From Jeotgalibacillus aurantiacus (GTDB lineage Bacteria > Bacillota > Bacilli > Bacillales > Jeotgalibacillaceae): a stretch of 64,000 nucleotides of DNA. The first letter of the stretch is position 1. Each line of letters opens with the position of its first letter. The notes beneath the pieces were generated by a model that was given only the letters and a program-made list of their open reading frames with translations, was not told the DNA's origin and searched no databases. Where the stretch lies: the NCBI RefSeq assembly GCF_020595125.1, contig NZ_JACNMS010000001.1:620001-684000 (forward strand), in the 5' to 3' direction. The position numbers and the translations under genes were made by a program. Shown in pieces: positions 1 through 64,000 of the stretch.

Positions 1-837
1 CCGGAGGTCCGTGATGAAATGATCAGCTGGGGTAAATGGATGATTGATACGCTACAGCATGATGGATACCGTCTGGACGCGATTAAGCATATCAGTTCAA
101 GCTTTATCAACGACTTTATTAAATCTATGATGGCTCATCGTGATGGAAACTTTTATATCGTTGGTGAGTACTGGAATACAGACCTTGAAGCATGTGGGAA
201 TTTCCTTGAAGAAACAGAGTATCAGCTTGATCTGTTTGATGTACAGCTTCACTATAAGCTTCACGAAGTCTCGGAAAAAGGCCGGGATGCTGATTTATCA
301 GCTTTATTTAACGGTACTTTAGTGAAAGAATATCCAATGAATGCTGTAACGTTTGTGGACAATCACGATTCACAACCCGGTGAATCGCTGGAATCCTGGA
401 TTCAGGACTGGTTTAAACAAAGTGCTTACGCCCTGATTCTGCTGAGAAAAGACGGCTATCCATGTGTCTTTTACGGTGATTATTTCGGTATTGACGGTGA
501 AGAACCGATTGAAGATAAACGGGAAGCCATCGATCCTCTTATATACGCCCGCTATCACAAGGCATACGGCGAGCAGAATGACTACTTTGATCATCCGGCA
601 ACGATCGGCTGGGTTCGTCGTGGCGTTGAAGAGATCCAGGGCTCCGGCTGTGCTGTAGTGGTAACCGTTGGAGACGAAGGAGAAAAACGCATGTTCGTGG
701 GGCAACATCGTTCAGGCGAGCAGTGGAGAGATTATACCAACTCACGAGAAGAGCATGTGACCATTGATGAAGAAGGCTACGGAATATTCCCAGTCAATGC
801 CGGCAGTGTCTCTGTATGGGCATTACCTGAAGAATAA
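1..837 (+). CDS. alpha-amylase family protein (GH13), 3' part only
   Basis: The reading frame is open from base 1, so the gene begins before the window; about 278 C-terminal residues are present. The three GH13 catalytic regions are visible in order: GYRLDAIKH with the Asp nucleophile, VGEYW with the acid/base Glu, and FVDNHDSQ with the third Asp. This identifies an alpha-1,4-glucan hydrolase of the bacterial liquefying/maltohexaose-forming amylase type. The end is the usual C-terminal beta-domain. The N-terminus is missing, so secretion cannot be judged. A strong terminator follows directly. Confidence 0.9.
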   Translation, partial: PEVRDEMISWGKWMIDTLQHDGYRLDAIKHISSSFINDFIKSMMAHRDGNFYIVGEYWNTDLEACGNFLEETEYQLDLFDVQLHYKLHEVSEKGRDADLSALFNGTLVKEYPMNAVTFVDNHDSQPGESLESWIQDWFKQSAYALILLRKDGYPCVFYGDYFGIDGEEPIEDKREAIDPLIYARYHKAYGEQNDYFDHPATIGWVRRGVEEIQGSGCAVVVTVGDEGEKRMFVGQHRSGEQWRDYTNSREEHVTIDEEGYGIFPVNAGSVSVWALPEE

Positions 838-840
838 AAA

Positions 841-866
841 AAGGCAGACCGCGGTCTGCCTTTTTT
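841..866 (+). terminator. intrinsic terminator after the amylase gene
   Basis: A perfect GC-rich palindrome (GGCAGACC / GGTCTGCC) starts a few bases after the stop codon and runs into six T residues. Confidence 0.9.
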
Positions 867-872
867 GTGTGA

Positions 873-1069
873 GTTGATATTATATCGTTGATAGCACGCG
901 AATTTCTGTCGATAGATGGAATATTTCTGTTGATAATATAGACATTAGTGTTGATGGAGTGTCCGGAAAAGCAAAAGTTGTTGATAGCACACAGCTTTCT
1001 GTCGATAGACGCTAGGATGCTGTCGATAACTCCTCTGTTTTTGTCGATAGCTTCCAAAAATCTGTTGAT
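873..1069. repeat. 21-bp phased degenerate repeat array (GTYGATAG core), 10 copies
   Basis: The hexamer GTTGAT/GTCGAT starts at 873, 887, 908, 929, 949, 980, 1001, 1022, 1043 and 1064. The steps are 14, 21, 21, 20, 31, 21, 21, 21 and 21 bp. The sequence between cores is not conserved. The array fills the gap between the amylase terminator and the end of aspartokinase. An open frame across it on the minus strand only reflects the 21-bp (7-codon) period and is not called as a gene. Confidence 0.8.
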
Positions 1070-1135
1070 AGCTAAAAATTCGTCATGACCGCTCCCCTTC
1101 ACTCTCTAATGCGGACCATACATATCCAGCCTACT

Positions 1136-2500
1136 CTATACTGTCTCTTTCACTGGAAAGTAAATCCGGTACAGGCTTTGAACAGCCCGTTTCACATCCT
1201 TTACGTTTACACCAAACATCATGCTGACCTCACTTGATCCCTGGTTAATCATTTTAATATTCGCCCCAGCTTCAGCAAGTGCTGTGGTTGCTTTTGAAGC
1301 AATCCCTACCGTCTGATTCATGCCTTCTCCAACAACCATAATCATGGCAAGATCCCGCTCCACGTAAAGGTCGTCCACCTTCAATTCCTTTCGAATACGG
1401 TCGAGCACACGCTTCTCCTGTCCGTTATAAAGCTGATGATCACGCAGAATTACGGACATATTATCAATTCCTGACGGTGTATGTTCATATGAAATACCTT
1501 CATCTTCAAGAATGGCAAGCAGCTTTCGTCCAAAGCCGAGCTCCCGGTTCATCAGGTATTTTGTGATGTTGATACTGCAGAAGCCTTCATCACTGGCAAT
1601 ACCGATCACCGGTCTGCCATCCAGCTTTCTCTCATGCACAATTCTCGTACCTGGTGCCTCAGGACGATTCGTATTTTTTACGCACACCGGGATTCTTTTT
1701 TGAACGACCGGCTGCAGCGCTTCATCATGAAAAACAGAAAATCCCGAATACGCAAGCTCCCGCATTTCACGATATGTCAGCTCCTTCAGCTCGCGTGGCT
1801 GCTGGACCATTTTGGGACTCACACAGTAAATCGAATCCACATCCGTAAAGTTTTCATATTCCGTCGCATCGAGTCCCGCGGCAATAATAGAGCCTGTAAT
1901 ATCCGACCCCCCGCGCGGAAAAGTAACAATATTCCCTTCGTAGGAATATCCGAAAAAGCCAGGGATGACAAGCAGACCCGGATGATCTCTTAACTTCGCA
2001 ATCTCGGGGTACGCTTCCGGAAGAATTTGCGCATTCCCTGGTTCATCCGTTACAATCATGCCCGCTTTTCTCGGGGAAACATAAGTCACTTCCCGTCCGA
2101 GCGATTTCAGATAAGCCGTCATCACCTTGGCATTTAAGTCCTCCCCACTCGCTTTCAGACCATCGAGCAGACGGTCCTTTGAATGGCGGTAAAAAGAAAT
2201 GACTTCGTGCAGATGTGCCTCCACTTCTGTCATGAGGCTAACATCGAGTTCAAGGTCCTCGACGATATCACGGTAACGGGCTGTAACAGCCTGAAACGCC
2301 TCTTCATTAAAGCTTTTATCATCAACGCTTTCAGCGAGACGAATGAGTAAATCCGTCGTTTTCGTATCACCTTCATGACGTTTTCCCGGAGCAGAAACGA
2401 CGACCGCTTTCCGTTCAGGATCCGCGGCAAGAATCGCTGCTACTTTTTTATACTGGCTGGCACTGGCAACTGAACTTCCACCAAATTTTACGACTTTCAT
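1136..2500 (-). CDS. thrD: aspartate kinase (ThrD/YclM type)
   Basis: Phosphorylates aspartate in the first step of Thr/Met/Lys/diaminopimelate synthesis. The start chosen gives MKVVKFGGSSVAS, with the KFGGSS aspartokinase signature at the N-terminus and the site AAGGAG just upstream; an in-frame extension to 2587 has no such support. At 454 residues it matches B. subtilis YclM/ThrD in length and closely in sequence as I recall it. The kinase domain covers roughly residues 1-290 (FPRGGSDITGSI, YENFTDVD). The C-terminus holds tandem ACT domains ending near INQGSSEVSMMFGV, which bind feedback amino acids. It is monocistronic and divergent from the epimerase gene. Confidence 0.93.
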   Translation of the reverse strand: MKVVKFGGSSVASASQYKKVAAILAADPERKAVVVSAPGKRHEGDTKTTDLLIRLAESVDDKSFNEEAFQAVTARYRDIVEDLELDVSLMTEVEAHLHEVISFYRHSKDRLLDGLKASGEDLNAKVMTAYLKSLGREVTYVSPRKAGMIVTDEPGNAQILPEAYPEIAKLRDHPGLLVIPGFFGYSYEGNIVTFPRGGSDITGSIIAAGLDATEYENFTDVDSIYCVSPKMVQQPRELKELTYREMRELAYSGFSVFHDEALQPVVQKRIPVCVKNTNRPEAPGTRIVHERKLDGRPVIGIASDEGFCSINITKYLMNRELGFGRKLLAILEDEGISYEHTPSGIDNMSVILRDHQLYNGQEKRVLDRIRKELKVDDLYVERDLAMIMVVGEGMNQTVGIASKATTALAEAGANIKMINQGSSEVSMMFGVNVKDVKRAVQSLYRIYFPVKETV

Positions 2501-2665
2501 GAAGGCAAAACTCCTTTTTGTTTTTATCAGAAAAACATTTGTCTTTTTTAGATAGAATTTTATTGACAAGTATACAAGACTATACAAGCCCTGTCACCCT
2601 CAAGTTTCAGAAAATTTGGCAGGAATGGGTTGTAAACAGAAAAAAGAGGGAAAGGCAGTAAAAGA

Positions 2666-3481
2666 ATGACAGGAAAGGCTGTGATCGAAGTGGGAAAAGT
2701 ATTACTGACTGGCGCATCAGGCGGGCTCGGCACCGTTCTTGCCCATGCGCTAAAGGATCAATTTGAACTCGTGCTGACAAATCGCTCTGAATCAGACGAG
2801 CTACCAAAGGATATTCCATTTATTAAAGCGGATCTGAACGATTACGAAGCAATACTTTCTATTTTTAAGGAGCATGATATCGAAACCGTTCTTCATTTCG
2901 GCGGACTGCCCGTTGAAAATGAGTTTGAGGATATATTGGATGCCAACATCAGAGGAACTTATCACATCTATGAGGCAGCCAGACAAACCGGAACGAAACG
3001 GATTGTTTTTGCCAGCAGTATACATGCGGTCGGGTTTCTTCCTGCTGAAGGCGCTCCATACGATATTCATACCGAAACTAGACCCGATACATTTTACGGG
3101 CTGTCTAAAGTTTATAACGAGAATCTCGGCAAGCTTTATCACGACAAGTTCGGCATGGAAGTCGTCAACCTCAGAATCTGTGGCTGCGTGGAGAAACCCG
3201 ATTCAAGGGAACACCTGATGATCTGGCTCAGTTACGCTGATTTAACACAGCTTGTCGAAAAATCAATCACGGCAGACATTCAAGAGGTCGTCACAATTTA
3301 CGGGATCTCCAACAACAAACATAGCTTCTTCAAAATTGATCCTGATAATCAACTTGGGTATGCACCTGTCGATGATGCTAACGAATACCTCGATGACGTC
3401 CCGGACGAATTTGGTCACCCTGACGATTACAAGTTTGTCGGTGGACATGAGTTTGTGAAAAAGGATGCTGTGGAGGATTGA
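2666..3481 (+). CDS. NAD(P)-dependent epimerase/dehydratase, uronate-dehydrogenase-like
   Basis: An extended short-chain dehydrogenase. The Rossmann glycine motif TGASGGLG lies at about residues 15-22, the active-site serines are in VFASSIHAVG, and the catalytic pair is YGLSK (YxxxK). The overall pattern (NRSE after strand 2, LHFGG, YGLSKVYNE, LRICGC) resembles uronate/hexuronate dehydrogenases more than UDP-sugar epimerases; the substrate is inferred, not shown. The start is uncertain: ATG at 2666 has a poorly spaced purine-rich site, and GTG codons at 2684 or 2693 are alternatives. It is a single gene, divergent from aspartokinase. Confidence 0.75.
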   Translation: MTGKAVIEVGKVLLTGASGGLGTVLAHALKDQFELVLTNRSESDELPKDIPFIKADLNDYEAILSIFKEHDIETVLHFGGLPVENEFEDILDANIRGTYHIYEAARQTGTKRIVFASSIHAVGFLPAEGAPYDIHTETRPDTFYGLSKVYNENLGKLYHDKFGMEVVNLRICGCVEKPDSREHLMIWLSYADLTQLVEKSITADIQEVVTIYGISNNKHSFFKIDPDNQLGYAPVDDANEYLDDVPDEFGHPDDYKFVGGHEFVKKDAVED

Positions 3482-3535
3482 GTTTTGCTTCTCGGCCCGG
3501 TGACAAAACGATAAAGATTTATAAATTTCAAAACC

Positions 3536-3771
3536 GTGCCTGGCCATTCCTACGCTCCCTTGTCCAGCTGCGGCGACTAGCCCCTCGAGGTCATAAGTCA
3601 AAGATGAACGAGGGCAAAGGTCAGCCCTCTTTTCATCTTCGCCTTATGCTTGTCGGGGCTGGACGAGTCGCCTCCGCTTTTCCAAGGCCGGGCGGTGAAC
3701 CCGCCTGTGCTTCGCCCAGTCGGTTTCACCTGTCCCTTTCCGCCACAGGAGTCTTCGGAATGACCAGGCAC
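3536..3771. repeat. dispersed fold-back repeat element, copy 1
   Basis: An element of about 236 bp bounded by imperfect inverted ends (GTGCCTGGCCATTCC / GGAATGACCAGGCAC). Inside is a second fold-back, GGCGACTAGCCCC pairing with GGGGC...AGTCGCC. The central roughly 115 bp recurs almost identically and inverted near 59.83-59.96 kb. It fills most of the gap between 3482 and 3890. Open frames across it are not conserved and no transposase is present. Similar repeats are, to my knowledge, common between genes in Bacillaceae genomes. Confidence 0.75.
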
Positions 3772-3857
3772 TCTTTGATGCAAATCTTCCTAATTGTGTT
3801 TTTTAAAGCAGTTGTGACAAGAATTAAATACATTCTCTCGTAAGAAAATAGAAGAAT

Positions 3858-3898
3858 ACCAATAAAGCTTCCCTGCAAATGAGGGAAGCTTTATTGGT
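3858..3898 (-). terminator. intrinsic terminator after the HExxH protein gene
   Basis: A long hairpin, CCAATAAAGCTTCCCT pairing with AGGGAAGCTTTATTGG, overlaps the stop codon of the gene at 3891. On the minus strand it is followed by a T-rich tract. Confidence 0.7.
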
Positions 3899-5105
3899 TG
3901 GAAACAACAAGATGAAGGAGGCGTCCGTTTTCGCTGTATGCGCCCTGGATTTCACCGATTCCGGGAATATTGACTGATCCGCCATTCACAACAGGCTTTT
4001 CTGTGAGATTCAGTTGAAGACGCTTTGCCTGCAGCACAGAGTCCTCGTAATAAGTCAGCGCAGGCTGATTGATTAAATACTCCTGCTCTTTGATTTGCAT
4101 TTTGACGAAATACTGATGCAGCAACTGATGGTCTACGTTCACCATGTTCATTGGATCAAAAAATACTGCACGCATTGGTCCATCAATTGTCAGCTGGTAG
4201 CCTTCAAATTTTGAGAATGCTTTAATTTTCTGTCTGCGGTTTTGTTTTACAAGGTTAAAAATTCTTGCCGCTTCTTTTTCATATTCAGCCGATTCAATTT
4301 TGTCGTCCAATAACTGAACAGGCACCTGTTCTTTTACAAGATCATAAAGCGTCTTATCCTGTTTGAAATACTGCTCTTTCCAAGATGGCTTAATTTTGTT
4401 TAGCAATAGGCATAACGCAAGACCTGAGCTATAGCAGCTGCCTCTCAAGTTGAGGCTCGTAAATTCGTGCTCGAGAAGCTTTTCTCTGTAGCGACTTTCA
4501 GCTTCGACTTCAGTCCCATTATCAATTGAAGCAAAGGCTTTCATTTCAACGTACCACGAAGGACCCTCAACCGTTTCAATTAATACCTCGTAATCAAATG
4601 CTTCCCCGAGCAATTCCCGACGCTTTTCGCGGATCGCAACGTAGCGCGCAATCAGGGTCTGACGTTCTGCTGAAGAATCTGTGTCTAGTGCTTCACGTAA
4701 TAGGATTCTTTCACGGATACACATATAGATATTTTCTTTTAACACAGGGTATTGAACACCGATCAGCTCATCTGGAAAACGTTTCTCATCCATTAATGTC
4801 TGATAACCATGAAATAGTTCATGCATTAACAAAGGATATACTTCTTCTACTCTGGTTACATGCTCAATATTAACGATAGCCGTAGGATAATCCTCGAATA
4901 ACAGCAGCGTATTACCCACAAATCGCTTGTCCCACTCAAATACAACAGGCTCGTCTTTCCCTTCACAAACCGGATGTTTAAACAGAAAAACATATTCGCG
5001 GTTATAAAGCGCATAGGCAGTCAATGTGAATCCTGGCCAAAGCGCTTCTAAATCCGCTTTCTCTACCATTTCTTTTAGCCGTTTCCCATCTCCACATGGA
5101 ATCAT
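3891..5105 (-). CDS. uncharacterised HExxH-containing protein
   Basis: About 404 residues of unrecognised family. The start at MIPCGDGK follows the site GGAGGTGG; an upstream in-frame ATG at 5123 overlaps the previous stop. The notable element is LLMHELFHGYQ near residue 105, an HExxH zincin-type motif, followed by a helical region rich in charged residues. No signal peptide or membrane segment is visible, so it is probably cytoplasmic. A metallopeptidase role is suggested by the motif only. It is transcribed with the small HTH gene just upstream and ends in a terminator. Confidence 0.6.
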   Translation of the reverse strand: MIPCGDGKRLKEMVEKADLEALWPGFTLTAYALYNREYVFLFKHPVCEGKDEPVVFEWDKRFVGNTLLLFEDYPTAIVNIEHVTRVEEVYPLLMHELFHGYQTLMDEKRFPDELIGVQYPVLKENIYMCIRERILLREALDTDSSAERQTLIARYVAIREKRRELLGEAFDYEVLIETVEGPSWYVEMKAFASIDNGTEVEAESRYREKLLEHEFTSLNLRGSCYSSGLALCLLLNKIKPSWKEQYFKQDKTLYDLVKEQVPVQLLDDKIESAEYEKEAARIFNLVKQNRRQKIKAFSKFEGYQLTIDGPMRAVFFDPMNMVNVDHQLLHQYFVKMQIKEQEYLINQPALTYYEDSVLQAKRLQLNLTEKPVVNGGSVNIPGIGEIQGAYSENGRLLHLVVSNQ

Positions 5106-5122
5106 CGTTCCACCTCCGCTCA

Positions 5123-5353
5123 TCAGTCCTCATCCTTCACATCCACACTCTCAGGAATCGGTTCATTTTTCCACTCTTCCAGCAGCTGCTTCATTTTTTC
5201 AACCTGCTTTAAATGCTGATTGAATTGTTCTTTATTAATTAAATACTGAGAGCCATCATGAACAGCTCTAATTTTATTCTGATAAATTAAGTTCAAAATC
5301 GATTGTTCAGACATATCTAAATAGTCAGCTAATTCTTTCGTTGTGAGATACAT
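5123..5353 (-). CDS. small helix-turn-helix DNA-binding protein (excisionase/MerR-like fold)
   Basis: 76 residues starting MYLTTKELADYLDMSEQSI. TTKELADYLDMSEQSILNLIYQNKI has the winged-HTH pattern of excisionase-family proteins, and the C-terminal half is an acidic, probably helical tail. The longer frame to 5431 has no ribosome site and an untypical N-terminus. It ends exactly at the upstream in-frame ATG of the HExxH gene, so the two form a transcription unit. It may regulate that gene; no phage genes are nearby. Confidence 0.6.
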   Translation of the reverse strand: MYLTTKELADYLDMSEQSILNLIYQNKIRAVHDGSQYLINKEQFNQHLKQVEKMKQLLEEWKNEPIPESVDVKDED

Positions 5354-5493
5354 CCATAACACCCTTCTTATGTCACGATTAATAAGGATCTTTATATAGG
5401 TAATTATACACTTTAACCTTATAAATATCACGTTTTAATTGTGCGGAATATGTTTTATTTTTTGTGACTATATCACTATTTTCCCAACCTTAA

Positions 5494-5531
5494 AAAGAGA
5501 AGCGGAAGCCGGGTGAATGGCGGCTTCCGTT
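5494..5531 (-). terminator. intrinsic terminator after the XRE-TPR regulator
   Basis: On the minus strand, CGGAAGCCG and CGGCTTCCG form a hairpin followed by a pyrimidine-rich TTCTCTTTTT tract, just after the regulator stop codon. Confidence 0.75.
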
Positions 5532-5554
5532 CTGTATAAATATTAACCTTTATG

Positions 5555-6808
5555 TCAGGATAAAGATTGCTGATGAATCTTTTCCCAGGTGTCATAAATA
5601 AAATCATGATATGGCGTATGTGGAAAATCTTTGACTGCTGATTTTGCAAGCTCTGCATCTTTCATTGCTTCTTCCCATTGTCCTTTGTGTGCGAGGCAAA
5701 GGGCCCGGTACGAATAAGTAGTATACAGCATTGTGATATCAAACGGATGATAAACGGATGAAGGAATGGTAAAATCACTTAATTCTTCAAGGGCACGTTC
5801 GATATCTCCCAGACCATAGTAAGCTCGGGCTTTTTCGAGACCGTTCCAAGAATCATCCTCATCAATCCCATCTTCCATTTCCTCCAGCATCTGTAGCGCT
5901 TTTTTGTGATCTTTCTTGAATTCATTGATCCAATGGATCTCCATAAAATAAGTACTTTCAATTTCCATTTTACTTTCCTTAAACTCAGCAAACTGACGGG
6001 ATTTCTTTAAATAGTAAAGGAACTTCTCTTCATCACCTGTCAATAGTGAGTTAAATGAAGCGATCCGGTATATATCATCCATCTGATGAAAAATACTGCG
6101 TCGCTTCGTAAAAGCAAGTAACTCGTCTATAATTGCCGTCCCCTCTTCATTTTTCCCAACTGCATATAAATAAACTGCTTCATTATAATCTGACTCAATT
6201 TGAACGAGCGGATCAGCAACCACTGTTCTCGATAAATAATGCCTTTTTTTATCCCTTAAATAATTCAGTGCCTCTTCATATTTTTTCTCGAGGAACAGAT
6301 CCAGCGCATGATCCAGCTGAACTTTATACGCCCTGTTGAACAATGACAGCTGGTCATATACTGCTGCCGCCTGTTGGGAGAGTGCTTTACTTTCATCTGT
6401 CGGCTTCTGCAAAATGCCTCTTTTCACCCTTGAACCAATTTCAAGCAGCCTTCCTTTTTCGTAGGTGGCGGGAAGGTTCATTTTTAGATATTCAGCTATT
6501 TCCTGATCGAGTTGTTTTAATAGTGTTTTATATTTGTCTAATTGCAGGTCACGCTCTGAATCCTGAATCCGCTCTTCAAGGCTGCGAATGAATTGCTGCA
6601 ACTCTTCTGAAGCCTGTTCTTCCAATAGAAAATGCACATCCACATCAAGCTGACGCGCAATATGCTGCAAGCTCTCCATAGAAGGATTCGAGCGCCCGTT
6701 TTCAATTAAACTGAGCATACCCTTTGTCATAAAATCGCCAGCGACATCCACAAGCGTCATTTTCCGTTCCTTTCTCAGTTTTCGTATACGTTCTCCAAGA
6801 TTATTCAT
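5555..6808 (-). CDS. XRE-family transcriptional regulator with TPR-like C-terminus
   Basis: 417 residues. An N-terminal Cro/CI-type HTH at about residues 5-60 (LGERIRKLRKERKMTLVDVAG...SLIENGRSNPS) is followed by a linker and a long helical repeat region with TPR character (EKARAYYGLGDIERALEEL, RALCLAHKGQWEEAMKDAE). This architecture is shared by Rgg/PlcR/NprR-type regulators, often controlled by peptides, and by other XRE-TPR proteins. No small signalling-peptide gene was found next to it. The start at 6808 has AGGATGA upstream. It is divergent from an MFS exporter across a region with three copies of a palindrome, suggesting it controls both directions. Confidence 0.8.
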   Translation of the reverse strand: MNNLGERIRKLRKERKMTLVDVAGDFMTKGMLSLIENGRSNPSMESLQHIARQLDVDVHFLLEEQASEELQQFIRSLEERIQDSERDLQLDKYKTLLKQLDQEIAEYLKMNLPATYEKGRLLEIGSRVKRGILQKPTDESKALSQQAAAVYDQLSLFNRAYKVQLDHALDLFLEKKYEEALNYLRDKKRHYLSRTVVADPLVQIESDYNEAVYLYAVGKNEEGTAIIDELLAFTKRRSIFHQMDDIYRIASFNSLLTGDEEKFLYYLKKSRQFAEFKESKMEIESTYFMEIHWINEFKKDHKKALQMLEEMEDGIDEDDSWNGLEKARAYYGLGDIERALEELSDFTIPSSVYHPFDITMLYTTYSYRALCLAHKGQWEEAMKDAELAKSAVKDFPHTPYHDFIYDTWEKIHQQSLS

Positions 6809-6836
6809 GCTGTTCATCCTAACTGTCGATTGGTTA

Positions 6837-6961
6837 GTTTAATTATATTAAACTTTTGCTTGCAAGGGAAGCAAGAAGATGTTATGATTTGTTTAATTAA
6901 ATTAAACTTTTGCTTGCAAGGGAAGCAAGAAGATGTTATGATTTGTTTAATTAAATTAAAC
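6837..6961 (+). promoter_or_regulatory. duplicated promoter with three operator palindromes
   Basis: A 17-bp palindrome of the form GTTTAAT-TAA-ATTAAAC occurs at 6837-6853 (one base different), 6891-6907 and 6945-6961, spaced exactly 54 bp. Between the copies lie two identical promoters: TTGCAA at 6860 and 6914, a 17-bp spacer, and TATGAT at 6883 and 6937 with an extended TG. Each predicted start site falls inside the following palindrome, a repressor-type layout. The left copy lies about 30 bp upstream of the regulator start. Confidence 0.75.
6850..6957 (+). repeat. 54-bp perfect tandem duplication
   Basis: The unit beginning AAACTTTTGCTTGCAAGG at 6850 is repeated at 6904, and a partial third unit starts at 6958. 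Each unit carries one promoter and one operator. Confidence 0.9.
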
Positions 6962-6983
6962 TTACTTTCAGGGAGCGATAAAA

Positions 6984-8285
6984 ATGACAGATCAACAGCG
7001 CATTAATAAGGCCACCCGAAACTTATTTTTCTTTACTGGTGGTGAATTCATCGGTACGATTGGTGCCCACGTCTATATGTTTGGAATCAGTTTTTTCGTA
7101 TTAACATTGACCGGCTCTGCTACAAGCTTTGCGATGACACTCCTGTTTTCCATGGTGCCTAGAATTATCCTTTCACCGATAGCCGGACACATTGCTGACC
7201 GCTTTCCAAGAAAGAAAATTCTGCTGTTTTGTCACGGGATAATGACGCTCATCATGCTCTCTGTTTTCTTCTATACCTTATCGTTCGGTTTAAATCTGCC
7301 AGTCATTTATCTTACCTCAGCATTGATTGCAACCTTCTCAACATTTGCCGGAATTAGCCTGACATCCGGAATTGGGAACTTTATTGACGGTGACCGCATT
7401 CAAAGAGCACTTTCTCTTACGCAATCTTCTACTTCACTTGCCAGTATTTTAGGGCCTGTTCTTGGAGGAGTGATGTATGGATTTTTCACAATTGAAGTAT
7501 TTTTATTAACTCAGGTTATTGCTTATTCAGTTACCCTGTTTTGTGAAGCCAATATTGACTTTTCTTTATTCAAAGGAAAAGAGCTTGAATCTGATTCCGG
7601 TAAAAAAGAAACGATGTGGGAAAGCTTGAAAGCCGGCGTTGCTTATGTAAAACAGGATAAAATTCTATTCCCCATCATGATGGTCGCACTGTGGATTAAC
7701 TTTTTCTTTATGGCTGCGATTGTCGGCCTTCCGTTTATCATTATCGAGGTGTTAGGGGCAAGCTCAAGACAGCTCGGGCTGATTGAGGGGATGATTGGTG
7801 TTGGAACACTTGTTTTTTCGTTATATATCGCAACCCGAAAGCAATCAGCCAGGCCAGTTCGTCAAGTTCGTATAGGCATGATTTTGTTTGGCTTGGCCTT
7901 TGCCTTAATGTCATTACCGCTTCTCGTTTCATTAGGTTCCACAGGTTTCGTTGTCTTCTATATGGGACTCAACTTTTTAGTCGGAGGACTTATGATTGTG
8001 ATTAATATTCCTCTCATGGTTCTGCTGCAAAAAACAACTCCTGAAAGCTACAAAGGACGTGTCTTCGGACTTCTGGAAACAGTAGCGAGTGGTATTTCCC
8101 CACTCGGACTCGTATTGTTCGGATTTTTATACGATGTCATTTCACCGCAATGGATCATCCTGACGTGTGCTGCGTTACTGATCAGCGTTACATTGATTGG
8201 CATGCATCCGTCACGTGTAAGTGATGGAGATGTTCCTGCTGATGAAAAGAGTGAAGTGAAGCAGCCGACATTCGCACAGGCATAA
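6984..8285 (+). CDS. MFS transporter, macrolide/multidrug-efflux-like
   Basis: 433 residues with 12 predicted membrane segments, beginning about residue 12. The MFS loop 2-3 signature is seen in GHIADRFPRKKILLF. The later region (GLIEGMIGVGTLVFS, PLMVLLQKTTPESYKGRVFGLLETVASGISPLGLVLFGFLYD) resembles the MFS_3/enterobactin-exporter or MefA-like group. It probably exports a small toxic compound in exchange for protons; the substrate is unknown. It is driven by the duplicated promoter upstream and likely controlled by the divergent XRE-TPR protein. It ends in a strong terminator. Confidence 0.85.
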   Translation: MTDQQRINKATRNLFFFTGGEFIGTIGAHVYMFGISFFVLTLTGSATSFAMTLLFSMVPRIILSPIAGHIADRFPRKKILLFCHGIMTLIMLSVFFYTLSFGLNLPVIYLTSALIATFSTFAGISLTSGIGNFIDGDRIQRALSLTQSSTSLASILGPVLGGVMYGFFTIEVFLLTQVIAYSVTLFCEANIDFSLFKGKELESDSGKKETMWESLKAGVAYVKQDKILFPIMMVALWINFFFMAAIVGLPFIIIEVLGASSRQLGLIEGMIGVGTLVFSLYIATRKQSARPVRQVRIGMILFGLAFALMSLPLLVSLGSTGFVVFYMGLNFLVGGLMIVINIPLMVLLQKTTPESYKGRVFGLLETVASGISPLGLVLFGFLYDVISPQWIILTCAALLISVTLIGMHPSRVSDGDVPADEKSEVKQPTFAQA

Positions 8286-8294
8286 ACAACTGCA

Positions 8295-8328
8295 GCATAC
8301 CGGGATGATTCGTCCGGTATGCTTTTTT
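8295..8328 (+). terminator. intrinsic terminator after the MFS gene
   Basis: GCATACCGG and CCGGTATGC form a hairpin followed by TTTTTT. Confidence 0.9.
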
Positions 8329-8353
8329 ATTTGAAAGGGATCGGTATGTGCAT

Positions 8354-8458
8354 GTCACTTGGTCACTTGGTCACTTCCCACTCGTACTTGACCACATTCC
8401 CTCTTTGTTTGGACACTTTTCCCCTTTATTTGGTCACTTTTAGTTCCAGCCTGGTCAC
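8354..8458. repeat. phased degenerate repeat array (GTCACTT core), 7 copies
   Basis: Cores matching GTCACT, or close variants, start at 8354, 8362, 8370, 8390, 8412, 8433 and 8453. After the first three closely packed copies the steps are 20, 22, 21 and 20 bp. This occupies most of the 345-base gap between the MFS gene and the alcohol dehydrogenase gene. Apart from the flanking terminator and promoter, nothing else was seen there. Confidence 0.7.
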
Positions 8459-8549
8459 TCAGGGTTCAAAACGGACTCTCCACGCTTTTCTTTGACACGG
8501 GACCCACAACAACTGAGCATTTTTGTAAAGTTTTTATTAATCCTTGTGA

Positions 8550-8555
8550 TATGAT
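8550..8555 (+). promoter_or_regulatory. extended -10 promoter for the quinone reductase gene
   Basis: TATGAT preceded by TGA gives a TGnTATGAT extended -10. The -35 is weak (AAAGTT at 17 bp). It lies about 75 bp before the start codon. Confidence 0.5.
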
Positions 8556-8630
8556 GTGTCTCTCTGTTTAACCCTGGTACTTGAACGGGTAAACGAAAGG
8601 ATACATTTAAACATTAAGGAGGACACATTA

Positions 8631-9614
8631 ATGATGAAAGCTTTACTGCTACATGATAAAGGTCAATGGCGCGATATGAAAGTAGAGGAAATTGAAACGC
8701 CTAAGCCGGGTGCAGATGAAATTCTTGTACGGGTGAAGGCTGCAGGATTAAATCCCGTTGACTATAAAACCGGACAAAATGGCTCCCCTGCATGGACTTA
8801 TCCGCATATTCTCGGCCTTGACGCAGCAGGCGTCGTGGAAGAGGCAGGGGCTGACGTTACAGACTTACAAAAAGGCGACCGCGTTGTTTTCCTGGCTGAT
8901 ATGGCACGAAAAGGCGCTTATGCAGAATACATTGTGACAAAGGCTCATACAGTATCCAAGCTGCCGGATGCCGTCACATTCGAAGAAGCGGCTGCGCTCC
9001 CTGTCGCTGCCTATACAGCGTATCAGGCACTATTCTTTAAACTCCATATCCAGAAAGATAAATCAATCCTGATTCACGCAGGTGCCGGCGGCGTTGGCGG
9101 TTTTGCGATTCAGCTCGCTAAATATGCAGGCTTAAAGGTAATTACAACCGCTTCCTCTGCAAATCATGAGTACGTGAAAAGTCTTGGTGCTGACCTGGCC
9201 ATTGACTACAACGAAGACGACTTTGTTGAGAAAACGAAGCAATTCACAGATGGGCTAGGTGTGGATTATATCCTTGATACAGTCGGACGCGATAATGCCA
9301 CTAAATCGTTGAAAGCATTGGCCTTTAACGGACAAATTGCTTTTATTGCAGGCCAGCCGGAAATGAATGAGTCGATCAATTTTGCTCATCCGATTTCATT
9401 TCACCACGTGGCGCTCGGCAGTGTTTATCAGTCCGGAAACCGCGCTGAAGAATTGACGCTGAAAGTAATGGGTGACCATCTGGTTGAATTGCTTGCAGAA
9501 GGAAAAATCTCAGCACTCGTGGAACAGACGATTCCGCTGCAGGACGTTCCGAAAGGGCTTGAAGAACTTGAAACACGTAAGGTAAAAGGTAAAATTGTAG
9601 CGGTTATTGATTAA
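8631..9614 (+). CDS. MDR-family zinc-independent alcohol dehydrogenase / NAD(P)H quinone oxidoreductase
   Basis: 327 residues starting MMKALLLHDKGQW after AAGGAGG. The N-terminal GroES-like domain (ILVRVKAAGLNPVDYKTG, GLDAAGVVEEAG) lacks the zinc-binding Cys/His set. The C-terminal Rossmann domain has HAGAGGVGGFAIQLAKYAG at about residues 145-165. The PVAAYTAYQAL segment is typical of quinone-reductase-like members. It probably uses NADPH to reduce quinones or enones in the cytoplasm; the natural substrate is unknown. A single gene with its own promoter and terminator. Confidence 0.85.
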   Translation: MMKALLLHDKGQWRDMKVEEIETPKPGADEILVRVKAAGLNPVDYKTGQNGSPAWTYPHILGLDAAGVVEEAGADVTDLQKGDRVVFLADMARKGAYAEYIVTKAHTVSKLPDAVTFEEAAALPVAAYTAYQALFFKLHIQKDKSILIHAGAGGVGGFAIQLAKYAGLKVITTASSANHEYVKSLGADLAIDYNEDDFVEKTKQFTDGLGVDYILDTVGRDNATKSLKALAFNGQIAFIAGQPEMNESINFAHPISFHHVALGSVYQSGNRAEELTLKVMGDHLVELLAEGKISALVEQTIPLQDVPKGLEELETRKVKGKIVAVID

Positions 9615-9620
9615 ATAGTA

Positions 9621-9661
9621 AAAGGCTGAAACAACGTTTGAATGTTGTTTCAGCCTTTTTA
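9621..9661 (+). terminator. intrinsic terminator
   Basis: AAAGGCTGAAACAAC pairs with GTTGTTTCAGCCTTT, followed by Ts. Confidence 0.9.
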
Positions 9662-9743
9662 TTTGCGCAACCTGCCTCTTTCACGAATACTCTTCAAGGT
9701 AGCGATGCATGATACATGATATGATCAAAAAGAGGTGACTAAA

Positions 9744-10019
9744 ATGGCCAATAAAAAACCTTATATGATCATGCTTACGATGGTTTTTCTCGGATTTCTG
9801 GCGGGTCTGTTTTATGACTATTTCATTTCCCTGATCGGAGCCGGTGGCAATCTCCTGCTCCAAATACTATTTCTGATCGCAGGCATGATGTTTCTGAATG
9901 TTTTCATCCTCAGACTAATACCACTGTCATCCTATCGTTTGACGCACCCTGTCCGTTTGCTGGCTTATACACTTTTTATCGTAGCCGCTGTAATTGCCAT
10001 GACGATCATTCAATTTTAA
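9744..10019 (+). CDS. small three-helix membrane protein, unknown function
   Basis: 91 residues starting MANKKPYMIM after AGAGGTGAC. Three hydrophobic segments are visible at about residues 8-28, 38-58 and 70-88, with a short RLIPLSSYRLTHP loop. I do not recognise the family. The last four bases overlap the convergent oxidoreductase gene. Confidence 0.65.
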   Translation: MANKKPYMIMLTMVFLGFLAGLFYDYFISLIGAGGNLLLQILFLIAGMMFLNVFILRLIPLSSYRLTHPVRLLAYTLFIVAAVIAMTIIQF

Positions 10020-11218
10020 CGGCCGGGATCAAGCAGCTCGGCAAGCTCACGATCATGCTCTTCATGAAACATTTCACACAGCAATCTCGCCCCTAATTTA
10101 CTGTATACGGTCCCGTTACCACCAAAACCAAGACAGTAAAAGATGCCTTCTTTTTCAGGATGAGGGCCGATAAACGGCAAGCCGTCTTCAGATTCTCCAA
10201 AGGTTGCGCACCATTTATACTCAGCCTGGATCTCATAATCTGGAAAATGCTCCTTAATCCGATTAATCAGCCTGCTCCCATTTCGCTCAAGCTTTTCATC
10301 GGTTACATCAGCATCCATCTTTTCTTCATCCAGTCCACCTGCAATAATCCGGCCGTCCTCCGTTGTTCTCATATAAAAGTAAGGGCGCTTCGTCTCCCAA
10401 ATCAGGGCACGGTAAGTCCACTCCGGGAAATCGGCAATCGGGTTGGTTGCAATGGCATACGTCCTGTTCAAATCCGCGAGATCTTTAACCCGGTAAGGAA
10501 CGGTTTCATAGCCCGTACAATAAATGACTTTTTCAGCACGGATGGTATAGTCTCCGGATGTAAACTTATACGCTTTACCATCACGCCCCGCCTCCGTTAC
10601 TTCCGTATTCTCATACACTTTAACACCGCGGGTTTCAGCACTCTCCAAAAGGTGGTGAATCAGCTTGTTCGGATTAACCTCTGCATCTCCGTGCGTCATC
10701 AACGCAGCAGGCTTTTCAAATCCGAATCGCTCTTTAATTTTTTCAGAATCAAGGTATTCGACCTCAAAACCATGCTCATGCAGCGCTTCATATTCCTTTT
10801 TCAGCTTGCTGACATCATTCTCGGTGGACGCATAATACAGACTCGGCCGTCTGATAAATCCGGTCTCCCCCGGCAGTGTGCCTGCCACCTGCTGAAGTTC
10901 TTCTACTGCTTTAAGACAGCTTTTATAAAAACGCACTGCCTTTTCTTCTCCGATCTCTTCTATAAATTCGTGCAGCATTTTATCGTTGGAAAATTGCAGA
11001 AGTCCAGTATTCGCTGACGAACTCCCTTTTGCAACTTCTCCCTTTTCAACAACCAATGTTTTAAAACGAGTGTGGGAAAGCTCTTCTGCACATAGTGCTG
11101 CCGCCATCCCGCCACCGATGATTAAAACATCACAGGACACATCTTCATCCAATATCTGATATTTCTTCGGTTCATCTATTGTCTCAGGCCAGTACAGTTT
11201 TCCTTTATGTAAACTCAT
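10016..11218 (-). CDS. FAD-dependent oxidoreductase (DAO / gamma-glutamylputrescine oxidase-like)
   Basis: 400 residues starting MSLHKGKLYWPETIDEPKKY after AGGAGAG. The FAD-binding motif is DVLIIGGGMAAALCAEEL at about residues 30-47, followed by the DAO-family glycine/serine loop KGSSSANTGLLQF. The C-terminal FAD contact is GFGGNGTVYSKLGARLL. The N-terminal YWPET stretch and overall length resemble the PuuB/OrdL group, which oxidises amines with release of H2O2. The substrate is not certain. A single gene, convergent with a small membrane protein gene. Confidence 0.8.
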   Translation of the reverse strand: MSLHKGKLYWPETIDEPKKYQILDEDVSCDVLIIGGGMAAALCAEELSHTRFKTLVVEKGEVAKGSSSANTGLLQFSNDKMLHEFIEEIGEEKAVRFYKSCLKAVEELQQVAGTLPGETGFIRRPSLYYASTENDVSKLKKEYEALHEHGFEVEYLDSEKIKERFGFEKPAALMTHGDAEVNPNKLIHHLLESAETRGVKVYENTEVTEAGRDGKAYKFTSGDYTIRAEKVIYCTGYETVPYRVKDLADLNRTYAIATNPIADFPEWTYRALIWETKRPYFYMRTTEDGRIIAGGLDEEKMDADVTDEKLERNGSRLINRIKEHFPDYEIQAEYKWCATFGESEDGLPFIGPHPEKEGIFYCLGFGGNGTVYSKLGARLLCEMFHEEHDRELAELLDPGR

Positions 11219-11278
11219 GCATATCTCTCCTTTCAACTGTCTTTTTATATACCCTTTGATGATTCCGGATCAAACAGC

Positions 11279-11316
11279 AAGAGGGCCGAACAACGTTAAG
11301 TTGTCCCACCCTCTTG
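11279..11316 (-). terminator. hairpin after the diguanylate cyclase gene
   Basis: CAAGAGGG...CCCTCTTG with an inner AACAAC/GTTGT stem. The T-tract is weak on the minus strand, so termination is less certain. Confidence 0.5.
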
Positions 11317-11335
11317 TGATTTATTTTTATATGCG

Positions 11336-12979
11336 TTATTTCCGATAAATTCTGTACGAATTTTTACCGTTATTTTTCGCCTCATACAGCGCTTCATCAG
11401 CCTGTTTGATCAGTTCCCGTTTATTGCGTCCATGGATCGGATAAATAGAGATCCCCATGCTGGACGTCGTACAAAAATGATATTGATCCACCTTCCAGTC
11501 ATGCTTGATAGAACCGAATATTTTTTCAGCCAGCGCTTCGACCTCTTTTTCATCCTCTATATCAGGAATCAGGATCAGAAATTCATCCCCACCAAGACGA
11601 GCCACGACCTGATTGTCATCGAGTGCCTTTTGGAGCCGGACTGAAAACTGTTTTAACAACTCATCGCCTGCATCGTGACCCATCGTATCGTTTATTTCCT
11701 TGAAATGATCCATATCGATATACATCAGCGCAAACATTTTCCCATGCAGATAGGCATCCTGAATCGTTTCGTCAATCTTTTCGATAATATAACGGCGGTT
11801 TGGCAGGGCCGTCAAACTATCGCTGAACGCCATTTTTTTAAGGGCATTCTCCGCTCGTTTCTGCTTTGTAATATCTTGTCCCACTTCATACATTCCGATG
11901 ATCTCATTGTTTACTTTAATCGGGATCGTTTTGATTTTCAGATCCACCAGACGACCACATTTATGGGGAACGGTTGTATTATATTCAATCGACTCCCCCT
12001 GCAGCGTTCTTTCCATATAAGATTGATACAGTGATCGCTGTGATTCCTCTGTTCCCATTAAAAGGTGGTCCTTCTGATTCAGGACTTCTTCTTTGGCATA
12101 CCCGAGAATATGACTGACAGAAGCATTAACATCAATAATCCTGCCGGATGGGTCGGTTGCCCAGATCACATCGGGATTCAAATCAAACAGAGAACGAAAA
12201 CGCTCCTCACGTTCCTTCAACTGCCTTTCGATCTCCTTCATCTCACTAATATCCTTATACATGACAATAGCAAAAGAACGGCCGCTCATCTTAATGGGTC
12301 TGTAGGAAGCGAGGACTTCAATGATACGTCCGTCCTTGCAAACACGCTGCCTCTCCATGTTTTCAAAAGATTCGCCGCTGTGTAGTTTCGCCAGAAAAGC
12401 CTCATGTTTTGCCTGATTATGTCCATTAAAGAAAGGAGCAATTAACACATTCTTTACTTCATCCTCTTTATAGCCGAGCATCTTCTCAAAAGCTTTATTT
12501 ACTTTATAAATAGAGCCGTCCTCATTCATTAAAAAAATCGCATCAGATGCATGATCCCACACCATTCCGAGCTCAATAGATTTTCTGAGAAGGGACGCTT
12601 CCAGTTGTTTTCGCTCTGTGACATCTCTTGTGATAGACAGGACATGCGTGATATGACCATATTCATCTGTAATGGGATTTAATGTTGTCTCACCTGTCCA
12701 GCCATCTTCTGCTCCTATTTCGAAGACAACAGGCTCGTTTGTGCGAAGAAGTTCCAAATAATGATGCCTCAAATAAGCTGCACGCTCATCCGGATAAATA
12801 TCTTCAAATCGCCGACCAAGAATCGTTTCATCCATACCTAGCCGTTCCTTTGCCTTTTCATTAGAAAATTCATAGAGAAAATCAGGACCATCCATTACTT
12901 CCAATATAAATACAATGTCAGATATTCGGTTCATCATTGTTATAAAAGGGTATAAATTGCTCTCGTAGTGCTGTTTCAT
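11336..12979 (-). CDS. PAS-PAS-PAS-GGDEF diguanylate cyclase
   Basis: 547 residues, cytoplasmic with no membrane segment. Three PAS domains are visible: about residues 10-130 (DIVFILEVMDGPDFLYEF), 135-255 (DAIFLMNEDGSIYKVNKAFEKMLGY) and 260-380 (DVIWATDPSGRIIDVNASVSHILGY), each with a following PAC-like strand. The GGDEF domain starts near residue 385 (DSLTALPNRRYI) with an intact RLGGDEF active site near 460, so c-di-GMP synthesis is expected. The RxxD inhibitory site normally just before the signature is replaced by KALDDNQ. No EAL domain follows. The start has CGGAGG upstream. Confidence 0.9.
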   Translation of the reverse strand: MKQHYESNLYPFITMMNRISDIVFILEVMDGPDFLYEFSNEKAKERLGMDETILGRRFEDIYPDERAAYLRHHYLELLRTNEPVVFEIGAEDGWTGETTLNPITDEYGHITHVLSITRDVTERKQLEASLLRKSIELGMVWDHASDAIFLMNEDGSIYKVNKAFEKMLGYKEDEVKNVLIAPFFNGHNQAKHEAFLAKLHSGESFENMERQRVCKDGRIIEVLASYRPIKMSGRSFAIVMYKDISEMKEIERQLKEREERFRSLFDLNPDVIWATDPSGRIIDVNASVSHILGYAKEEVLNQKDHLLMGTEESQRSLYQSYMERTLQGESIEYNTTVPHKCGRLVDLKIKTIPIKVNNEIIGMYEVGQDITKQKRAENALKKMAFSDSLTALPNRRYIIEKIDETIQDAYLHGKMFALMYIDMDHFKEINDTMGHDAGDELLKQFSVRLQKALDDNQVVARLGGDEFLILIPDIEDEKEVEALAEKIFGSIKHDWKVDQYHFCTTSSMGISIYPIHGRNKRELIKQADEALYEAKNNGKNSYRIYRK

Positions 12980-13154
12980 GTGAATTCCTCCGATTCCTCT
13001 GACATAGTACTTTTATCATACCACCGTTTTCAGGAAAGTACTCATGACAATCGGCTTAAATGTGCTCATCTATCTTATAGAACTTTTTACTTATTTTACA
13101 TAATTATCAATTCTTATGGACTCGAAACCTTTCTTCATTACGGTTATTCACACT

Positions 13155-13194
13155 AAAAAAGCTGAGACCACTCATGATGAGTGAAGTCTCAGCC
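13155..13194 (-). terminator. intrinsic terminator after isocitrate lyase
   Basis: On the minus strand, GGCTGAGAC and GTCTCAGC form a hairpin with an inner CACTCAT/ATGAGTG stem, followed by TTTTTT. Confidence 0.9.
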
Positions 13195-13207
13195 TTATAA
13201 ACTATAT

Positions 13208-14491
13208 TTATGCTTTTTGGAATTGCTCTGTTTCAGTCGATCCTGACAGCGCTGTAGTTGAAGAGGTCCCTCCTGAGATGACCATTGATACCTCATCGAA
13301 ATACCCTGTTCCAACCTCACGCTGGTGGCGGGTTGCGGTATAACCATCTGCCTCAGCATCAAACTCTGCCTGCTGCAGTTCAGAGTAAGCACCCATTCCG
13401 CGGGCTTTGTAGCCTTTCGCCAGTTCAAACATGCCAAAGTTAAGAGAATGGAAGCCTGCAAGTGTAACAAACTGGAACTTGTAGCCCATTTTACCCAGCT
13501 CCTGCTGGAATGTTTCAATCGTTTCATCATCCAGCTTTTTCTTCCAGTTAAATGATGGAGAACAGTTGTAAGCAAGCAGCTTCCCTGGATATTTCTCATG
13601 AATCGCTTCAGCAAAACGTCTTGCCTCATCAAGGTTCGGTTCAGATGTCTCACACCAGATCAAATCCGCATAAGGAGCATAAGCCAAGCCTCTAGCAATG
13701 GCCTGATCCAGCCCATCATTCGTTCTGAAGAAACCTTCAGGCGTCCGCTCTCCTGTTATGAACGGGTGATCGTAAGGGTCTACATCACTAGTAATCAGGT
13801 TCGCCGCATTGGCATCCGTTCTGGCAATAATCACGGTTGGAACACCCATTACATCAGCCGCAAGCCGGGCTGAAATCAGGTTTTTAACAGCAGTCTGTGT
13901 CGGCAGCAATACTTTCCCGCCAAGGTGTCCGCACTTCTTCTCAGAGGATAGCTGATCCTCCAGGTGTACGCCCCCTGCACCTGCTTCAATCATCGCTTTC
14001 GTCAGTTCAAATACGTTTAACGTTCCCCCAAATCCTGCTTCCATATCTGCTACAATTGGGGCGAACCAATATGTATCGCCCTTTCCTTCTGCCTGCTGAA
14101 TCTGATCGGCTCTCTGAAGTGTCTGATTAATTCTCTTTACAACCTGAGGAACACTGTTAGCCGGATATAAGCTCTGATCCGGATACATGTGACCTGACAG
14201 ATTCGCATCTGCTGCAACCTGCCAGCCACTCAGGTAAATCGCCTTTAATCCCGCTTTGACCTGCTGCATGGCCTGGTTCCCTGTCAGTGCACCCAATGCA
14301 TTCACGTAATCTTCCTCATGCATCAGCTTCCACAGCCGTTCAGCACCCATCGTAGCAAGTGTCTGTTCAATCACGACTGATCCTCTGAGTTTAATAACAT
14401 CCTCCGGTGAATACGGTCTTTCTACCCCTTGAAAGCGGCTGCTTTGCCACTCCTGTGTTAACGTTTCTGCCTGCTGATTTGTCTTTGTCAT
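13208..14491 (-). CDS. aceA: isocitrate lyase
   Basis: 427 residues. Cleaves isocitrate to glyoxylate and succinate in the glyoxylate shunt. The family signature KKCGHLGGK, with the catalytic Cys, is near residue 190; [15 protein letters not shown] and [18 protein letters not shown] are also diagnostic. The start at 14491 (MTKTNQQ) is set by AGGGAG nine bases upstream. It lies downstream of malate synthase G and a small Cys-rich protein gene on the same strand. A TGTTATATAACA palindrome shared with malate synthase sits about 50 bp upstream, so the two are probably co-regulated. Confidence 0.97.
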
Positions 14492-14538
14492 CTTTTCCAT
14501 CTCCCTTTTGTATTAATACAATATTGATATTTAATTAA

Positions 14539-14550
14539 TGTTATATAACA
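14539..14550. promoter_or_regulatory. TGTTATATAACA operator upstream of aceA
   Basis: Perfect 12-bp palindrome identical to one upstream of malate synthase at 17174-17185. Confidence 0.6.
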
Positions 14551-14565
14551 GTTCCACCAAAAAAA

Positions 14566-14865
14566 TTAATCTACGTCTGCACAGCACTCGATCGCAGCTT
14601 TGAATGATTCATGCTCCATTCCACAGGCACGGCAGCTATTGTAAGGAATCGTCTCTGCAGGCTGTCTGAAAACAACGACCTCCGAGATTTCTTCCGGTAC
14701 AATTTCAAGTTCTCCTGTCGGATGGTGATGCAGGCGATGTGCTTCATTCCCATACACGAAAAGCGTTCCAGCCATTTCTTCATGCCGCTTACCCTGAAGA
14801 AACTGCTGCGTCATCCACTTTTCAATCAGTTCACGATTGGTTGTTCCCATGATTTGTGTTGTCAT
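14566..14865 (-). CDS. small Cys/His-rich protein between glyoxylate shunt genes
   Basis: 99 residues starting MTTQIMGTTNREL after TTGGAGGGA. The C-terminus contains CRACGMEHESFKAAIECC, a spacing that could bind a metal (CxxC ... CC). The middle has a HRLHHHPTGELEIVP stretch. I do not recognise a family. Its position between aceA and glcB and the shared palindromes on both sides suggest a role linked to the shunt, possibly regulatory; this is inference only. Confidence 0.6.
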   Translation of the reverse strand: MTTQIMGTTNRELIEKWMTQQFLQGKRHEEMAGTLFVYGNEAHRLHHHPTGELEIVPEEISEVVVFRQPAETIPYNSCRACGMEHESFKAAIECCADVD

Positions 14866-14895
14866 GTAAATCCCTCCAATTTGTTTGATTGATAT

Positions 14896-14938
14896 TAATA
14901 TATAACAGATTATATTTATATGCAACTGTTTTATAACA
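14896..14938. promoter_or_regulatory. two TGTTATATAACA-like operators upstream of the small Cys-rich gene
   Basis: TAATATATAACA at 14896 (two changes) and TGTTTTATAACA at 14927 (one change). The second is embedded in a longer palindrome, GCAACTGTT...AACAGTTGC, that may also form an RNA hairpin after malate synthase. Confidence 0.5.
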
Positions 14939-14985
14939 GTTGCATATATTTTTTTTAAAAACCGCCCTTTTTTCAATAATCAGGC

Positions 14986-17157
14986 TTATCTTTTAGCTGA
15001 TAAAAGACTCTTTCGCTTAAACTCCAGTCTTTTGCGATGAAGAACCGGCTCCGTATAACCGGACGGCTGATTTGTTCCATTAAATACAAGCTCACAAGCT
15101 GCCTGAAAAGCCACTGATTCATCAAATCGGCCCGCCATTGGAAGATATTCAGGATCACCGCTGTTTTGCTGATCCACAACCTCCGCCATTTTTTCAAGCA
15201 CTTCCAATACCTGCATCCTTGAACAAACGCCATGCTCAAGCCAGTTTGCAAGATGCTGGCTTGAGATTCTCAGCGTCGCACGGTCTTCCATCAAACCGAC
15301 GTTATAAATATCCGGCACCTTCGAACAACCCACACCGTGTTCCACCCAGCGGACTACGTAACCCAGCAGCCCCTGTGCATTATTTTCAAGCTCCTGCTGA
15401 ATCTCTTCTTTTGACCATTCATTAGCTGCTAAAGGAAGCGTAAGCAAAGCTGACTTGCGGTCTGATCGTTGATTCTTCAGCTCCTCCTGAACAGACTTCA
15501 CATGAATCTGATGATAGTGCAGCGCATGCAACGTTGCGGCCGTTGGTGACGGAACCCACGCTGTATTCCCGCCTGCATGAAGATGTGCTGACTTTTGCTC
15601 CATCATTTCTTTCATCCGGTCAGGCATCGCCCACATACCCTTTCCAATCTGAGCACGCCCCTGTAAACCGGATACAAGTCCATTATCGACATTGGATTTC
15701 TCATAAGCCTGCAGCCAGACAGACTGCTTCATTTCACCTTTCCGGATCACCGGCCCCGCCTGCATGGACGTATGGATTTCATCACCCGTACGGTCCAGAA
15801 AACCTGTATTAATAAACACGATCCGATTTTGCACTTCCCTGATACAATTTTTCAGATTTAATGATGTCCGGCGCTCTTCATCCATCACACCAATTTTAAT
15901 CGTATACCGGTTTAATCCCAGCAGGTCCTCCACCCGGTTGAACAACTCATTGGCAAAAGCCACTTCCTCCGAGCCATGCATTTTCGGTTTAACAATATAA
16001 ATCGATCCTTTGTCAGAATTCGGCTGCAGCTCTTTTTCACTGCGATCATGCAGCGCAACGAGGGTTGTAATCACAGCATCCGCAATCCCTTCGTACACCT
16101 CCTGGCCATTCTCATCAAGCAGCATTGGATTCGTCATCAAATGTCCGACATTTCGAATCAGCAAAAGCGATCGGCCCTTTAATGTGACGGGCTCACCATC
16201 AGGCTTAATGAGGGTCCGGTCTTCTGCCAGCTTGCGTGTCATCGTTCTGCCGTTCTTTTCAAAAGATGCTTCCAACGTGCCATTCATTAAACCGAGCCAG
16301 TTGCGATAAACCGCCACTTTATCTTCTGCATCCACCGCTGTAACTGAATCCTCACAGTCCATAATCGTTGTGACAGCCGATTCAAGCAGGATATCCTTAA
16401 TCCCCGCCGCATCTGAACTGCCAATTGGATGACTACGATCAATTTGAATTTCCGCATAAAGATCATGGTGTTGTATTAGTACAGCATCCGGATGATCAGG
16501 AGCACCACGATATCCGGCAAACAGCCCCGGGTCCTGCAGAGTCGTATAAAACGATCCTGTATTCACTAACAGTTCTCCGTCCTGAATGAAGTATTGCTCG
16601 GCTTTCTCATGAGATCCTTTCGATAAAGGGATCACTTCATCAAGAAATTCCTTTGCAAAAGCAATGACCTTACGCCCGCGCTCAGGGTTATAGCTACCGC
16701 CTTTTTCCGCACCGTCCTCTTCACTAATCACATCCGTACCATATAAAGCATCATACAAACTCCCCCACCTGGCATTCGCGGCATTTACGGCATAGCGTGC
16801 ATTATTAACAGGCACTACAAGCTGGGGGCCCGCTTTCAAGGCGATCTCGTCATCTACTGACTCCGTTTGAACCTGAAAGTGGTCTGTTTCTTTTTCCAAA
16901 TATCCGATTTCACGGAGAAAGTCCTCATAGGCTTCTCTTTCTGTTTGCCAATCATGGCCCCGGTGCCACTCATCAATCTGCTGCTGTAGCCACTCACGCT
17001 TTTCAAGCAGCTTCGTATTCTGAGGGGTAAGCTCATGCACCAGATCACTGAAACCACGCCAAAATCCTTTTGCGTCAAGTCCCGTCCCCGGCAAAACCTC
17101 CGTTTCAATGAACTCAACTAAAAGCGGATCAGCCAGTAACTTTTCTTTTTGAATCAT
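14986..17157 (-). CDS. glcB: malate synthase G
   Basis: 723 residues, the usual length of the large (G) isoform. Condenses glyoxylate with acetyl-CoA to malate. Recognisable segments include [69 protein letters not shown] and [21 protein letters not shown]. The start at 17157 ([11 protein letters not shown]) is set by AAGGAGTG; a GTG nine bases earlier is less likely. Paired with isocitrate lyase downstream to complete the glyoxylate shunt. Two palindromes upstream at 17174 and 17204 suggest shared control. Confidence 0.96.
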
Positions 17158-17173
17158 GCCAGTCACTCCTTTT

Positions 17174-17215
17174 TGTTATATAACAGTAAGATAAATATAA
17201 AATTATTATATAACA
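17174..17215. promoter_or_regulatory. two TGTTATATAACA operators upstream of glcB
   Basis: TGTTATATAACA at 17174-17185 (perfect) and TATTATATAACA at 17204-17215 (one change), 30 bp apart, directly upstream of the malate synthase ribosome site. Confidence 0.6.
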
Positions 17216-17282
17216 AAATTGTCGTGAAGCAACCTTTTTCTTCACTTTTTATGGAAAAAGCTATTCAAAGTAAAAAGCATTG

Positions 17283-17311
17283 TGTAAACTTATATTTGAT
17301 TAAAGTTAACC
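17283..17311 (+). promoter_or_regulatory. candidate BirA box upstream of bioY
   Basis: TGTAAACT-N13-AGTTAACC matches the bipartite inverted operator of the biotin repressor BirA in Firmicutes (TGTWAACY ... RGTTWAC). It lies immediately upstream of the bioY ribosome site, implying biotin repression. Confidence 0.65.
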
Positions 17312-17329
17312 TATTTAGGAGGAATGAAG

Positions 17330-17884
17330 ATGTCGTCCAGTCGTTTAAGAATGTTATTATTCAGCAGTATGATGGCTGCAGTCACAGCCATTCTGGCACA
17401 GGTGGAAATCCCCCTGCCACTCGTTCCAATCAGTGGCCAAACACTGGCAGTCGGAATCGCCGCCACTATTTTAGGAAGCCGTTATGGGGCATTTGCTATG
17501 ATCATTTATATGTTTCTCGGCATGACGGGACTTCCGGTTTTCGCAGGCTTTGCAGGTGGCGCACACGTTGTCGCAGGACCAACAGGCGGATACATAATCG
17601 GATTCATTGCAGCTGCCTACCTTACAGGACTGTTTCTTGAAAAAACATCCTTTACCATCAAAATGGCCATCATCGCCAACCTGATCGGCATGATCGTCAC
17701 ACTAACCTTCGGAGCCATTTGGCTTAAGGTGTTACTCGATCTGTCCTGGCCGGCAGCAATGGCCGCTGGTGTATATCCATTTTTGGTTGTAGGTGTAATG
17801 AAAGCACTGATGGCTGCGTGGATCGGGATTGCGGTGCGGAATCGTCTGGGGAGATCGCAGATGCGGTTTGGGGAGGCGGCTTAG
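17330..17884 (+). CDS. bioY: biotin transporter BioY (ECF substrate-binding subunit)
   Basis: 184 residues, integral membrane with about six helices. BioY-typical segments are QVEIPLPLVPISGQTLAVGIAATILGSRYGA, FLGMTGLPVFAGFAGG and VAGPTGGYIIGF. It captures biotin and works with the shared ECF ATPase/EcfT module encoded elsewhere. The start at 17330 has AGGAGG seven bases upstream. A single gene with a BirA box and a bidirectional terminator. Confidence 0.95.
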   Translation: MSSSRLRMLLFSSMMAAVTAILAQVEIPLPLVPISGQTLAVGIAATILGSRYGAFAMIIYMFLGMTGLPVFAGFAGGAHVVAGPTGGYIIGFIAAAYLTGLFLEKTSFTIKMAIIANLIGMIVTLTFGAIWLKVLLDLSWPAAMAAGVYPFLVVGVMKALMAAWIGIAVRNRLGRSQMRFGEAA

Positions 17885-17900
17885 AGCCGGTACTTTTATC

Positions 17901-17945
17901 AAAAGCACAGACTCTTGTTATTCATCTTCAGAGTCTGTGCTTTTT
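17901..17945. terminator. bidirectional terminator between bioY and the second RiPP operon
   Basis: AAAAGCACAGACTCT pairs with AGAGTCTGTGCTTTT; A and T runs flank both sides. It overlaps the last codons of the convergent phosphoesterase gene. Confidence 0.85.
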
Positions 17946-18922
17946 AATGTGATCAGGTTAATTTCTGGCGGGTTGAAGAGGCGGAAGTTCAGGAAGGATA
18001 CGGCATTACTGCTTCCAAGTCCTGCACTGACGTACTGTTTATACCCCTTGTATTCCCAAAATCCTTTCACCCGGTTTTGTGGAGGGAAAAGAGGTGAAGG
18101 ATACCATGCTTCAGGAACAACAAGCGCTCCAATAAAGGGCAGTCTGATTTGTCCTCCGTGATAATGCCCCGCAATAATTAGATCGTAGTTACGCATTACA
18201 TATCTATCCGGGTGCTCCTCTAGATAATCAATCTGTGGATCTGCTACAGGATAGTGAGTAACCGAAATTAGGACTCCTTCAAATGTTCTGAGTGTTTCAG
18301 CTAACTCATTCAGCTGTTGCTGTTTATAAAGCTTATAACTTTGCATATTCTCGTAGGGCATTTTAGGCTTTCCCTCTACGTAAGTGAAGGGCTGATCCGG
18401 GTTTAAAACGGACAATTCATGATCAGTTAACACAACGTCCTGTCCGTTTAGTTTAAATTGATCTGAACTCTCAAGGAATCTCACCCCATGCTTTTCCATC
18501 ACCTTGATATATGGAGCTTTCTCAACTGAATCGTCTGTTACATCGTATGGATAAGGGTCAGTGTTTCCAATGACAAAATAAGCATTGGCGTTGTTTTCAA
18601 TGCCCTGGATTAAGTCGAAAAACGGACCCGTATCACCATGATCAATCGAATTCATCATGTCTCCTGTAAACAGGATAATGTCGTATTCAAGCTGGTTAAT
18701 TCGTTTAATTAATTTGGATTGACGGGCTCCAAAATCCTTCTCATGGAAATCAGTGATTTGCAGAATCCGGATTTCTTGTCCGGCAGACATTTTATCTAAA
18801 TAAATATCCTGTTCTATTACAATAATTCGCTGATTATCCCACAACACATACATGATCAGGATGAAGATTAAAAGAAGTGAAAATAACAAGAAACGTTTCA
18901 TTACTCTCTTCAATTCCTTCAC
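17918..18922 (-). CDS. membrane-anchored metallophosphoesterase (YkuE-like), last gene of RiPP cluster 2
   Basis: 334 residues. An N-terminal hydrophobic helix at about residues 9-27 would anchor the protein, with the catalytic domain outside. Calcineurin-type metal motifs are visible in order: ITDFHE (DxH), FTGDMM (GD), GNTDPYP (a variant of GNHD with Thr replacing His), VTHYP and GHYHGGQ. The variant in the third motif could affect catalysis. The GTG start at 18922 is tentative; ATG at 18901 is an alternative. It begins 10 bp after the nucleotidyltransferase gene and closes the operon, so it may act on the cluster product, which is inference. Confidence 0.75.
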   Translation of the reverse strand: MKELKRVMKRFLLFSLLLIFILIMYVLWDNQRIIVIEQDIYLDKMSAGQEIRILQITDFHEKDFGARQSKLIKRINQLEYDIILFTGDMMNSIDHGDTGPFFDLIQGIENNANAYFVIGNTDPYPYDVTDDSVEKAPYIKVMEKHGVRFLESSDQFKLNGQDVVLTDHELSVLNPDQPFTYVEGKPKMPYENMQSYKLYKQQQLNELAETLRTFEGVLISVTHYPVADPQIDYLEEHPDRYVMRNYDLIIAGHYHGGQIRLPFIGALVVPEAWYPSPLFPPQNRVKGFWEYKGYKQYVSAGLGSSNAVSFLNFRLFNPPEINLITLKSTDSEDE

Positions 18923-18931
18923 CCCATTTAA

Positions 18932-19978
18932 CTATTTAAACGCTCCAGTTAGCCGCTTATAGTAAAGAGCACGAATACCTTTAAAATAAGAAACGGCTTT
19001 ATACTTTAGTTCTGTATTCAGATCTGATTTACTTGGAAAGAGCCATCTTTTAATTTCGTATAATGAATGGAGCGGCCGGTCATAGCTGAAAAACTGATAA
19101 TTAAAGAAGGCACGATAAGATCCTTCAGGTGGAAGTTTTTGATGGATCTTAAACTGCTTCAATTTATTTTCGTTTAAAATAAATGGGGCAGCTTGGGACA
19201 AACGGTTCAATACAAATTTAATTCTTTTATAAGTTTGATCGTTTCGTGCACGTTCAAGTAAACGCTCCAATTGAATCGAGTGTGGAGATGCTGCCAGAAT
19301 TTGAATCAGATCCAGATAATATTTAACAGAGTCCATATTGTGCCGCCAGCCATGAAGACACATGAAATAAAAAGCATCTTCATCTGATAGGCGATATAAG
19401 CATGGAACATCCTCCCGTTCAGCATGATCCCAAAAATCCTGTATATCAATATTTGCCGTATCTTCTCTCATCATTCCCCAATGCACCTCAACACTGAAGG
19501 GAATTTCCGAGCCGGGGATAGATCTATAGAATGCCGTATGGAAATGCCCTTCGATCTCTTCGTCTGTCCTTACAAACCCAACAGAAATTAGATATTGTTC
19601 AGCTCGAATAAAATCATGCTGATGGATAAGAATATCAAGATCTGAAGTCGATCGTGCGCAAACATCTCCAAAATATTGCCTGGCAAATGTTCCCCCTTTT
19701 AAAGGAATTATTTTTATTGCTTGATCACTAAGCTCTTTCATGATTTTTTGACTCTCTAATGACAGCCATTTTAAAAGGAAAATATGTTTTTTAACTCTAT
19801 TTTCAAAGTCAATCTTTATATAAGCCGGAAGTGCTGCCCATTTTTCAGAATACCTGAGCAGAAAATAGACCTGAGGCAGTACACCTTCTGCTTCTGAAAA
19901 CTGCACTAGATCGATATATGATTTCTCTTCTACCTGCAGTTCTGTATATAACAGCTGCAATAATTCCGAACGGTTCAT
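18932..19978 (-). CDS. nucleotidyltransferase-fold protein of RiPP cluster 2
   Basis: 348 residues of the NTP_transf_5-type family often found with HPrK-like and PqqD-like genes in peptide clusters. The motif region is IPLKGGTFARQYFGD...RSTSDLDILI at about residues 93-118, with the DxD metal pair in SDLDIL; CLHGWRHN lies further on. It is a paralogue of the gene at 25433-26587 in the lasso cluster. The reaction is unknown. GGGGAGGGG upstream gives the start. It sits between the exporter and the phosphoesterase with short gaps. Confidence 0.75.
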   Translation of the reverse strand: MNRSELLQLLYTELQVEEKSYIDLVQFSEAEGVLPQVYFLLRYSEKWAALPAYIKIDFENRVKKHIFLLKWLSLESQKIMKELSDQAIKIIPLKGGTFARQYFGDVCARSTSDLDILIHQHDFIRAEQYLISVGFVRTDEEIEGHFHTAFYRSIPGSEIPFSVEVHWGMMREDTANIDIQDFWDHAEREDVPCLYRLSDEDAFYFMCLHGWRHNMDSVKYYLDLIQILAASPHSIQLERLLERARNDQTYKRIKFVLNRLSQAAPFILNENKLKQFKIHQKLPPEGSYRAFFNYQFFSYDRPLHSLYEIKRWLFPSKSDLNTELKYKAVSYFKGIRALYYKRLTGAFK

Positions 19979-19996
19979 GATCCTGCCCCTCCCCTC

Positions 19997-21805
19997 TTAA
20001 ATCACATGCTTTTCACTATGATTTCTTCGCGTAAAAAGGTCAGCTTCAATCAGCTCTTTATAAAGCCCTTCATTCTTTAGATCCTGATGCATACCTGACT
20101 GAACTAACTGCCCTTCCTTAAAAACAAAGATGACATCAGCATGGCGAATCGTAGAAAGCCTGTGAGCAATCATAATCGTTGTCCTTCCCTCCATTAGACG
20201 CTGTAGGGCTGTTTTCACAAGCATTTCTGTTTCGCTATCCAGTGCAGACGTCGCTTCATCAAGCAGCAAGATAGGAGCATCCTTTAAAAGCGCCCTTGCA
20301 ATCGCAATACGCTGACGCTGCCCACCCGATAAGCGGATTCCTCTCTCGCCAAGCTCCGTTTGATAACGCTCCGGGAGGGTGATTATAAAATCATGAATGT
20401 TGGCATCTTTAGCAGCCTGCACCATTTTCTCATAGGGTATATCCACTGCTCCTAGTGTTAAATTCTCAGCAACCGTGCCACTAAAAAGAAACGTATCCTG
20501 CGGAACATATGAGATCGCACTTCTTAACTCAGCAAGATCCCAATCACTAATTGAACGTCCCTCAATTTTAATTGCCCCTTTTTGGACATCATAGAACCTC
20601 ATCAATAATTGAAAAAGTGTTGATTTTCCTGCTCCACTTGGACCAACGAATGCTGATACTTTTCCCGCCGGCAGTGTCAATGAAAGATCTTGAAACAATC
20701 GGTTATTTTTCTCGTAGGAAAAGTCTACTTTTTCAATCTTTATATCTTCCTTTAGTTGTATCGTGTCTTTTTTGTAAGGAAGCTCATCTGTTGTTTTTGA
20801 TTGATCAAACACTTTAACCACTCGTTCAAGCGCTGTAATAGACCTTTGGTAACCTGCCCATTGCCCTGCAAAGCCTGTTAGCGGTGTGACAAGTAGATTT
20901 ACGAGGTTAACAAATGTAAGCAGCATCCCTGCTGTTATGGCTCCCTGGCCTACAAAATACGCACCCATCAGCAAACTGATCAAAAATGTCAAACTTGCAA
21001 TGGCTTGTCCACCAGCAAAAAAAGTGCCTTGTATTTTTGCTTCTTTCAGTTCTAATTTATATAAGTCTTCCGTTTGCTTTCGATATTGAGTGTTAAATAG
21101 ATTCTCCAGAGTAAATGACCTTATCACTGTCATTCCGTGAAACGTGTCATTTAATTTTTTCGTCAGTTCACTTATTGTTTCATGAATTTTAGCACCATTA
21201 TTTTTCAGTAAAAGTCCAAATACTCCTCCGGCAACTAATGCAATTGGAGCAACAGATAGAGTTATTAATGATAGTTTCCAACTGATTGACATTAGATAAA
21301 TTAATGCGGCTGTAATCATAATAGGAAATTGAATAAGGTTTAATAAACCACGACCTACGACCGCATTTACACTTTGAATATCATTTGTAAAATGAGACAT
21401 CCATTCACCTGAATGAGCACGATTCAAATCATGGGGTGAAAGCGTTAATATATGCTTGTAAAGATCCTGATTCAAATCTTTCTTAATATTATTCATTGAT
21501 GTTGTTTCTACATAAATCCAGATGAAATTCGATATAATCCGATACCCTGAGATAAGCAGACCAATGACAATAAGATTACTTAATCTCTCAAAATCCCCAC
21601 TTATTGCAGCATCAATGACATTCCCCATAAACCAGGCAAATATTAGAGTAACCCCTATTCCTGTCAGTAATAGCAGTACCATTACTGCATAAGACTTTTT
21701 GTACTTCCACACATAAGGAGCGAGAAGCTGAAAGATCTTATTGAATTCTTTTATAGAAAGATATTGTTTGATCTCCTGCATTCTTTCAGCTGTTATCCAC
21801 TTCAT
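19997..21805 (-). CDS. ABC transporter, fused permease-ATPase, RiPP cluster 2
   Basis: 602 residues, half-size exporter: six membrane helices in about residues 30-330, then the ATPase with Walker A GPSGAGKST (about 390), signature LSGGQRQR, Walker B ILLLDEATSALD and the switch His in IAHRLST. No C39 peptidase domain, so it does not remove the leader itself. It probably exports the mature cluster-2 peptide as a homodimer and may give self-protection. The start has AAGGAGG. It follows the S26-type peptidase gene by 12 bp. Confidence 0.85.
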   Translation of the reverse strand: MKWITAERMQEIKQYLSIKEFNKIFQLLAPYVWKYKKSYAVMVLLLLTGIGVTLIFAWFMGNVIDAAISGDFERLSNLIVIGLLISGYRIISNFIWIYVETTSMNNIKKDLNQDLYKHILTLSPHDLNRAHSGEWMSHFTNDIQSVNAVVGRGLLNLIQFPIMITAALIYLMSISWKLSLITLSVAPIALVAGGVFGLLLKNNGAKIHETISELTKKLNDTFHGMTVIRSFTLENLFNTQYRKQTEDLYKLELKEAKIQGTFFAGGQAIASLTFLISLLMGAYFVGQGAITAGMLLTFVNLVNLLVTPLTGFAGQWAGYQRSITALERVVKVFDQSKTTDELPYKKDTIQLKEDIKIEKVDFSYEKNNRLFQDLSLTLPAGKVSAFVGPSGAGKSTLFQLLMRFYDVQKGAIKIEGRSISDWDLAELRSAISYVPQDTFLFSGTVAENLTLGAVDIPYEKMVQAAKDANIHDFIITLPERYQTELGERGIRLSGGQRQRIAIARALLKDAPILLLDEATSALDSETEMLVKTALQRLMEGRTTIMIAHRLSTIRHADVIFVFKEGQLVQSGMHQDLKNEGLYKELIEADLFTRRNHSEKHVI

Positions 21806-21817
21806 GGTATCCCCTCC

Positions 21818-22249
21818 TTATGCAGTACGTTTTGAAAATCGAACGTTTATTTTTCTGAACGCTTTGCTTGTCATTAGTAATTTTCCGAATGAGCGCCAGG
21901 GAAATGATGAAGGATTCACCCACTTATGGTTTTTCTTCACTCTGACCAACTTTGCAAGCACCTCATCTATTTTCACAGCGGGATCTACACCTAAGTTTGC
22001 ATCTCCTTTGAAAAATAAAAGTTCTCCGCTCTGACCAATCAGCCTGTGCGTAATGAGACGATTTTCTCCATCTCTGTACAAATAGATATCTCCAACTTTA
22101 ACATTGACATCCATTAAAATGGTAAATAAACACATTTCTCCTTCCCTAATCAGAGGGTGCATGCTCGTTCCTTTACCCTTCATTTCAAGTGTCCCACTCA
22201 TTTCAAGCACTCTTTTTACTGCCTGAAAGCCTGCTTCATTCAGATGCAT
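21818..22249 (-). CDS. soluble S26/S24-type signal-peptidase-like protein, RiPP cluster 2
   Basis: 143 residues. KGTSMHPLIREGEMC contains the S26 nucleophile Ser (about residue 29) in a GxSMxP context. GDIYLYRDGENRLITHRLI supplies the His seen in SipW/archaeal-type signal peptidases (Ser-His), and KGDANLGVDP matches box E-like sequence. No membrane helix is present, unlike housekeeping signal peptidases. In RiPP loci such proteins occur beside HPrK-like and PqqD-like genes. Here it is the only protease-like protein of the cluster and is a candidate leader peptidase. It overlaps the PqqD-like gene by 14 bp. Confidence 0.75.
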   Translation of the reverse strand: MHLNEAGFQAVKRVLEMSGTLEMKGKGTSMHPLIREGEMCLFTILMDVNVKVGDIYLYRDGENRLITHRLIGQSGELLFFKGDANLGVDPAVKIDEVLAKLVRVKKNHKWVNPSSFPWRSFGKLLMTSKAFRKINVRFSKRTA

Positions 22250-22505
22250 TTTTGACCAATCCCTTTCGCTCCAAATCCTGCATAAAATCTATTAAATCTT
22301 GGTTGATCTGTTCAGGTGGAGCATCATATCTGACATAAAGTAATGTCCTGATTTCTTCAAAAGATTTTCCTTGATTCAAAAGTTCCCAGCAATATAGTCC
22401 TGTGTCATTTAATGTTGTAACTGTGAATTGCTCAGCATGTAATATAACTGCTTCATCGTTGAATGACATTTTTTCCTGCTCACCTGTTAAAGAATATTGT
22501 CTCAT
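22236..22505 (-). CDS. PqqD-like peptide-recognition protein, RiPP cluster 2
   Basis: 89 residues starting MRQYSLTGEQEK; the ATG overlaps the kinase stop as ATGA, with GGGAGATGATG as ribosome site. The pattern of short strands followed by helices (TTLNDTGLYCWELLNQGKSFEEIRTLL...LIDFMQDLERKGLV) is that of PqqD-type RiPP recognition elements, which bind the precursor leader and present it to modifying enzymes. It is a paralogue of the protein at 27072-27362. Confidence 0.8.
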   Translation of the reverse strand: MRQYSLTGEQEKMSFNDEAVILHAEQFTVTTLNDTGLYCWELLNQGKSFEEIRTLLYVRYDAPPEQINQDLIDFMQDLERKGLVKNASE

Positions 22506-23287
22506 GAGCTCATCATCTCCCAAAAAGTAGGATCTTTTTTAAAATGCAGGTGATATACATCTGTATTTTGAATCACTTGTTGAAGAATTTTAGAAATTAT
22601 TTGTACATCTTTTTTATTCATTGACCAGTAAAATACTTTGTCCATCAACAAAAGAAACGCCTCAGCCTTTCCCATTTTCGATCTGCGGTTATCCAGTGAT
22701 TGATGCAGAAGATTTAGACTTTCAAGCTTAAATGGTCCCTCTCCTCCCGATTCCATCATTTCACTCCTAAATGGGGAATGGTAAACCACTACTCCTTTTT
22801 CAGGGTCAACTCTAATAATCGACGCTTCATCAGAAAGCAATGGTCTTGGTGCTGAAAGCTGAGCAGCCGTAGACTTTCCCGCACCAGATCTGCCAGTGAA
22901 AATATGAGCAGCTTCACCTTCAAGTACACAGGAAGAATGAAGCAGGATTCCCCATTCTTGATGGGTAATCAAACCACTAAACAAGGTCATAATTGAGTGT
23001 TTTAGTGCCAGAGAATTATGGACGGTGATTGAGGCTTTTTCATAGTGTTCATCCGTAATAATGTAAAAGTCTTCCCGATTGTAAACGACACCTTTGTCAT
23101 TTTTTGATACTTGAACCTGGTAGGAAGTGAACGGTTTTTCTACACCTCTTATGAGATTGATATGCAGGTCTGCTCTTTTAGGACGAACCTGATTAAACGA
23201 AAAAAGAGATTTGCATTCAGCGATCAATGCATCATCCGATGAAGTGATACAAACTGTGTGGGCCCCTATCTTTGACAGGATCTCCAT
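22502..23287 (-). CDS. HPr-kinase-like peptide kinase candidate, RiPP cluster 2
   Basis: 261 residues starting MEILSKIGAH after AGGAGGGG. The P-loop GRSGAGKST lies near residue 129 and is followed by PLLSDEASII, corresponding to the DD/DE catalytic-magnesium motif of the HprK family. The N-terminal half is unlike HprK of sugar regulation. Relatives in lasso clusters phosphorylate the peptide; here the precursor does not end in Ser, so the target residue is unclear (possible Ser/Thr in the tail). It is the first gene after the precursor, separated by an attenuator-like hairpin. Confidence 0.75.
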   Translation of the reverse strand: MEILSKIGAHTVCITSSDDALIAECKSLFSFNQVRPKRADLHINLIRGVEKPFTSYQVQVSKNDKGVVYNREDFYIITDEHYEKASITVHNSLALKHSIMTLFSGLITHQEWGILLHSSCVLEGEAAHIFTGRSGAGKSTAAQLSAPRPLLSDEASIIRVDPEKGVVVYHSPFRSEMMESGGEGPFKLESLNLLHQSLDNRRSKMGKAEAFLLLMDKVFYWSMNKKDVQIISKILQQVIQNTDVYHLHFKKDPTFWEMMSS

Positions 23288-23302
23288 TAGTCGCCCCTCC
23301 TT

Positions 23303-23357
23303 AATAAAAAAATAGCCGGTTTCCTTCGTCGCCAAAAATGCTCGGGGGCAACCGGCT
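23303..23357 (-). terminator. attenuator-type terminator between precursor 2 and its operon
   Basis: AGCCGGTT and AACCGGCT stem followed by ATTTTTTTATT on the minus strand, placed between the small precursor gene and the kinase gene. Partial read-through would give excess precursor over enzymes, a usual RiPP arrangement. Confidence 0.75.
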
Positions 23358-23374
23358 TACTATAAAAAGTTTTT

Positions 23375-23578
23375 CTATCTGTTTTGTCCAGGAGGAGTAC
23401 CAGGACCACCCGGACCATCCCCAGGGCCGCCATTTGGATTACATGCGTTCTCAGGGAAGTTGCTTCCATTACCATTGTTTGGCGGTACTCTTCCTTCACC
23501 ACAGTTCCAGCTTTGTGCCGTTTCAAATTGAATCATTTGATGCTCTTTTACTTCCGGTGCTGCATAGGCCATCTTCAT
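23375..23578 (-). CDS. RiPP precursor candidate 2, Gly/Pro/Asn-rich tail
   Basis: 67 residues starting MKMAYAAPEVKEH, eight bases after AGGAGG. The leader has YAAPEV (YxxPxV/L, the lasso-type motif read by PqqD-like proteins) and then MIQFETAQSWNCGEG. The tail is low complexity: VPPNNGNGSNFPENACNPNG, then GGPGDGPGGPGTPPGQNR. Two Cys occur, at about residues 26 and 46. Unlike lasso cores there is no obvious Gly/Ala start with Asp/Glu at 7-9 following a Thr at -2, although T13 residues in could mark a boundary. It heads a cluster with kinase, RRE, S26 peptidase, exporter and nucleotidyltransferase-like protein. The product class is not known to me. Confidence 0.75.
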   Translation of the reverse strand: MKMAYAAPEVKEHQMIQFETAQSWNCGEGRVPPNNGNGSNFPENACNPNGGPGDGPGGPGTPPGQNR

Positions 23579-23616
23579 CTCTTTCACCTCCTTTCATATT
23601 TTCTTAATATTCAATT

Positions 23617-23632
23617 GTCCTTTATTAAGAAC
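23617..23632. promoter_or_regulatory. SinR-type box upstream of precursor 2 (two mismatches)
   Basis: GTCCTTTATTAAGAAC differs at two positions from GTTCTTTATAAAGAAC. It lies 39-54 bp upstream of the precursor start codon, in the 68-bp gap after the lasso exporter gene. No strong -35/-10 pair was seen here. Confidence 0.6.
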
Positions 23633-23645
23633 AACCGGATATGAA

Positions 23646-25436
23646 TTAAGAAACACCCATTTGCTTTTGGAGCAAATGACTAAAAAGATTGCTTTTTTCC
23701 TGTGATAGTTGTTTAAACCCTCCCTGCTGGACCACCCGTCCCTGATCAAGCACAATCACCTGATCTGCGTTTCGGATGGTCGACAGTCTATGTGCAATTA
23801 CCAGGATTGTCATTTTACCTTTTAATTGTTCAATAGCCTTTTGGATACTCGCCTCACTTTCACTGTCAAGTGAGCTTGTCGCTTCATCTAAAACCAATAC
23901 TGATGGCTTCCTTAAAATGGCTCTTGCCAATACAAGACGCTGTCTTTCTCCTCCTGATAGCTTAATCCCCCTGTCTCCAATCAGCGTATCGAGTCCATCA
24001 GGCAGGCGTTTGATAAAATCGGTAGCCGCTGCAAACGATAAAGCTTCCCATAGATCGTCATCATTAGCATCCTCCTTTACGAGCAACAAATTATTACGAA
24101 TCGTTGTATTAAATAGAAAAGGATCCTGAGGAACATAGCTCATTTTTTTTCTCAGTGATTGAATTTTTTCTGCTGTCAGCTTTTCCTGATCAACCAGAAT
24201 TTCACCATGATCTGGAAGGTTCAATCCCATCAGCAGATCAACAAGAGTACTTTTCCCTGCCCCGGACCTTCCAACAAACGCAGTCATTTCATTAGCATTA
24301 ATTTGTATTGAGATGTTCTTTAACGTGAATTCACTGTTTTCAGATTGATACTTAAAGGAAATATTGTTACATGTGATTCCTTCAGTTACTGGTACTGCTG
24401 GCATATGACCTGTAGCATTTCTGATCTCTGCGTTCGCTTTGCACTCCTCCTGGAGCCTCTGAATCCCCGTAAAAGACGGCAGTACCGTGGCAATTTGCTC
24501 AAGAGAGGATTGAATACCTGCCACCCTTGGCCATAGCCTTGAAAAAATCAGCATAATTAAAGCCAATTGAGCCAGTTGAGCATTAAACATCATAATGGCT
24601 ATATAAATGAATCCCGCAATCAGAATAGCTGAAGCCAGTTTATAGTACAGTTGAGATGTGGCTTTCATTGCTGTATATTCTGTCTGCTCATTTTTCATCT
24701 TTTCTGTTAGATCAGAAAACCAGCTAATTCTTGAAGTTTCCAATGAATTGCTCTTAATCTCCTTCATTCCATTAATCTGATCTGTAATCCCTGCCATATA
24801 CGCGCGCTGAAGATCATAATTTCTTTTCCCCAGAAACAGGGATTTTCTTAAGAATTTCCGATTAAAAAATACGAGTGCTCCTCCAAAAACGAGTACGAAG
24901 GTTGTAATGACAGGTGCTAAGATAAATGCAAGTGTGATTTGGAAAATAGTCGTAATGAGTGAAGAGGCAAACTGTAAAACAGCCTGCGTTCCCGCGCTTG
25001 CTCTCATAACCTCACCTGCCAACGCATTAACAAGGTCCGATCTCCTGTTTCCAATAAAGAAAAGCCAGTTGGATCTGATTAAAGCTTCATACGTATTGGT
25101 TCTCAGGTGACGCAGAAAGCCCTGATGGATCACTGCATTTCTGATACTGACTTTGCGATGAAGGATATATTGTAATGCCGCTATTCCCACGAACATACCT
25201 AACACCATAAGAAGGGACCACTGGATATTCATTTCACCCAAAAAAGCGAAAGAAGTAGCGAAAGGGATTTCTGACGTGTCAAATGAGATAATGCCCGTCA
25301 GAGCAATCATTGGGATTAACAAAACAACTGCCGCTCCCTCAAGTAACCCAATCAAAATCATCGCTGAAAGATTCAGATATAAAGTCCTTCCTGCAAACTG
25401 GTTCATTTGTTTGATAAAATAGAGCATTGCTTTCAT
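23646..25436 (-). CDS. ABC transporter of the lasso cluster (D protein)
   Basis: 596 residues, fused six-helix permease and ATPase. Walker A GRSGAGKST is near residue 395, the signature is LSGGERQR, Walker B is VLVLDEATSSLD and the switch is IAHRLST. No peptidase domain, as expected for lasso D proteins, which export the finished lasso peptide and provide immunity. It overlaps the nucleotidyltransferase-like gene by four bases, and the second RiPP cluster starts 68 bp further on with no clear terminator between. Confidence 0.88.
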   Translation of the reverse strand: MKAMLYFIKQMNQFAGRTLYLNLSAMILIGLLEGAAVVLLIPMIALTGIISFDTSEIPFATSFAFLGEMNIQWSLLMVLGMFVGIAALQYILHRKVSIRNAVIHQGFLRHLRTNTYEALIRSNWLFFIGNRRSDLVNALAGEVMRASAGTQAVLQFASSLITTIFQITLAFILAPVITTFVLVFGGALVFFNRKFLRKSLFLGKRNYDLQRAYMAGITDQINGMKEIKSNSLETSRISWFSDLTEKMKNEQTEYTAMKATSQLYYKLASAILIAGFIYIAIMMFNAQLAQLALIMLIFSRLWPRVAGIQSSLEQIATVLPSFTGIQRLQEECKANAEIRNATGHMPAVPVTEGITCNNISFKYQSENSEFTLKNISIQINANEMTAFVGRSGAGKSTLVDLLMGLNLPDHGEILVDQEKLTAEKIQSLRKKMSYVPQDPFLFNTTIRNNLLLVKEDANDDDLWEALSFAAATDFIKRLPDGLDTLIGDRGIKLSGGERQRLVLARAILRKPSVLVLDEATSSLDSESEASIQKAIEQLKGKMTILVIAHRLSTIRNADQVIVLDQGRVVQQGGFKQLSQEKSNLFSHLLQKQMGVS

Positions 25437-26587
25437 ATTTTCACCTCGTCTGTCAGCACCTGCCCTCTACTTTTCCTCCAGATCCACAAAGCGGGTCTAA
25501 GAGGAAAATAAAGCACGTGTAATGATTTAGGAAGTGGCAATGTACGTGCATCTTCCGGGTAAGGATACAATGTACTTACAGCAAAAAACAGTTTCTCTGA
25601 TCTCGACATTAGTGAATACAAGTGTTTTTTATGATAAGAAGAAACTTCTTTTTCCAATGGCAAGTCATGAAGGTTAATCATTCTTTCCAGATAAAACATG
25701 GTATCATCAGCTAGTTTTATTGGCTGTCTACCTCTTGTAAAAGACAACGTTTCTTTTGGAAGTTTTGTATGAAATAGACGCTGAACCAACGTAAGTGCCT
25801 GCCCTGCTATGATTGGTGAATAATGCTGATATTCCTTCGTTTTCATCTTTGTCCAGTCCGGCTGCTTTTCAATAAACCTTTGGATATCCAGTAGCCATCT
25901 AAGCCTTGACCATCCGTGCCTGGCTCCATGATGCACCAGAAAATAAAAATAGTCTTCTTTTCCCAGGAAATGAGTACAATGATTTTCCGAACACTTTCGG
26001 GACCATAACCTTTCAAATCCAGGCTCTTTAGAAGGACCCGGATTCAGCCTCCAATGAAGTTCTACTTTGATTTTCTTAGCCGGGTGAAGATACGCAACAT
26101 GATGGTGTCGCCATTTCCAGTCGCCCAGAACTGTTTCAATATAGTCATCTTTTTCATATCCCATAGAAGACAACAGCACTTCGGCCTGCTTAAGCTTTTC
26201 GATCGGTACCATAATATCCAGATCACCAGACGTTCGTAATGACAGGTCGCCGTATAAGTATTTTCCCATCTCCGGCCCTTTCAATTGCATCATCCGAATC
26301 TTATTCTCATGAAACAATTGATTCAGCTGATTCATTTCTGCTGCAAGATGAAGCATCTTGAATACGTTTTGTTTGTACCACAATTCCAATTTTAGTAACA
26401 CATGATCAGGAATATCTTTTCTTTGCTGATTCATTATTTCTACATACAAAATGGGATATACCCTGTGATGCCTTGCTTCCTTTAAAAAAAGTGACCAATC
26501 CACTTTGTTTGCTAAAGCAGAAGAGTCACGGTTAATAATCGATAGCATAAAGATAAATTCCGTTGTCAATCTGTTACTATTGTTCAT
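25433..26587 (-). CDS. nucleotidyltransferase-fold protein of the lasso cluster
   Basis: 384 residues, NTP_transf_5-like. MMQLKGPEMGKYLYGDLSLRTSGDLDIMV at about residues 97-125 carries the family motif with the DLD metal pair; HHGARHGWSRLRW parallels CLHGWRHN of the cluster-2 paralogue. Members of this family accompany paeninodin-type lasso genes. What it transfers, and whether it acts on the phosphorylated peptide, is not known to me. It overlaps its neighbours by four bases on each side, so it is translationally coupled. Confidence 0.78.
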   Translation of the reverse strand: MNNSNRLTTEFIFMLSIINRDSSALANKVDWSLFLKEARHHRVYPILYVEIMNQQRKDIPDHVLLKLELWYKQNVFKMLHLAAEMNQLNQLFHENKIRMMQLKGPEMGKYLYGDLSLRTSGDLDIMVPIEKLKQAEVLLSSMGYEKDDYIETVLGDWKWRHHHVAYLHPAKKIKVELHWRLNPGPSKEPGFERLWSRKCSENHCTHFLGKEDYFYFLVHHGARHGWSRLRWLLDIQRFIEKQPDWTKMKTKEYQHYSPIIAGQALTLVQRLFHTKLPKETLSFTRGRQPIKLADDTMFYLERMINLHDLPLEKEVSSYHKKHLYSLMSRSEKLFFAVSTLYPYPEDARTLPLPKSLHVLYFPLRPALWIWRKSRGQVLTDEVKI

Positions 26588-27057
26588 CGCACCCGACTCC
26601 TTTTCCGAAGATCAGGCAGCTCTTTCGCAAACATTCCAACAACCGTATATCTGCTTCTTCCCTTCGCACCGGTAATGATGAAGGGACCGCTGCGAAGCCA
26701 GGCGTGCGCAGCCAGTTTGCCGGATTCATCTTTTCCTGTGCCAAGATACAATGTACTTGGAATGTCTCTGCGAGAGAGCATATTCATTGCGGCTACTGCC
26801 TGAACAAGACACATACTTTCCCACGGGGTATAACGGCTCATAATTTGAACGGCTTGCGAAACAGCTGCCAGTGTTTGACGATCCTGATCTTTCAGTTCAT
26901 GTGACGTTTCCTTCATTCGTTCTCCAAGTTTTAATGACGCTTTTTCAAATGGAAGAGCCTTAAATAGTCTTCCATAGGCTAGCTGAATGTATGCTTCACC
27001 AAGCATCCATTTGAATTGGGGATCCATCTCACGAAATAGCTGAAGTCTTGCTATCAT
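26584..27057 (-). CDS. lasso peptide B2 protein (transglutaminase-like leader protease)
   Basis: 157 residues starting MIARLQLFREMD; AAAGGAGG seven bases upstream favours this over the in-frame ATG at 27075. The Cys protease signature is CLVQAVAAMNMLSRRDIPSTLYLG with Cys near residue 80, and the His is in AAHAWLRSG near 118. B2 proteins cleave the leader after binding via the B1/RRE protein, giving the free N-terminus for ring closure. Family length and motifs are complete. Confidence 0.93.
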   Translation of the reverse strand: MIARLQLFREMDPQFKWMLGEAYIQLAYGRLFKALPFEKASLKLGERMKETSHELKDQDRQTLAAVSQAVQIMSRYTPWESMCLVQAVAAMNMLSRRDIPSTLYLGTGKDESGKLAAHAWLRSGPFIITGAKGRSRYTVVGMFAKELPDLRKRSRVR

Positions 27058-27071
27058 CGCTCTGCCTCCTT

Positions 27072-27362
27072 TCACTCATGTTGAATCAGATTTTCCTTTA
27101 ATAGTTCGTTAATAAAATGGAGGACTTCTTTTTCGCATTGCGCCCGTTCCACTTCATACCGGATTGTCAACTCATCAACCATGCCAGAAACTGTGATAGG
27201 AGAGGACATCAGTGTCCAGATTTCCCCACCAATCGAACCAAGGTTATAGTACTTTCCATTCTGAATACTTAACATGACTTTCTCACCGTTCATATCACTT
27301 ACCATATGCCCGGGCTGTTGTGAAACAACTGAATTTATTGTTAGTTCATTTTGCTTTTGCAT
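27072..27362 (-). CDS. lasso peptide B1 protein (PqqD-like RiPP recognition element)
   Basis: 96 residues with the PqqD-type core: MLSIQNGKYYNLGSIGGEIWTLMSSPITVSGMVDELTIRYEV, then a final helix. It binds the leader of the precursor and hands it to the B2 protease. The start has AGGAGAG and overlaps the end of the kinase gene by 17 bp, and the B2 ribosome site lies across its stop codon, so these genes are tightly coupled. Confidence 0.9.
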   Translation of the reverse strand: MQKQNELTINSVVSQQPGHMVSDMNGEKVMLSIQNGKYYNLGSIGGEIWTLMSSPITVSGMVDELTIRYEVERAQCEKEVLHFINELLKENLIQHE

Positions 27363-28275
27363 AACTGGATCTCTCCTTTTGAGCGGTTTTTGTTACGTAA
27401 TCAGCCAGTTCTTCTGCAGTAATTTTATGCTGCGGACGATTAAGCTTATAGATTTGAACCGAAGCTGCTAATTGAGCCGTTACATTAAAATGCCATTCGG
27501 TGAGTCCCATACGTTCAAGAAATGACTTACGGTACGTATGTTGAAACAGAACCGGAAAAGTCTGCAGTCCATTAATTTCTATTAGTGTAATGTCAGTTCT
27601 TTCAGATTTCGATAACTCAAAAATACCAGCAAGTTCGACCTCCCCGTCATAAAAGTGATGGCCAGCCGGGACGTTGTATTTCGTTTCGCGCGCCATGATG
27701 GATTCATATGGTTCTGTATCCATTTTGAAAAGATCCAGGCTTTCCACCCACAATTTTTGCTGCGCGTAAGAGGATGTAATGTAAGGCACACCTTCTTTAA
27801 ATTGAATGGGAAGGATGTCATCACTGATCAGCTTATATCCTCTTTTCATTAAAGCTCTGGCCAGCGTGGATTTACCGGCTCCTGACTCTCCCACAACTGC
27901 ATAAGCGAGGCCACCGATGATCACTGCGCTGCCATGAAGAGGAAGCACTTTTCTTTGCATCAAAATAGCTCCCATACACGTTCCGAGTAAAAAGAGTTTG
28001 AGCTGACGATTTTCAATCATTGGAAACGGGTCATATAAAATCGTTTGCCCTCCTCTCACTCTGAACACTCCAACATTTTTGATTTCAAAGAAAAGCTCTT
28101 CTTCAGAAACAAGAAAACGGCGATTTCCAGGTTTGATATGAAACCACTCATCGATTAAATCAGCACGCATAATACTGACATCACTTATCTGGTTCGACTT
28201 TGTCAATTCTTTCATTTCGATATCACTTGTAATCCCCATACCAAAGGCACGATAAAAGTGTTTATTTGTTGTCAT
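27346..28275 (-). CDS. lasso peptide kinase (HPr-kinase-like, PadeK-type)
   Basis: 309 residues starting MTTNKHFYRAFGMGI after AGGAGGG. The P-loop GESGAGKST is near residue 130, followed by YKLISDDILPI with the acidic DD of the HprK fold. In the paeninodin system, a homologue phosphorylates the C-terminal Ser of the precursor (established). The precursor here also ends in Ser, so the same reaction is expected. It is the first enzyme gene after the precursor and follows an attenuator-like terminator. Confidence 0.88.
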   Translation of the reverse strand: MTTNKHFYRAFGMGITSDIEMKELTKSNQISDVSIMRADLIDEWFHIKPGNRRFLVSEEELFFEIKNVGVFRVRGGQTILYDPFPMIENRQLKLFLLGTCMGAILMQRKVLPLHGSAVIIGGLAYAVVGESGAGKSTLARALMKRGYKLISDDILPIQFKEGVPYITSSYAQQKLWVESLDLFKMDTEPYESIMARETKYNVPAGHHFYDGEVELAGIFELSKSERTDITLIEINGLQTFPVLFQHTYRKSFLERMGLTEWHFNVTAQLAASVQIYKLNRPQHKITAEELADYVTKTAQKERSSYAKAK

Positions 28276-28292
28276 AATCAACCCTCCTTTTT

Positions 28293-28329
28293 AAAAAGAG
28301 CCCTTATACCATAGCTCGCATATAAGGGC
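28293..28329 (-). terminator. attenuator-type terminator after the lasso precursor
   Basis: GCCCTTATA and TATAAGGGC stem followed by TCTTTTT on the minus strand, between the precursor and the kinase gene. It probably sets a high precursor-to-enzyme ratio. Confidence 0.8.
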
Positions 28330-28347
28330 GGCGATAAGTATCATGGT

Positions 28348-28479
28348 TTAGCTGAAGTGATCTGCTTCTTCTTCATCTGGATCATCGTTAAATTCATCAG
28401 GTGTTCTTAGCCCCGGACCTGCAAAAGTTTCTTCCACATCAAGGCTGTTCAGCCATGGAGTTGACCAGTTCTTCTTCAT
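28348..28479 (-). CDS. lasso peptide precursor, paeninodin-like
   Basis: 43 residues, below usual gene-calling length. AGGAGG lies eight bases before the ATG. The leader MKKNWSTPWLNSLDVEETF has the W-x-x-P-x-L and LDV pattern of the PadeA family, with the conserved Thr at -2 (T18). The predicted 24-residue core begins AGPGLRTPD, giving a ring of nine between Ala1 and Asp9; paeninodin starts AGPGTSTPD. The tail is acidic (DDPDEEEADHFS) and ends in Ser, the residue phosphorylated in paeninodin. It sits between cyclase and kinase genes. Confidence 0.95.
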   Translation of the reverse strand: MKKNWSTPWLNSLDVEETFAGPGLRTPDEFNDDPDEEEADHFS

Positions 28480-28494
28480 TCATTTCACCTCCTT

Positions 28495-30408
28495 TCAATG
28501 GTTTAAGATAAAGCGTGAAGCGATCAAGCTTCGCATCAGCACTTTAAATTCATAATCGGTTACAAGAGAAGGAATCGGTTGATCAGGCAGGTTATGTGCG
28601 ATCTTCTTCAGTTTGTTAAGATCAATATATTTTTCAAGTATCGGGTTTCCGGACAGACCTGTTAATTCATTTTTCAGCTCTGGCCAGTTTCTTTGAAGCC
28701 TGAAAGATGTATCCGCACTCTGCAGCCCTCTAACCTTATAGTTGAGCCTGACTTCATCTGGAAGGATCCCTTGCATTGAGCGTCTGATCAGTGCGCGATC
28801 CATTCCTTTTTTCACAAATTGATTCTGAGGAATAGATAAACAATAATTAATAATTCTAAGATCATTTGTTGGATCTCTTGTCCAAATTCCATATTTCAAA
28901 GATAACTTTCCGGCAACAGCCGCATTCCCCATATAGAAGAGGTGTCGGAAATAGTTCTGCCTTTTTTCGTGATTATTGGCCACAATAAAATCATGTCGCA
29001 TAAGAGGATATTGACTAAGTGTTTCTTCAACTTTTGTTTTGTCAGCCAGACTGTCACTGATCAACACTTCCATTGCAGGTGCAGCTTTTTGTGAGCTGAA
29101 TGCGCTTCTTCCTATCTGCTGGATGATTTTTTTGCGCCCTTTACCAGTCATGAGATGATAATGCTGTACTTCCATTCCCAACTTGATTAGATGCCCCTTT
29201 TTCAACAAGTCAGCATAATAACTAAGTGCGTTGCCCCATGACACTGTATGATTCCCTCGACCTCCACTCAGCAAAATGCCGGCTCCCATGGATGATGCCT
29301 TTTCATTAATCCCCCTGATCCAGTGGGAGTTCTCGAAAAATTTATAAGGTGACTCCATAATATCAAGCCATTCGTCGATTCCTGTAAAGCTGTTTTGATC
29401 AGGGAATGATTCAAAATATCCCTCCATATTTCCGGAAAAATCAATGGTGTGTTTGATAAATTCACTTTCATCCGCAATTCGGCTTCCCTTTATCCAATTT
29501 TGAAAGCCTGGAACCGGAACTGAACTGAATGTTAATAGCTTTTTTTGCTGGATCTTTAACTCTCGTGCTGCGATTGATGCGACAGATCCCGAGTCGAGGC
29601 CACCACTCAAGTAAGAGCTCACCCGTTTAAAGGTTCGAAGCCGGTCCTTTATGGCACGTCTATAGATTTCAAGGAAAGCTTCTTCATATTCTTCGTCTTT
29701 TTTAAACTTTATTTGCTTCTGTTGAGGAAGCGTAATGTATTGAGTAAGTTTTACATTTCCATCCTTCACTGTGATTGAGTGAGCGGGTGGAACCTGATAA
29801 ATATGTTGATAAGCTGTTTCTCCTATACTCACTGCCGGAACAAATTCCGGAATAGCAAGAAATTCAGCAAGCCAGTGATCATTTAACTGTTTAGGTACAT
29901 CTGGTATTGCATGTAGCGAAGCGATCGTACTGCCAAAATAAAATCGTTCCACGCTGCGTGCATAATAGAGCGTTCTAAGTCCCGAAAAATCTCTAGCACC
30001 AAATAGACGTCTTTTATTCTCATCCCAAATCATAAAAGCAAAGTCACCAATTAAATGAGCCGGTAAGTCCTCTCCCCATTTCAGGTAAGCTTCAACGATC
30101 AGGCGGCTATCCGTCATTTCCTTTCTTAATCCAGGATCGATACCCAACTCATTGAAAAGTTCAGAACGATTATCAATAATCGCGTCTGCTGTGATAACAA
30201 CTCCAGATTTCGGACATCGATAAGGCTGTATCTCTCCGATCGATTCCGGTGTAATCCATTGAGCATGATTTCCGAAGAAGAGTGATTTTTCCTGAAACAC
30301 GCGCTGATCATCATAAGGGAATCTTTCCAGCGATTGCATCATCCTAAGACTATATTCAACAGGGATGGTGCGATGCTGCAGATCAATCATTCCAACAATA
30401 GCGCTCAT
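28495..30408 (-). CDS. lasso peptide cyclase (asparagine synthetase-like C protein)
   Basis: 637 residues. The start MSAIVGMIDL follows GAGGAGGTGAG; the longer in-frame extension to 30498 crosses operator sequence and is rejected. The N-terminal glutaminase-like domain has Ser rather than Cys at position 2, so glutamine hydrolysis is not expected, as in other lasso cyclases. The synthetase domain has the PP-loop YLSGGLDSGS near residue 268. It activates the Asp9 side chain with ATP and forms the ring amide. It is the first gene after the SinR-box promoter, and its stop lies 15 bp before the precursor start. Confidence 0.93.
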   Translation of the reverse strand: MSAIVGMIDLQHRTIPVEYSLRMMQSLERFPYDDQRVFQEKSLFFGNHAQWITPESIGEIQPYRCPKSGVVITADAIIDNRSELFNELGIDPGLRKEMTDSRLIVEAYLKWGEDLPAHLIGDFAFMIWDENKRRLFGARDFSGLRTLYYARSVERFYFGSTIASLHAIPDVPKQLNDHWLAEFLAIPEFVPAVSIGETAYQHIYQVPPAHSITVKDGNVKLTQYITLPQQKQIKFKKDEEYEEAFLEIYRRAIKDRLRTFKRVSSYLSGGLDSGSVASIAARELKIQQKKLLTFSSVPVPGFQNWIKGSRIADESEFIKHTIDFSGNMEGYFESFPDQNSFTGIDEWLDIMESPYKFFENSHWIRGINEKASSMGAGILLSGGRGNHTVSWGNALSYYADLLKKGHLIKLGMEVQHYHLMTGKGRKKIIQQIGRSAFSSQKAAPAMEVLISDSLADKTKVEETLSQYPLMRHDFIVANNHEKRQNYFRHLFYMGNAAVAGKLSLKYGIWTRDPTNDLRIINYCLSIPQNQFVKKGMDRALIRRSMQGILPDEVRLNYKVRGLQSADTSFRLQRNWPELKNELTGLSGNPILEKYIDLNKLKKIAHNLPDQPIPSLVTDYEFKVLMRSLIASRFILNH

Positions 30409-30428
30409 CAGGCTCACCTCCTCTTTTT

Positions 30429-30444
30429 GTTCTTTAAAAAGAAC
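30429..30444. promoter_or_regulatory. SinR-type box (lasso operon, proximal)
   Basis: GTTCTTTAAAAAGAAC, one mismatch to the perfect palindrome, just upstream of the cyclase ribosome site. Confidence 0.8.
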
Positions 30445-30500
30445 AAACGCTTTATAAAAATAGAGACACCGATATAATTTTTTGGTATCCCAATCCATTT

Positions 30501-30555
30501 GTTCTTTATAAAGAACTTCATAATTTGATTTTACTCCTTTTTTTCAACAAGTCAA
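30501..30555 (-). promoter_or_regulatory. lasso operon promoter with perfect SinR-type box
   Basis: On the minus strand TTGACT (30550-30555), a 16-bp spacer and TAAAAT (30528-30533) form a sigma-A promoter. GTTCTTTATAAAGAAC at 30501-30516 lies 11 bp downstream of the -10, over the expected transcription start. With the second box 72 bp further down this suggests cooperative repression. Confidence 0.8.
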
Positions 30556-30570
30556 TACTTTTTTTACTAA

Positions 30571-31281
30571 TTAAAAATTTTGTTTAAAAATATCTAAATT
30601 TGGATATTTATTTACTTCCAGCGACTTTAAATACGCCTCTCTATCAAGCGGAAATGAAAAATGATTCACTGAAAGTGTAGTCTTGTTTATCTCTAAAACT
30701 GCAAAATGGCCCTTGCTGCTTTGATCCAAGGGCAAACCAATACTCCCGGTGTTAATAATGTGTTTTTTATTGACCTTGCGATAGAAAGGATCATGAATAT
30801 GTCCATAAACATAAATGTTTGAATTGTTGTCATTCATATCGAAACTCTCATTAAATTGCTCATAAGATGACGATGCCGGAACAACATCAAATAGATTGAC
30901 TGGTGTTGCATGAAAAAAATTCAGTTTATACCCTTCAGCATCCAGGCTTCCGGTAGTAGGTAACTGTTGTAAAAAAGAAAGGTCCTGATGGGTCAATTGA
31001 GATAACACCCAATCCCTCTCCATTTCCATCAAACTACGCGTACTTTCATTTATTTCTCCTTTGTTGAACCCCCTTACGATCCATTCATCAGCATTTCCTT
31101 TAATCACTATATCAGGCTTCAGGTCATGAAGAATTTCGAGCACTTTGGACGGATCAGCACCCCGGAAACACAGATCACCTAAAACAATAATTTTGTCAGG
31201 TTTTATTGTTTTGATGATGCCGATTGATTGTTCAAGAGCTTGTGCATTACCATGAATATCAGATAAAAAGACAATTTTCAT
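30571..31281 (-). CDS. YfcE-like metallophosphoesterase
   Basis: 236 residues, cytoplasmic. The motifs are complete and in order: LSDIHGN (DxH), LGDLCFRG (GD), VIKGNADEW (GNxD), FFHATP and YGHIHDP (GHxH). This group includes phosphodiesterases and protein phosphatases of the YfcE/MJ0936 type. The start has AGGTGGAAT. It follows the ABC flippase gene and ends 16 bp before the lasso promoter, so it may belong to the eps transcript or act beside the lasso kinase; its target is unknown. Confidence 0.8.
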   Translation of the reverse strand: MKIVFLSDIHGNAQALEQSIGIIKTIKPDKIIVLGDLCFRGADPSKVLEILHDLKPDIVIKGNADEWIVRGFNKGEINESTRSLMEMERDWVLSQLTHQDLSFLQQLPTTGSLDAEGYKLNFFHATPVNLFDVVPASSSYEQFNESFDMNDNNSNIYVYGHIHDPFYRKVNKKHIINTGSIGLPLDQSSKGHFAVLEINKTTLSVNHFSFPLDREAYLKSLEVNKYPNLDIFKQNF

Positions 31282-31311
31282 TCATATTCCACCTTTCACG
31301 GTCCAACCTGC

Positions 31312-33075
31312 TTACATTGCTGACTTAACTCCACCTTTGTGAGTATTGACAAGCTTTCCATCATTCATTGTAAACTTGATATCACAACTCTCGATAGTTG
31401 ATAACCGATGGGCAATCATGATCAGTGTTTTTTCACCCTTCAGCTTATAAATAGCTTCCATAATTTCTTTCTCAGTTTCATGATCCAATGCGGATGTTGC
31501 TTCATCCATGAACAACACCTCAGGGTTATAGTATAAAGCCCTTGCGATTCCTATTCTCTGGCGCTGACCTCCCGATAGCCTTACTCCTCTTTCTCCTACC
31601 ATGGTATCAAGCTGATCAGGTAAGCTTAAAACAAAGTCTTTTAACTGTGCTTTTTCCAGTGCATTCCAGACCATTTCATCCCTGATTTCTTTTTCATCCA
31701 GACCAAATGCTACGTTGGATCTGATCGTATCGTCAGACAAAAAAATCACCTGAGGAATATAACCGATTGTTTTTTGCCAGTGGTCTTTCTGGTGCTCAAA
31801 CGGTAAGCCGTTTATTTTCAGGGTTCCATTGGAAGGTTGCAAAAGACCCAGAATAATGTCGACAATCGTTGTTTTTCCTGCACCGGACGCACCGATAAAC
31901 GCAACGGATTTTCCAGCAGGAATGGTCAGGGATACATCCTGTATCGTTGCTTTTGTCTGATTAGGGTAAAAGAATGAGACATTTTCAAGTGTAATTTCAT
32001 CAATTTTACGTTCGTACTGAGACCCTGTTTCCTTATTGTTCCGTACTTCAACCGATAGTTCCACCTCAAATAAGTCCTCATACACCGCATCTAATGAAGG
32101 CTGACTGTATCGAATTGTTGTAATTAGAGCAACAACTCTGGTAATAGACGGCATAAGTCTGAATGCAGCCATTGCGAATAGAGCCATTGTCGAGATAAGC
32201 TCTGCTGTATTTTTCCCTTGAAACACAATAATCATTAATGTGACGAGCACCACGATCACGAGCATCGTCTCAATAAAGAGCCGCGGAACCTGCTCAAGTA
32301 CCTTCATATACCTGCTGTTATTTGCCTTGACCTGACTTTGGCTCGTATATTTACGAACAAAAAATTGTTCTTTACCTGACACCTTAACCTCTTTGGCCGC
32401 CCCCAGTCCCTGATTCACCCATTTTATTAATTGCCCTGACACCTCTCTTTGTTCCTTTCCGAGACTGCTCACCTTATGGCGGAATATATAATGAAAAATG
32501 CTCATACTTCCACCGAGTAGCACGGCAGCCGTCAGGGTTGCGATTGGAGATGTGTAAAACAACAAAGTCAGGATACAAATAATGACCAGCACTTCAGTAG
32601 CAAGCTGAAAAGCAGATAACAGTATTCCCTGTAACACTTTTGGAACTTCTTCATTCACATTTCTTAATAAGCCTGAAGTATTTCTCTGAAGATGAAAAGT
32701 GTAAGGTTTTGTTAAATATACATTAAACAAGTCTCTGGAAAGTTTAACCTGATGATTCAAAACAACTTTAAACTGCACGTACTGATATAAAAGAAGGTAG
32801 GTGTTCTTAAAAAAGAACAAAGAAAGCATAAAAATAACTGCTGCAAAAACAAATTGATTGTAAGCAGTGAATCCAAACTGAGAATACACTGAGCTGATGA
32901 TTTCATTTTGTTCAATGATATCCGGCTGTGTGATTATGCCGATCAAAGGTACGATTAACCCTATTCCCAGTGTTTCAAGGAATGCTGCAATGACCATCAT
33001 TCCCAGCAGAACCATAAATTTTTTCCGCTCTTTAGAAGTAAGCATATGATTAATTTTTTTTATCGATTGAATCAT
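31312..33075 (-). CDS. ABC transporter, PglK-like glycolipid flippase candidate
   Basis: 587 residues: six membrane helices (about 15-310), then an ATPase with Walker A GASGAGKTT, LSGGQRQR, Walker B VLFMDEATSALD and IAHRLST. It starts with AGGAGG and directly abuts the glycosyltransferase gene (one base apart). Placed at the far end of the eps locus, which has no MOP/Wzx-type flippase, it is the best candidate for moving the lipid-linked repeat unit across the membrane, as PglK does. A peptide-export role for the adjacent lasso cluster is less likely because that cluster has its own exporter. Confidence 0.75.
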   Translation of the reverse strand: MIQSIKKINHMLTSKERKKFMVLLGMMVIAAFLETLGIGLIVPLIGIITQPDIIEQNEIISSVYSQFGFTAYNQFVFAAVIFMLSLFFFKNTYLLLYQYVQFKVVLNHQVKLSRDLFNVYLTKPYTFHLQRNTSGLLRNVNEEVPKVLQGILLSAFQLATEVLVIICILTLLFYTSPIATLTAAVLLGGSMSIFHYIFRHKVSSLGKEQREVSGQLIKWVNQGLGAAKEVKVSGKEQFFVRKYTSQSQVKANNSRYMKVLEQVPRLFIETMLVIVVLVTLMIIVFQGKNTAELISTMALFAMAAFRLMPSITRVVALITTIRYSQPSLDAVYEDLFEVELSVEVRNNKETGSQYERKIDEITLENVSFFYPNQTKATIQDVSLTIPAGKSVAFIGASGAGKTTIVDIILGLLQPSNGTLKINGLPFEHQKDHWQKTIGYIPQVIFLSDDTIRSNVAFGLDEKEIRDEMVWNALEKAQLKDFVLSLPDQLDTMVGERGVRLSGGQRQRIGIARALYYNPEVLFMDEATSALDHETEKEIMEAIYKLKGEKTLIMIAHRLSTIESCDIKFTMNDGKLVNTHKGGVKSAM

Positions 33076-34224
33076 TTATGTCGCCTCCTGTTTTAACTCT
33101 GTCGTGACATTCTTTTCTTTCCACAGCGCTTCCACTCTTTCACAGACTGTATCGATGAATTCCTCTGTATCTGTGTTTGAGACGATTTGGCCTTGTCCAT
33201 AAGGGTTTAATTGTTCCTTTGCGCCTGTAAAGTCAGTAGCAATGATCGGAACATTAAACACTTTAGCTTCTGATAGCGTAATACAAAACCCTTCATGCTT
33301 TGATGGTTGCACATATAAATCACACTCTCTCATGAAAGGATAGGGATTCAATTTTGCCCCTAACAGGATCGCCTGATTTTCAAGACCATATTTTTTTATC
33401 TGAGCCTCATATGTTTTTCGCTCCGGACCTTCCCCAATAAAATACCACTTCACAGGTATGTTACGGCTCACTAATCTATTTAAAACAGGAAATGCTCTAT
33501 CCTGTCCTTTTTCATTACTTAAGCGCCCGACTGTAAGTATTCTGATTCCTTTGAAATCAGTTAAAAAACCTGTTTCTTCTCCTAAATGTTTAATCAGCTC
33601 GGGCGACAGTCTATTTTCGCTCACATCCAGCTTCTTTTCAAGAAATGGAAAACGAGAGGTCATTTTGGCTTTTCCTTCTTTTGAAACTGTATAGATTTTT
33701 GTAAAAGATGGATAGATCGTCTCCACTATAGAAGTGCTGAATCCTATTTTATCGACATCAAAATGAATCCACTGATATTTTGTTTTAGCATCCACTTTCT
33801 CAGCAATATAAAATGAAATAAAGTCCATCGGCCCCGCGTAGGCCACGGCTACATCATAGACCTCCTGACATTGACTGACCTGTTCAGCATAAAATTTCAT
33901 TTTAAACTTGTCATTTCCAGTGATTTTAGTCGCAATAGATGCGGCAGTATAGTGAAGTAAATCTTTAAATTTATTTGACTTGATAAGGACTTTAACATTA
34001 CTTTTTATTCCCTGCTGTATATATGGCTTTATTGTCTTATATCCTTCAAGAGACTCGATTTTTACGTGATGCGGTACCTCACTGAGCAGTAATCCGCTTT
34101 TTTCCAACAATAGAAGGGTAATATCATGTTCTTCCTTATTGAGGCCGTGAAGAAGATTTAACAGCGATTTTTCTGTACCTCCTAGATTCATATTGATCGC
34201 CATAAATAACATTTTCTTTTTCAA
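33076..34224 (-). CDS. glycosyltransferase, GT4-like (eps locus)
   Basis: 382 residues. It begins with a TTG codon (KKKMLFMAINMNLGGTEKSL) eight bases after AAAGGAGG. The GT-B C-terminal nucleotide-sugar site is visible: ILTVGRLSNEKGQDRAFPVL, FIGEGPERKTYE, YVQPSKHEGFCITLSEAK. It resembles the genes at 34239 and 38087 over the N-terminal GGxEKSL motif, so these are probably paralogues. Adds a sugar to the lipid-linked repeat; donor and acceptor are unknown. Confidence 0.85.
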   Translation of the reverse strand: MKKKMLFMAINMNLGGTEKSLLNLLHGLNKEEHDITLLLLEKSGLLLSEVPHHVKIESLEGYKTIKPYIQQGIKSNVKVLIKSNKFKDLLHYTAASIATKITGNDKFKMKFYAEQVSQCQEVYDVAVAYAGPMDFISFYIAEKVDAKTKYQWIHFDVDKIGFSTSIVETIYPSFTKIYTVSKEGKAKMTSRFPFLEKKLDVSENRLSPELIKHLGEETGFLTDFKGIRILTVGRLSNEKGQDRAFPVLNRLVSRNIPVKWYFIGEGPERKTYEAQIKKYGLENQAILLGAKLNPYPFMRECDLYVQPSKHEGFCITLSEAKVFNVPIIATDFTGAKEQLNPYGQGQIVSNTDTEEFIDTVCERVEALWKEKNVTTELKQEAT

Positions 34225-34238
34225 CCTTCACGCCTCCT

Positions 34239-35429
34239 TTAACTGATTAGTTCATATATTTTCTCTATTTCTTCTATATTTCCTTTTTTTTCATTCCAAA
34301 GATTTTTTACGATTTCATTTCTCAATTCCGGGTTGGCAGCCAGCTTTAAAATTCCATTTGCAACAGCTTCTCCACTCATCTCGACTACAAGTCCATTTTC
34401 TCCATGTATCATTTGATCGTATACCGCATCAAATTCTGTTGTAACAACTGGTATATTGAGCATTCTGGCTTCAGCAATGGCTAATCCAAACCCCTCAAAT
34501 CTTGAAGTTTGAACATACAGATCAGCCTCTTTAATATATGGATAAGGATTAGCATGTACGCCCAATAAAATAAAATGCTCCTCTAATTCATTCACTTTAA
34601 TCATGTTTTTAATATCAGCTTCAAGCGGTCCCTTGCCAAGTGCATACCAGCGGAATTTCAATCCTGATTGCTTTAGTTTTCTGCAGGCTTCGATGGCAAT
34701 ATCATAACCTTTTTGTTTAGCAAGCCTGCCAATCGTCAGGATACGAAGTCCGTCGAACTGATCATCATAGGCAACACCGTTCTCAGCCATTTTAGAAATG
34801 AATTCAGGGTGATTGATATCATAAATCAATCTCATTTTGCCTTCAAACTCAGGATAGTTTTGTAGAAAGATTTCTTTAGATGATTCTGAAACGGCAACGA
34901 TTTGATCCATTTTTTCATAGTACTGACGTTGAAATACATGGTCTTGACCTTCCAGCTTATAGCTGACATTCACCCATGCGATTTTTTTTGCTGCCTTGAC
35001 TTTATCAGCTGTAAAAAACGTTGGCACACCTTGCGCATAAGCAATCGCCACATCATAGGTTTTCGGAAGATTTTCAATCACCTTACCAATAGTTTGCCAA
35101 TAGAGCCTCGCTTTTTTTATATTTCCCGCCTTCTGATTTCTCAACTTGAAAGAATAAGCGGATCTGGCACTTAAAAACCGCACTTCTCTAGCAGTTCTCG
35201 TATTTTTAATCATAGATGTTAATGGCAACTCCGCATATTTCGAATAAGCCAGCGGCGGAAGGATCGTCACTTCTCTTGGTACCAGCGTCTCAAGTTCATG
35301 CCCATGGGAGAACAGCATTAGGTCCACTTCCACTATTGTATAGTCCAGTAATCCCAACAGAGTCACGAGACTTTTTTCGGCTCCTGCACATGCAAGAGAA
35401 TCAATAGTAAATAACAATTTCTTTTTCAT
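34239..35429 (-). CDS. glycosyltransferase, GT4-like (eps locus)
   Basis: 396 residues starting MKKKLLFTIDSLACAGAEKSL after AAAGGAGG. GT-B fold with ILTIGRLAKQKGYDIAIEAC, ALGKGPLEADIK and YVQTSRFEGFGLAIAEARML, the EX7E-type nucleotide-sugar region. It is a paralogue of the neighbouring gene and of the one at 38087. It lies 14 bp before the next gene of the operon. Confidence 0.86.
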   Translation of the reverse strand: MKKKLLFTIDSLACAGAEKSLVTLLGLLDYTIVEVDLMLFSHGHELETLVPREVTILPPLAYSKYAELPLTSMIKNTRTAREVRFLSARSAYSFKLRNQKAGNIKKARLYWQTIGKVIENLPKTYDVAIAYAQGVPTFFTADKVKAAKKIAWVNVSYKLEGQDHVFQRQYYEKMDQIVAVSESSKEIFLQNYPEFEGKMRLIYDINHPEFISKMAENGVAYDDQFDGLRILTIGRLAKQKGYDIAIEACRKLKQSGLKFRWYALGKGPLEADIKNMIKVNELEEHFILLGVHANPYPYIKEADLYVQTSRFEGFGLAIAEARMLNIPVVTTEFDAVYDQMIHGENGLVVEMSGEAVANGILKLAANPELRNEIVKNLWNEKKGNIEEIEKIYELIS

Positions 35430-35444
35430 CGCACTGACCTCCTT

Positions 35445-35864
35445 TCACAAAATTTCTATTTTCTTTTTCACAATCGTCGAAGAAACATGTGGCGTGTATG
35501 GAAAATATACAACCTGAACACCGAACTCACGAAACTGCATCTCCGTTTTCAGGAATAAACTATTTCCTTTCCAATCATCTCCGACAAACATGACATCAAA
35601 ACCCAGTTCATGCCACGCTGCTAATTTATCACGTGTCACTTGTGGAACTACTTCATCCACATACTTAATACTCTGGACAATCGCCATACGATCCTCATGT
35701 GTAATCACAGGCGTTTTGTTTTTATATTGCTGCACGAGTTCGTCTGTACTGACGCCAACAATCAGGTGATCACATTGTTCCTTTGCTTGCCGTAAGATGT
35801 TCAAATGCCCTACATGAAACAAGTCAAATACACCCGTTGTATATCCAATCTTATACTGCTTCAT
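35445..35864 (-). CDS. TagD-like cytidylyltransferase (glycerol-3-phosphate type)
   Basis: 139 residues starting MKQYKIGYTTGVFDLFHVGHLNIL after GAGGAGG. GVFDLFHVGH contains the HxGH nucleotidyl-transfer motif; VGDDWKGN is also characteristic. The second motif usually RTxGISTT is PHVSSTIV here. It probably makes CDP-glycerol from CTP and glycerol-3-phosphate, matching the TagF-like gene it overlaps by 14 bp. A related alcohol phosphate substrate cannot be excluded. Confidence 0.87.
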   Translation of the reverse strand: MKQYKIGYTTGVFDLFHVGHLNILRQAKEQCDHLIVGVSTDELVQQYKNKTPVITHEDRMAIVQSIKYVDEVVPQVTRDKLAAWHELGFDVMFVGDDWKGNSLFLKTEMQFREFGVQVVYFPYTPHVSSTIVKKKIEIL

Positions 35865-37026
35865 CCAATTCCCTCCTCTTCGATTCAAAACAGATCTTTT
35901 CAATCCGCTCATACAACTTTTCATTGGCAATCCCTTCATCAAATGAACCAATGCTTGTGGTAAAATCTTTGATCTTTTTCTGATACAGTTGATCATCGAA
36001 TTGATCAATCTGTATTAGCAGGTGCCGCATATCTCCAGCTGCCGGGAAAGGAAGCTGGTCCAGTTTGAAGTAGAGTGATCTTTCTTTAAGTTGATATTGT
36101 TCAGCATCCGGTACAAATAAAAAACACGGTTTCTTCGTCACCATGTAATCGAACATGAGAGAAGAATAATCCGTGATTAAAAAGTCGGAAATATTTAAGA
36201 GTTCTTGAATATCTGGATAGGCTGTTACGTCTTTCACCTGGTACTCTCCTAAAATAGAAGAGGAAAACGGCAGTAAATGTGGATGCAATCTTGCTAAAAC
36301 AACCCATTCACCCGAATAACGTTTCTTCAGTGCATATTTTAATCTGAGAAAATCCAGCGCATAAATTTCAGGTGACAGTTCCTTTCTAAAAGTAGGTGCA
36401 TATAACACGACCTTTTGTCCTTCTGACAGCCCGAGGCGAAGCATTGTTTCTTTTTTCTTTGTATTTTGTCTGCTTAATAATAAGTCGTTTCTGGGCATTC
36501 CATGTTCAAAAATTTCTCCTTCATACCAGAATGCTCTCTTGATCGTTTCTGAACTGAATTGACTGCCTGATAATATAAGGTCCGTATGATTGGAATCTCT
36601 TCTTGCCATTTTCAAATAACCTGCAGGAAGGAATTCTTCAGCATCCTGTTCAACCTGTTTCAATCTCAACGAGCTATGCCACGTTTGAATATAATACTGG
36701 TTTTCTCTTTTTACAAAGTAAGTCGGCATTCGATAATTTGTAATAATGATTTTTGATGTTGCGATCGCATAAATTGCACTTAAAGAGAAAAGCTTAACTT
36801 TTTTTATTTTCGGATGAACTGGCACTTCGTTCATGGATCTGGTGAACCCCCAGATCAATTCAAATCGACCTTCTTTATCTTTTTTTCTGATAAATTCACT
36901 GATATATTTAGGATTACAGCCATATTGCTGGCCATAATAGCTGATGAAAAAAATACGGTTATGCTTTACAGGAAATACTCTGAAACAAATCAAAAGCAGC
37001 CTGACTAAAACATCTTTCATCTTCAT
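35851..37026 (-). CDS. CDP-glycerol glycerophosphotransferase-like protein (TagB/TagF family)
   Basis: About 391 residues starting MKMKDVLVRLLLICFRVFP; GTG at 37035 is an alternative start. Family segments are VLYAPTFRKE, LARLHPHL, ISDFLITDYSSLMFDYMVTKKPCFLFVPD, with the conserved His and the DYSS loop. N-terminal basic/hydrophobic residues fit peripheral membrane attachment. With the adjacent TagD-like gene it would add glycerol-phosphate to the polysaccharide unit or make a short glycerol-phosphate chain, here inside an eps operon rather than a teichoic acid locus. Confidence 0.85.
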   Translation of the reverse strand: MKMKDVLVRLLLICFRVFPVKHNRIFFISYYGQQYGCNPKYISEFIRKKDKEGRFELIWGFTRSMNEVPVHPKIKKVKLFSLSAIYAIATSKIIITNYRMPTYFVKRENQYYIQTWHSSLRLKQVEQDAEEFLPAGYLKMARRDSNHTDLILSGSQFSSETIKRAFWYEGEIFEHGMPRNDLLLSRQNTKKKETMLRLGLSEGQKVVLYAPTFRKELSPEIYALDFLRLKYALKKRYSGEWVVLARLHPHLLPFSSSILGEYQVKDVTAYPDIQELLNISDFLITDYSSLMFDYMVTKKPCFLFVPDAEQYQLKERSLYFKLDQLPFPAAGDMRHLLIQIDQFDDQLYQKKIKDFTTSIGSFDEGIANEKLYERIEKICFESKRRELDEAV

Positions 37027-37031
37027 TCCCT

Positions 37032-38075
37032 TCACCCTTTCCCCGGTTCTGCCGGTTGCAGCCCTTCAGGAGAAGGGATCAGCTTGAGCTTTCGAAACCC
37101 TTTTCTCAGTCCAAGAAAACATAGATTTAAAAAGGGATGATAATGAAAAAATTTGAGTTGACGATATAAGTGTGGCTCATCTGATGCTGCCTGTTCAAAA
37201 GACGAAAAGCGTTCATCAATAAATCGTCTCAACTCTTTCCGATGATAGCCTTTCTCATCTTTTTTACGATGAAAAAATAGCAGATGATAATGTAAAAGAC
37301 TTGCTCTCAACAGCTCCCGATTTGAAGCATCCGCAAGCCCCGGATAGTTTACTTTCATCATCTCATGTCTTTCGGTCAGCCCTTTTATAAAGTCTAAATT
37401 TCTTGGTGTATAATCCGCAGTGATACTCGTGCTGCGCTGCATGTAATAATATAAAGGCTCTGAAACCAGCACAAGAAGTGATACATTCTCCATAACGCGA
37501 TATGCCCAGACAACATCTTCAAATAATCGTCCTTCTTGAAAAGGGATGTTTTTGATAAGCGTTGTCCGATACATTTTCCCCCACGCAAAGTTTTTAACTT
37601 TTTTATTTGAAACAAGCTCACGTACCGCCTCTTCATTGGACAGCACTGTTGGGGACCGTTCTTTTTGCAAAAAACGATAATCAACCATATTTCTGTTTTC
37701 ATATGCGTAATAGAAGTTTGATTGAACGATATCCGCCTTCGTTTCGAGAGCTAAATGTAACATTTTTTCGACAGCATTAATTTCAATCCAGTCATCACTG
37801 TCTACATACATGCTGTAAAAGCCATGTGCATATTGAATGCCTGTGTTTCTGGCCCCTGAGAGCCCTTGATTGAGTTGATGCACCACTTCAATCCGGGAAT
37901 CAAGTCGTGCATACTCTTCTGCAATTTCCCCACTTTGATCTGGTGAACCGTCATTGACAACTATAATTTGAAGATGAGGGTATGTTTGATTACTCAAACT
38001 GTCCAGACATCTTCGAATATACGCTTCCACCTTATAGACCGGAACAACAATACTGACAGTTACCGGTTCATTCAT
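37032..38075 (-). CDS. glycosyltransferase family 2 protein (eps locus)
   Basis: 347 residues starting MNEPVTVSIVVPVYKVEAYI after AGGAGG. GT-A fold: VVNDGSPDQSGEIAEEYA, GLSGARNTGIQYAHGFYSMYVDSDDWIE with the DSDD metal motif, and FEDVVWAYRVM. An inverting transferase of the EpsJ-type group; the sugar is unknown. It overlaps or abuts the TagF-like gene. Confidence 0.88.
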   Translation of the reverse strand: MNEPVTVSIVVPVYKVEAYIRRCLDSLSNQTYPHLQIIVVNDGSPDQSGEIAEEYARLDSRIEVVHQLNQGLSGARNTGIQYAHGFYSMYVDSDDWIEINAVEKMLHLALETKADIVQSNFYYAYENRNMVDYRFLQKERSPTVLSNEEAVRELVSNKKVKNFAWGKMYRTTLIKNIPFQEGRLFEDVVWAYRVMENVSLLVLVSEPLYYYMQRSTSITADYTPRNLDFIKGLTERHEMMKVNYPGLADASNRELLRASLLHYHLLFFHRKKDEKGYHRKELRRFIDERFSSFEQAASDEPHLYRQLKFFHYHPFLNLCFLGLRKGFRKLKLIPSPEGLQPAEPGKG

Positions 38076-38086
38076 CGCTGTTCCTC

Positions 38087-39265
38087 CTATACAAGTTGGT
38101 AGAGTTTATTAAGTTCATGACTGTTTCCGTAATCTGTTTGCAGACAGTTACGAATAAGAGACTTCCGGATGTCCGGATTGTGATACAGATGTAATACAGC
38201 CTCTGTCATTCCTTCAATTGACTGTGGACAAATCCAGCCATCTATGTGATTACTTACCTGACTTTCTGCTGTTGGATAATTTGTAATCAAAACAGGCTTG
38301 CCAAGAATTTGAGCTTCTCCTACTGTGACCGCTTTCCCCTCATATCTGGAAGGCTGAACGTATAAGTCTCCCGCCTGTATAAACGGATAGGGATTCAGCT
38401 GCTTGCCGAGCAGATGAAAGGACTGTTGCAGTTTGTATTTTTCAATGAGCGACCTGACTAATCCCTCATCTCCCCCGTAACCGACTACATACCAGGAGAT
38501 GTTTTTGTAGCCATTTTGATGAATCTGATGAAGTACTTCTACCGCACGATCAATCCCTTTAGCATGTGACAGTCTTGCCACTGTTATCAGCTTGAACGAT
38601 GGATCTGACACCATTATGTCCGCAGAGCCAGTTGCTGCCAGTGACTTAACCATTTCCGGTGATGTGATATTTTCAATCAGCATGACAGACTTTGTGAGTG
38701 AAGGATACTTAGCTATAAATGCTTCAGCACAGCTTTCTGAAATGGCAGCGATCGTTTGATAGGTGCTCCAAATTCGGAGATCTTCTTTTTCATCAGTTGG
38801 AATAGATGAGAAGTCAGTATGAATCCAGGCTATTTTATGTCTGGCTTTTACTTTTTTTGCTACAAAATGATGAGGCCATAAATAGCTGATCGCAAGGTCA
38901 TATTCACCTTGTAAATCCGGGAGAAAAGGAGAAGCATATCGCCACATATATTGCATTTGACGGACGCCTTTCTCTTCTCCCGGCTTCAGAAGCGCCCTCA
39001 GACGGGCAAAACCCCTGGCCACAGCAAGAGCAACGTGGCCTTTTTCAGCTGTTTCCCTGACAGACATACGAAAAGTTTTATATAGTGGGTTTTCATCAAG
39101 TAACCTGATCGTATCTGGAAGCATACTGAGAAATTCTCCCTTATGACTGTAAAGCATCAGGTCCACTTCGAATTTTGTATAATCGAGCTTTTCCAGTAAG
39201 CTGATTAAGCTTCTTTCCACTCCGCCTATTTCCAAATCATACGTAGCGATTAATAGCTTTTTCAT
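38087..39265 (-). CDS. glycosyltransferase, GT4-like (eps locus)
   Basis: 392 residues starting MKKLLIATYDLEIGGVERSL after AGGAGG; the longer frame to 39367 lies inside the upstream gene. LITVARLSHAKGIDRAVEVL, VVGYGGDEGLVR and YVQPSRYEGKAVTVGEAQIL define the donor-binding region. It is similar to the genes at 33076 and 34239, giving three paralogues in one operon. It overlaps the upstream gene by 29 bp. Confidence 0.86.
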   Translation of the reverse strand: MKKLLIATYDLEIGGVERSLISLLEKLDYTKFEVDLMLYSHKGEFLSMLPDTIRLLDENPLYKTFRMSVRETAEKGHVALAVARGFARLRALLKPGEEKGVRQMQYMWRYASPFLPDLQGEYDLAISYLWPHHFVAKKVKARHKIAWIHTDFSSIPTDEKEDLRIWSTYQTIAAISESCAEAFIAKYPSLTKSVMLIENITSPEMVKSLAATGSADIMVSDPSFKLITVARLSHAKGIDRAVEVLHQIHQNGYKNISWYVVGYGGDEGLVRSLIEKYKLQQSFHLLGKQLNPYPFIQAGDLYVQPSRYEGKAVTVGEAQILGKPVLITNYPTAESQVSNHIDGWICPQSIEGMTEAVLHLYHNPDIRKSLIRNCLQTDYGNSHELNKLYQLV

Positions 39266-40367
39266 GAGAATCCTCCTTTCCTTCCTGATATACGTCCAGT
39301 AGCATTTGCATCGCATGCTCTTCTGTATAGTGCCTTTTTTGAAATGACTGATTAATGGATGCAGCATTCGCTTCTGTCATTCTGTTACTCTGAATAATCT
39401 TGTGGACCCATTTTATTTTTGGTGCATGCAGCGCAACAGGGTGAACTTTCTTCATACCAAGATCAGCTTCAGGCTGGATGGCTTCAGATACGACACAGGT
39501 AAGTCCTGCTGCCTGAGCTTCAAGGAGCACGAGCCCTAATCCTTCATATAAGGATGGCAGAACAAATACGTCCATTGCCTGAAATACTCTTTCCATATCC
39601 ATACGCAGTCCTGCAAAAAGAATCAGTGCTTCGACTCCTTCAGAACGCGCAAACTCTTCCATTTCCTTTCTTGTATCTCCGTCTCCTATTAATAATAGTC
39701 GGGCGTCAGGCTTTACTTTGTGTATCTCTCTCATTAGTTCAATTAAGAAACGCTGGTTTTTAGCAGGAATAAATCTGCCTGCATGACCAATTACGAAAAA
39801 TGATTCTAATCCAAACTCCTTCCTGACCTCTTGTCTTACTGCTTCATTCGGAAGAAATTCATGAAAGGGGATTGTATTAGGCAAAAATAAAAAAGGTGTT
39901 TTCGAACCAAATAAATAGTCCGCAGCACCTTTACTGCAAGCCATAAGATGAGTGGATTGAGAAACAATCGCTTTTCTCATGGTTCTAATATAAGTCTTTT
40001 TAATAAAAGAACGTTCACTATCCGAAGTCGTGTGAGCATGGGAGATGCGAATCGAAATTCCAGCCATACGAGCTGCTGTGATCGCAATGCCACAATGAAA
40101 CAATGTATGGGCATGGATCGCTTCAAATGGACCATATGTTTTATAAATCTGGACATGTTCTTTGATGGAAGAAGCATGATTGATGCGAAATACTCTCCCT
40201 CCCATAGACAGGATCTCTTTTTCGTAATCCGCTTCTTCTTGACTATAGAAAATAAAGTCAAACTGCCATTGTGTTTTGTCTATTTTTCTATAGAGGTTCA
40301 TCAGCATGGTCTCTGTGCCAGCCCGATTCATCATACCCGTCACATGCAAGATCCTTTTTATCGCCAT
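39237..40367 (-). CDS. glycosyltransferase, EpsF-like GT4
   Basis: 376 residues starting MAIKRILHVTGMMNRAGTETMLMNLYR. GHAGRFIPAKNQRFLIELM, LLIGDGDTRKEME and FVLPSLYEGLGLVLLEAQAAG mark the nucleotide-sugar domain. It resembles B. subtilis EpsF, as does the gene at 46291. It is the first gene after the sinR homologue. Confidence 0.86.
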   Translation of the reverse strand: MAIKRILHVTGMMNRAGTETMLMNLYRKIDKTQWQFDFIFYSQEEADYEKEILSMGGRVFRINHASSIKEHVQIYKTYGPFEAIHAHTLFHCGIAITAARMAGISIRISHAHTTSDSERSFIKKTYIRTMRKAIVSQSTHLMACSKGAADYLFGSKTPFLFLPNTIPFHEFLPNEAVRQEVRKEFGLESFFVIGHAGRFIPAKNQRFLIELMREIHKVKPDARLLLIGDGDTRKEMEEFARSEGVEALILFAGLRMDMERVFQAMDVFVLPSLYEGLGLVLLEAQAAGLTCVVSEAIQPEADLGMKKVHPVALHAPKIKWVHKIIQSNRMTEANAASINQSFQKRHYTEEHAMQMLLDVYQEGKEDSHEKAINRYV

Positions 40368-40385
40368 GAAATTCGCCTCATTCTT

Positions 40386-40730
40386 TTAAGATTCCGTACC
40401 ATTGCGCTGTTCATTTTTCCATTTAATGTATTCCAAAATCATCCGGTATTCTTTAAGCTGATTCTTATCAACACCGTGATCCTTCAGCTCCTGAATGAAC
40501 TCTGTCCATTCTTTGTTTTCTTTTGAGGAAGACGGCATATTTAGCAGTCTTTTCACATCAACCTCAAGTACTTTGGCAATTTTTTCAATGACTTGAATGG
40601 ATGGGTTTTGTTTAAGATTACGTTCAATGTTGCTTAGATAAGATTTGGATACCCCTGACCGTTCTGCAAGCTCTGATAATGTCATGCCTTTTTCCCGTCT
40701 GATTTTGTAAATGTTTTCTCCTATCATCAT
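40386..40730 (-). CDS. sinR: SinR homologue, biofilm master-repressor type
   Basis: 114 residues. The N-terminal HTH (GENIYKIRREKGMTLSELAE, then SGVSKSYLSNIERNLKQNPS) closely follows B. subtilis SinR (IGQRIKQYRKEKGYSLSELAE, SYLSSIERNL). The C-terminus (EWTEFIQELKDHGVDKNQLKEYRMILEYIKWKNEQ) matches the SinR/SinI dimerisation domain. SinR binds GTTCTYT half-sites and represses eps and tapA operons (established). It sits inside the eps operon here, not beside sinI, and no SinI-like antirepressor was found in the window. Palindromes of two such half-sites lie at the eps and RiPP promoters. Confidence 0.9.
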   Translation of the reverse strand: MMIGENIYKIRREKGMTLSELAERSGVSKSYLSNIERNLKQNPSIQVIEKIAKVLEVDVKRLLNMPSSSKENKEWTEFIQELKDHGVDKNQLKEYRMILEYIKWKNEQRNGTES

Positions 40731-40750
40731 CGCTCCCTCGTCTCTTCCAT

Positions 40751-41917
40751 TTACAGGACTCTTTTATTCATTACCAATGAAGGTAATGCACGTCTGATTG
40801 TATTTAATACTCTGTGCTGTTCCTCAGTTGTTAAACCCGAACCGGATGGGAGACAGATCCCCTGATTAAAGAGTTCAGTTGAAACATCCTGATCTTCAAA
40901 ATGCGGATAGTATTGTGCATCTTTAAATAATGGCTGTAAATGCAACGGCTTCCATACTCTTCTGGCTTCAATATTCTCTTTCTCAAGGATGTTAATTAAG
41001 TTTTGAGCAGACACTCCAGTTTTTGAATCGTCTATGGTTAAAGCTGTCAGCCAGCGATTCGAACGGGTTCCTGTTAACTCAGGCATCATGTCAAACCCTT
41101 CAACCTGTGAAAGCTCCTGTTCATATTTTTCAAACACTTTTCTTCTTGCTGCGACTCTTAATTCGAGTACTTCCAGCTGAGCTCTGCCAACCCCGGCTAA
41201 AATATTGCTCATCCGGTAATTGTATCCCTTCAAAGAATGCTGATAATAAGGTGCTGGGTCTTTCGCCTGGGTTGCATAAAAGCGAGCTTTTTCTATGGCT
41301 TTCTCATCATCAGATACAATCATGCCCCCTCCTGAGGTTGTAATAATTTTATTACCGTTGAAGGAGTAAATGCCAAAAGCTCCGTGAGTTCCACTTGGCT
41401 TATAATGATACAGTGAACCGAGTGACTCAGCAGCGTCCTCTACTAGCGGTACACCGTATTGATCTGCCAGCCGCTTAATTTCTCTAACTCTTGCAGGCTG
41501 CCCATAAAGATGAACCACAATAATCGCTTTTGGAAGTTTATACTGTTGGTCCGCTTCTTTTAATGCTCTTTCCAAAGCAATAGGTGACATATTCCAAGTA
41601 TCAGGTTCAGAATCAATGAAAACCGGTGTGGCCCCCTGGTAAAGAATTGGATTAGCACTCGCTACGAAGGTGAGTGAGGAACAAAAAACAGTATCCTCCT
41701 TTCCGACGCCGAGCAATTCCAGTGCCAAATGAATAGCAGCCGTCCCTGACTGAACAGCTAATGCTGCCTGGACACCGAGCAACCTGGCTGCTTCTTTTTC
41801 AAATGCGTCAACATTAGGGCCGTTAGGTGCAATCCAATTTGTCCGAAAAGCTTCTTCAATATAAGTTTCCTCTTTACCAGTCATGTGAGGCGGCGATAAA
41901 TAAATTCTTGATTGCAC
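40751..41917 (-). CDS. epsN: DegT/DnrJ/EryC1-type aminotransferase (EpsN-like)
   Basis: About 388 residues, PLP enzyme that aminates a 4-keto sugar. The Lys region is FGIYSFNGNKIITTSGGGMIV, and VVHLYGQPARVREI and AVQSGTAAIHLAL are typical. With EpsC, EpsM and EpsL it should make the UDP-N,N'-diacetylbacillosamine-type starter sugar. Start likely GTG at 41917, six bases after GGGGGA; GTG at 41923 is possible. Confidence 0.9.
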   Translation of the reverse strand: MQSRIYLSPPHMTGKEETYIEEAFRTNWIAPNGPNVDAFEKEAARLLGVQAALAVQSGTAAIHLALELLGVGKEDTVFCSSLTFVASANPILYQGATPVFIDSEPDTWNMSPIALERALKEADQQYKLPKAIIVVHLYGQPARVREIKRLADQYGVPLVEDAAESLGSLYHYKPSGTHGAFGIYSFNGNKIITTSGGGMIVSDDEKAIEKARFYATQAKDPAPYYQHSLKGYNYRMSNILAGVGRAQLEVLELRVAARRKVFEKYEQELSQVEGFDMMPELTGTRSNRWLTALTIDDSKTGVSAQNLINILEKENIEARRVWKPLHLQPLFKDAQYYPHFEDQDVSTELFNQGICLPSGSGLTTEEQHRVLNTIRRALPSLVMNKRVL

Positions 41918-41933
41918 CGTCACTCCCCCTTAT

Positions 41934-42566
41934 TTATTGGATTTTTCTGAAAGGATGTAGTACCCTTGCCGGATTTCCCACCACTGTCTGATTTGATTCA
42001 ACAGAATGAATAACCACCGCTCCTGCTCCAACGGTACACCAGTTTCTAATTTTAACTCCCGGTATGACTACTGAAGATGCTCCCATATGCGTCCCTTCTC
42101 CAACCATGACGTTACCCGTTGTTACAGCATGAGGCGACATATGAACAAATGAACTGATTTTATTATCATGTTCGACGATTGATCCGGAATTTAATATGAC
42201 ATGATGGCCAATATCCGTCCCCTGATTCACAATTACTTTTGCTAAAATCACCGTTCCGGCACCGATGCTGGCCGTCGTACTAATTTCAGCAGAGGGATGT
42301 TTGATCACTGCATATTGATCTTCAGCTAACTGAAACTGTTCTGTCAGTTGTCTTCGGATCCGATTATCACCTATTGCCACAACCACCTTCACATCATTCT
42401 GTAAATAGTGTTTCAGCATCCGGATAGGAGCGAAGCTGATTTGTTCCTGAAGAAAAGGGACTTGGTATTGATCATCAAGAACAGCATGAATTGTCCACCC
42501 CTCTGCTTCTGCTGCTTCTTTGACGACTTTTCCATGTCCTCCGTCTCCTATAATGATCAGTTTCAC
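41934..42566 (-). CDS. epsM: sugar O/N-acetyltransferase, PglD/EpsM-like
   Basis: 210 residues. The GTG start (KLIIIGDGGHGKVVKEAAEAEG) follows GAGGTGG and overlaps the EpsL stop by four bases as GTGA. The N-terminal Rossmann-like UDP-sugar domain is followed by a left-handed beta-helix (GAGTVILAKVIVNQGTDIGHHVILNSGSIVEHDN) with the catalytic His. It acetylates the 4-amino sugar made by EpsN. Confidence 0.9.
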   Translation of the reverse strand: MKLIIIGDGGHGKVVKEAAEAEGWTIHAVLDDQYQVPFLQEQISFAPIRMLKHYLQNDVKVVVAIGDNRIRRQLTEQFQLAEDQYAVIKHPSAEISTTASIGAGTVILAKVIVNQGTDIGHHVILNSGSIVEHDNKISSFVHMSPHAVTTGNVMVGEGTHMGASSVVIPGVKIRNWCTVGAGAVVIHSVESNQTVVGNPARVLHPFRKIQ

Positions 42567-43168
42567 TTTGCCACCTCGTTTCCCGCTCTCGTAAATTTCT
42601 CTACCGTGGCATATCCTTCCTGACAGATACCATCTCTTCCTGCCACTCTCAGTACCGTAAGCCAAATGATTTTCAAATCAATCAGGAGGTTTCGGTGTTT
42701 GACGTACCAGACATCTAATTCGAATTTTTGTTCCCAGGACAGCTGATTCCGTCCATTTACCTGCGCCCAGCCAGTCATACCCGGCCTGACCTGATGACGT
42801 TTCATTTGTTCTTTTGTGTAGAAAGGAAGATATTCACTTAATAAAGGGCGAGGCCCAATGAGACTCATATCTCCTTTAATGATATTAATCAGTTGAGGAA
42901 GTTCATCCAGGCTCAGACTTCTCAGCATATGTCCAAACCGGGTCATTCTTTCTTCATCAGGCAGTAAATTGCCTTCATCATCTTTTTCAGATGTCATCGT
43001 TCTGAATTTATAAAGCATAAAGGGTGTCCCGTGTAACCCTGCTCTTTCCTGAATAAAGAAAGCAGGCGCGCCAAGTTTTACAACAATAGCCGCCCATAGG
43101 ATGATAAAGAACGGAAATAAAATGATGAAGGCAGCTACAGCAATCACAAGATCAATTGACCTCTTCAT
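42563..43168 (-). CDS. epsL: undecaprenyl-phosphate sugar phosphotransferase (EpsL-like)
   Basis: 201 residues starting MKRSIDLVIAVAAFIILFPF after GGAGATG. One membrane helix, then the polyprenyl phosphosugar transferase domain: FFIQERAGLHGTPFMLYKFRTM, LDELPQLINIIKGDMSLIGPRP and the MTGWAQVNGRN motif. It loads the first sugar phosphate onto undecaprenyl phosphate, starting repeat-unit assembly. Confidence 0.93.
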   Translation of the reverse strand: MKRSIDLVIAVAAFIILFPFFIILWAAIVVKLGAPAFFIQERAGLHGTPFMLYKFRTMTSEKDDEGNLLPDEERMTRFGHMLRSLSLDELPQLINIIKGDMSLIGPRPLLSEYLPFYTKEQMKRHQVRPGMTGWAQVNGRNQLSWEQKFELDVWYVKHRNLLIDLKIIWLTVLRVAGRDGICQEGYATVEKFTRAGNEVAK

Positions 43169-43193
43169 TATGTCATCTCCTCTCACATGATCA

Positions 43194-44243
43194 TTAAGCT
43201 CCTGATGCTTTTTTTGTTTTCATTTTACTTTGAGGATGATAGCCAAAAGGATTGCTGCTCTGCCATCTCCAGGTATCTCTACACATATCGCTCAGCGTAC
43301 GCACTGCCTTCCATTCAAGATGCTTCTCAGCTTTCTTCGGATTAGCAAAGCATTCAGCAATATCTCCCGCGCGCCTGTCGACGATCTGATATGGGATAGG
43401 AATTCCGGTCACCTGCTGGAAAACATGTATCATCTCAAGTACGCTGTACCCTTTTCCTGTGCCAAGGTTAAATGTGTGACAGCCTTCATTATTTTCTAAA
43501 AATTGAAGTGCTTTTACATGTCCCGCTGCCAGATCCATAATATGAATGTAATCTCTGACTCCCGTTCCGTCTTTTGTAGGGTAATCACAACCAAAAACGG
43601 ATAAGTGAGTACGTTGACCAACTGCTACCTGAGATAAATAAGGCATCAGATTATTTGGCACTCCACCTGGATCTTCTCCAATTTTTCCACTTTCGTGTGC
43701 TCCCACAGGGTTAAAATAGCGAAGGATAACCGATTTCCACTCACGGTTTGACGCCGAGAGATCTTCAAGTATTTTTTCCGCCATCAACTTTGTCTGCCCA
43801 TAAGGATTTACTGCTCCGGTGTGTGTCTCCTCTTTTAAGGGAGAGCGTCCGTTATCTCCATAAACAGTTGCTGAGGAACTGAATACAATTTGCTGAACAC
43901 TGTACTGATCCATAACATCTAATATATTCAGAAGAGAAATAAGATTATTCTGATAGTAAAGCAGGGATTTTGTCACTGATTCTCCTACTGCTTTAAGAGC
44001 GGCAAAATGAATGACCGCTTGTATGTTAAATTGCTTGAAAATATCTTCAACATCTTCCCGATTTCTCAGATCCACTTCAATGACAGGAAAAATTTTACCC
44101 GTTATCTCTGAAACTCTTTTCAAAGATTCAGGCTGACTATTAGAGAAATTATCAATGACGACAATTTCATAATCTTTTTCCAAGAGCTCTACACACGTAT
44201 GACTGCCAATATATCCAGCTCCCCCTGTTACTAAAACAGCCAT
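43194..44243 (-). CDS. galE: UDP-glucose 4-epimerase
   Basis: 349 residues starting MAVLVTGGAGYIGSHTCVELL after AAGGAGGG. TGGAGYIGSH binds NAD; SSSATVYGD and NPYGQTKLMAE hold the catalytic Ser and YxxxK; LRYFNPVGAHESG and NLGTGKGYSVLEM are GalE-typical. Interconverts UDP-glucose and UDP-galactose (or the GlcNAc forms) for the polysaccharide. Separated from the polymerase gene upstream by a terminator-like hairpin. Confidence 0.94.
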   Translation of the reverse strand: MAVLVTGGAGYIGSHTCVELLEKDYEIVVIDNFSNSQPESLKRVSEITGKIFPVIEVDLRNREDVEDIFKQFNIQAVIHFAALKAVGESVTKSLLYYQNNLISLLNILDVMDQYSVQQIVFSSSATVYGDNGRSPLKEETHTGAVNPYGQTKLMAEKILEDLSASNREWKSVILRYFNPVGAHESGKIGEDPGGVPNNLMPYLSQVAVGQRTHLSVFGCDYPTKDGTGVRDYIHIMDLAAGHVKALQFLENNEGCHTFNLGTGKGYSVLEMIHVFQQVTGIPIPYQIVDRRAGDIAECFANPKKAEKHLEWKAVRTLSDMCRDTWRWQSSNPFGYHPQSKMKTKKASGA

Positions 44244-44271
44244 TGTATCCCTCCTTTTATTTCCATATAAT

Positions 44272-44301
44272 AAAAAAGCACGGCTAGCTAAGCTGTGCTT
44301 T
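44272..44301 (-). terminator. terminator-like hairpin inside the eps operon
   Basis: AAAGCACAGC and GCCGTGCTTT stem followed by TTTTATT on the minus strand, between the polymerase and galE genes. It may reduce expression of the distal genes unless antiterminated. Confidence 0.7.
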
Positions 44302-44313
44302 CTCATTCCATCA

Positions 44314-45390
44314 TTAAAAAATTAAATAGTCACTCTTATAAATGATATTGAGGCTGACCACATTTTCGTAGTAATAATAAAACAGATAGCAAATCAGGAT
44401 CAGGTAATAAATCAATTTTTCATCCTTTTCCCTGAACAATTTAATAACCCATGACAGCAAAATCAGCTGATAAAGCGAAAAGTAAAGTGAGAATCTTGCA
44501 AAAATCCAGCTTTGTGTAGATACGATAAGAAATACAAGACCTAACAGTGTCATATTAATGATTACATCACTGCCAGGCATAATTTTCTTTAATTTTCCCC
44601 TTCCGAGATAAGCTATGATTAATGGCGGTAACGCAACCGCTACACGCAGCATATTCGCTCCGCCTTCATTGAATTCTTTATAATCAGCGTACTGTGTATC
44701 TTCAATCGCCGTAAATAAAATAGAGGTGAACTGTTCGAAACTAAATACAATAACCACTGCGATTAATATTAAGCCCACTGTTGCTTTTGACCATGCCCTT
44801 GCCCCAACAATAAAATATATGGGCAACATCACCAGTGCGGTCTGATGAAAAAATGAAGCGAAAACAATGATTAGTGCATAGGGTAAAAAGCGTCGCTCGA
44901 TCAGAAACTTGGTTGCTGTGAACATAATGGCAGCTGCCAGTGTCTGTCTGATGCCGTTCATAGAGACAAGATAAAATCCTCCTGTTATATACACGAACAG
45001 GCTGATTTCAATCATTCTGGAATATTTGAACAGAATAAGCACGATCAGAATATTAGTGATGATTCCTGTTGTGAACAAAAGGATTTGAGGATCCTCAGAT
45101 AGCAGTTTTAAATACCTTTGCAAAATACCAAATCCGTAATCCTTCTCACTGAAGATATATTCCCATGTGAAATCATTACGTTCATATATATCCTTATAAT
45201 TAAATGTATCTCCAATATTTGAACGTAACCCCGATACGAGTGCTAAAATCAATGCTGCAATCGCAATCAGAAAACGATTTGGGATGACCGGAACAGGAGT
45301 ATAATGAATACCTCCTGCTGGCACAGCCGCGTATCGTGCAAAAAAACCAAGGATAAAAACGGATGCCAGTGTCAGCCAAAAAATCGTCAT
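44314..45390 (-). CDS. epsG: EpsG-family polysaccharide polymerase
   Basis: 358 residues, multi-spanning membrane protein with about ten hydrophobic segments. NGIRQTLAAAIMFTATKFL and the SGLRSNIGDTFNYKDIY stretch match the EpsG/Wzy-like group (SGxRxxxGTDFxxY-type motif near the N-terminus). It would polymerise flipped repeat units outside the membrane. Start ATG after AGGGTGAG. Confidence 0.88.
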   Translation of the reverse strand: MTIFWLTLASVFILGFFARYAAVPAGGIHYTPVPVIPNRFLIAIAALILALVSGLRSNIGDTFNYKDIYERNDFTWEYIFSEKDYGFGILQRYLKLLSEDPQILLFTTGIITNILIVLILFKYSRMIEISLFVYITGGFYLVSMNGIRQTLAAAIMFTATKFLIERRFLPYALIIVFASFFHQTALVMLPIYFIVGARAWSKATVGLILIAVVIVFSFEQFTSILFTAIEDTQYADYKEFNEGGANMLRVAVALPPLIIAYLGRGKLKKIMPGSDVIINMTLLGLVFLIVSTQSWIFARFSLYFSLYQLILLSWVIKLFREKDEKLIYYLILICYLFYYYYENVVSLNIIYKSDYLIF

Positions 45391-45406
45391 TCTGATCTCA
45401 CCCTTT

Positions 45407-46294
45407 CTAGCCGGTTGATAAAGTTTTTCTTCTAATGTAAATACTCAAGCCGATCCCAAAAGGTAATGCAGCTAAGGTCATACATTTTTTTGGTGTTTCT
45501 CTAAGAAACTGTTTATTACGGCTGATCATACTGCTTGATACATAATGGATGGCCTGCCTGTACTTAAATACCGGACTGGCAAATGGCAACTTCATTAATT
45601 CCTTACGATAAAAAGCGAAGCCCTGGGGATTACTCAAATACTGATGAAGCATATTGGCAGATGATCCATCCGGCATATATTCAACGACACATAATACCTC
45701 ATTCATTAAAAGCATTTTGTAGTCACGGTCCAAACAATAATATTTGTATGCCAGTCCCACATAGCGTTCCCCCTTAAAAACCGGATAAGGGAATCGTTTC
45801 GTCAGTTCCGTCCGATATACAAGCTTTTTATCCCCCTTGACTTTATATTGTTCATACAGGTCAAATAATGTTGATTCTTTCAAGCTTTCAGGCATTTTCG
45901 TTCCAACGATCTCTCCATTTCTGAATGCATCTAATCCGATAAGACCACTGACTTTTTCATTACCATGTTTTCTCCAAAACGCAATGATTTTTTCGACCGC
46001 ATGATCTGCCATTTCATCATCTGAATCGATACAGACATTTAATTCAGTTTTCATCAGACGGTAAGCGGTGTTATGCGCGCCATGCATACCCTGATTCTCT
46101 TGATAATGGTAGTGTATTAAGACTCTGTCTTCTTCCTTCCATCGGCTGACGAGTTCGGCTGTATGATCCGTAGATCCATCATCAATAATGAGCCAGATAA
46201 AATCCTGACTGGTCTGCTTCTTCAGGCTTTCATATACTCTTCCAAGACAGTAGGCGCGGTTATAGGTTGGTGTAAAAACAGTCAGCGTTTTCAT
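45407..46294 (-). CDS. glycosyltransferase family 2 protein (eps locus)
   Basis: 295 residues starting MKTLTVFTPTYNRAYCLGRVYESL after GGGAGG. LIIDDGSTDHTAELVSRW and VCIDSDDEMADHA give the GT-A metal site. Overlaps the upstream GT4 gene by four bases. Confidence 0.88.
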   Translation of the reverse strand: MKTLTVFTPTYNRAYCLGRVYESLKKQTSQDFIWLIIDDGSTDHTAELVSRWKEEDRVLIHYHYQENQGMHGAHNTAYRLMKTELNVCIDSDDEMADHAVEKIIAFWRKHGNEKVSGLIGLDAFRNGEIVGTKMPESLKESTLFDLYEQYKVKGDKKLVYRTELTKRFPYPVFKGERYVGLAYKYYCLDRDYKMLLMNEVLCVVEYMPDGSSANMLHQYLSNPQGFAFYRKELMKLPFASPVFKYRQAIHYVSSSMISRNKQFLRETPKKCMTLAALPFGIGLSIYIRRKTLSTG

Positions 46295-47403
46295 CCTGTA
46301 CCTCCCAGTTGCAAATATATCGTTGCTGTTTGTTCAGCGGTATCCCGAATGTCATATCCCTGTTTTTTGATCTGATCAAGGTCAGAATTTCTGACTCTTT
46401 CCATTTGATGAATATGAATCAATTGATCTATCCACTCTTCTGTTGTTTCTATTGAAAGAAATGAAACGAGGTTCATACCGAGATCCACTTCTGTTGAAAT
46501 CCGGTTAGAAATCAGACAGGGTATCCCTGTACTTTGAGCTTCAACAAGTGTGACTGGTAAACCCTCGTGAAATGATGGAAAAACAAAGACATCCATCGCC
46601 TGCAGGAGTTCATTCACATTTGAGCGTACACCTAGAAACGTCACATTTTCTCTTACACCTGCTTCAGTAAAAAGCTGCTCTGTTGCCTGTCTGAGATCTC
46701 CATCTCCAACCAATAACAAATGAAACCTCGGATCAACCTGTATAAGATCTTTAAGAAGCTTGACCAAAAACGCATGATTTTTTTGCTTTTGAAAGCGCCC
46801 AATATGCCCAAGAACAAAGTGGTTGGGCTTCAGACCGAGGTCCTTTCTTATCGATTCCCTGGTCCATTCTGAATACTTAAAAAGGTGCGCTTCCACACCA
46901 TTTTTGATGACCAGTGCCTGATGTGATGTTTTCTTGAAAAGCCATCGTGAAGCTTCACTTGAGCAGGCAAAGCGATGAGTTACACTGCGTTCAATGAAAA
47001 GTCCTGCTAATTCCTTGTAAAGCCTGGCAGCAAACCCTCCTTCACTGCTCGTATTATGGCTGTGTGCAATACGAATAGGCACTCCGTATTTTTTTGCTGC
47101 ATGTAATACAAATCCACTCATTTTATCCATATGTGCATGGACAACTGAATAACAATTTTTCTGAAAAAACGCTCTTAGTTCCTTTTGATATTGAAGGTGA
47201 CCTACATCGGTCATATACGGAATCCGATGAACCTTTCCTCCGAGTTTCTCTATTTCCTCATCAAATTCACCAGGCTTCGAAGTTAAAAAATCAAATTGAA
47301 TCAATTTCCTGTCCATATTACGATACAAGTTCATAATGAGCGTTTCCGCGCCGCCTCTATTCATGTTGACGACGGCATGAAGAATTCTCAGCGGGCGATC
47401 CAT
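46291..47403 (-). CDS. epsF: glycosyltransferase, EpsF-like GT4
   Basis: 370 residues starting MDRPLRILHAVVNMNRGGAETLIMNLYR after CGGAGGCG. HSHNTSSEGG, GHIGRFQKQKNHAFLVKLL, LLVGDGDLRQATE and FVFPSFHEGLPVTLVEAQSTG are typical. This copy holds the epsF position relative to epsD and epsG; a related gene lies at 39237. It overlaps the preceding gene by 16 bp. Confidence 0.87.
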   Translation of the reverse strand: MDRPLRILHAVVNMNRGGAETLIMNLYRNMDRKLIQFDFLTSKPGEFDEEIEKLGGKVHRIPYMTDVGHLQYQKELRAFFQKNCYSVVHAHMDKMSGFVLHAAKKYGVPIRIAHSHNTSSEGGFAARLYKELAGLFIERSVTHRFACSSEASRWLFKKTSHQALVIKNGVEAHLFKYSEWTRESIRKDLGLKPNHFVLGHIGRFQKQKNHAFLVKLLKDLIQVDPRFHLLLVGDGDLRQATEQLFTEAGVRENVTFLGVRSNVNELLQAMDVFVFPSFHEGLPVTLVEAQSTGIPCLISNRISTEVDLGMNLVSFLSIETTEEWIDQLIHIHQMERVRNSDLDQIKKQGYDIRDTAEQTATIYLQLGGTG

Positions 47404-48539
47404 TCAAACGCCTCCGTCTCTGTCATAAAACTTTTATAGATTTCTGTTTTTTCCTGTAAAACACGTTGAACACTATAAGTATTGATGATTTTTTCTCTGG
47501 CGTTAAACCCAAGCAGCTCTCTGCGTCCCGTTTCTTTTTCAAGGTAAATAACCTTACCTGCAAATTCTTTTACCTGATCAGATGATAGTAAAAATCCTGT
47601 TTTTCCATTTTCGATTAATTCATTATGGCCCCTGTTTTTAATGGCAATCACAGGAAGACCTGCTGCCATCATTTCCATCACATTAACCGGCAGCCCCTCT
47701 CTTAAACTTGAAGCAACGCCAACATCAGAGGCCTGGACCAGCTCTTTGATATCTTTTCTAAATCCCAGAAATGCGACACTGTCTGAAAGATTTAATTTTT
47801 CAACAAGAGCCCTGCATTCCTTTTGACCATCCCCTTCTCCGGCTAAAAGCAGCTTTGCATGTGGTACTTTTTCTTTGACGAGAGCAAAAGCATTAATTAG
47901 AAATGATTGATTTTTATTACGGTTAAATTCTGCTGCGTAAAAACACAAAAAATCGCCTGGCTTAAAACCAAACGATTTCTTTAAACTGTCCTTTTCATGT
48001 TTTGCCGGAGGATGGAAGTACGCTGTGTCTACTCCTACTCCATGCACCTTCAAAATCTTTGCTGCATGAAACTGATTTTTCGATAGCTGATAATCCTCTT
48101 TATTTATGGTAATGATGGCATCCGTTAAAAACGACATGCCCCATTCAAGAGGGTAGTAGATCAGCCAGTTCATAAAGGGAGCACCTTTACAAAAATGGTA
48201 GCCATGAGCTGTATATAAAACCTTCGTCCCTTTTTTACGTGCGTTTAAGGCTGCTATTCTTCCTAGCATTCCTCCTACAGGCGTGTGACAGTGAATCAAA
48301 TCATAGTCAAATGTGTCAATCAGCTTTTTCAACTGAAAATAAGCTCTTACATTTTGTGTTGAAAAAGGAGATCGCTCAATAGGTAGAACATGCTTGTAAT
48401 CTGTATACGGTAATGATCGGTCACCGGACGCAGCCACATGAACCTCCCAGCCCTGCTCTTTGAACCATTTTAAATAAGGCAAATGAAAAGCTTTAAAATG
48501 ATAGTCAACGGTTGCGCAAAACAGTATCCTTTTATTCAT
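47388..48539 (-). CDS. epsD: glycosyltransferase, EpsD-like GT4
   Basis: 383 residues starting MNKRILFCATVDYHFKAFHLPYLKWFKEQGWEV after GAGGGAG. YDLIHCHTPVGGMLGRIAA and KVLYTAHGYHFCKGAP are hallmarks of the EpsD/CapM group, with LLAGEGDGQKE and SLREGLPVNVMEMMAAG in the donor domain. Probably adds an early sugar to the lipid-linked unit. The in-frame extension to 48611 lies in the galU gene. Confidence 0.88.
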   Translation of the reverse strand: MNKRILFCATVDYHFKAFHLPYLKWFKEQGWEVHVAASGDRSLPYTDYKHVLPIERSPFSTQNVRAYFQLKKLIDTFDYDLIHCHTPVGGMLGRIAALNARKKGTKVLYTAHGYHFCKGAPFMNWLIYYPLEWGMSFLTDAIITINKEDYQLSKNQFHAAKILKVHGVGVDTAYFHPPAKHEKDSLKKSFGFKPGDFLCFYAAEFNRNKNQSFLINAFALVKEKVPHAKLLLAGEGDGQKECRALVEKLNLSDSVAFLGFRKDIKELVQASDVGVASSLREGLPVNVMEMMAAGLPVIAIKNRGHNELIENGKTGFLLSSDQVKEFAGKVIYLEKETGRRELLGFNAREKIINTYSVQRVLQEKTEIYKSFMTETEAFEWIAR

Positions 48540-48552
48540 TTCACACTCCCTC

Positions 48553-49443
48553 CTATTGTTTAGCAATCTGATACTCATTAACTTTCTGAACAAGATACTC
48601 CAGCAAACCATCGTGCAATTCTTCGTTTTTCAGTGCAAAGTCAATGGTCGTTTGAATAAAGCCCATTTTTTCACCCACGTCATAGCGTGTGCCCTCAAAT
48701 TCGTAGGCATAGACTGCTTCAGATTTATTTAAAGCAGCAATGGCATCCGTCAATTGAATTTCATTGCCTGCCCCAGGCTTTTGCTCACTGAGCAGATCCA
48801 TAATGCCCGGTGTCAGTATGTACCGGCCAAGGATCGCAAGGTTTGATGGTGCCAGGTGAATTTCAGGTTTTTCAACAAGTTCTTCGATATAAAATAACCT
48901 GTCATTCACTGGTCTTCCGTCTACTATGCCGTACCTCGAGACTTCCTGTTCCTTTACTTTCTGCACGCCTACAATAGAGGCATTGTACCTTGCGTACACA
49001 TCCAGAAGTTGCTTTAAGCAAGGCGTTTGGGCCTGTACAATGTCATCTCCCAGCAAGACTGCAAATGGTTCATTTCCAATAAACTTTCTCGCACACCAGA
49101 TGGCATGACCAAGCCCTTTTGGTTCCTTTTGACGAATATAATGAATATCAACGAGTCTTGAGGAATGCTGAACGACATCTAAAAGATCGAACTTACCCTT
49201 TTCATATAGATTTTGTTCAAGCTCAAATGAATGATCAAAATGATCCTCAATTGCTCTTTTACCTTTGCCTGTGACGATGATAATATCTTCAATCCCGGCT
49301 GCGATTGCCTCCTCCACAATGTACTGAATGGTTGGCTTATCAACAATTGGAAGCATTTCTTTGGGCATCGCTTTAGTTGCGGGTAAGAACCTGGTTCCCA
49401 ATCCGGCTGCCGGAATAATAGCTTTTCTCACTTTCAATTCCAT
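48553..49443 (-). CDS. galU: UTP-glucose-1-phosphate uridylyltransferase
   Basis: 296 residues. [31 protein letters not shown] is the GalU/GtaB signature; [20 protein letters not shown], and [11 protein letters not shown]-like sequence, follow. Makes UDP-glucose, which galE downstream can convert to UDP-galactose. Its presence in the eps operon supplies the precursor locally. The start matches the homologous N-terminus despite a close GGGGTGG site. Confidence 0.95.
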
Positions 49444-49449
49444 CCACCC

Positions 49450-51267
49450 CTATCCTGATATTGGCAAACTCGAAATTTTACGGTTAGAAATTTCAAGTAG
49501 TGCATGTCTGATTGCATCCGGATGCATCGTTTCATAATGCAATATCAACTGATTAATTTCTGTAAGATACAATCCTGACGTTTTCCCCGTATAGATTTTC
49601 GGGTAGACTTGATCCGGATTCACTTCATCTTCATTTAACAGTTCTTCGTAAAGCTTTTCACCCGGTCTTATTCCAATGAACTCAATTCCAATCTCTTCTA
49701 TTGAATAACCGGAGAGCTTAATCATATTTCTTGCCAAATCTACAATTTTAACCGGATCGCCCATATCAAGAACAAATATTTCTCCACCTTTGGCTAATGC
49801 TCCAGATTGGATAACGAGCCTTGAGGCCTCAGGGATGGTCATAAAATATCGAATCATATCAGGGTGAGTAACTGTCACCGGCCCTCCCTGTTCAATTTGT
49901 TGCTTAAAATGCGGAATGACACTACCTCTGCTTCCAAGAACATTTCCAAAGCGGACAGCGGCAAAGATGGTTTCACTTCCCTGATTCATTTGCTGTACGA
50001 TCATTTCTGCAAGTCTTTTTGAAGCACCCATTACACTTGTTGGATTCACTGCTTTATCAGTTGAAATCATAATAAATATTTCAACACCTGCCTGGTGAGC
50101 TGCCTGCGCTGTATTTTTTGTACCTATGATATTGTTTTTTACAGCTTCCTCCGGATTTTTTTCCATAAGTGGAACATGTTTGTGCGCTGCAGCATGATAT
50201 ACGATGTCTGGACGATAATGGTTCATGATATGCAATATCCGTTTAAAGTCCTGCACGTCTGCAATCTCAGTGTAAAGCTGAATACCCGAAACCCTTAATG
50301 AACCAATCATTTCCATTTCGATTTTGTAAATACTGTTTTCACCATGTCCAAGAAGAATGATGGTGTCTGGTTGAAACTTCGCTACCTGGCGGACAATCTC
50401 TGATCCGATTGAACCACCTGCGCCCGTAACCAATACCGTTTTTCCATTTAATTTGGAAGAAATTTTCTCCAAGTCAAGTTCCACAGGGTCTCTTCCGAGT
50501 AAATCTTCCACCTGAACATCCCGGGCCTGATAAACAGATACTTTCCCCGAAACGAGATCTTCAATCATAGGTAAAATCTTAGTTTCTGCTTCGGTTTTTG
50601 CACACTGCTCGAAGATGACGTTCAACTGCCTCTTACTCAGTGAAGGAATGGCAATAATAATATTATCGATCATATATTCTCTCACGTTTTTTTCAATATC
50701 AGCTACGCATCCTACAACCGGAATTCCCAAAATGTCTAGATTCTGTTTTCTTGGATTGTCATCAATAAAAGCAACAGGGAGCATATCTCCGTCCTGACTT
50801 TGGATAAGCTGTCTTGCGATCATTGTACCTGCTGAGCCTGCTCCGATGATTAACGTCCGTTTTTTATCATCATGTCGGCGAATGACACGATCACGAAACA
50901 ATCTCCAAGCAAACCTTGAACCACCGATAAAAAACAAGTGAAGTAACAAAGTCACTGCAAGCATTCTGAAAAACATTTCCTGAAACACAAATTGCTGTAT
51001 CCCCCCAGCCAAAATGACTGAAAAAAATACAGTTTTACATATCGCAGAAAGTTCACCAATACTGGCATATTCCCAAGCTTTCTTATACAAATGGTAACGA
51101 AATGAAAAGATTAAGTGACCGCTTACAAGAACCACAGCTGTTAATACGATAGGTGCCGTCAGCACTTCAATACTGGCATTCACCAAAAAACCACTGAAGA
51201 ATACTGACATTAAAACAATGGTCGTATCAACTAATATAAACAGTGAAAGTCTCTGTTTATAAGACAT
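49450..51267 (-). CDS. epsC: nucleoside-diphosphate sugar 4,6-dehydratase (EpsC/CapD-like)
   Basis: 605 residues starting MSYKQRLSLFILVDTTIVLMS after AAAGGAGG. Four N-terminal membrane helices (to about 120), a Rossmann region (LIIGAGSAGTMIARQL), then the dehydratase domain with VTGAGGSIGSEIVRQ near 290, DIVYHAAAHKHVPLME and STDKAVNPTSVMGASKR, where Met replaces the usual Tyr, as is normal for this large membrane subgroup. Converts UDP-GlcNAc to the 4-keto-6-deoxy sugar for EpsN and EpsM. Confidence 0.93.
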   Translation of the reverse strand: MSYKQRLSLFILVDTTIVLMSVFFSGFLVNASIEVLTAPIVLTAVVLVSGHLIFSFRYHLYKKAWEYASIGELSAICKTVFFSVILAGGIQQFVFQEMFFRMLAVTLLLHLFFIGGSRFAWRLFRDRVIRRHDDKKRTLIIGAGSAGTMIARQLIQSQDGDMLPVAFIDDNPRKQNLDILGIPVVGCVADIEKNVREYMIDNIIIAIPSLSKRQLNVIFEQCAKTEAETKILPMIEDLVSGKVSVYQARDVQVEDLLGRDPVELDLEKISSKLNGKTVLVTGAGGSIGSEIVRQVAKFQPDTIILLGHGENSIYKIEMEMIGSLRVSGIQLYTEIADVQDFKRILHIMNHYRPDIVYHAAAHKHVPLMEKNPEEAVKNNIIGTKNTAQAAHQAGVEIFIMISTDKAVNPTSVMGASKRLAEMIVQQMNQGSETIFAAVRFGNVLGSRGSVIPHFKQQIEQGGPVTVTHPDMIRYFMTIPEASRLVIQSGALAKGGEIFVLDMGDPVKIVDLARNMIKLSGYSIEEIGIEFIGIRPGEKLYEELLNEDEVNPDQVYPKIYTGKTSGLYLTEINQLILHYETMHPDAIRHALLEISNRKISSLPISG

Positions 51268-51288
51268 ACTATTCCTCCTTTCCCGTCC

Positions 51289-51340
51289 ATAAAAATAGAA
51301 GGATAATGACCGGATCATCACACTATCCTTCTATTTTTAT
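51289..51340 (-). terminator. 17-bp perfect inverted repeat before epsC
   Basis: Arms at 51289-51305 and 51324-51340 (ATAAAAATAGAAGGATA and its complement) are perfectly complementary with an 18-nt loop and end in CTATTTTTAT on the transcript. It lies just before the epsC ribosome site and looks like a conditional terminator. Confidence 0.65.
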
Positions 51341-51344
51341 ATTT

Positions 51345-51480
51345 ATAAATTGAAATAAATCGGGCATTTAACCCACCCTCACTCCATGCCAACGACGACT
51401 TGCGTCTAAGGTGTGTTTCAACCCACAGCATGATCGAGTGCCTCCATTGATAACAGTCAGGAGACATCACTGTTATTTCT
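51345..51480 (-). ncRNA. EAR (eps-associated RNA)-like element, candidate
   Basis: The structured, conserved-looking RNA region lies between epsB and epsC, exactly where the EAR antitermination element sits in B. subtilis. Visible pairings include AACAGT/ACTGTT and GGGT...GCCC segments such as GGTGGGTTAAATGCCCG. EAR lets RNA polymerase read through terminators inside the eps operon, of which two candidates are seen downstream. The identity rests on position and my memory of the family, not on a covariance search. Confidence 0.6.
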
Positions 51481-51494
51481 TCCGTTACAACATA

Positions 51495-51510
51495 ATTCTT
51501 AATAAAGAAC
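51495..51510. promoter_or_regulatory. SinR-type box between epsB and epsC (two mismatches)
   Basis: ATTCTTAATAAAGAAC differs at two positions from the perfect palindrome. Confidence 0.5.
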
Positions 51511-51527
51511 AATTTATTCAAAAAAAT

Positions 51528-52196
51528 TCATCGCTCATTCATAATGGCACCTATCACATTTGCATGTGCCAGATTCAGAATCCTTTTGACTTCCAGCGCA
51601 TCCTGAAAGATAACCTTTCCTCTTCTGACAACGAGCAGAACGCCATCTGCAAGGTTAGTTAAAATCCGGGTTTCTGTGTAATCAAGTACATTAGGGGCAT
51701 CAATAATAATGGCATCATATTCTTTTGAGACTTTATCAAGCAGTTGTTTCATCTGCTCACTGCCTAACAGTTCAGCTGGATTATATTCGTCCGGTCCGCT
51801 TGTGAGAATATCCAGCCTGCTGATTTCTCCTTTATGCATTACTTCAGCTAGAGACCGCCTGGATTTTAAGACAGTGGTGAGGCCGTGATGGTTGTCCAGA
51901 TGAAAATACTGGTGAATGACCGGCTTTCTCAAATTAGCATCAATGAGAAGTACTCTTTCTTTTTGTTGAGATAATAAAGTAGCCAGGTTTACCGCTGCTG
52001 TAGACTTTCCTTCCCCTTTGGTTGAAGAAGTAAGAACAAATATTTTCATTGGCTGATCGGTCATCAGAAATTTAATATTGGTCCGTATCGTATGAAATTC
52101 ATCAGCAAGCGCAGAGTCAGGATGTGTATAAGTGTAAACACTTCGTTTTTTATCAGCTGTGGTCTGCTGCCTTTTTCGTAATTTCAATCTGCTCAC
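51528..52196 (-). CDS. epsB: BY-type tyrosine kinase (EpsB/CpsD-like)
   Basis: 222 residues. Walker A SSTKGEGKSTAAVNLA, Walker A' VLLIDANLRKPVIHQYF and Walker B DAIIIDAPNVLDYTE identify the chain-length regulating kinase that pairs with EpsA. The protein ends at VIGAIMNER, without the Tyr-rich C-terminal cluster normally autophosphorylated. It overlaps epsA by 44 bp. The start is uncertain between GTG 52196 and a TTG nine bases later. Confidence 0.9.
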   Translation of the reverse strand: MSRLKLRKRQQTTADKKRSVYTYTHPDSALADEFHTIRTNIKFLMTDQPMKIFVLTSSTKGEGKSTAAVNLATLLSQQKERVLLIDANLRKPVIHQYFHLDNHHGLTTVLKSRRSLAEVMHKGEISRLDILTSGPDEYNPAELLGSEQMKQLLDKVSKEYDAIIIDAPNVLDYTETRILTNLADGVLLVVRRGKVIFQDALEVKRILNLAHANVIGAIMNER

Positions 52197-52899
52197 CCCT
52201 TATTTCGACTGCTTTTTTTCTTGGTTGCTTTAACACTTTTTTCTTTCTCGCATCCGGTACATATCCTATGACCGGGACACCAAAGAATTCTTCAGCGTCC
52301 TCCTCAACTCTAATAGCGCGGTCAAGCGTATCCAGAAAGAAGGCTAAACCGATTCCAAGTGCAAGACCCGCTGCTGCAGCCAAATAAACGAATCGGTTAC
52401 TCAAAGGATTAACTGGATTAAAATTTGGCATTGCTTCTGTAAGTAGTTGAACGCCTTCATACGCGAGAATGCTTCTTGCTTCTTCTTTGAAATTCAAAGC
52501 TGTTGCATTGGCAATGTCTGCAGCAATCTGAGGATCAGAATCTGCTACTGTTATACTGACAACCTGAGATTCCTCTAATCTTTCAACTGTCACCTGAGAA
52601 GCGAGTGCCTGAGGAGAACGTTCAATTCCAATATCTAGAGCAACCTGAGTCATAACTGTAGGGTCTTTTAACATCACCATTAAAGTTTCCATAGGAACAT
52701 CAGGAGACGTCAAAATAACCCTCGTTGATGTTTGAAACATTGGTGAATAAGTCAAATTATTATAGTAGTAAGCCATTCCACCTAACAAAATTGTTAAGAG
52801 TAAAATGAGGATTAACCTTTTCTTAATCACTTTTACATATTCCATTAAGTTTATATCTCTGGATCCTGGCGTATAGGAACTTACTCCTTTGCCTTTCAC
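52153..52899 (-). CDS. epsA: Wzz-type chain length determinant / kinase activator (EpsA-like)
   Basis: About 248 residues. The GTG start (KGKGVSSYTPGSRDINLMEY) follows AGAGGGTGA; an ATG at 52917 lacks a ribosome site. Two membrane helices at about residues 30-48 and 180-200 flank the extracytoplasmic domain (VILTSPDVPMETLMVMLKDPTVMTQVALDIGI). The cytoplasmic C-terminus (RVEEDAEEFFGVPVIGYVPD) would activate EpsB. It is the first gene of the eps operon, behind a SinR-box promoter. Confidence 0.9.
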   Translation of the reverse strand: MKGKGVSSYTPGSRDINLMEYVKVIKKRLILILLLTILLGGMAYYYNNLTYSPMFQTSTRVILTSPDVPMETLMVMLKDPTVMTQVALDIGIERSPQALASQVTVERLEESQVVSITVADSDPQIAADIANATALNFKEEARSILAYEGVQLLTEAMPNFNPVNPLSNRFVYLAAAAGLALGIGLAFFLDTLDRAIRVEEDAEEFFGVPVIGYVPDARKKKVLKQPRKKAVEIRGEQIEITKKAADHS

Positions 52900-52924
52900 T
52901 GTGTTCACCCTCTTCATTCATTTT

Positions 52925-52940
52925 ATTCTTTATAAAGAAC
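52925..52940. promoter_or_regulatory. SinR-type box near the epsA start (one mismatch)
   Basis: ATTCTTTATAAAGAAC, 26-41 bp upstream of the epsA GTG. A second operator 97 bp from the promoter box. Confidence 0.75.
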
Positions 52941-53015
52941 ATGCAGTGTAAAAATAAGATCCCTATGCGAGGAACAGGGACTTTTGTTTTAAAAAATAAT
53001 TCAAGTGTCTTCTTT

Positions 53016-53044
53016 ATTTTAGTTCTTTATAAAGAACATGTCAA
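53016..53044 (-). promoter_or_regulatory. eps operon promoter with SinR-type box as spacer
   Basis: On the minus strand TTGACA (53039-53044), 17-bp spacer, TAAAAT (53016-53021). The perfect palindrome GTTCTTTATAAAGAAC occupies 53022-53037, i.e. all but one base of the spacer, so repressor and RNA polymerase cannot bind together. Confidence 0.88.
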
Positions 53045-53641
53045 CCTGTTTTTTTTGCTTTTTTAACTCCTGACCAGTGGAGAATAAATTTTTTATATTG
53101 TGTGTTTAAGGAATAAAAATAAATCTTTATAAGGTACACATTTCTTTTAGTACCGGCTACCGATCTGACAGGGAAATACACAGGAACCAGTTTTGTTGTC
53201 GGACCATCCAGGTTGATCCTGTTACCTTTAAATCTTCTCCTAGAAATCGTTTTGCACGATGAAAAAATTTGTTCTCCATTAAGCCGATATAGCCTTCCGG
53301 AAAGTATGTTTGATAGTGTTCACGGAATATCTGATAAAAATATATGTCATTTTACCTTTTCTCTGATAATCTCGTAATAGAGATAATCGATCCACTTCCC
53401 ATAATGTCTCTATTTGAATATTGTCTGTTCTGTACCGCTTGGATAAGGTTTCGATTGGTATAATTGATGCAGGAGTAAATTCAACTGTGCCAATGGGCTT
53501 TTTGTATTTACGATCATATATTAAATAACGGATAGACTCTTTACGATAGGGGGCATCGAGCCAATGATTCTTATTAATTGTATGCTCCCAGATATCTTTA
53601 AATATTTTTCCTTCCTCCATTGTTGAAACGTGCTTAAACAT
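53041..53641 (-). pseudogene. GNAT/acyl-transferase-like gene broken by two frameshifts
   Basis: The first frame gives 120 residues (MFKHVSTMEEGKIFKDIWEH ... WEVDRLSLLRDYQRKGKMTYIF) and stops at 53279. Switching frame near 53340 continues plausibly as YQIFREHYQTYFPEGYIGLM, ENKFFHRAKRFLGEDLKVTG, and switching again near 53205 gives DGPTTKLVPVYFPVRSVAGT and ends at 53041. The pattern resembles FeeM/autoinducer-synthase-like GNAT proteins (WEVDRLSL, GLMENKFF, LVPVYFPV). Two frameshifts in about 140 bp suggest decay, or less likely assembly error. Its 3' end reaches the eps promoter -35. Confidence 0.65.
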
Positions 53642-53710
53642 ATCAGATCACTTCTTGTTAGAAAAAGCTGAAGGAGCATACCCTTCAGCCGATTCTTGCT
53701 CATTTACATT

Positions 53711-53848
53711 CTATGATGACGCTCCGGATACATCATCCTCACAGTCATCATCTTTTCCACCATGATCTCCCCCACCATAATCAAAAAAGTTCATTTTCAA
53801 TGAAACGTCCAAGTTCTCCAGATGCAGCGAATGCCATTTTTCTTTCAT
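53711..53848 (-). CDS. orphan RiPP precursor candidate with lasso-type leader
   Basis: 45 residues, too short for ordinary gene calling. AGGAGGGTTACC precedes ATG. MKEKWHSLHLENLDVSLKM aligns without gaps to the lasso precursor leader: W5, L10, L13-D14-V15. The region after residue 19 reads NFFDYGGGD, so Asp28 falls at the same position as the ring-closing Asp of the lasso precursor, although Lys replaces the usual Thr at -2 and the first core residue would be Asn. The tail is acidic (KDDDCEDDV) and ends GASS, with terminal Ser as in phosphorylated lasso peptides. No modifying enzymes are adjacent. Confidence 0.7.
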   Translation of the reverse strand: MKEKWHSLHLENLDVSLKMNFFDYGGGDHGGKDDDCEDDVSGASS

Positions 53849-53872
53849 GGTAACCCTCCTCGCACTCAGGTT

Positions 53873-53924
53873 GTTCTTTATAAAGAACTATGTAAATTTA
53901 CCATATATTTTAAAATAATGTCAA
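53873..53924 (-). promoter_or_regulatory. promoter of the orphan precursor with perfect SinR-type box
   Basis: TTGACA at 53919-53924 and TAAATT at 53895-53900 (18-bp spacer) on the minus strand. GTTCTTTATAAAGAAC at 53873-53888 covers the expected start site, 25 bp before the ATG. Confidence 0.75.
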
Positions 53925-53946
53925 ATGACATCACACTTGGAATAGC

Positions 53947-53980
53947 TCAAAAAAGCCAGATATTTCTACCTGACTTCTTT
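53947..53980 (-). terminator. terminator after the beta-helix protein gene
   Basis: AAGTCAGGTA pairs imperfectly with TATCTGGCTT, followed by TTTTTT on the minus strand. Confidence 0.7.
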
Positions 53981-53992
53981 AAGTTGCTTATT

Positions 53993-56092
53993 TTACTGGA
54001 TCTGATGTTTTGAGTGAAGTTTCACCAGGGCATTTTCTACTTTGACATTTTCCAATCGATACGCTGGAGCATCTGTTCCGGCATTTTTCGTATCAAGACC
54101 GGTAACTGCACTAGCATTCGCTGGATTACCTTGAATCTGAACGTTTTTCATACTGACATCAAATATTTTCGTCGGAGCTGGAGAGCCATATGGACCAAAC
54201 TTCATGATTGGAGTATGTGTAACCGTATTATTTTTCGCTGAAATTACAGAATCATTGATAGATAGCTTTTTCGCTCCGAGCACGTAAAATGAAGCACCGT
54301 AACCAATGTTCTTGTTAACGTTGAATCGGCTATTTGAAATGGCTACGGAAGGTGACCCTTTAATGGATAAAACGTTGCTATCGGAAGTAAAGCTACAATC
54401 TTGAATAGAGTAGTTTCCTTCTTGACTGATTCCCACCGCACTACCATTTCCTGAAGTAAATGAACATGTTTGATATTGACCTTTTGGTAATGAGAGGTTT
54501 GTGTAATTTTCAACCTTTAAGTTTTTGTAAATATTTTGATCATTTCCTGGTCCAGTAATTGCGGATTTCTCACCTTTTAAAGTGACCTGACTGAGATTCA
54601 CTGGATTACTGCCAATATATATTGGACTATTTTCTATGAATAGATTCTCCATCTTGACTGTAAAAGGCTTTTTGTTATCCAGACTGACTGGTGTATTGTA
54701 AAGTTCATTATCTTTAAACGTAATGGCTTCGCCACTGAAACCAACTCGACTGTTTTCAATTATATTTTGATAGAAATCTGCATTGTTCCCCACTACCGTT
54801 ATCGTTGCATGATTAAATTCATTATTTCTAATGGTGGCGTAATCAAAAGGCTTTGAAATTGCCAACCCGATTGCTTTTGACGCCATGACATTATTTTCAA
54901 CTACAGCTGTATTGCCATCAAATAATATCACGTCATAACCTGCGTTATCTGAAAAGTAATTTTCTGCAATGGTGACATCATGGTTTAGGAAATAACCACC
55001 CTCTAAATCGATTCCACTTTGTGGCGCCGTTCCCTTGACGTGATGTATATGATTGTTTCTTACGGTCACATTTTCTCCGCCAACGACACTGATTCCCTGT
55101 CTTCTGCTATAGCCGAGATCAGAGTTTTGGATGGTCACATTTGTACTTCTTTCAAGATGCATTGCATTTATATTCACCTTGGACGGATCATCTGCATCCA
55201 TGACAAGGTGATAATAAGCTGCCTCTTCAGGAATTTCAAGCAATCCTGTAAAGAACTTCAGCTTCTTTTGAGAGCTGATAAATGTTCCATCTGCATTGTA
55301 GTAATAAATATCAAAATAATTTGTTCTGACTCCTTGGGGCAGCCACATAAATAATTCTGTTCCCTGATATTTACTCTGTTTTAAATCGGTCACTGAGCGA
55401 TTATTTGTACGGACTTTACCATTTTGAGCTATAGGCTGGCCCTGATCATTGTAAGAGCCTTTTTCAAGCATACTCCCTTTAATGTAGTAACCTCCTACTG
55501 TATATCCACCAACTTCAATAGAGTCTCCAGCAAAATTTTTCATCTTTACATTATTGATAATGACATTTTCAGAACCCTTTAAGTTAATACCATTTCCCCA
55601 CTCATGTGTGCCAAGTAACCCTTCACCTGTCACGTCATAATTGTGGGTTTCACGATCTCCTAAAAATTGTCCACCTTCAATAATGACATTTTCGATGTTG
55701 CCGACATACAGAAGGCTATAGGTCTCCCATCGATTCGTTTCTTTTTCAAGAATAACATCTTTATCAAGAGATAATTTCATATTGCCAACCATATTGATTC
55801 TGGCAACCGGATCATGCTCCCGTGTTCCCTTTGCTATTAAATAATGCCCATCTTCTACACGAAATGTAGTATACCCCTGCTCAGCGGCCCACTTTAAAGC
55901 CTTATTCCATCCGGCAGTTGTTTCAACAGGGTTAGAACGATTATCGTTGATTCCCCATCTGCTCTTTTCACGGTCCGTTAATGTGTAGACCTTCTCTTCA
56001 ACTGAAGACACAAGACCTTCAGCTGATGCAGCAATTGGAAATGCAGCTGCAATCGCACAAATCATCATGGCTACAAATAATTTAATTTTCAT
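53993..56092 (-). CDS. secreted right-handed beta-helix (pectate-lyase-like) protein
   Basis: 699 residues starting MKIKLFVAMMICAIAAAFPIAASA after AGGAGAG, a clear signal peptide with AxA cleavage before EGLVSS. After a short domain (WAAEQGYTTFRVEDGHYLIA) come many parallel beta-helix coils (NVIINNVKMKNFAGDSIEVG, NVTIQNSDLGYSRRQGISVV, NVTVRNNHIHHVKGTAPQSGIDLEGG). Relatives are polysaccharide lyases, epimerases or hydrolases. Its place at the head of the eps region suggests action on the matrix polysaccharide, but the catalytic residues were not identified. It has its own terminator and no SinR box was seen upstream. Confidence 0.8.
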   Translation of the reverse strand: MKIKLFVAMMICAIAAAFPIAASAEGLVSSVEEKVYTLTDREKSRWGINDNRSNPVETTAGWNKALKWAAEQGYTTFRVEDGHYLIAKGTREHDPVARINMVGNMKLSLDKDVILEKETNRWETYSLLYVGNIENVIIEGGQFLGDRETHNYDVTGEGLLGTHEWGNGINLKGSENVIINNVKMKNFAGDSIEVGGYTVGGYYIKGSMLEKGSYNDQGQPIAQNGKVRTNNRSVTDLKQSKYQGTELFMWLPQGVRTNYFDIYYYNADGTFISSQKKLKFFTGLLEIPEEAAYYHLVMDADDPSKVNINAMHLERSTNVTIQNSDLGYSRRQGISVVGGENVTVRNNHIHHVKGTAPQSGIDLEGGYFLNHDVTIAENYFSDNAGYDVILFDGNTAVVENNVMASKAIGLAISKPFDYATIRNNEFNHATITVVGNNADFYQNIIENSRVGFSGEAITFKDNELYNTPVSLDNKKPFTVKMENLFIENSPIYIGSNPVNLSQVTLKGEKSAITGPGNDQNIYKNLKVENYTNLSLPKGQYQTCSFTSGNGSAVGISQEGNYSIQDCSFTSDSNVLSIKGSPSVAISNSRFNVNKNIGYGASFYVLGAKKLSINDSVISAKNNTVTHTPIMKFGPYGSPAPTKIFDVSMKNVQIQGNPANASAVTGLDTKNAGTDAPAYRLENVKVENALVKLHSKHQIQ

Positions 56093-56479
56093 CTTCGCTC
56101 TCCTTTTTAAAAAATGCCGTGACCGACCTGCAAACATTTATTACTATTACAGTATCGAATAAAAGAGCAGTAAAAAAGGTGACAAATACACATTTTGAAG
56201 TCTTTTAAATGGTATTTTATTATTATTAATTATACATATATATGTAATTAAAAAAGAACATGTGACTATTAATTATTCTTTTATAGTGAATTTTTCCGAT
56301 TAATTATTTTGAATTCGAGATAGTTATCCAATAGAAAATTATTTTTGCCTTTAACAAAGACTTTTCAAATGATTTCTTAAATATCGTGCGTTTGAAAGAA
56401 TTGAGATTATTATTGTGTACAAATAATGCCTCTTTATTCAGTTTTTCCATTTTTTATAGTCTATACACCCTTGAAAATT
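56093..56479. other. AT-rich intergenic region, no gene seen
   Basis: About 390 bases, very AT-rich, upstream of the beta-helix gene. It probably holds that gene's promoter, but no convincing -35/-10 pair or operator was recognised; one isolated AAAGAAC half-site occurs near 56255. Confidence 0.5.
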
Positions 56480-56523
56480 GAAAAATGCTCTGAGTATTGA
56501 ACCAATACCCAAAGCATTTTTTT
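56480..56523 (-). terminator. terminator after the S9 peptidase gene
   Basis: AAAATGCTTTGGGTATTG pairs with CAATACTCAGAGCATTTT on the minus strand, followed by T residues. Confidence 0.8.
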
Positions 56524-56525
56524 CA

Positions 56526-58310
56526 TTATGAAATAAACCCATCAAAAAACGCCAGCACTTCCTCATACACCTTCATCTCATTCGCCTTTTTAGAGAACCC
56601 GTGTCCCTCATCCTCAAGCACCAGATATTTCACGTCTCGGCCCTTTGCCCTCAGCGCTTCTACGATCTGATCTGACTCAGCTTTTACAACGCGCGGATCT
56701 TTAGCACCCTGGATGACGAACATTGGCTTTGTCATCGTATCGAGATACTGAATTGGTGAATCCTCTGTCAGCTTTTCTTTATCCTCTACAGGATCCCCTA
56801 CCCACTGCTTCATCACCGGCTTCCAGTGCTCGGGAACCGATTCAATAAAGCTGAATAAGTTGCACGGACCGAAAATATCCACAACCGCTTTAAAATAATC
56901 TGCATGACGGCCGTGTAATAGAAGTGCCATATAGCCGCCGTAGCTGCCGCCCATTAACAGTACTTTATCGCGGTCGGCCAGTCCTTCTTTAAATAAAAAT
57001 TCGAGCCCTTCCATGTTATCAAGACGCGGACCATGTCCCCAGTCGCCTTCCACCATTTTAGAGAACGCCAGTCCGTAGCCTGTGGATCCACGGAAATTTG
57101 GTGTAAAAATGCTGTACCCCCTGTACACAAGGAATTGGAACAGCGAACGGAATGTTGCACGTTCTGCAGCCTGCGGACCTCCGTGCGGCCATAAAATAAC
57201 GTGCCCATTGTCTTTATCAGGCTTAGCTTTAAACAGCTGCGCTTCAATTTCCAGACCATCAAACGATTTGTACGTAAATAGCTCCGGCTCCACCAGCTCC
57301 TCTTCCTTTACACCCGGAACATTATAATTCGTCAGCTGCTTCCAGCCGTTCTCATCTCTCACATAGAGATTAGGCGGTCTCACAGCCGTTCGTCCCATCA
57401 GATAAAGATTCCCTGACTCCGCTACCTTCAGGCCCGCGATCTCAGAAGTGGGAATTTCAACTTCCTTAAGCGTTTCAGTATCGAGACTGTATTGATACAG
57501 CTTGTCCCGCACACCTTTTTCAGCAGTGATGTAAAGGGAATTTGTCACTTTATCAAAAATCACCCGGTCAAAGCCTTCCTGTTCAACACCAGTCACCTTT
57601 TCAAACGTCTCATTATCAACATCAAAGCGTGCCAGATATGAAAAATCTTCATCAAAATCAGTTGTAAAATAGATTATATTATCCGATACGAACTCAATCC
57701 CTGAAACCGTATGCTGCTTATCTGTTTTCGGCGTCAGCATCACTTCCTGTTCCCCTTTTTTAATAAAAGCGAGAACGTATGTATTGGCATAATGTTTCAC
57801 ATAAGCAAACGTCTGTTCATCAGGGCTTTTCGCCGTTAAATGAGTAGACGCTCCCTTGCCGTGTTGAATAATCGTTTCTGTCCCGTCATTTAAATTGTAT
57901 TCATATGACTTCAGATACGTTGAGTCATCTTTTGTAGAAGTGTAATACAGTTTTTCGCCATCCTTTGACAGGCGAAGCCCCATATGTCTGGCACCTTCAT
58001 ATTGTCTAAGCGGCTCAAGACTGCCTCCTGATGTTGGCAAAGCATACACCTGACCGTTTTCATCGCCATCCTGATCGATGACAGCAAGCAGGAATCGGCT
58101 TTTCGGATCAAAAGTGATTTCAGAGCAGCTCTGATTATGAAAGCTGAGCGGGTATGGGAAAGTGTCGGGCAGGTCCATCGCCCATAAATTATATTTACCA
58201 TTCAGGTTTGTACTGAATACGAGCTGTGTTTCGTCCTTGTTGACTGCAAATGACTGAATACCGAATGTTTGAAAAAAGTTTTCTACATCCGGCTGCTTGA
58301 ATTGAATCAT
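56526..58310 (-). CDS. S9 family peptidase (prolyl oligopeptidase / acylaminoacyl peptidase-like)
   Basis: 594 residues, no signal peptide. The N-terminal two thirds form a beta-propeller (repeated strands such as GARHMGLRLSKDGEKLYYTS). The C-terminal alpha/beta-hydrolase has HGGPQAAERATF, the nucleophile in MGGSYGGYMAL near residue 453, Asp in QGAKDPRV near 537 and His in DEGHGFSKK near 568, so the triad is complete. Cleaves short peptides in the cytoplasm. GAGGAGG lies ten bases before ATG. A single gene with a terminator. Confidence 0.9.
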   Translation of the reverse strand: MIQFKQPDVENFFQTFGIQSFAVNKDETQLVFSTNLNGKYNLWAMDLPDTFPYPLSFHNQSCSEITFDPKSRFLLAVIDQDGDENGQVYALPTSGGSLEPLRQYEGARHMGLRLSKDGEKLYYTSTKDDSTYLKSYEYNLNDGTETIIQHGKGASTHLTAKSPDEQTFAYVKHYANTYVLAFIKKGEQEVMLTPKTDKQHTVSGIEFVSDNIIYFTTDFDEDFSYLARFDVDNETFEKVTGVEQEGFDRVIFDKVTNSLYITAEKGVRDKLYQYSLDTETLKEVEIPTSEIAGLKVAESGNLYLMGRTAVRPPNLYVRDENGWKQLTNYNVPGVKEEELVEPELFTYKSFDGLEIEAQLFKAKPDKDNGHVILWPHGGPQAAERATFRSLFQFLVYRGYSIFTPNFRGSTGYGLAFSKMVEGDWGHGPRLDNMEGLEFLFKEGLADRDKVLLMGGSYGGYMALLLHGRHADYFKAVVDIFGPCNLFSFIESVPEHWKPVMKQWVGDPVEDKEKLTEDSPIQYLDTMTKPMFVIQGAKDPRVVKAESDQIVEALRAKGRDVKYLVLEDEGHGFSKKANEMKVYEEVLAFFDGFIS

Positions 58311-58406
58311 ATAATAAAAGCCTCCTCGAAGTTTGTTTCGTTCTCCGTAATATTCGACTTTTGAGTCAGAAAATCCTTTTGGCAGGTGGGTATATTTTCA
58401 CTAAAA

Positions 58407-58517
58407 TGACGAACTGTGACTGGAAGCTCACGAAAGTCATTGCTGAACTCATATACTTTCTCTTTAAACTCACGAATTCCTTCTGCACCTCACAAACCCA
58501 CTAACCAAGCTCACAAA
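58407..58517. repeat. 21-bp phased repeat array (CTCACGAA core), 6 copies
   Basis: Heptamers of the TCACGAA/TCACAAA type start at 58407 (TGACGAA), 58428, 58449 (TCATATA), 58470, 58490 and 58511: steps 21, 21, 21, 20, 21 bp. The same core, inverted, recurs at 59514-59624 on the other side of ribU. Confidence 0.8.
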
Positions 58518-58583
58518 CATAAATATTGAATCACCATTCATTTTACGGTATACTGAAGTCCTACTAAAATTTAATATCGTTCC

Positions 58584-58712
58584 ATCTTCAGGGCAGGGTG
58601 TAATTCCCGACCGGCGGTAAATCTTAGATTGAGCCCGCGAGCGAATAGGGAGCTATTTGCTGACTCCGTGAAAACCGGAGGCCGACAGTATAGTCTGGAT
58701 GGGAGAAGATGG
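58584..58712 (+). ncRNA. FMN riboswitch (RFN element)
   Basis: Conserved RFN segments appear in order: GGGCAGGGTGTAATTCCCGA, CCGGCGGTA, AGCCCGCGAGC, TGACTCCGTGAAAACCGGAG, GCCGACAGTATAGTCTGGAT and GGGAGAAGATGG. It lies upstream of the riboflavin transporter gene with a terminator in between, so FMN should cause premature termination. Confidence 0.97.
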
Positions 58713-58765
58713 AGGCAATGAATGGGACGCGTGTATAACGTGACCTTTATTTCGTGCTACATTCT

Positions 58766-58800
58766 CCCTGCTGACCGCGCCAGTCATGCAGGGTTTATTT
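58766..58800 (+). terminator. riboswitch expression-platform terminator
   Basis: CCCTGC pairs with GCAGGG and is followed by TTTATTT, between the FMN aptamer and ribU. Confidence 0.7.
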
Positions 58801-58854
58801 GTGTACGATTCATTGCTAAAACTTCTGTAAGTGGGACGAGGACAGGAGCTACTC

Positions 58855-59433
58855 ATGTTAAAAAACACGCAATTACTCGTAAAGCTTTCGATGTTCAGCG
58901 CCATCGCATTTGTGCTGATGCTGCTCAATTTTCCGCTTCCGTTTTTACCGGATTTCCTAAAAATTGACTTCAGCGACGTACCTGCACTTTTAGCAGCACT
59001 GTTGTTTTCGCCAATGGCAGGAGTCATCGTGGAAGCACTGAAAAACATTCTTTATTATTTATTCCGCGGCAGCGGCATCCCGATCGGGGAACTTTCTAAC
59101 TTTATCGCAGGCTGTGCATTCATCCTGCCGGTAGCTTTTTTCTATCATAAACGCAAAACAAAAGGCGCACTCGCAAAAGGACTCATTTCCGGAACATTAC
59201 TGATGGTTACCCTACTGGCAGTTCTGAATTATTTCTTAATTCTTCCGGCATACGCATGGTTTTTCGGCATGGACTTCATGCTTGACCCAACCGTAAAACT
59301 TTCAACAACACTTGGCGCGATTATCCCGTTTAACCTGATTAAAGCAGCATTCGTTTCTGCTTTATTTATACCAATATTCGTCAAATTAAGACCATGGATT
59401 AAGCAAAATCAGCTTCATCCTGAAATAACCTAA
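58855..59433 (+). CDS. ribU: riboflavin transporter RibU (ECF substrate-binding subunit)
   Basis: 192 residues, about six membrane helices. The start MLKNTQLLVKLSMFSAIAFVLM follows CAGGAG. FPLPFLPDFLKIDFSDVPALLAALLFSPMAGVIVEALKN and GELSNFIAG are RibU signatures for riboflavin binding. Works with a shared ECF energising module encoded elsewhere. Controlled by the FMN riboswitch upstream. Confidence 0.95.
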   Translation: MLKNTQLLVKLSMFSAIAFVLMLLNFPLPFLPDFLKIDFSDVPALLAALLFSPMAGVIVEALKNILYYLFRGSGIPIGELSNFIAGCAFILPVAFFYHKRKTKGALAKGLISGTLLMVTLLAVLNYFLILPAYAWFFGMDFMLDPTVKLSTTLGAIIPFNLIKAAFVSALFIPIFVKLRPWIKQNQLHPEIT

Positions 59434-59442
59434 CGTTATCAG

Positions 59443-59482
59443 ATCCGGAACACGCGTTTAACAGGCGTATTCCGGATTTTTT
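59443..59482 (+). terminator. terminator after ribU
   Basis: ATCCGGAACACGC pairs with GGCGTATTCCGGAT, followed by TTTTT. Confidence 0.9.
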
Positions 59483-59513
59483 GTTGGGGAGGATGAGCGC
59501 GGCGGCGGAATTC

Positions 59514-59624
59514 GTGAGGTTGTACGGGTAGTTTGTGAGGTTAGCTGTGGGGTTTGTGAGGTTATGAGCCGAGTTCATGAGGTTACATCACACTTTCGTG
59601 AGTTCCTGGGGAAATTCGTCAGTT
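59514..59624. repeat. 21-bp phased repeat array (TTCGTGAGGTTA core), 6 copies
   Basis: GTGAG or close variants start at 59514, 59535, 59556, 59577, 59598 and 59618: steps 21, 21, 21, 21, 20 bp. The core is the reverse complement of the array at 58407-58517, so the two arrays form an inverted pair around the riboswitch and ribU. Confidence 0.82.
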
Positions 59625-59760
59625 TAGTGTAAATAGACCTATACATTTTTCGCCAACACTAACCGATTTCCCGCACATTCTTGCTCTAATTTAATCAACT
59701 ATCAACCTGCCATCATATAAAAGCTATTTGTACAGTTTTTGCCTAATAAAGTCGTTATAA

Positions 59761-59991
59761 GGCTGGGCCGTATCCACAGATTCCAGCGGCAGTGAAGCGA
59801 CAGCTGTGTGCAGCATAGCTGGCTCACTGCGCGGCCTCGGAAAAGCTGAGGCGACTCGTCCAGCCCCGATCAGCATAAGGCGAAGATGACAAGAGGGCTG
59901 ACCTTTGCCCTCGTTCAGCTTTGACTTATGACCTCGAGGGGCTAGTCGCCGCAGCTAGACATCAAGAAAAGTTTAGGACGCGTCCCAGCCC
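59761..59991. repeat. dispersed fold-back repeat element, copy 2
   Basis: Inverted relative to copy 1 at 3536-3771, sharing about 115 nearly identical bases. Bounded by its own inverted ends (GGCTGGGCCG / CGTCCCAGCCC), which differ from those of copy 1, so only the core is conserved. With the 21-bp array, it accounts for most of the 600-base gap between ribU and pepT. Confidence 0.75.
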
Positions 59992-60045
59992 GGTTTGTCA
60001 TTCTTCTCAGTATCCCCATCTTTACTGATCCATCCCCGAAAATGA

Positions 60046-60051
60046 TATACT
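60046..60051 (+). promoter_or_regulatory. extended -10 promoter for pepT
   Basis: TGATATACT gives an extended -10; the -35 is weak. It lies about 40 bp before the pepT start. Confidence 0.5.
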
Positions 60052-60092
60052 AAAAATGAAGAACTCAGTACTCACTACAGGAGGAACAAATC

Positions 60093-61328
60093 ATGAAACA
60101 TGAATTAATGGACCGTTTAATTACATATGCAAAAATCGATACACAATCCAATGCCGCATCTGCCACCACACCATCAACTGAAAAGCAGTGGGATCTGCTG
60201 CGCTTACTTGAAAATGAGTTAAAGGATATTGGGATGGAGGAAGTAGAGGTTGATGAAAACGGCTATTTAATGGCAACTCTTCCTTCTAATACGGATGCGG
60301 ATGTACCAACCATTGGTTTCCTGGCCCACGTGGATACGGCAACCGACTTTACAGGAACAAACGTCAATCCACAGGTCATTGAGACCTATGAAAGCGGCGA
60401 TATCACGTTAAACGAAGAGCTGAATGTCGTTTTATCACCCCGTGAATTCCCTGAGATCAATAAATATAAGGGACATACCTTGATTACAACAGACGGTACC
60501 ACTCTTTTAGGTGCTGATAACAAGGCTGGAATTGCTGAAATCATGACGGCCATGAATTATCTGATTCAGCATCCGGAAATTAAGCATGGAAAGATCCGCG
60601 TTGCCTTTACACCTGATGAGGAAATCGGTCGTGGTCCCCACAAGTTTGATGTTGAGCGTTTTGGTGCTCAATATGCTTATACAATTGACGGTGGCCCACT
60701 TGGAGAATTACAGTACGAGAGTTTTAACGCTGCAGGAGCAAAGGTCGTCATCAAAGGAAACAACGTACACCCGGGGACAGCAAAAAATAAAATGGTGAAT
60801 TCACTAAAGATCGGAATGGAATTTAACCGTCTTCTTCCATTAGATGAAGCTCCTGAATTCACATCAGGCTATGAAGGATTCTTCCACCTCCTGCACATGT
60901 CAGGTGATGTGGAAAAAACGGAAATGGAGTACATTATCCGTGACCATAGCCGCGAGAAATTTGAAGCCCGTAAAAAGCTGCTGCAACGCGCTGCAAATGA
61001 AACAAATGCCAAACATGGAGAAGGCACTGTTACGTTACTTGTGGAAGATCAGTATTACAATATGCGTGAAAAAATTGAACCTGTGCGTTTTATTGTGGAT
61101 ATTGCACAGGAAACGATGAATGACCTTGGCATTGATGCCATCATTGAGCCAATTCGCGGCGGCACCGATGGGTCTCAGCTATCCTTTATGGGACTGCCAA
61201 CACCCAACATCTTTACCGGCGGAGAGAATTTCCACGGTAAATTTGAGTATATCTCTGTGGACAACATGGAAAAAGCAGTTCAAGTCATCGTAGGGATTGC
61301 TAAACGTTTTCCACATGTGGATAAATAA
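60093..61328 (+). CDS. pepT: peptidase T (tripeptide aminopeptidase, M20B)
   Basis: 411 residues, full length. Zinc ligands and catalytic residues are seen in [42 protein letters not shown] and the late [30 protein letters not shown]. Cuts the N-terminal residue from tripeptides in the cytoplasm. CAGGAGG precedes the ATG. Confidence 0.96.
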
Positions 61329-61388
61329 AAGCATAACCTGACCTATTCACATGTTTATAAGTGCTGAGCTAAGAAAGCGGGGACTGTT

Positions 61389-61589
61389 TTGGACTTACGT
61401 AAACTAGATTTGTTTTTCAGTATTATTCTTCTGATCAATTCGTTCCGGATTTTTTATCTGATCATTAACGATCCTAACCCGGAACCCTTTAATTATATGA
61501 TTCTATTTTTCTCCACTGTAGGCGCAGTGATTCTGTTCATGAATAGCCGCAGAATAAAAATGAAGAATAAGGAACAAAATGATATTTAA
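61389..61589 (+). CDS. small two-helix membrane protein, unknown
   Basis: 66 residues from a TTG start (DLRKLDLFFSIILLINSFRI) behind GGGGA. Two hydrophobic helices, then a basic tail (NSRRIKMKNKEQ). No family recognised. It has a terminator immediately after the stop. Coding status is supported by the ribosome site, membrane pattern and terminator only. Confidence 0.5.
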   Translation: MDLRKLDLFFSIILLINSFRIFYLIINDPNPEPFNYMILFFSTVGAVILFMNSRRIKMKNKEQNDI

Positions 61590-61595
61590 TTAAAA

Positions 61596-61630
61596 CAAAA
61601 AGACATCTATTTACAATAGATGTCTTTTTA
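61596..61630. terminator. bidirectional terminator between the small membrane protein and parR genes
   Basis: AAAAAGACATCTAT pairs with ATAGATGTCTTTTT; A and T runs on both sides serve both convergent genes. Confidence 0.88.
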
Positions 61631-61635
61631 TTCAT

Positions 61636-62259
61636 TTATTTATTCATTTTCTCGAGGAAACTCCCGAGCAAATCATCGAGGGTTTCTTCTTTTTCTTCTT
61701 TTTCTTCTTTTTCTTCTTTTTCTTCTTTTTCTTCTTTTTCTGCCGGTTCAGACTCTTCTGTTTTTATATCATCCCAGTTCAGATCCATGAGATCGTCATC
61801 TGAAAATGATGGCTTAGAAGGCAGTGTTGCTCTTTCTTCACGTTCATACGAATAATCCACAGCCTGTGGTTTTTCTTCTTCTTGAAGATAAAGAGCGTCA
61901 TCCACAGATAAAGAGTTGCTGTTCATTGAAGCAAGAATGGCGGTAGCTCTTACCGGGTCATTCAATAGCTGATAAACAATATTTCCAAGTAAGGCTTCTG
62001 AATGTGCGTGTCTGAGCCATGAACGCTGCTCTTTGGACAGCTGCTTAGGAAGGGGAACAGTAATCGTTTCTCTTTCCTTTTGAGCGTTGCGACCAAGTCC
62101 CTCAAGCGCATACTCAGCAATTTTACTGGAGAAGTTGCGTTTTTCTGTCTCTTTCAAACGCTGCAGTTCCCTTAACAGATGGTCCGGAGTATCAGAGGGG
62201 AGGCGAAAGGTGATCGCCTGTCCCCTCTTGATTGAAGTAACGGATCCCCCACTCATCAT
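61636..62259 (-). CDS. ParR-like partition adaptor candidate with KEE repeat
   Basis: 207 residues following the ParM-like gene by seven bases. The N-terminal part (GQAITFRLPSDTPDHLLRELQRLKETEKRNFSSKIAEYAL) looks like a ribbon-helix-helix DNA-binding domain, as in ParR. The C-terminal third is acidic and holds about six consecutive KEE triplets encoded by a 9-bp microsatellite, then a final LDDLLGSFLEKMNK helix that could contact the filament. The function is inferred from order and fold. Confidence 0.7.
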   Translation of the reverse strand: MMSGGSVTSIKRGQAITFRLPSDTPDHLLRELQRLKETEKRNFSSKIAEYALEGLGRNAQKERETITVPLPKQLSKEQRSWLRHAHSEALLGNIVYQLLNDPVRATAILASMNSNSLSVDDALYLQEEEKPQAVDYSYEREERATLPSKPSFSDDDLMDLNWDDIKTEESEPAEKEEKEEKEEKEEKEEKEETLDDLLGSFLEKMNK

Positions 62260-62266
62260 TTACACC

Positions 62267-63457
62267 TTATTTAGAGACTGCTTTTGCTTCTTTTTGATCT
62301 TTAGCAGCTGCAGCTTCCTTTGCAGATGAATTTTTGCGTACAAAGTCACTGATCAGCTTGTGGTAAGCATTAGCCATCATCCAGATGCTTTCTTTCTCAT
62401 CCTCAAAGAAGTCGATGTTGTAGCCATCGAGGTTGTTATTCAGCGTCTTCAGATACTCTTTTAACACCATCGCTCCGCCGCCGACAAAGTAGCAGATTTC
62501 AGTCTGAGAGTTTTTCTGCCAGACGTTGCGCAGATGACGGTATTCTTTCTTCGCAAGGTCAAGGAGAATACGGTCCGTAATGTCATGGACACTTGTACGG
62601 CTTCCCTTAACCATGATGTGATTGCGGTCATTTTTCTTTGTGATAATGTCGACTACATCACGGCGTGAATCGAGCTCAACCCCGTGTCTTGAGCGGATTT
62701 CTTCACGAATCTGTTCAAGTGATTCAGATACACCCAGGTTGAAGCCCTGCGCTTTATCGTCATCCACGTTACGGTTACGGATCACGGCGATATCCGTTGA
62801 AAGTCCACCGATATCCTGAATCAGAATCTGCTTATCAATGAGGTCGCGGTTAATAATTTTCCCGTCGTTATCCATTACGAGATTAATAAACGCCGCAAAT
62901 CCTTCCGGATAAACTTTTACTTCCTCAAACTTGATGTTTACTTTTTTACCCTGGTATTTAGGTGTAACGAGGAACTCAACCTGGTGTACTGAGCCCAGTA
63001 GCTGAGAACGGAACCCTACGTCCTTACCTTCCTTCACTTCACGTAAAGGCAGGCCTGTTCCTAATGTATAAGTTGCATCAACTACATTATTTTTATCTTT
63101 AAATCCTGATTCCTCACGAACGGCATCAAGTGCGATCGTTGCGAATAGCATAACAAGAGACTGATCTTCTTCTGACTTACTACTTCCCGGATCAAGCTCA
63201 GTGGCGTTATCACTCTTTGTTGCCAGGTCGCCAACACGGTAAATGACGTTGTTGTCCTGCAGGGCAGGGGAGTGTACACGAATATGAAGGCCATCGAGCG
63301 GATCCTTCTGGTGAAGGTCCTCAATCCCGATGACAGGACGGTCTTCGCGATCACGGGCAATTACGTTTGGAATACTTACTTCATAATCTGATTTTCCAAA
63401 AAGCGCTTTTATTGAATCGTTACCTACATCAACTGCTGCAATTCTTGCGTTTGTCAT
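62267..63457 (-). CDS. ParM/StbA-family actin-like protein
   Basis: 396 residues starting MTNARIAAVDVGNDSIKALFG after CAGGAGG. Actin-fold phosphate loops are visible: VDVGNDSIKA (phosphate 1), QDIGGLSTDIAVI (phosphate 2) and FVGGGAMVLKEYL (adenosine motif). It is longer than R1 ParM (about 320). Such proteins form ATP-driven filaments that move DNA bound by ParR. It is followed by the RHH-like gene and preceded by an iteron array, the parC-parM-parR order. Confidence 0.85.
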   Translation of the reverse strand: MTNARIAAVDVGNDSIKALFGKSDYEVSIPNVIARDREDRPVIGIEDLHQKDPLDGLHIRVHSPALQDNNVIYRVGDLATKSDNATELDPGSSKSEEDQSLVMLFATIALDAVREESGFKDKNNVVDATYTLGTGLPLREVKEGKDVGFRSQLLGSVHQVEFLVTPKYQGKKVNIKFEEVKVYPEGFAAFINLVMDNDGKIINRDLIDKQILIQDIGGLSTDIAVIRNRNVDDDKAQGFNLGVSESLEQIREEIRSRHGVELDSRRDVVDIITKKNDRNHIMVKGSRTSVHDITDRILLDLAKKEYRHLRNVWQKNSQTEICYFVGGGAMVLKEYLKTLNNNLDGYNIDFFEDEKESIWMMANAYHKLISDFVRKNSSAKEAAAAKDQKEAKAVSK

Positions 63458-63579
63458 TGTTACCTCCTGAATAAACTATGTATTCGAGTCTGTTAACCAA
63501 AAACAAACTCATGTTTCCACTTTAATGAAAGCTGAATAGTTCGTCAATCAATCTTAAGTACCGAACAATCTGATTTCAT

Positions 63580-63715
63580 GTGTACAATTCCGTTTACAAG
63601 TAAACACATTTGTACACATCCAGTCAAATCAACATGTATACATATTTGTACACATGTTTACTAATTTGTATACTTCATGTTTACATTTTGTTTACATGTT
63701 TACAATAACGTACAC
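63580..63715. repeat. parC-like iteron array, 12 copies of GTNNAC
   Basis: GTTTAC, GTATAC, GTACAC or variants start at 63580, 63592, 63600, 63612, 63636, 63648, 63656, 63668, 63679, 63690, 63698 and 63710. Steps are 12, 8, 12, 24, 12, 8, 12, 11, 11, 8 and 12, i.e. two interleaved series about 20 bp apart. Lying upstream of the parM-like gene, it is a good candidate for the ParR-binding centromere and operator. It fills most of the gap 63458-63800. Confidence 0.7.
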
Positions 63716-63800
63716 ACTCTTTCCCTCCCCTATTTTCAGGAAAAATATGAAACCTTTTATATAAGTATTACGTACCTTTTAGCAGGAAGGAGCTGGTATA

Positions 63801-64000
63801 ATGAATCCATTTTTATCTGTCTGGTTTAAACCGAAAGCGACAACCAGTTATATGATTGAACAGAATAAGAAGAAATTATCTTTAATTATTTTGATGATTG
63901 CAGGCATTGGAGGACTGTTAAATGCGTTGCAGGAGACGGGAATCAATTCTGTTGTATCCCCTGCCCTCATAGCAATTATTGTACTGATTGGTGGTCCGAT
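63801..64000 (+). CDS. Yip1-family membrane protein, 5' part only
   Basis: The first 66 residues are present; the gene runs off the window. MNPFLSVWFKPKATTSYMIEQ followed by a hydrophobic helix (LSLIILMIAGIGGLLNAL) is the typical start of bacterial Yip1-domain proteins (WxxPxxTxxxxxx pattern). GGAAGGAG precedes ATG. Function unknown. Confidence 0.7.
   Translation, partial: MNPFLSVWFKPKATTSYMIEQNKKKLSLIILMIAGIGGLLNALQETGINSVVSPALIAIIVLIGGP

Follow-up and report, generated by a model that had tools for sequence, protein, structure and literature searches.

The window, the whole 64,000-nucleotide stretch of the Jeotgalibacillus aurantiacus genome (G000) analyzed here, carries an eps locus, a lasso peptide cluster, a second RiPP cluster of the LPP type and an orphan precursor gene, together with seven copies of a palindrome (Table 1). 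The lasso cluster has the gene set of the paeninodin family, namely a PadeA-type precursor, B1, B2, a cyclase and an HprK-like kinase, with the cyclase model scoring below its cut-off and Hpr_kinase_C just over. The second cluster resembles LPP loci in its YxxPxVLxHQxIxFETxxS leader (K for L), RRE, SpI-like peptidase, HprK-like kinase, NTP transferase and exporter and in having no cyclase, the kinase being assigned by position and the peptidase falling below cut-off. No cyclase adjoins the orphan precursor. Homologues of the epsC-like protein (62 to 76% identity) were found in the eps loci of eight other genus members. The true start of the Wzz-like epsA gene may lie a few codons downstream of its first ATG.

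Table 1. Genes and predicted operator sites in the window
Feature	Position	Strand	Remarks
Nucleotidyltransferase, LPP cluster	18932..19978	-	
ABC exporter, LPP cluster	19997..21805	-	
Signal-peptidase-I-like (LppS-like) peptidase	21818..22249	-	TIGR02228 39.1 bits, below cut-off 51.85
PqqD-type recognition element, LPP cluster	22236..22523	-	
HprK-like kinase, LPP cluster	22502..23335	-	position and P-loop by eye; no Pfam match
LPP precursor	23375..23587	-	YxxPxVxxHQxIxFE leader; ORF from GTG, likelier ATG 23578; no NCBIfam match
Weak operator-like site	23617..23632	-	2 mismatches; after lasso exporter gene
ABC exporter (D), lasso cluster	23646..25436	-	from translation, by eye
Nucleotidyltransferase (N), lasso cluster	25433..26587	-	
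Lasso leader peptidase (B2)	26584..27075	-	NF033537 95.7 bits, cut-off 33
PqqD-type recognition element (B1)	27072..27362	-	NF033536 130.7 bits, cut-off 80
HprK-like kinase (K)	27346..28281	-	Hpr_kinase_C 34.3 bits, cut-off 33.3; NCBIfam matches below cut-off
Paeninodin-family lasso precursor (A)	28348..28479	-	NF033524 39.8 bits, cut-off 27
Lasso cyclase (C)	28495..30408	-	Pfam Asn_synthase; NF033535 364 bits, below cut-off 525
Lasso operator 2 (predicted)	30429..30444	-	1 mismatch; 20 bp before cyclase ATG (30408)
Lasso operator 1 (predicted)	30501..30516	-	perfect palindrome; 11 bp after -10
SinR paralog within eps locus	40386..40730	-	
epsC-like nucleotide-sugar epimerase/dehydratase	49450..51321	-	label by eye from translation
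Internal eps operator-like site	51495..51510	-	2 mismatches; between epsB- and epsC-like genes
epsB-like P-loop protein	51528..52196	-	AAA_31
epsA-like chain-length protein (Wzz)	52153..52917	-	
eps operator 2 (predicted)	52925..52940	-	1 mismatch; 7 bp before first ATG of epsA ORF
eps operator 1 (predicted)	53022..53037	-	perfect palindrome
Orphan precursor peptide, 45 aa	53711..53848	-	lasso-like leader, C-terminal Ser; no NCBIfam match
Orphan-precursor operator (predicted)	53873..53888	-	perfect palindrome; 6 bp after -10-like box

The palindrome is a 16-mer, GTTCTTT-AT-AAAGAAC, made of two inverted 7-bp half-sites separated by a 2-bp gap. A scan of the window with the exact 16-mer recovered all seven copies reported in the initial annotation, at the same coordinates and with the same mismatch counts. 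At up to three mismatches, nine matches were observed where 0.71 was expected, and none of 100 shuffles gave as many as nine. The two further matches were rejected as operators: that at 32803 (2 mismatches) lies inside an ABC-transporter ORF (31312-33075), and single 2-mismatch sites of this kind may well be chance, while that at 20053 has 3 mismatches and lies within the ORF at 19997-21805. Across the 3.5-Mb genome, the same 16-mer gave 20 sites at up to two mismatches, 8 of them in the window, and the reversed pattern gave 3; at up to one mismatch the counts were 9 and 0. As judged by eye from ORF lists, none of the nine sites at up to one mismatch falls in an evident gene (the one at 30429 is in a stretch that extends the cyclase ORF upstream of its conserved ATG at 30408), and the six of the 20 within ORFs each had 2 mismatches. 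A genome-wide count with its intergenic share, proposed as a check when the palindromes were first described, thus came out in their favor. In 12 Jeotgalibacillus genomes, the 16-mer occurred 71 times at up to one mismatch and its reversed form not at all; in the genomes G001 to G011, 3 of 62 such sites were within apparently true genes. Beyond the eps-RiPP island, sites in the genus were found at tasA and elsewhere.

At eps, the perfect palindrome together with one extra base forms the whole 17-bp spacer between TTGACA (53039-53044) and TAAAAT (53016-53021). The lasso promoter boxes are TTGACT (30550-30555) and TAAAAT (30528-30533), and the orphan precursor is preceded by TTGACA (53919-53924), an 18-bp spacer and the -10-like TAAATT (53895-53900). 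The placement of the palindrome at or near the promoter, as originally proposed for all four units, therefore stands for eps, lasso and orphan and is weaker for LPP, where the site at 23617 is degenerate, has no clear promoter beside it and lies 29 bp before the GTG at 23587 or 38 bp before the likelier precursor ATG at 23578.

Conservation at lasso, tasA, orphan and eps loci of relatives, and site density, were assessed with the degenerate pattern GTTCTYTNNARAGAAC (GTTCTYT-NN-ARAGAAC) at up to two mismatches. A second site 16 to 49 bp before epsA was also found in G002, G004, G005, G007 and G008; a site 180 to 247 bp before epsC was present in G002, G005, G008 and G010 and absent from G004 and G007. 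All five TasA-bearing genus members carried a site within about 130 bp upstream of tasA; G000 itself gave no TasA match. For LPP, a wider test found just three precursors bearing the strict motif, with sites of 2, 2 and 3 mismatches, so that the operator link stays weak; the LPP-upstream site of G004 has 3 mismatches. In Paenibacillus loci, sites ∼7 kb downstream were rejected as LPP operators, as the genes there were mostly nucleotidyltransferase- or glycosyltransferase-like by eye; one LPP precursor was found at such a site, in Halobacillus (L052).

All eight Jeotgalibacillus lasso cyclase genes had an upstream site. In a set of 20 lasso loci, 15 had one within 200 bp before the cyclase, where sites were 70-fold denser than elsewhere in the same loci. 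Among the five with none in the last 200 bp, L040 and L057 carried a site before the gene preceding the cyclase and L056 comes from a genome without a SinR or SinI match; L046 (site downstream only) and L049 (3 mismatches) are left as exceptions. In a class-wide sample, a site within 400 bp upstream of the cyclase was present in 19 of 19 lasso loci whose genome has a SinR match and in 0 of 21 whose genome has none (Fisher, 7.6e-12), a contrast that partly reflects lineage, since the SinR-less loci derive from only three genera (g51, 16; g61, 3; g40, 2) and have a higher upstream G+C content (50% versus 36%); with genera as the unit, the comparison is 10 to 3. The reversed pattern was found in 0/19 and 0/21. 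With the exact 16-mer, genome-wide sites were identified in 15 of 16 genomes with a SinR match versus 0 of 21 without. The genome G190 had no site at up to one mismatch anywhere, and its only lasso site, 368 bp away, had 2 mismatches. Both contrasts support, at the level of sequence, the earlier prediction that SinR would link the peptide genes to the matrix.

eps and tasA are the classical SinR targets, and the palindrome, an inverted GTTCTYT pair with a 2-bp gap, was found at both (eps here, tasA in genus-mates). In PMC3163267, a duplex bound by Bacillus subtilis SinR with a Kd of 300 nM holds GTTCTCT-AA-AGAGAAC, and the inverted repeat is the layout best bound by the purified protein; the half-site and the 7+2+7 arrangement of the Jeotgalibacillus palindrome are those of this repeat. 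The two systems also share the repressor family, the eps and tasA targets and a sinI adjoining sinR. They differ in that the targets here would include the lasso cluster, the orphan precursor and probably the LPP cluster, and in that the eps locus encodes a SinR paralog failing the curated SlrR cut-off.

This protein (40386-40730) had been taken as the SinR homologue. It does belong to the SinR family (89.5 bits against B. subtilis SinR) but is a paralog, the genome's sinR and sinI lying on another contig, C5. It did not group with B. subtilis SinR, falling instead in a separate 14-row clade with 100/100 support, unchanged when two more rows were added; the trees contained no SlrR sequence. 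Its SinI-like C-terminal domain scored 15.2 bits, below the Pfam cut-off of 31.4 (C5 SinR, 46.9), and the SlrR model NF046032 gave 70.1 bits, below the cut-off of 250 (C5 SinR, 67.7). By tree and curated models it was thus rejected as SinR or SlrR. Nine of the 12 genus members (G000, G002 to G008, G010) encode the paralog in their eps locus. SinR-family and SinI-domain matches were found in 31 of 32 genome labels, G002 and G025 being one genome (same coordinates) counted under both.

These findings make it very probable, as far as sequence comparison can tell, that the palindromes are SinR operators and that SinR represses the matrix along with the lasso, the orphan and, probably, the LPP peptides. 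An origin of the palindromes by chance, or as a structural trait of AT-rich spacers, can be practically dismissed: motif and spacers are both AT-rich and the genome holds the three reversed-pattern matches at up to two mismatches, but shuffles, reversed controls and conservation refute this for sites at up to one mismatch. It is also quite improbable that SinR activates the peptides or that some sites act as road-blocks within operons. The sites at 30429 and 52925 do lie between promoter and start, 51495 and 23617 lie within gene runs, and PMC5733473 reports that SinR acts both positively and negatively on B. subtilis kinB; yet the main site at eps, lasso and orphan promoters overlaps the spacer or start region, and a protein bound there would keep polymerase out.

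Somewhat less remote, though still unlikely, is that the operators chiefly serve the eps-embedded paralog, acting locally on the eps-RiPP island, with SinR secondary. The paralog forms its own fully supported clade and recurs in most eps loci of the genus, and G127 and G401 encode relatives of it on their lasso contigs; by eye, its DNA-reading stretch, located by what we take to be the recognition helix, is very similar to that of SinR, the C-terminal domain being different. However, in 11 of 20 genomes (G015 to G019, G021 to G024, G027 and G029) only one SinR-family match passes 1e-10, with a single TAA inside the matched stretch in three of them, and in all seven of the 11 that were placed in the tree this match is SinR proper. 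Ten of the 11 nevertheless carry the lasso palindrome, with L049 (G023) having only its 3-mismatch site, and the genus sites at tasA and elsewhere lie outside the island.

PMC13381572 describes Bacillota clusters for paeninodin-family lasso peptides and LPPs that have the same gene sets and the same co-location with capsular polysaccharide loci, and gives the biological roles of these peptides as unknown. RT-qPCR of P. alginolyticus reported there shows a joint rise of lpp, lasso and an eps gene in stationary phase, which fits the predicted co-regulation. SinR is mentioned nowhere in the accessible text of that paper or of PMC11705953. In Bacillus thuringiensis, SinR controls kurstakin (PMC3909190), likewise a peptide natural product tied to biofilm; kurstakin is, however, a lipopeptide rather than a RiPP, the accessible text shows no operator, and in that species eps is reported to lie outside SinR control. 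No paper linking SinR to lasso peptides was found by literature searches of open-licence PMC papers, among the matches listed.

We infer that SinR, encoded with its antagonist SinI on contig C5, would bind the palindrome as an inverted pair of half-sites and block RNA polymerase at the eps, paeninodin-type lasso and orphan promoters, and probably act at the LPP precursor. Release of SinR by SinI would then allow polysaccharide and peptides to be made together. The paralog, made when eps is on, would compete for SinR sites or join SinR there, like SlrR in B. subtilis.

The predicted SinR sites before genes for small knotted (lasso) and phosphorylated peptides, here and in many relatives, suggest that these peptides are made along with the biofilm matrix. 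A broader reading, plausible but tentative, is that Bacillota make paeninodin lasso peptides, LPPs and orphan eps-side precursors in the matrix phase, for a job inside the biofilm, and that the eps-embedded paralog is a self-locking switch keeping polysaccharide and peptides on. Such a job might be as a part of the matrix, as a matrix-phase signal or in the control of kin and competitors; it would follow from operators going with SinR across families. As the operator is conserved at the lasso promoter and tracks SinR in the sample, the question could be tested with one sinR mutant and, if the reading is true, would offer a simple means of switching such peptide clusters on.

All seven palindromes that the initial annotation had used to link eps with three peptide genes were present in the window sequence. 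The palindrome, GTTCTTT-AT-AAAGAAC, has a 7+2+7 layout, the same arrangement as the pair GTTCTCT-AA-AGAGAAC in a duplex for which Bacillus subtilis SinR has a reported Kd of 300 nM (PMC3163267). This exact 16-mer was used for the window count, the counts in the Jeotgalibacillus aurantiacus genome, the 12-genome genus count and the genome-wide SinR contrast. Nine matches at ≤3 mismatches were found in the window versus 0.71 expected, and none of 100 window shuffles reached nine. A count across the whole 3.5-Mb genome, as the initial annotation had proposed, gave 20 sites at ≤2 mismatches versus 3 with the reversed pattern, and 9 versus 0 at ≤1 mismatch. When ORF lists were inspected by eye, all nine ≤1-mismatch sites lay outside evident genes, and the 6 of the 20 sites that fell within ORFs all had two mismatches. 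For the lasso-upstream, TasA, LPP, orphan precursor, eps and paralogue-upstream comparisons, the degenerate pattern GTTCTYTNNARAGAAC was used with ≤2 mismatches unless stated.

The initial annotation had placed a site at or near the promoter of both RiPP clusters, the orphan precursor and eps, which held for eps, the lasso operon and the orphan precursor. The 17-bp spacer of TTGACA-TAAAAT at eps consists of the palindrome and one further base. In the lasso operon, TTGACT and TAAAAT are 16 bp apart, the palindrome starts 11 bp past TAAAAT, and a second copy lies 20 bp ahead of the cyclase ATG. The orphan precursor palindrome lies 6 bp downstream of a weaker −10. No convincing promoter was found alongside the LPP precursor site, which follows the lasso exporter gene, 29 bp ahead of a GTG and 38 bp ahead of a likelier ATG.

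Features of the window and their family assignments
Feature	Position	Assignment
Lasso precursor		NF033524, 39.8 bits (cut-off 27)
Lasso B1		NF033536, above cut-off
Lasso B2		NF033537, above cut-off
Lasso cyclase	ATG at 30408	NF033535, under cut-off
First cluster, further genes		HprK-like kinase; nucleotidyltransferase
eps-embedded paralogue	40386-40730 (-)	SinR family
ORF adjoining orphan precursor	53279-53641	appears broken by frame change
ORF directly upstream of orphan precursor	53993-56137	right-handed beta-helix protein, likely signal peptide

Family assignments identify the first cluster as a lasso cluster of the paeninodin type. The second, with a leader motif, RRE, signal-peptidase-like protein, nucleotidyltransferase and exporter and without a cyclase, matches in predicted content the linear polyphosphorylated peptides of PMC13381572; its kinase was assigned by position. 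Orphan precursor counterparts occur upstream of eps in four genus-mates (G002, G007, G008 and G010), where all of them have a palindrome ≤120 bp away; another counterpart is present in A. pseudalcaliphilus (locus L046). Orthologues of the ORF adjoining the precursor are open in G002, G004, G007, G008 and G010 (209 to 220 aa), and that of G002 has weak similarity, under cut-off, to FeeM (N-acyl amino acid synthase).

Across the 12 genus genomes, 71 sites at ≤1 mismatch were identified, versus 0 with the reversed pattern. Of the 62 outside J. aurantiacus, six overlapped ORFs at least 110 aa long; on visual inspection, three of the six were true genes (a lasso exporter in G007, an ABC permease in G008 and a response regulator in G009) and three were start extensions or overlaps. 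The G007 copy, in a gene resembling the lasso exporter, is perfect (L145:2016). Recurrent targets at ≤1 mismatch included eps and the lasso cyclase, the yyaC-mscS intergenic region (10/12 genomes; e.g., L028:5974), a LytR-CpsA-Psr gene (5/12), a protein with an RYKDFEY motif (4/12; two mismatches in J. aurantiacus) and the gene preceding sinI (J. aurantiacus and G009). The yyaC-mscS region is not known as a SinR target. At L026:6169, a perfect palindrome lies 22 bp ahead of a LytR-CpsA-Psr gene that has glycosyltransferase-like genes downstream; this may be a second polysaccharide locus. The RYKDFEY motif is near the protein N terminus, with the palindrome 91 to 98 bp upstream in G002, G005, G009 and G010 (L031:4605; L152, L160, L176, L190); a Pfam scan of the J. 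aurantiacus protein gave no match. Five of the 12 genomes encode TasA, and in each of them a site lies no more than about 130 bp ahead of the gene; all eight lasso cyclase genes of the genus, spread over seven genomes, had an upstream site.

Among 20 lasso loci from genome_contigs, 15 held a site in the 200 bp upstream of the cyclase, and site density was 20 in the 4 kb upstream of cyclases versus 29 in the other 409 kb. Of the remaining loci, L040 and L057 carried the site instead ahead of the gene preceding the cyclase, L049 had one at three mismatches, L046 had sites downstream only, and L056 came from a genome without a SinR or SinI match.

A class sample of 398 genomes, 39 with a cyclase at 1e-60, provided 40 cyclase genes outside J. 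aurantiacus, for which 400 bp upstream were searched. Where the genome had a SinR match, 19/19 loci (17 genomes) carried a site, compared with 0/21 loci where it had none at 1e-10, against order-1 Markov expectations of 0.03 and 0.07, respectively; the reversed pattern gave 0/19 and 0/21. The weakest positive, G190, had a two-mismatch site 368 bp away. This contrast (Fisher p 7.6e-12) is in part lineage-confounded, as the SinR-less loci represent three genera only (g51, n = 16; g61, n = 3; g40, n = 2), with higher G+C than the SinR set; counted by genus, it becomes 10 versus 3, or 1 in 286 by hand arithmetic. Genome-wide at ≤1 mismatch, sites occurred in 15/16 SinR genomes (49 in total; control, 0) and in 0/21 SinR-less genomes (control, 1). 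In 10/16 genomes the best SinR match was either not on the contig of the cyclase or separated from it by hundreds of kilobases; therefore, the palindrome-SinR link needs no physical neighborhood.

The eps-embedded protein, initially annotated as a SinR homologue, does belong to the SinR family but falls in a clade separate from B. subtilis SinR; SinR proper, 46% identical to it, is encoded with SinI on another contig (C5). That clade had 100/100 support in a tree of 36 rows including B. subtilis SinR, and again after 14 more rows were added, when it gained two proteins from lasso-bearing contigs. With the SinI family model its C-terminal part reached 15.2 bits, under the cut-off of 31.4, so the protein may be beyond the action of SinI. 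The SlrR model was rejected for it (70.1 bits; cut-off, 250). Such a paralogue is encoded in the eps locus of 9/12 genus members. In genomes G065 and G200, two palindromes each lie 50 to 200 bp ahead of another SinR-family gene, as expected if such paralogues were themselves SinR targets. That gene (L245, L246) represents a third SinR-family clade (VSKSYLSYIER).

SinR control of eps and tapA-sipW-tasA is established for B. subtilis, with a double-negative loop between SlrR and SinR also described (PMC5733473), and a lipopeptide is reported to be under SinR in Bacillus thuringiensis (PMC3909190). PMC13381572, which does not mention SinR, reports that lpp, lasso and eps genes are co-expressed, and among the matches listed no literature joining SinR with lasso peptides was found. 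SinR would most likely cover and repress the eps, lasso and orphan precursor promoters, SinI would most likely free them, and the eps-encoded paralogue would most likely feed back.
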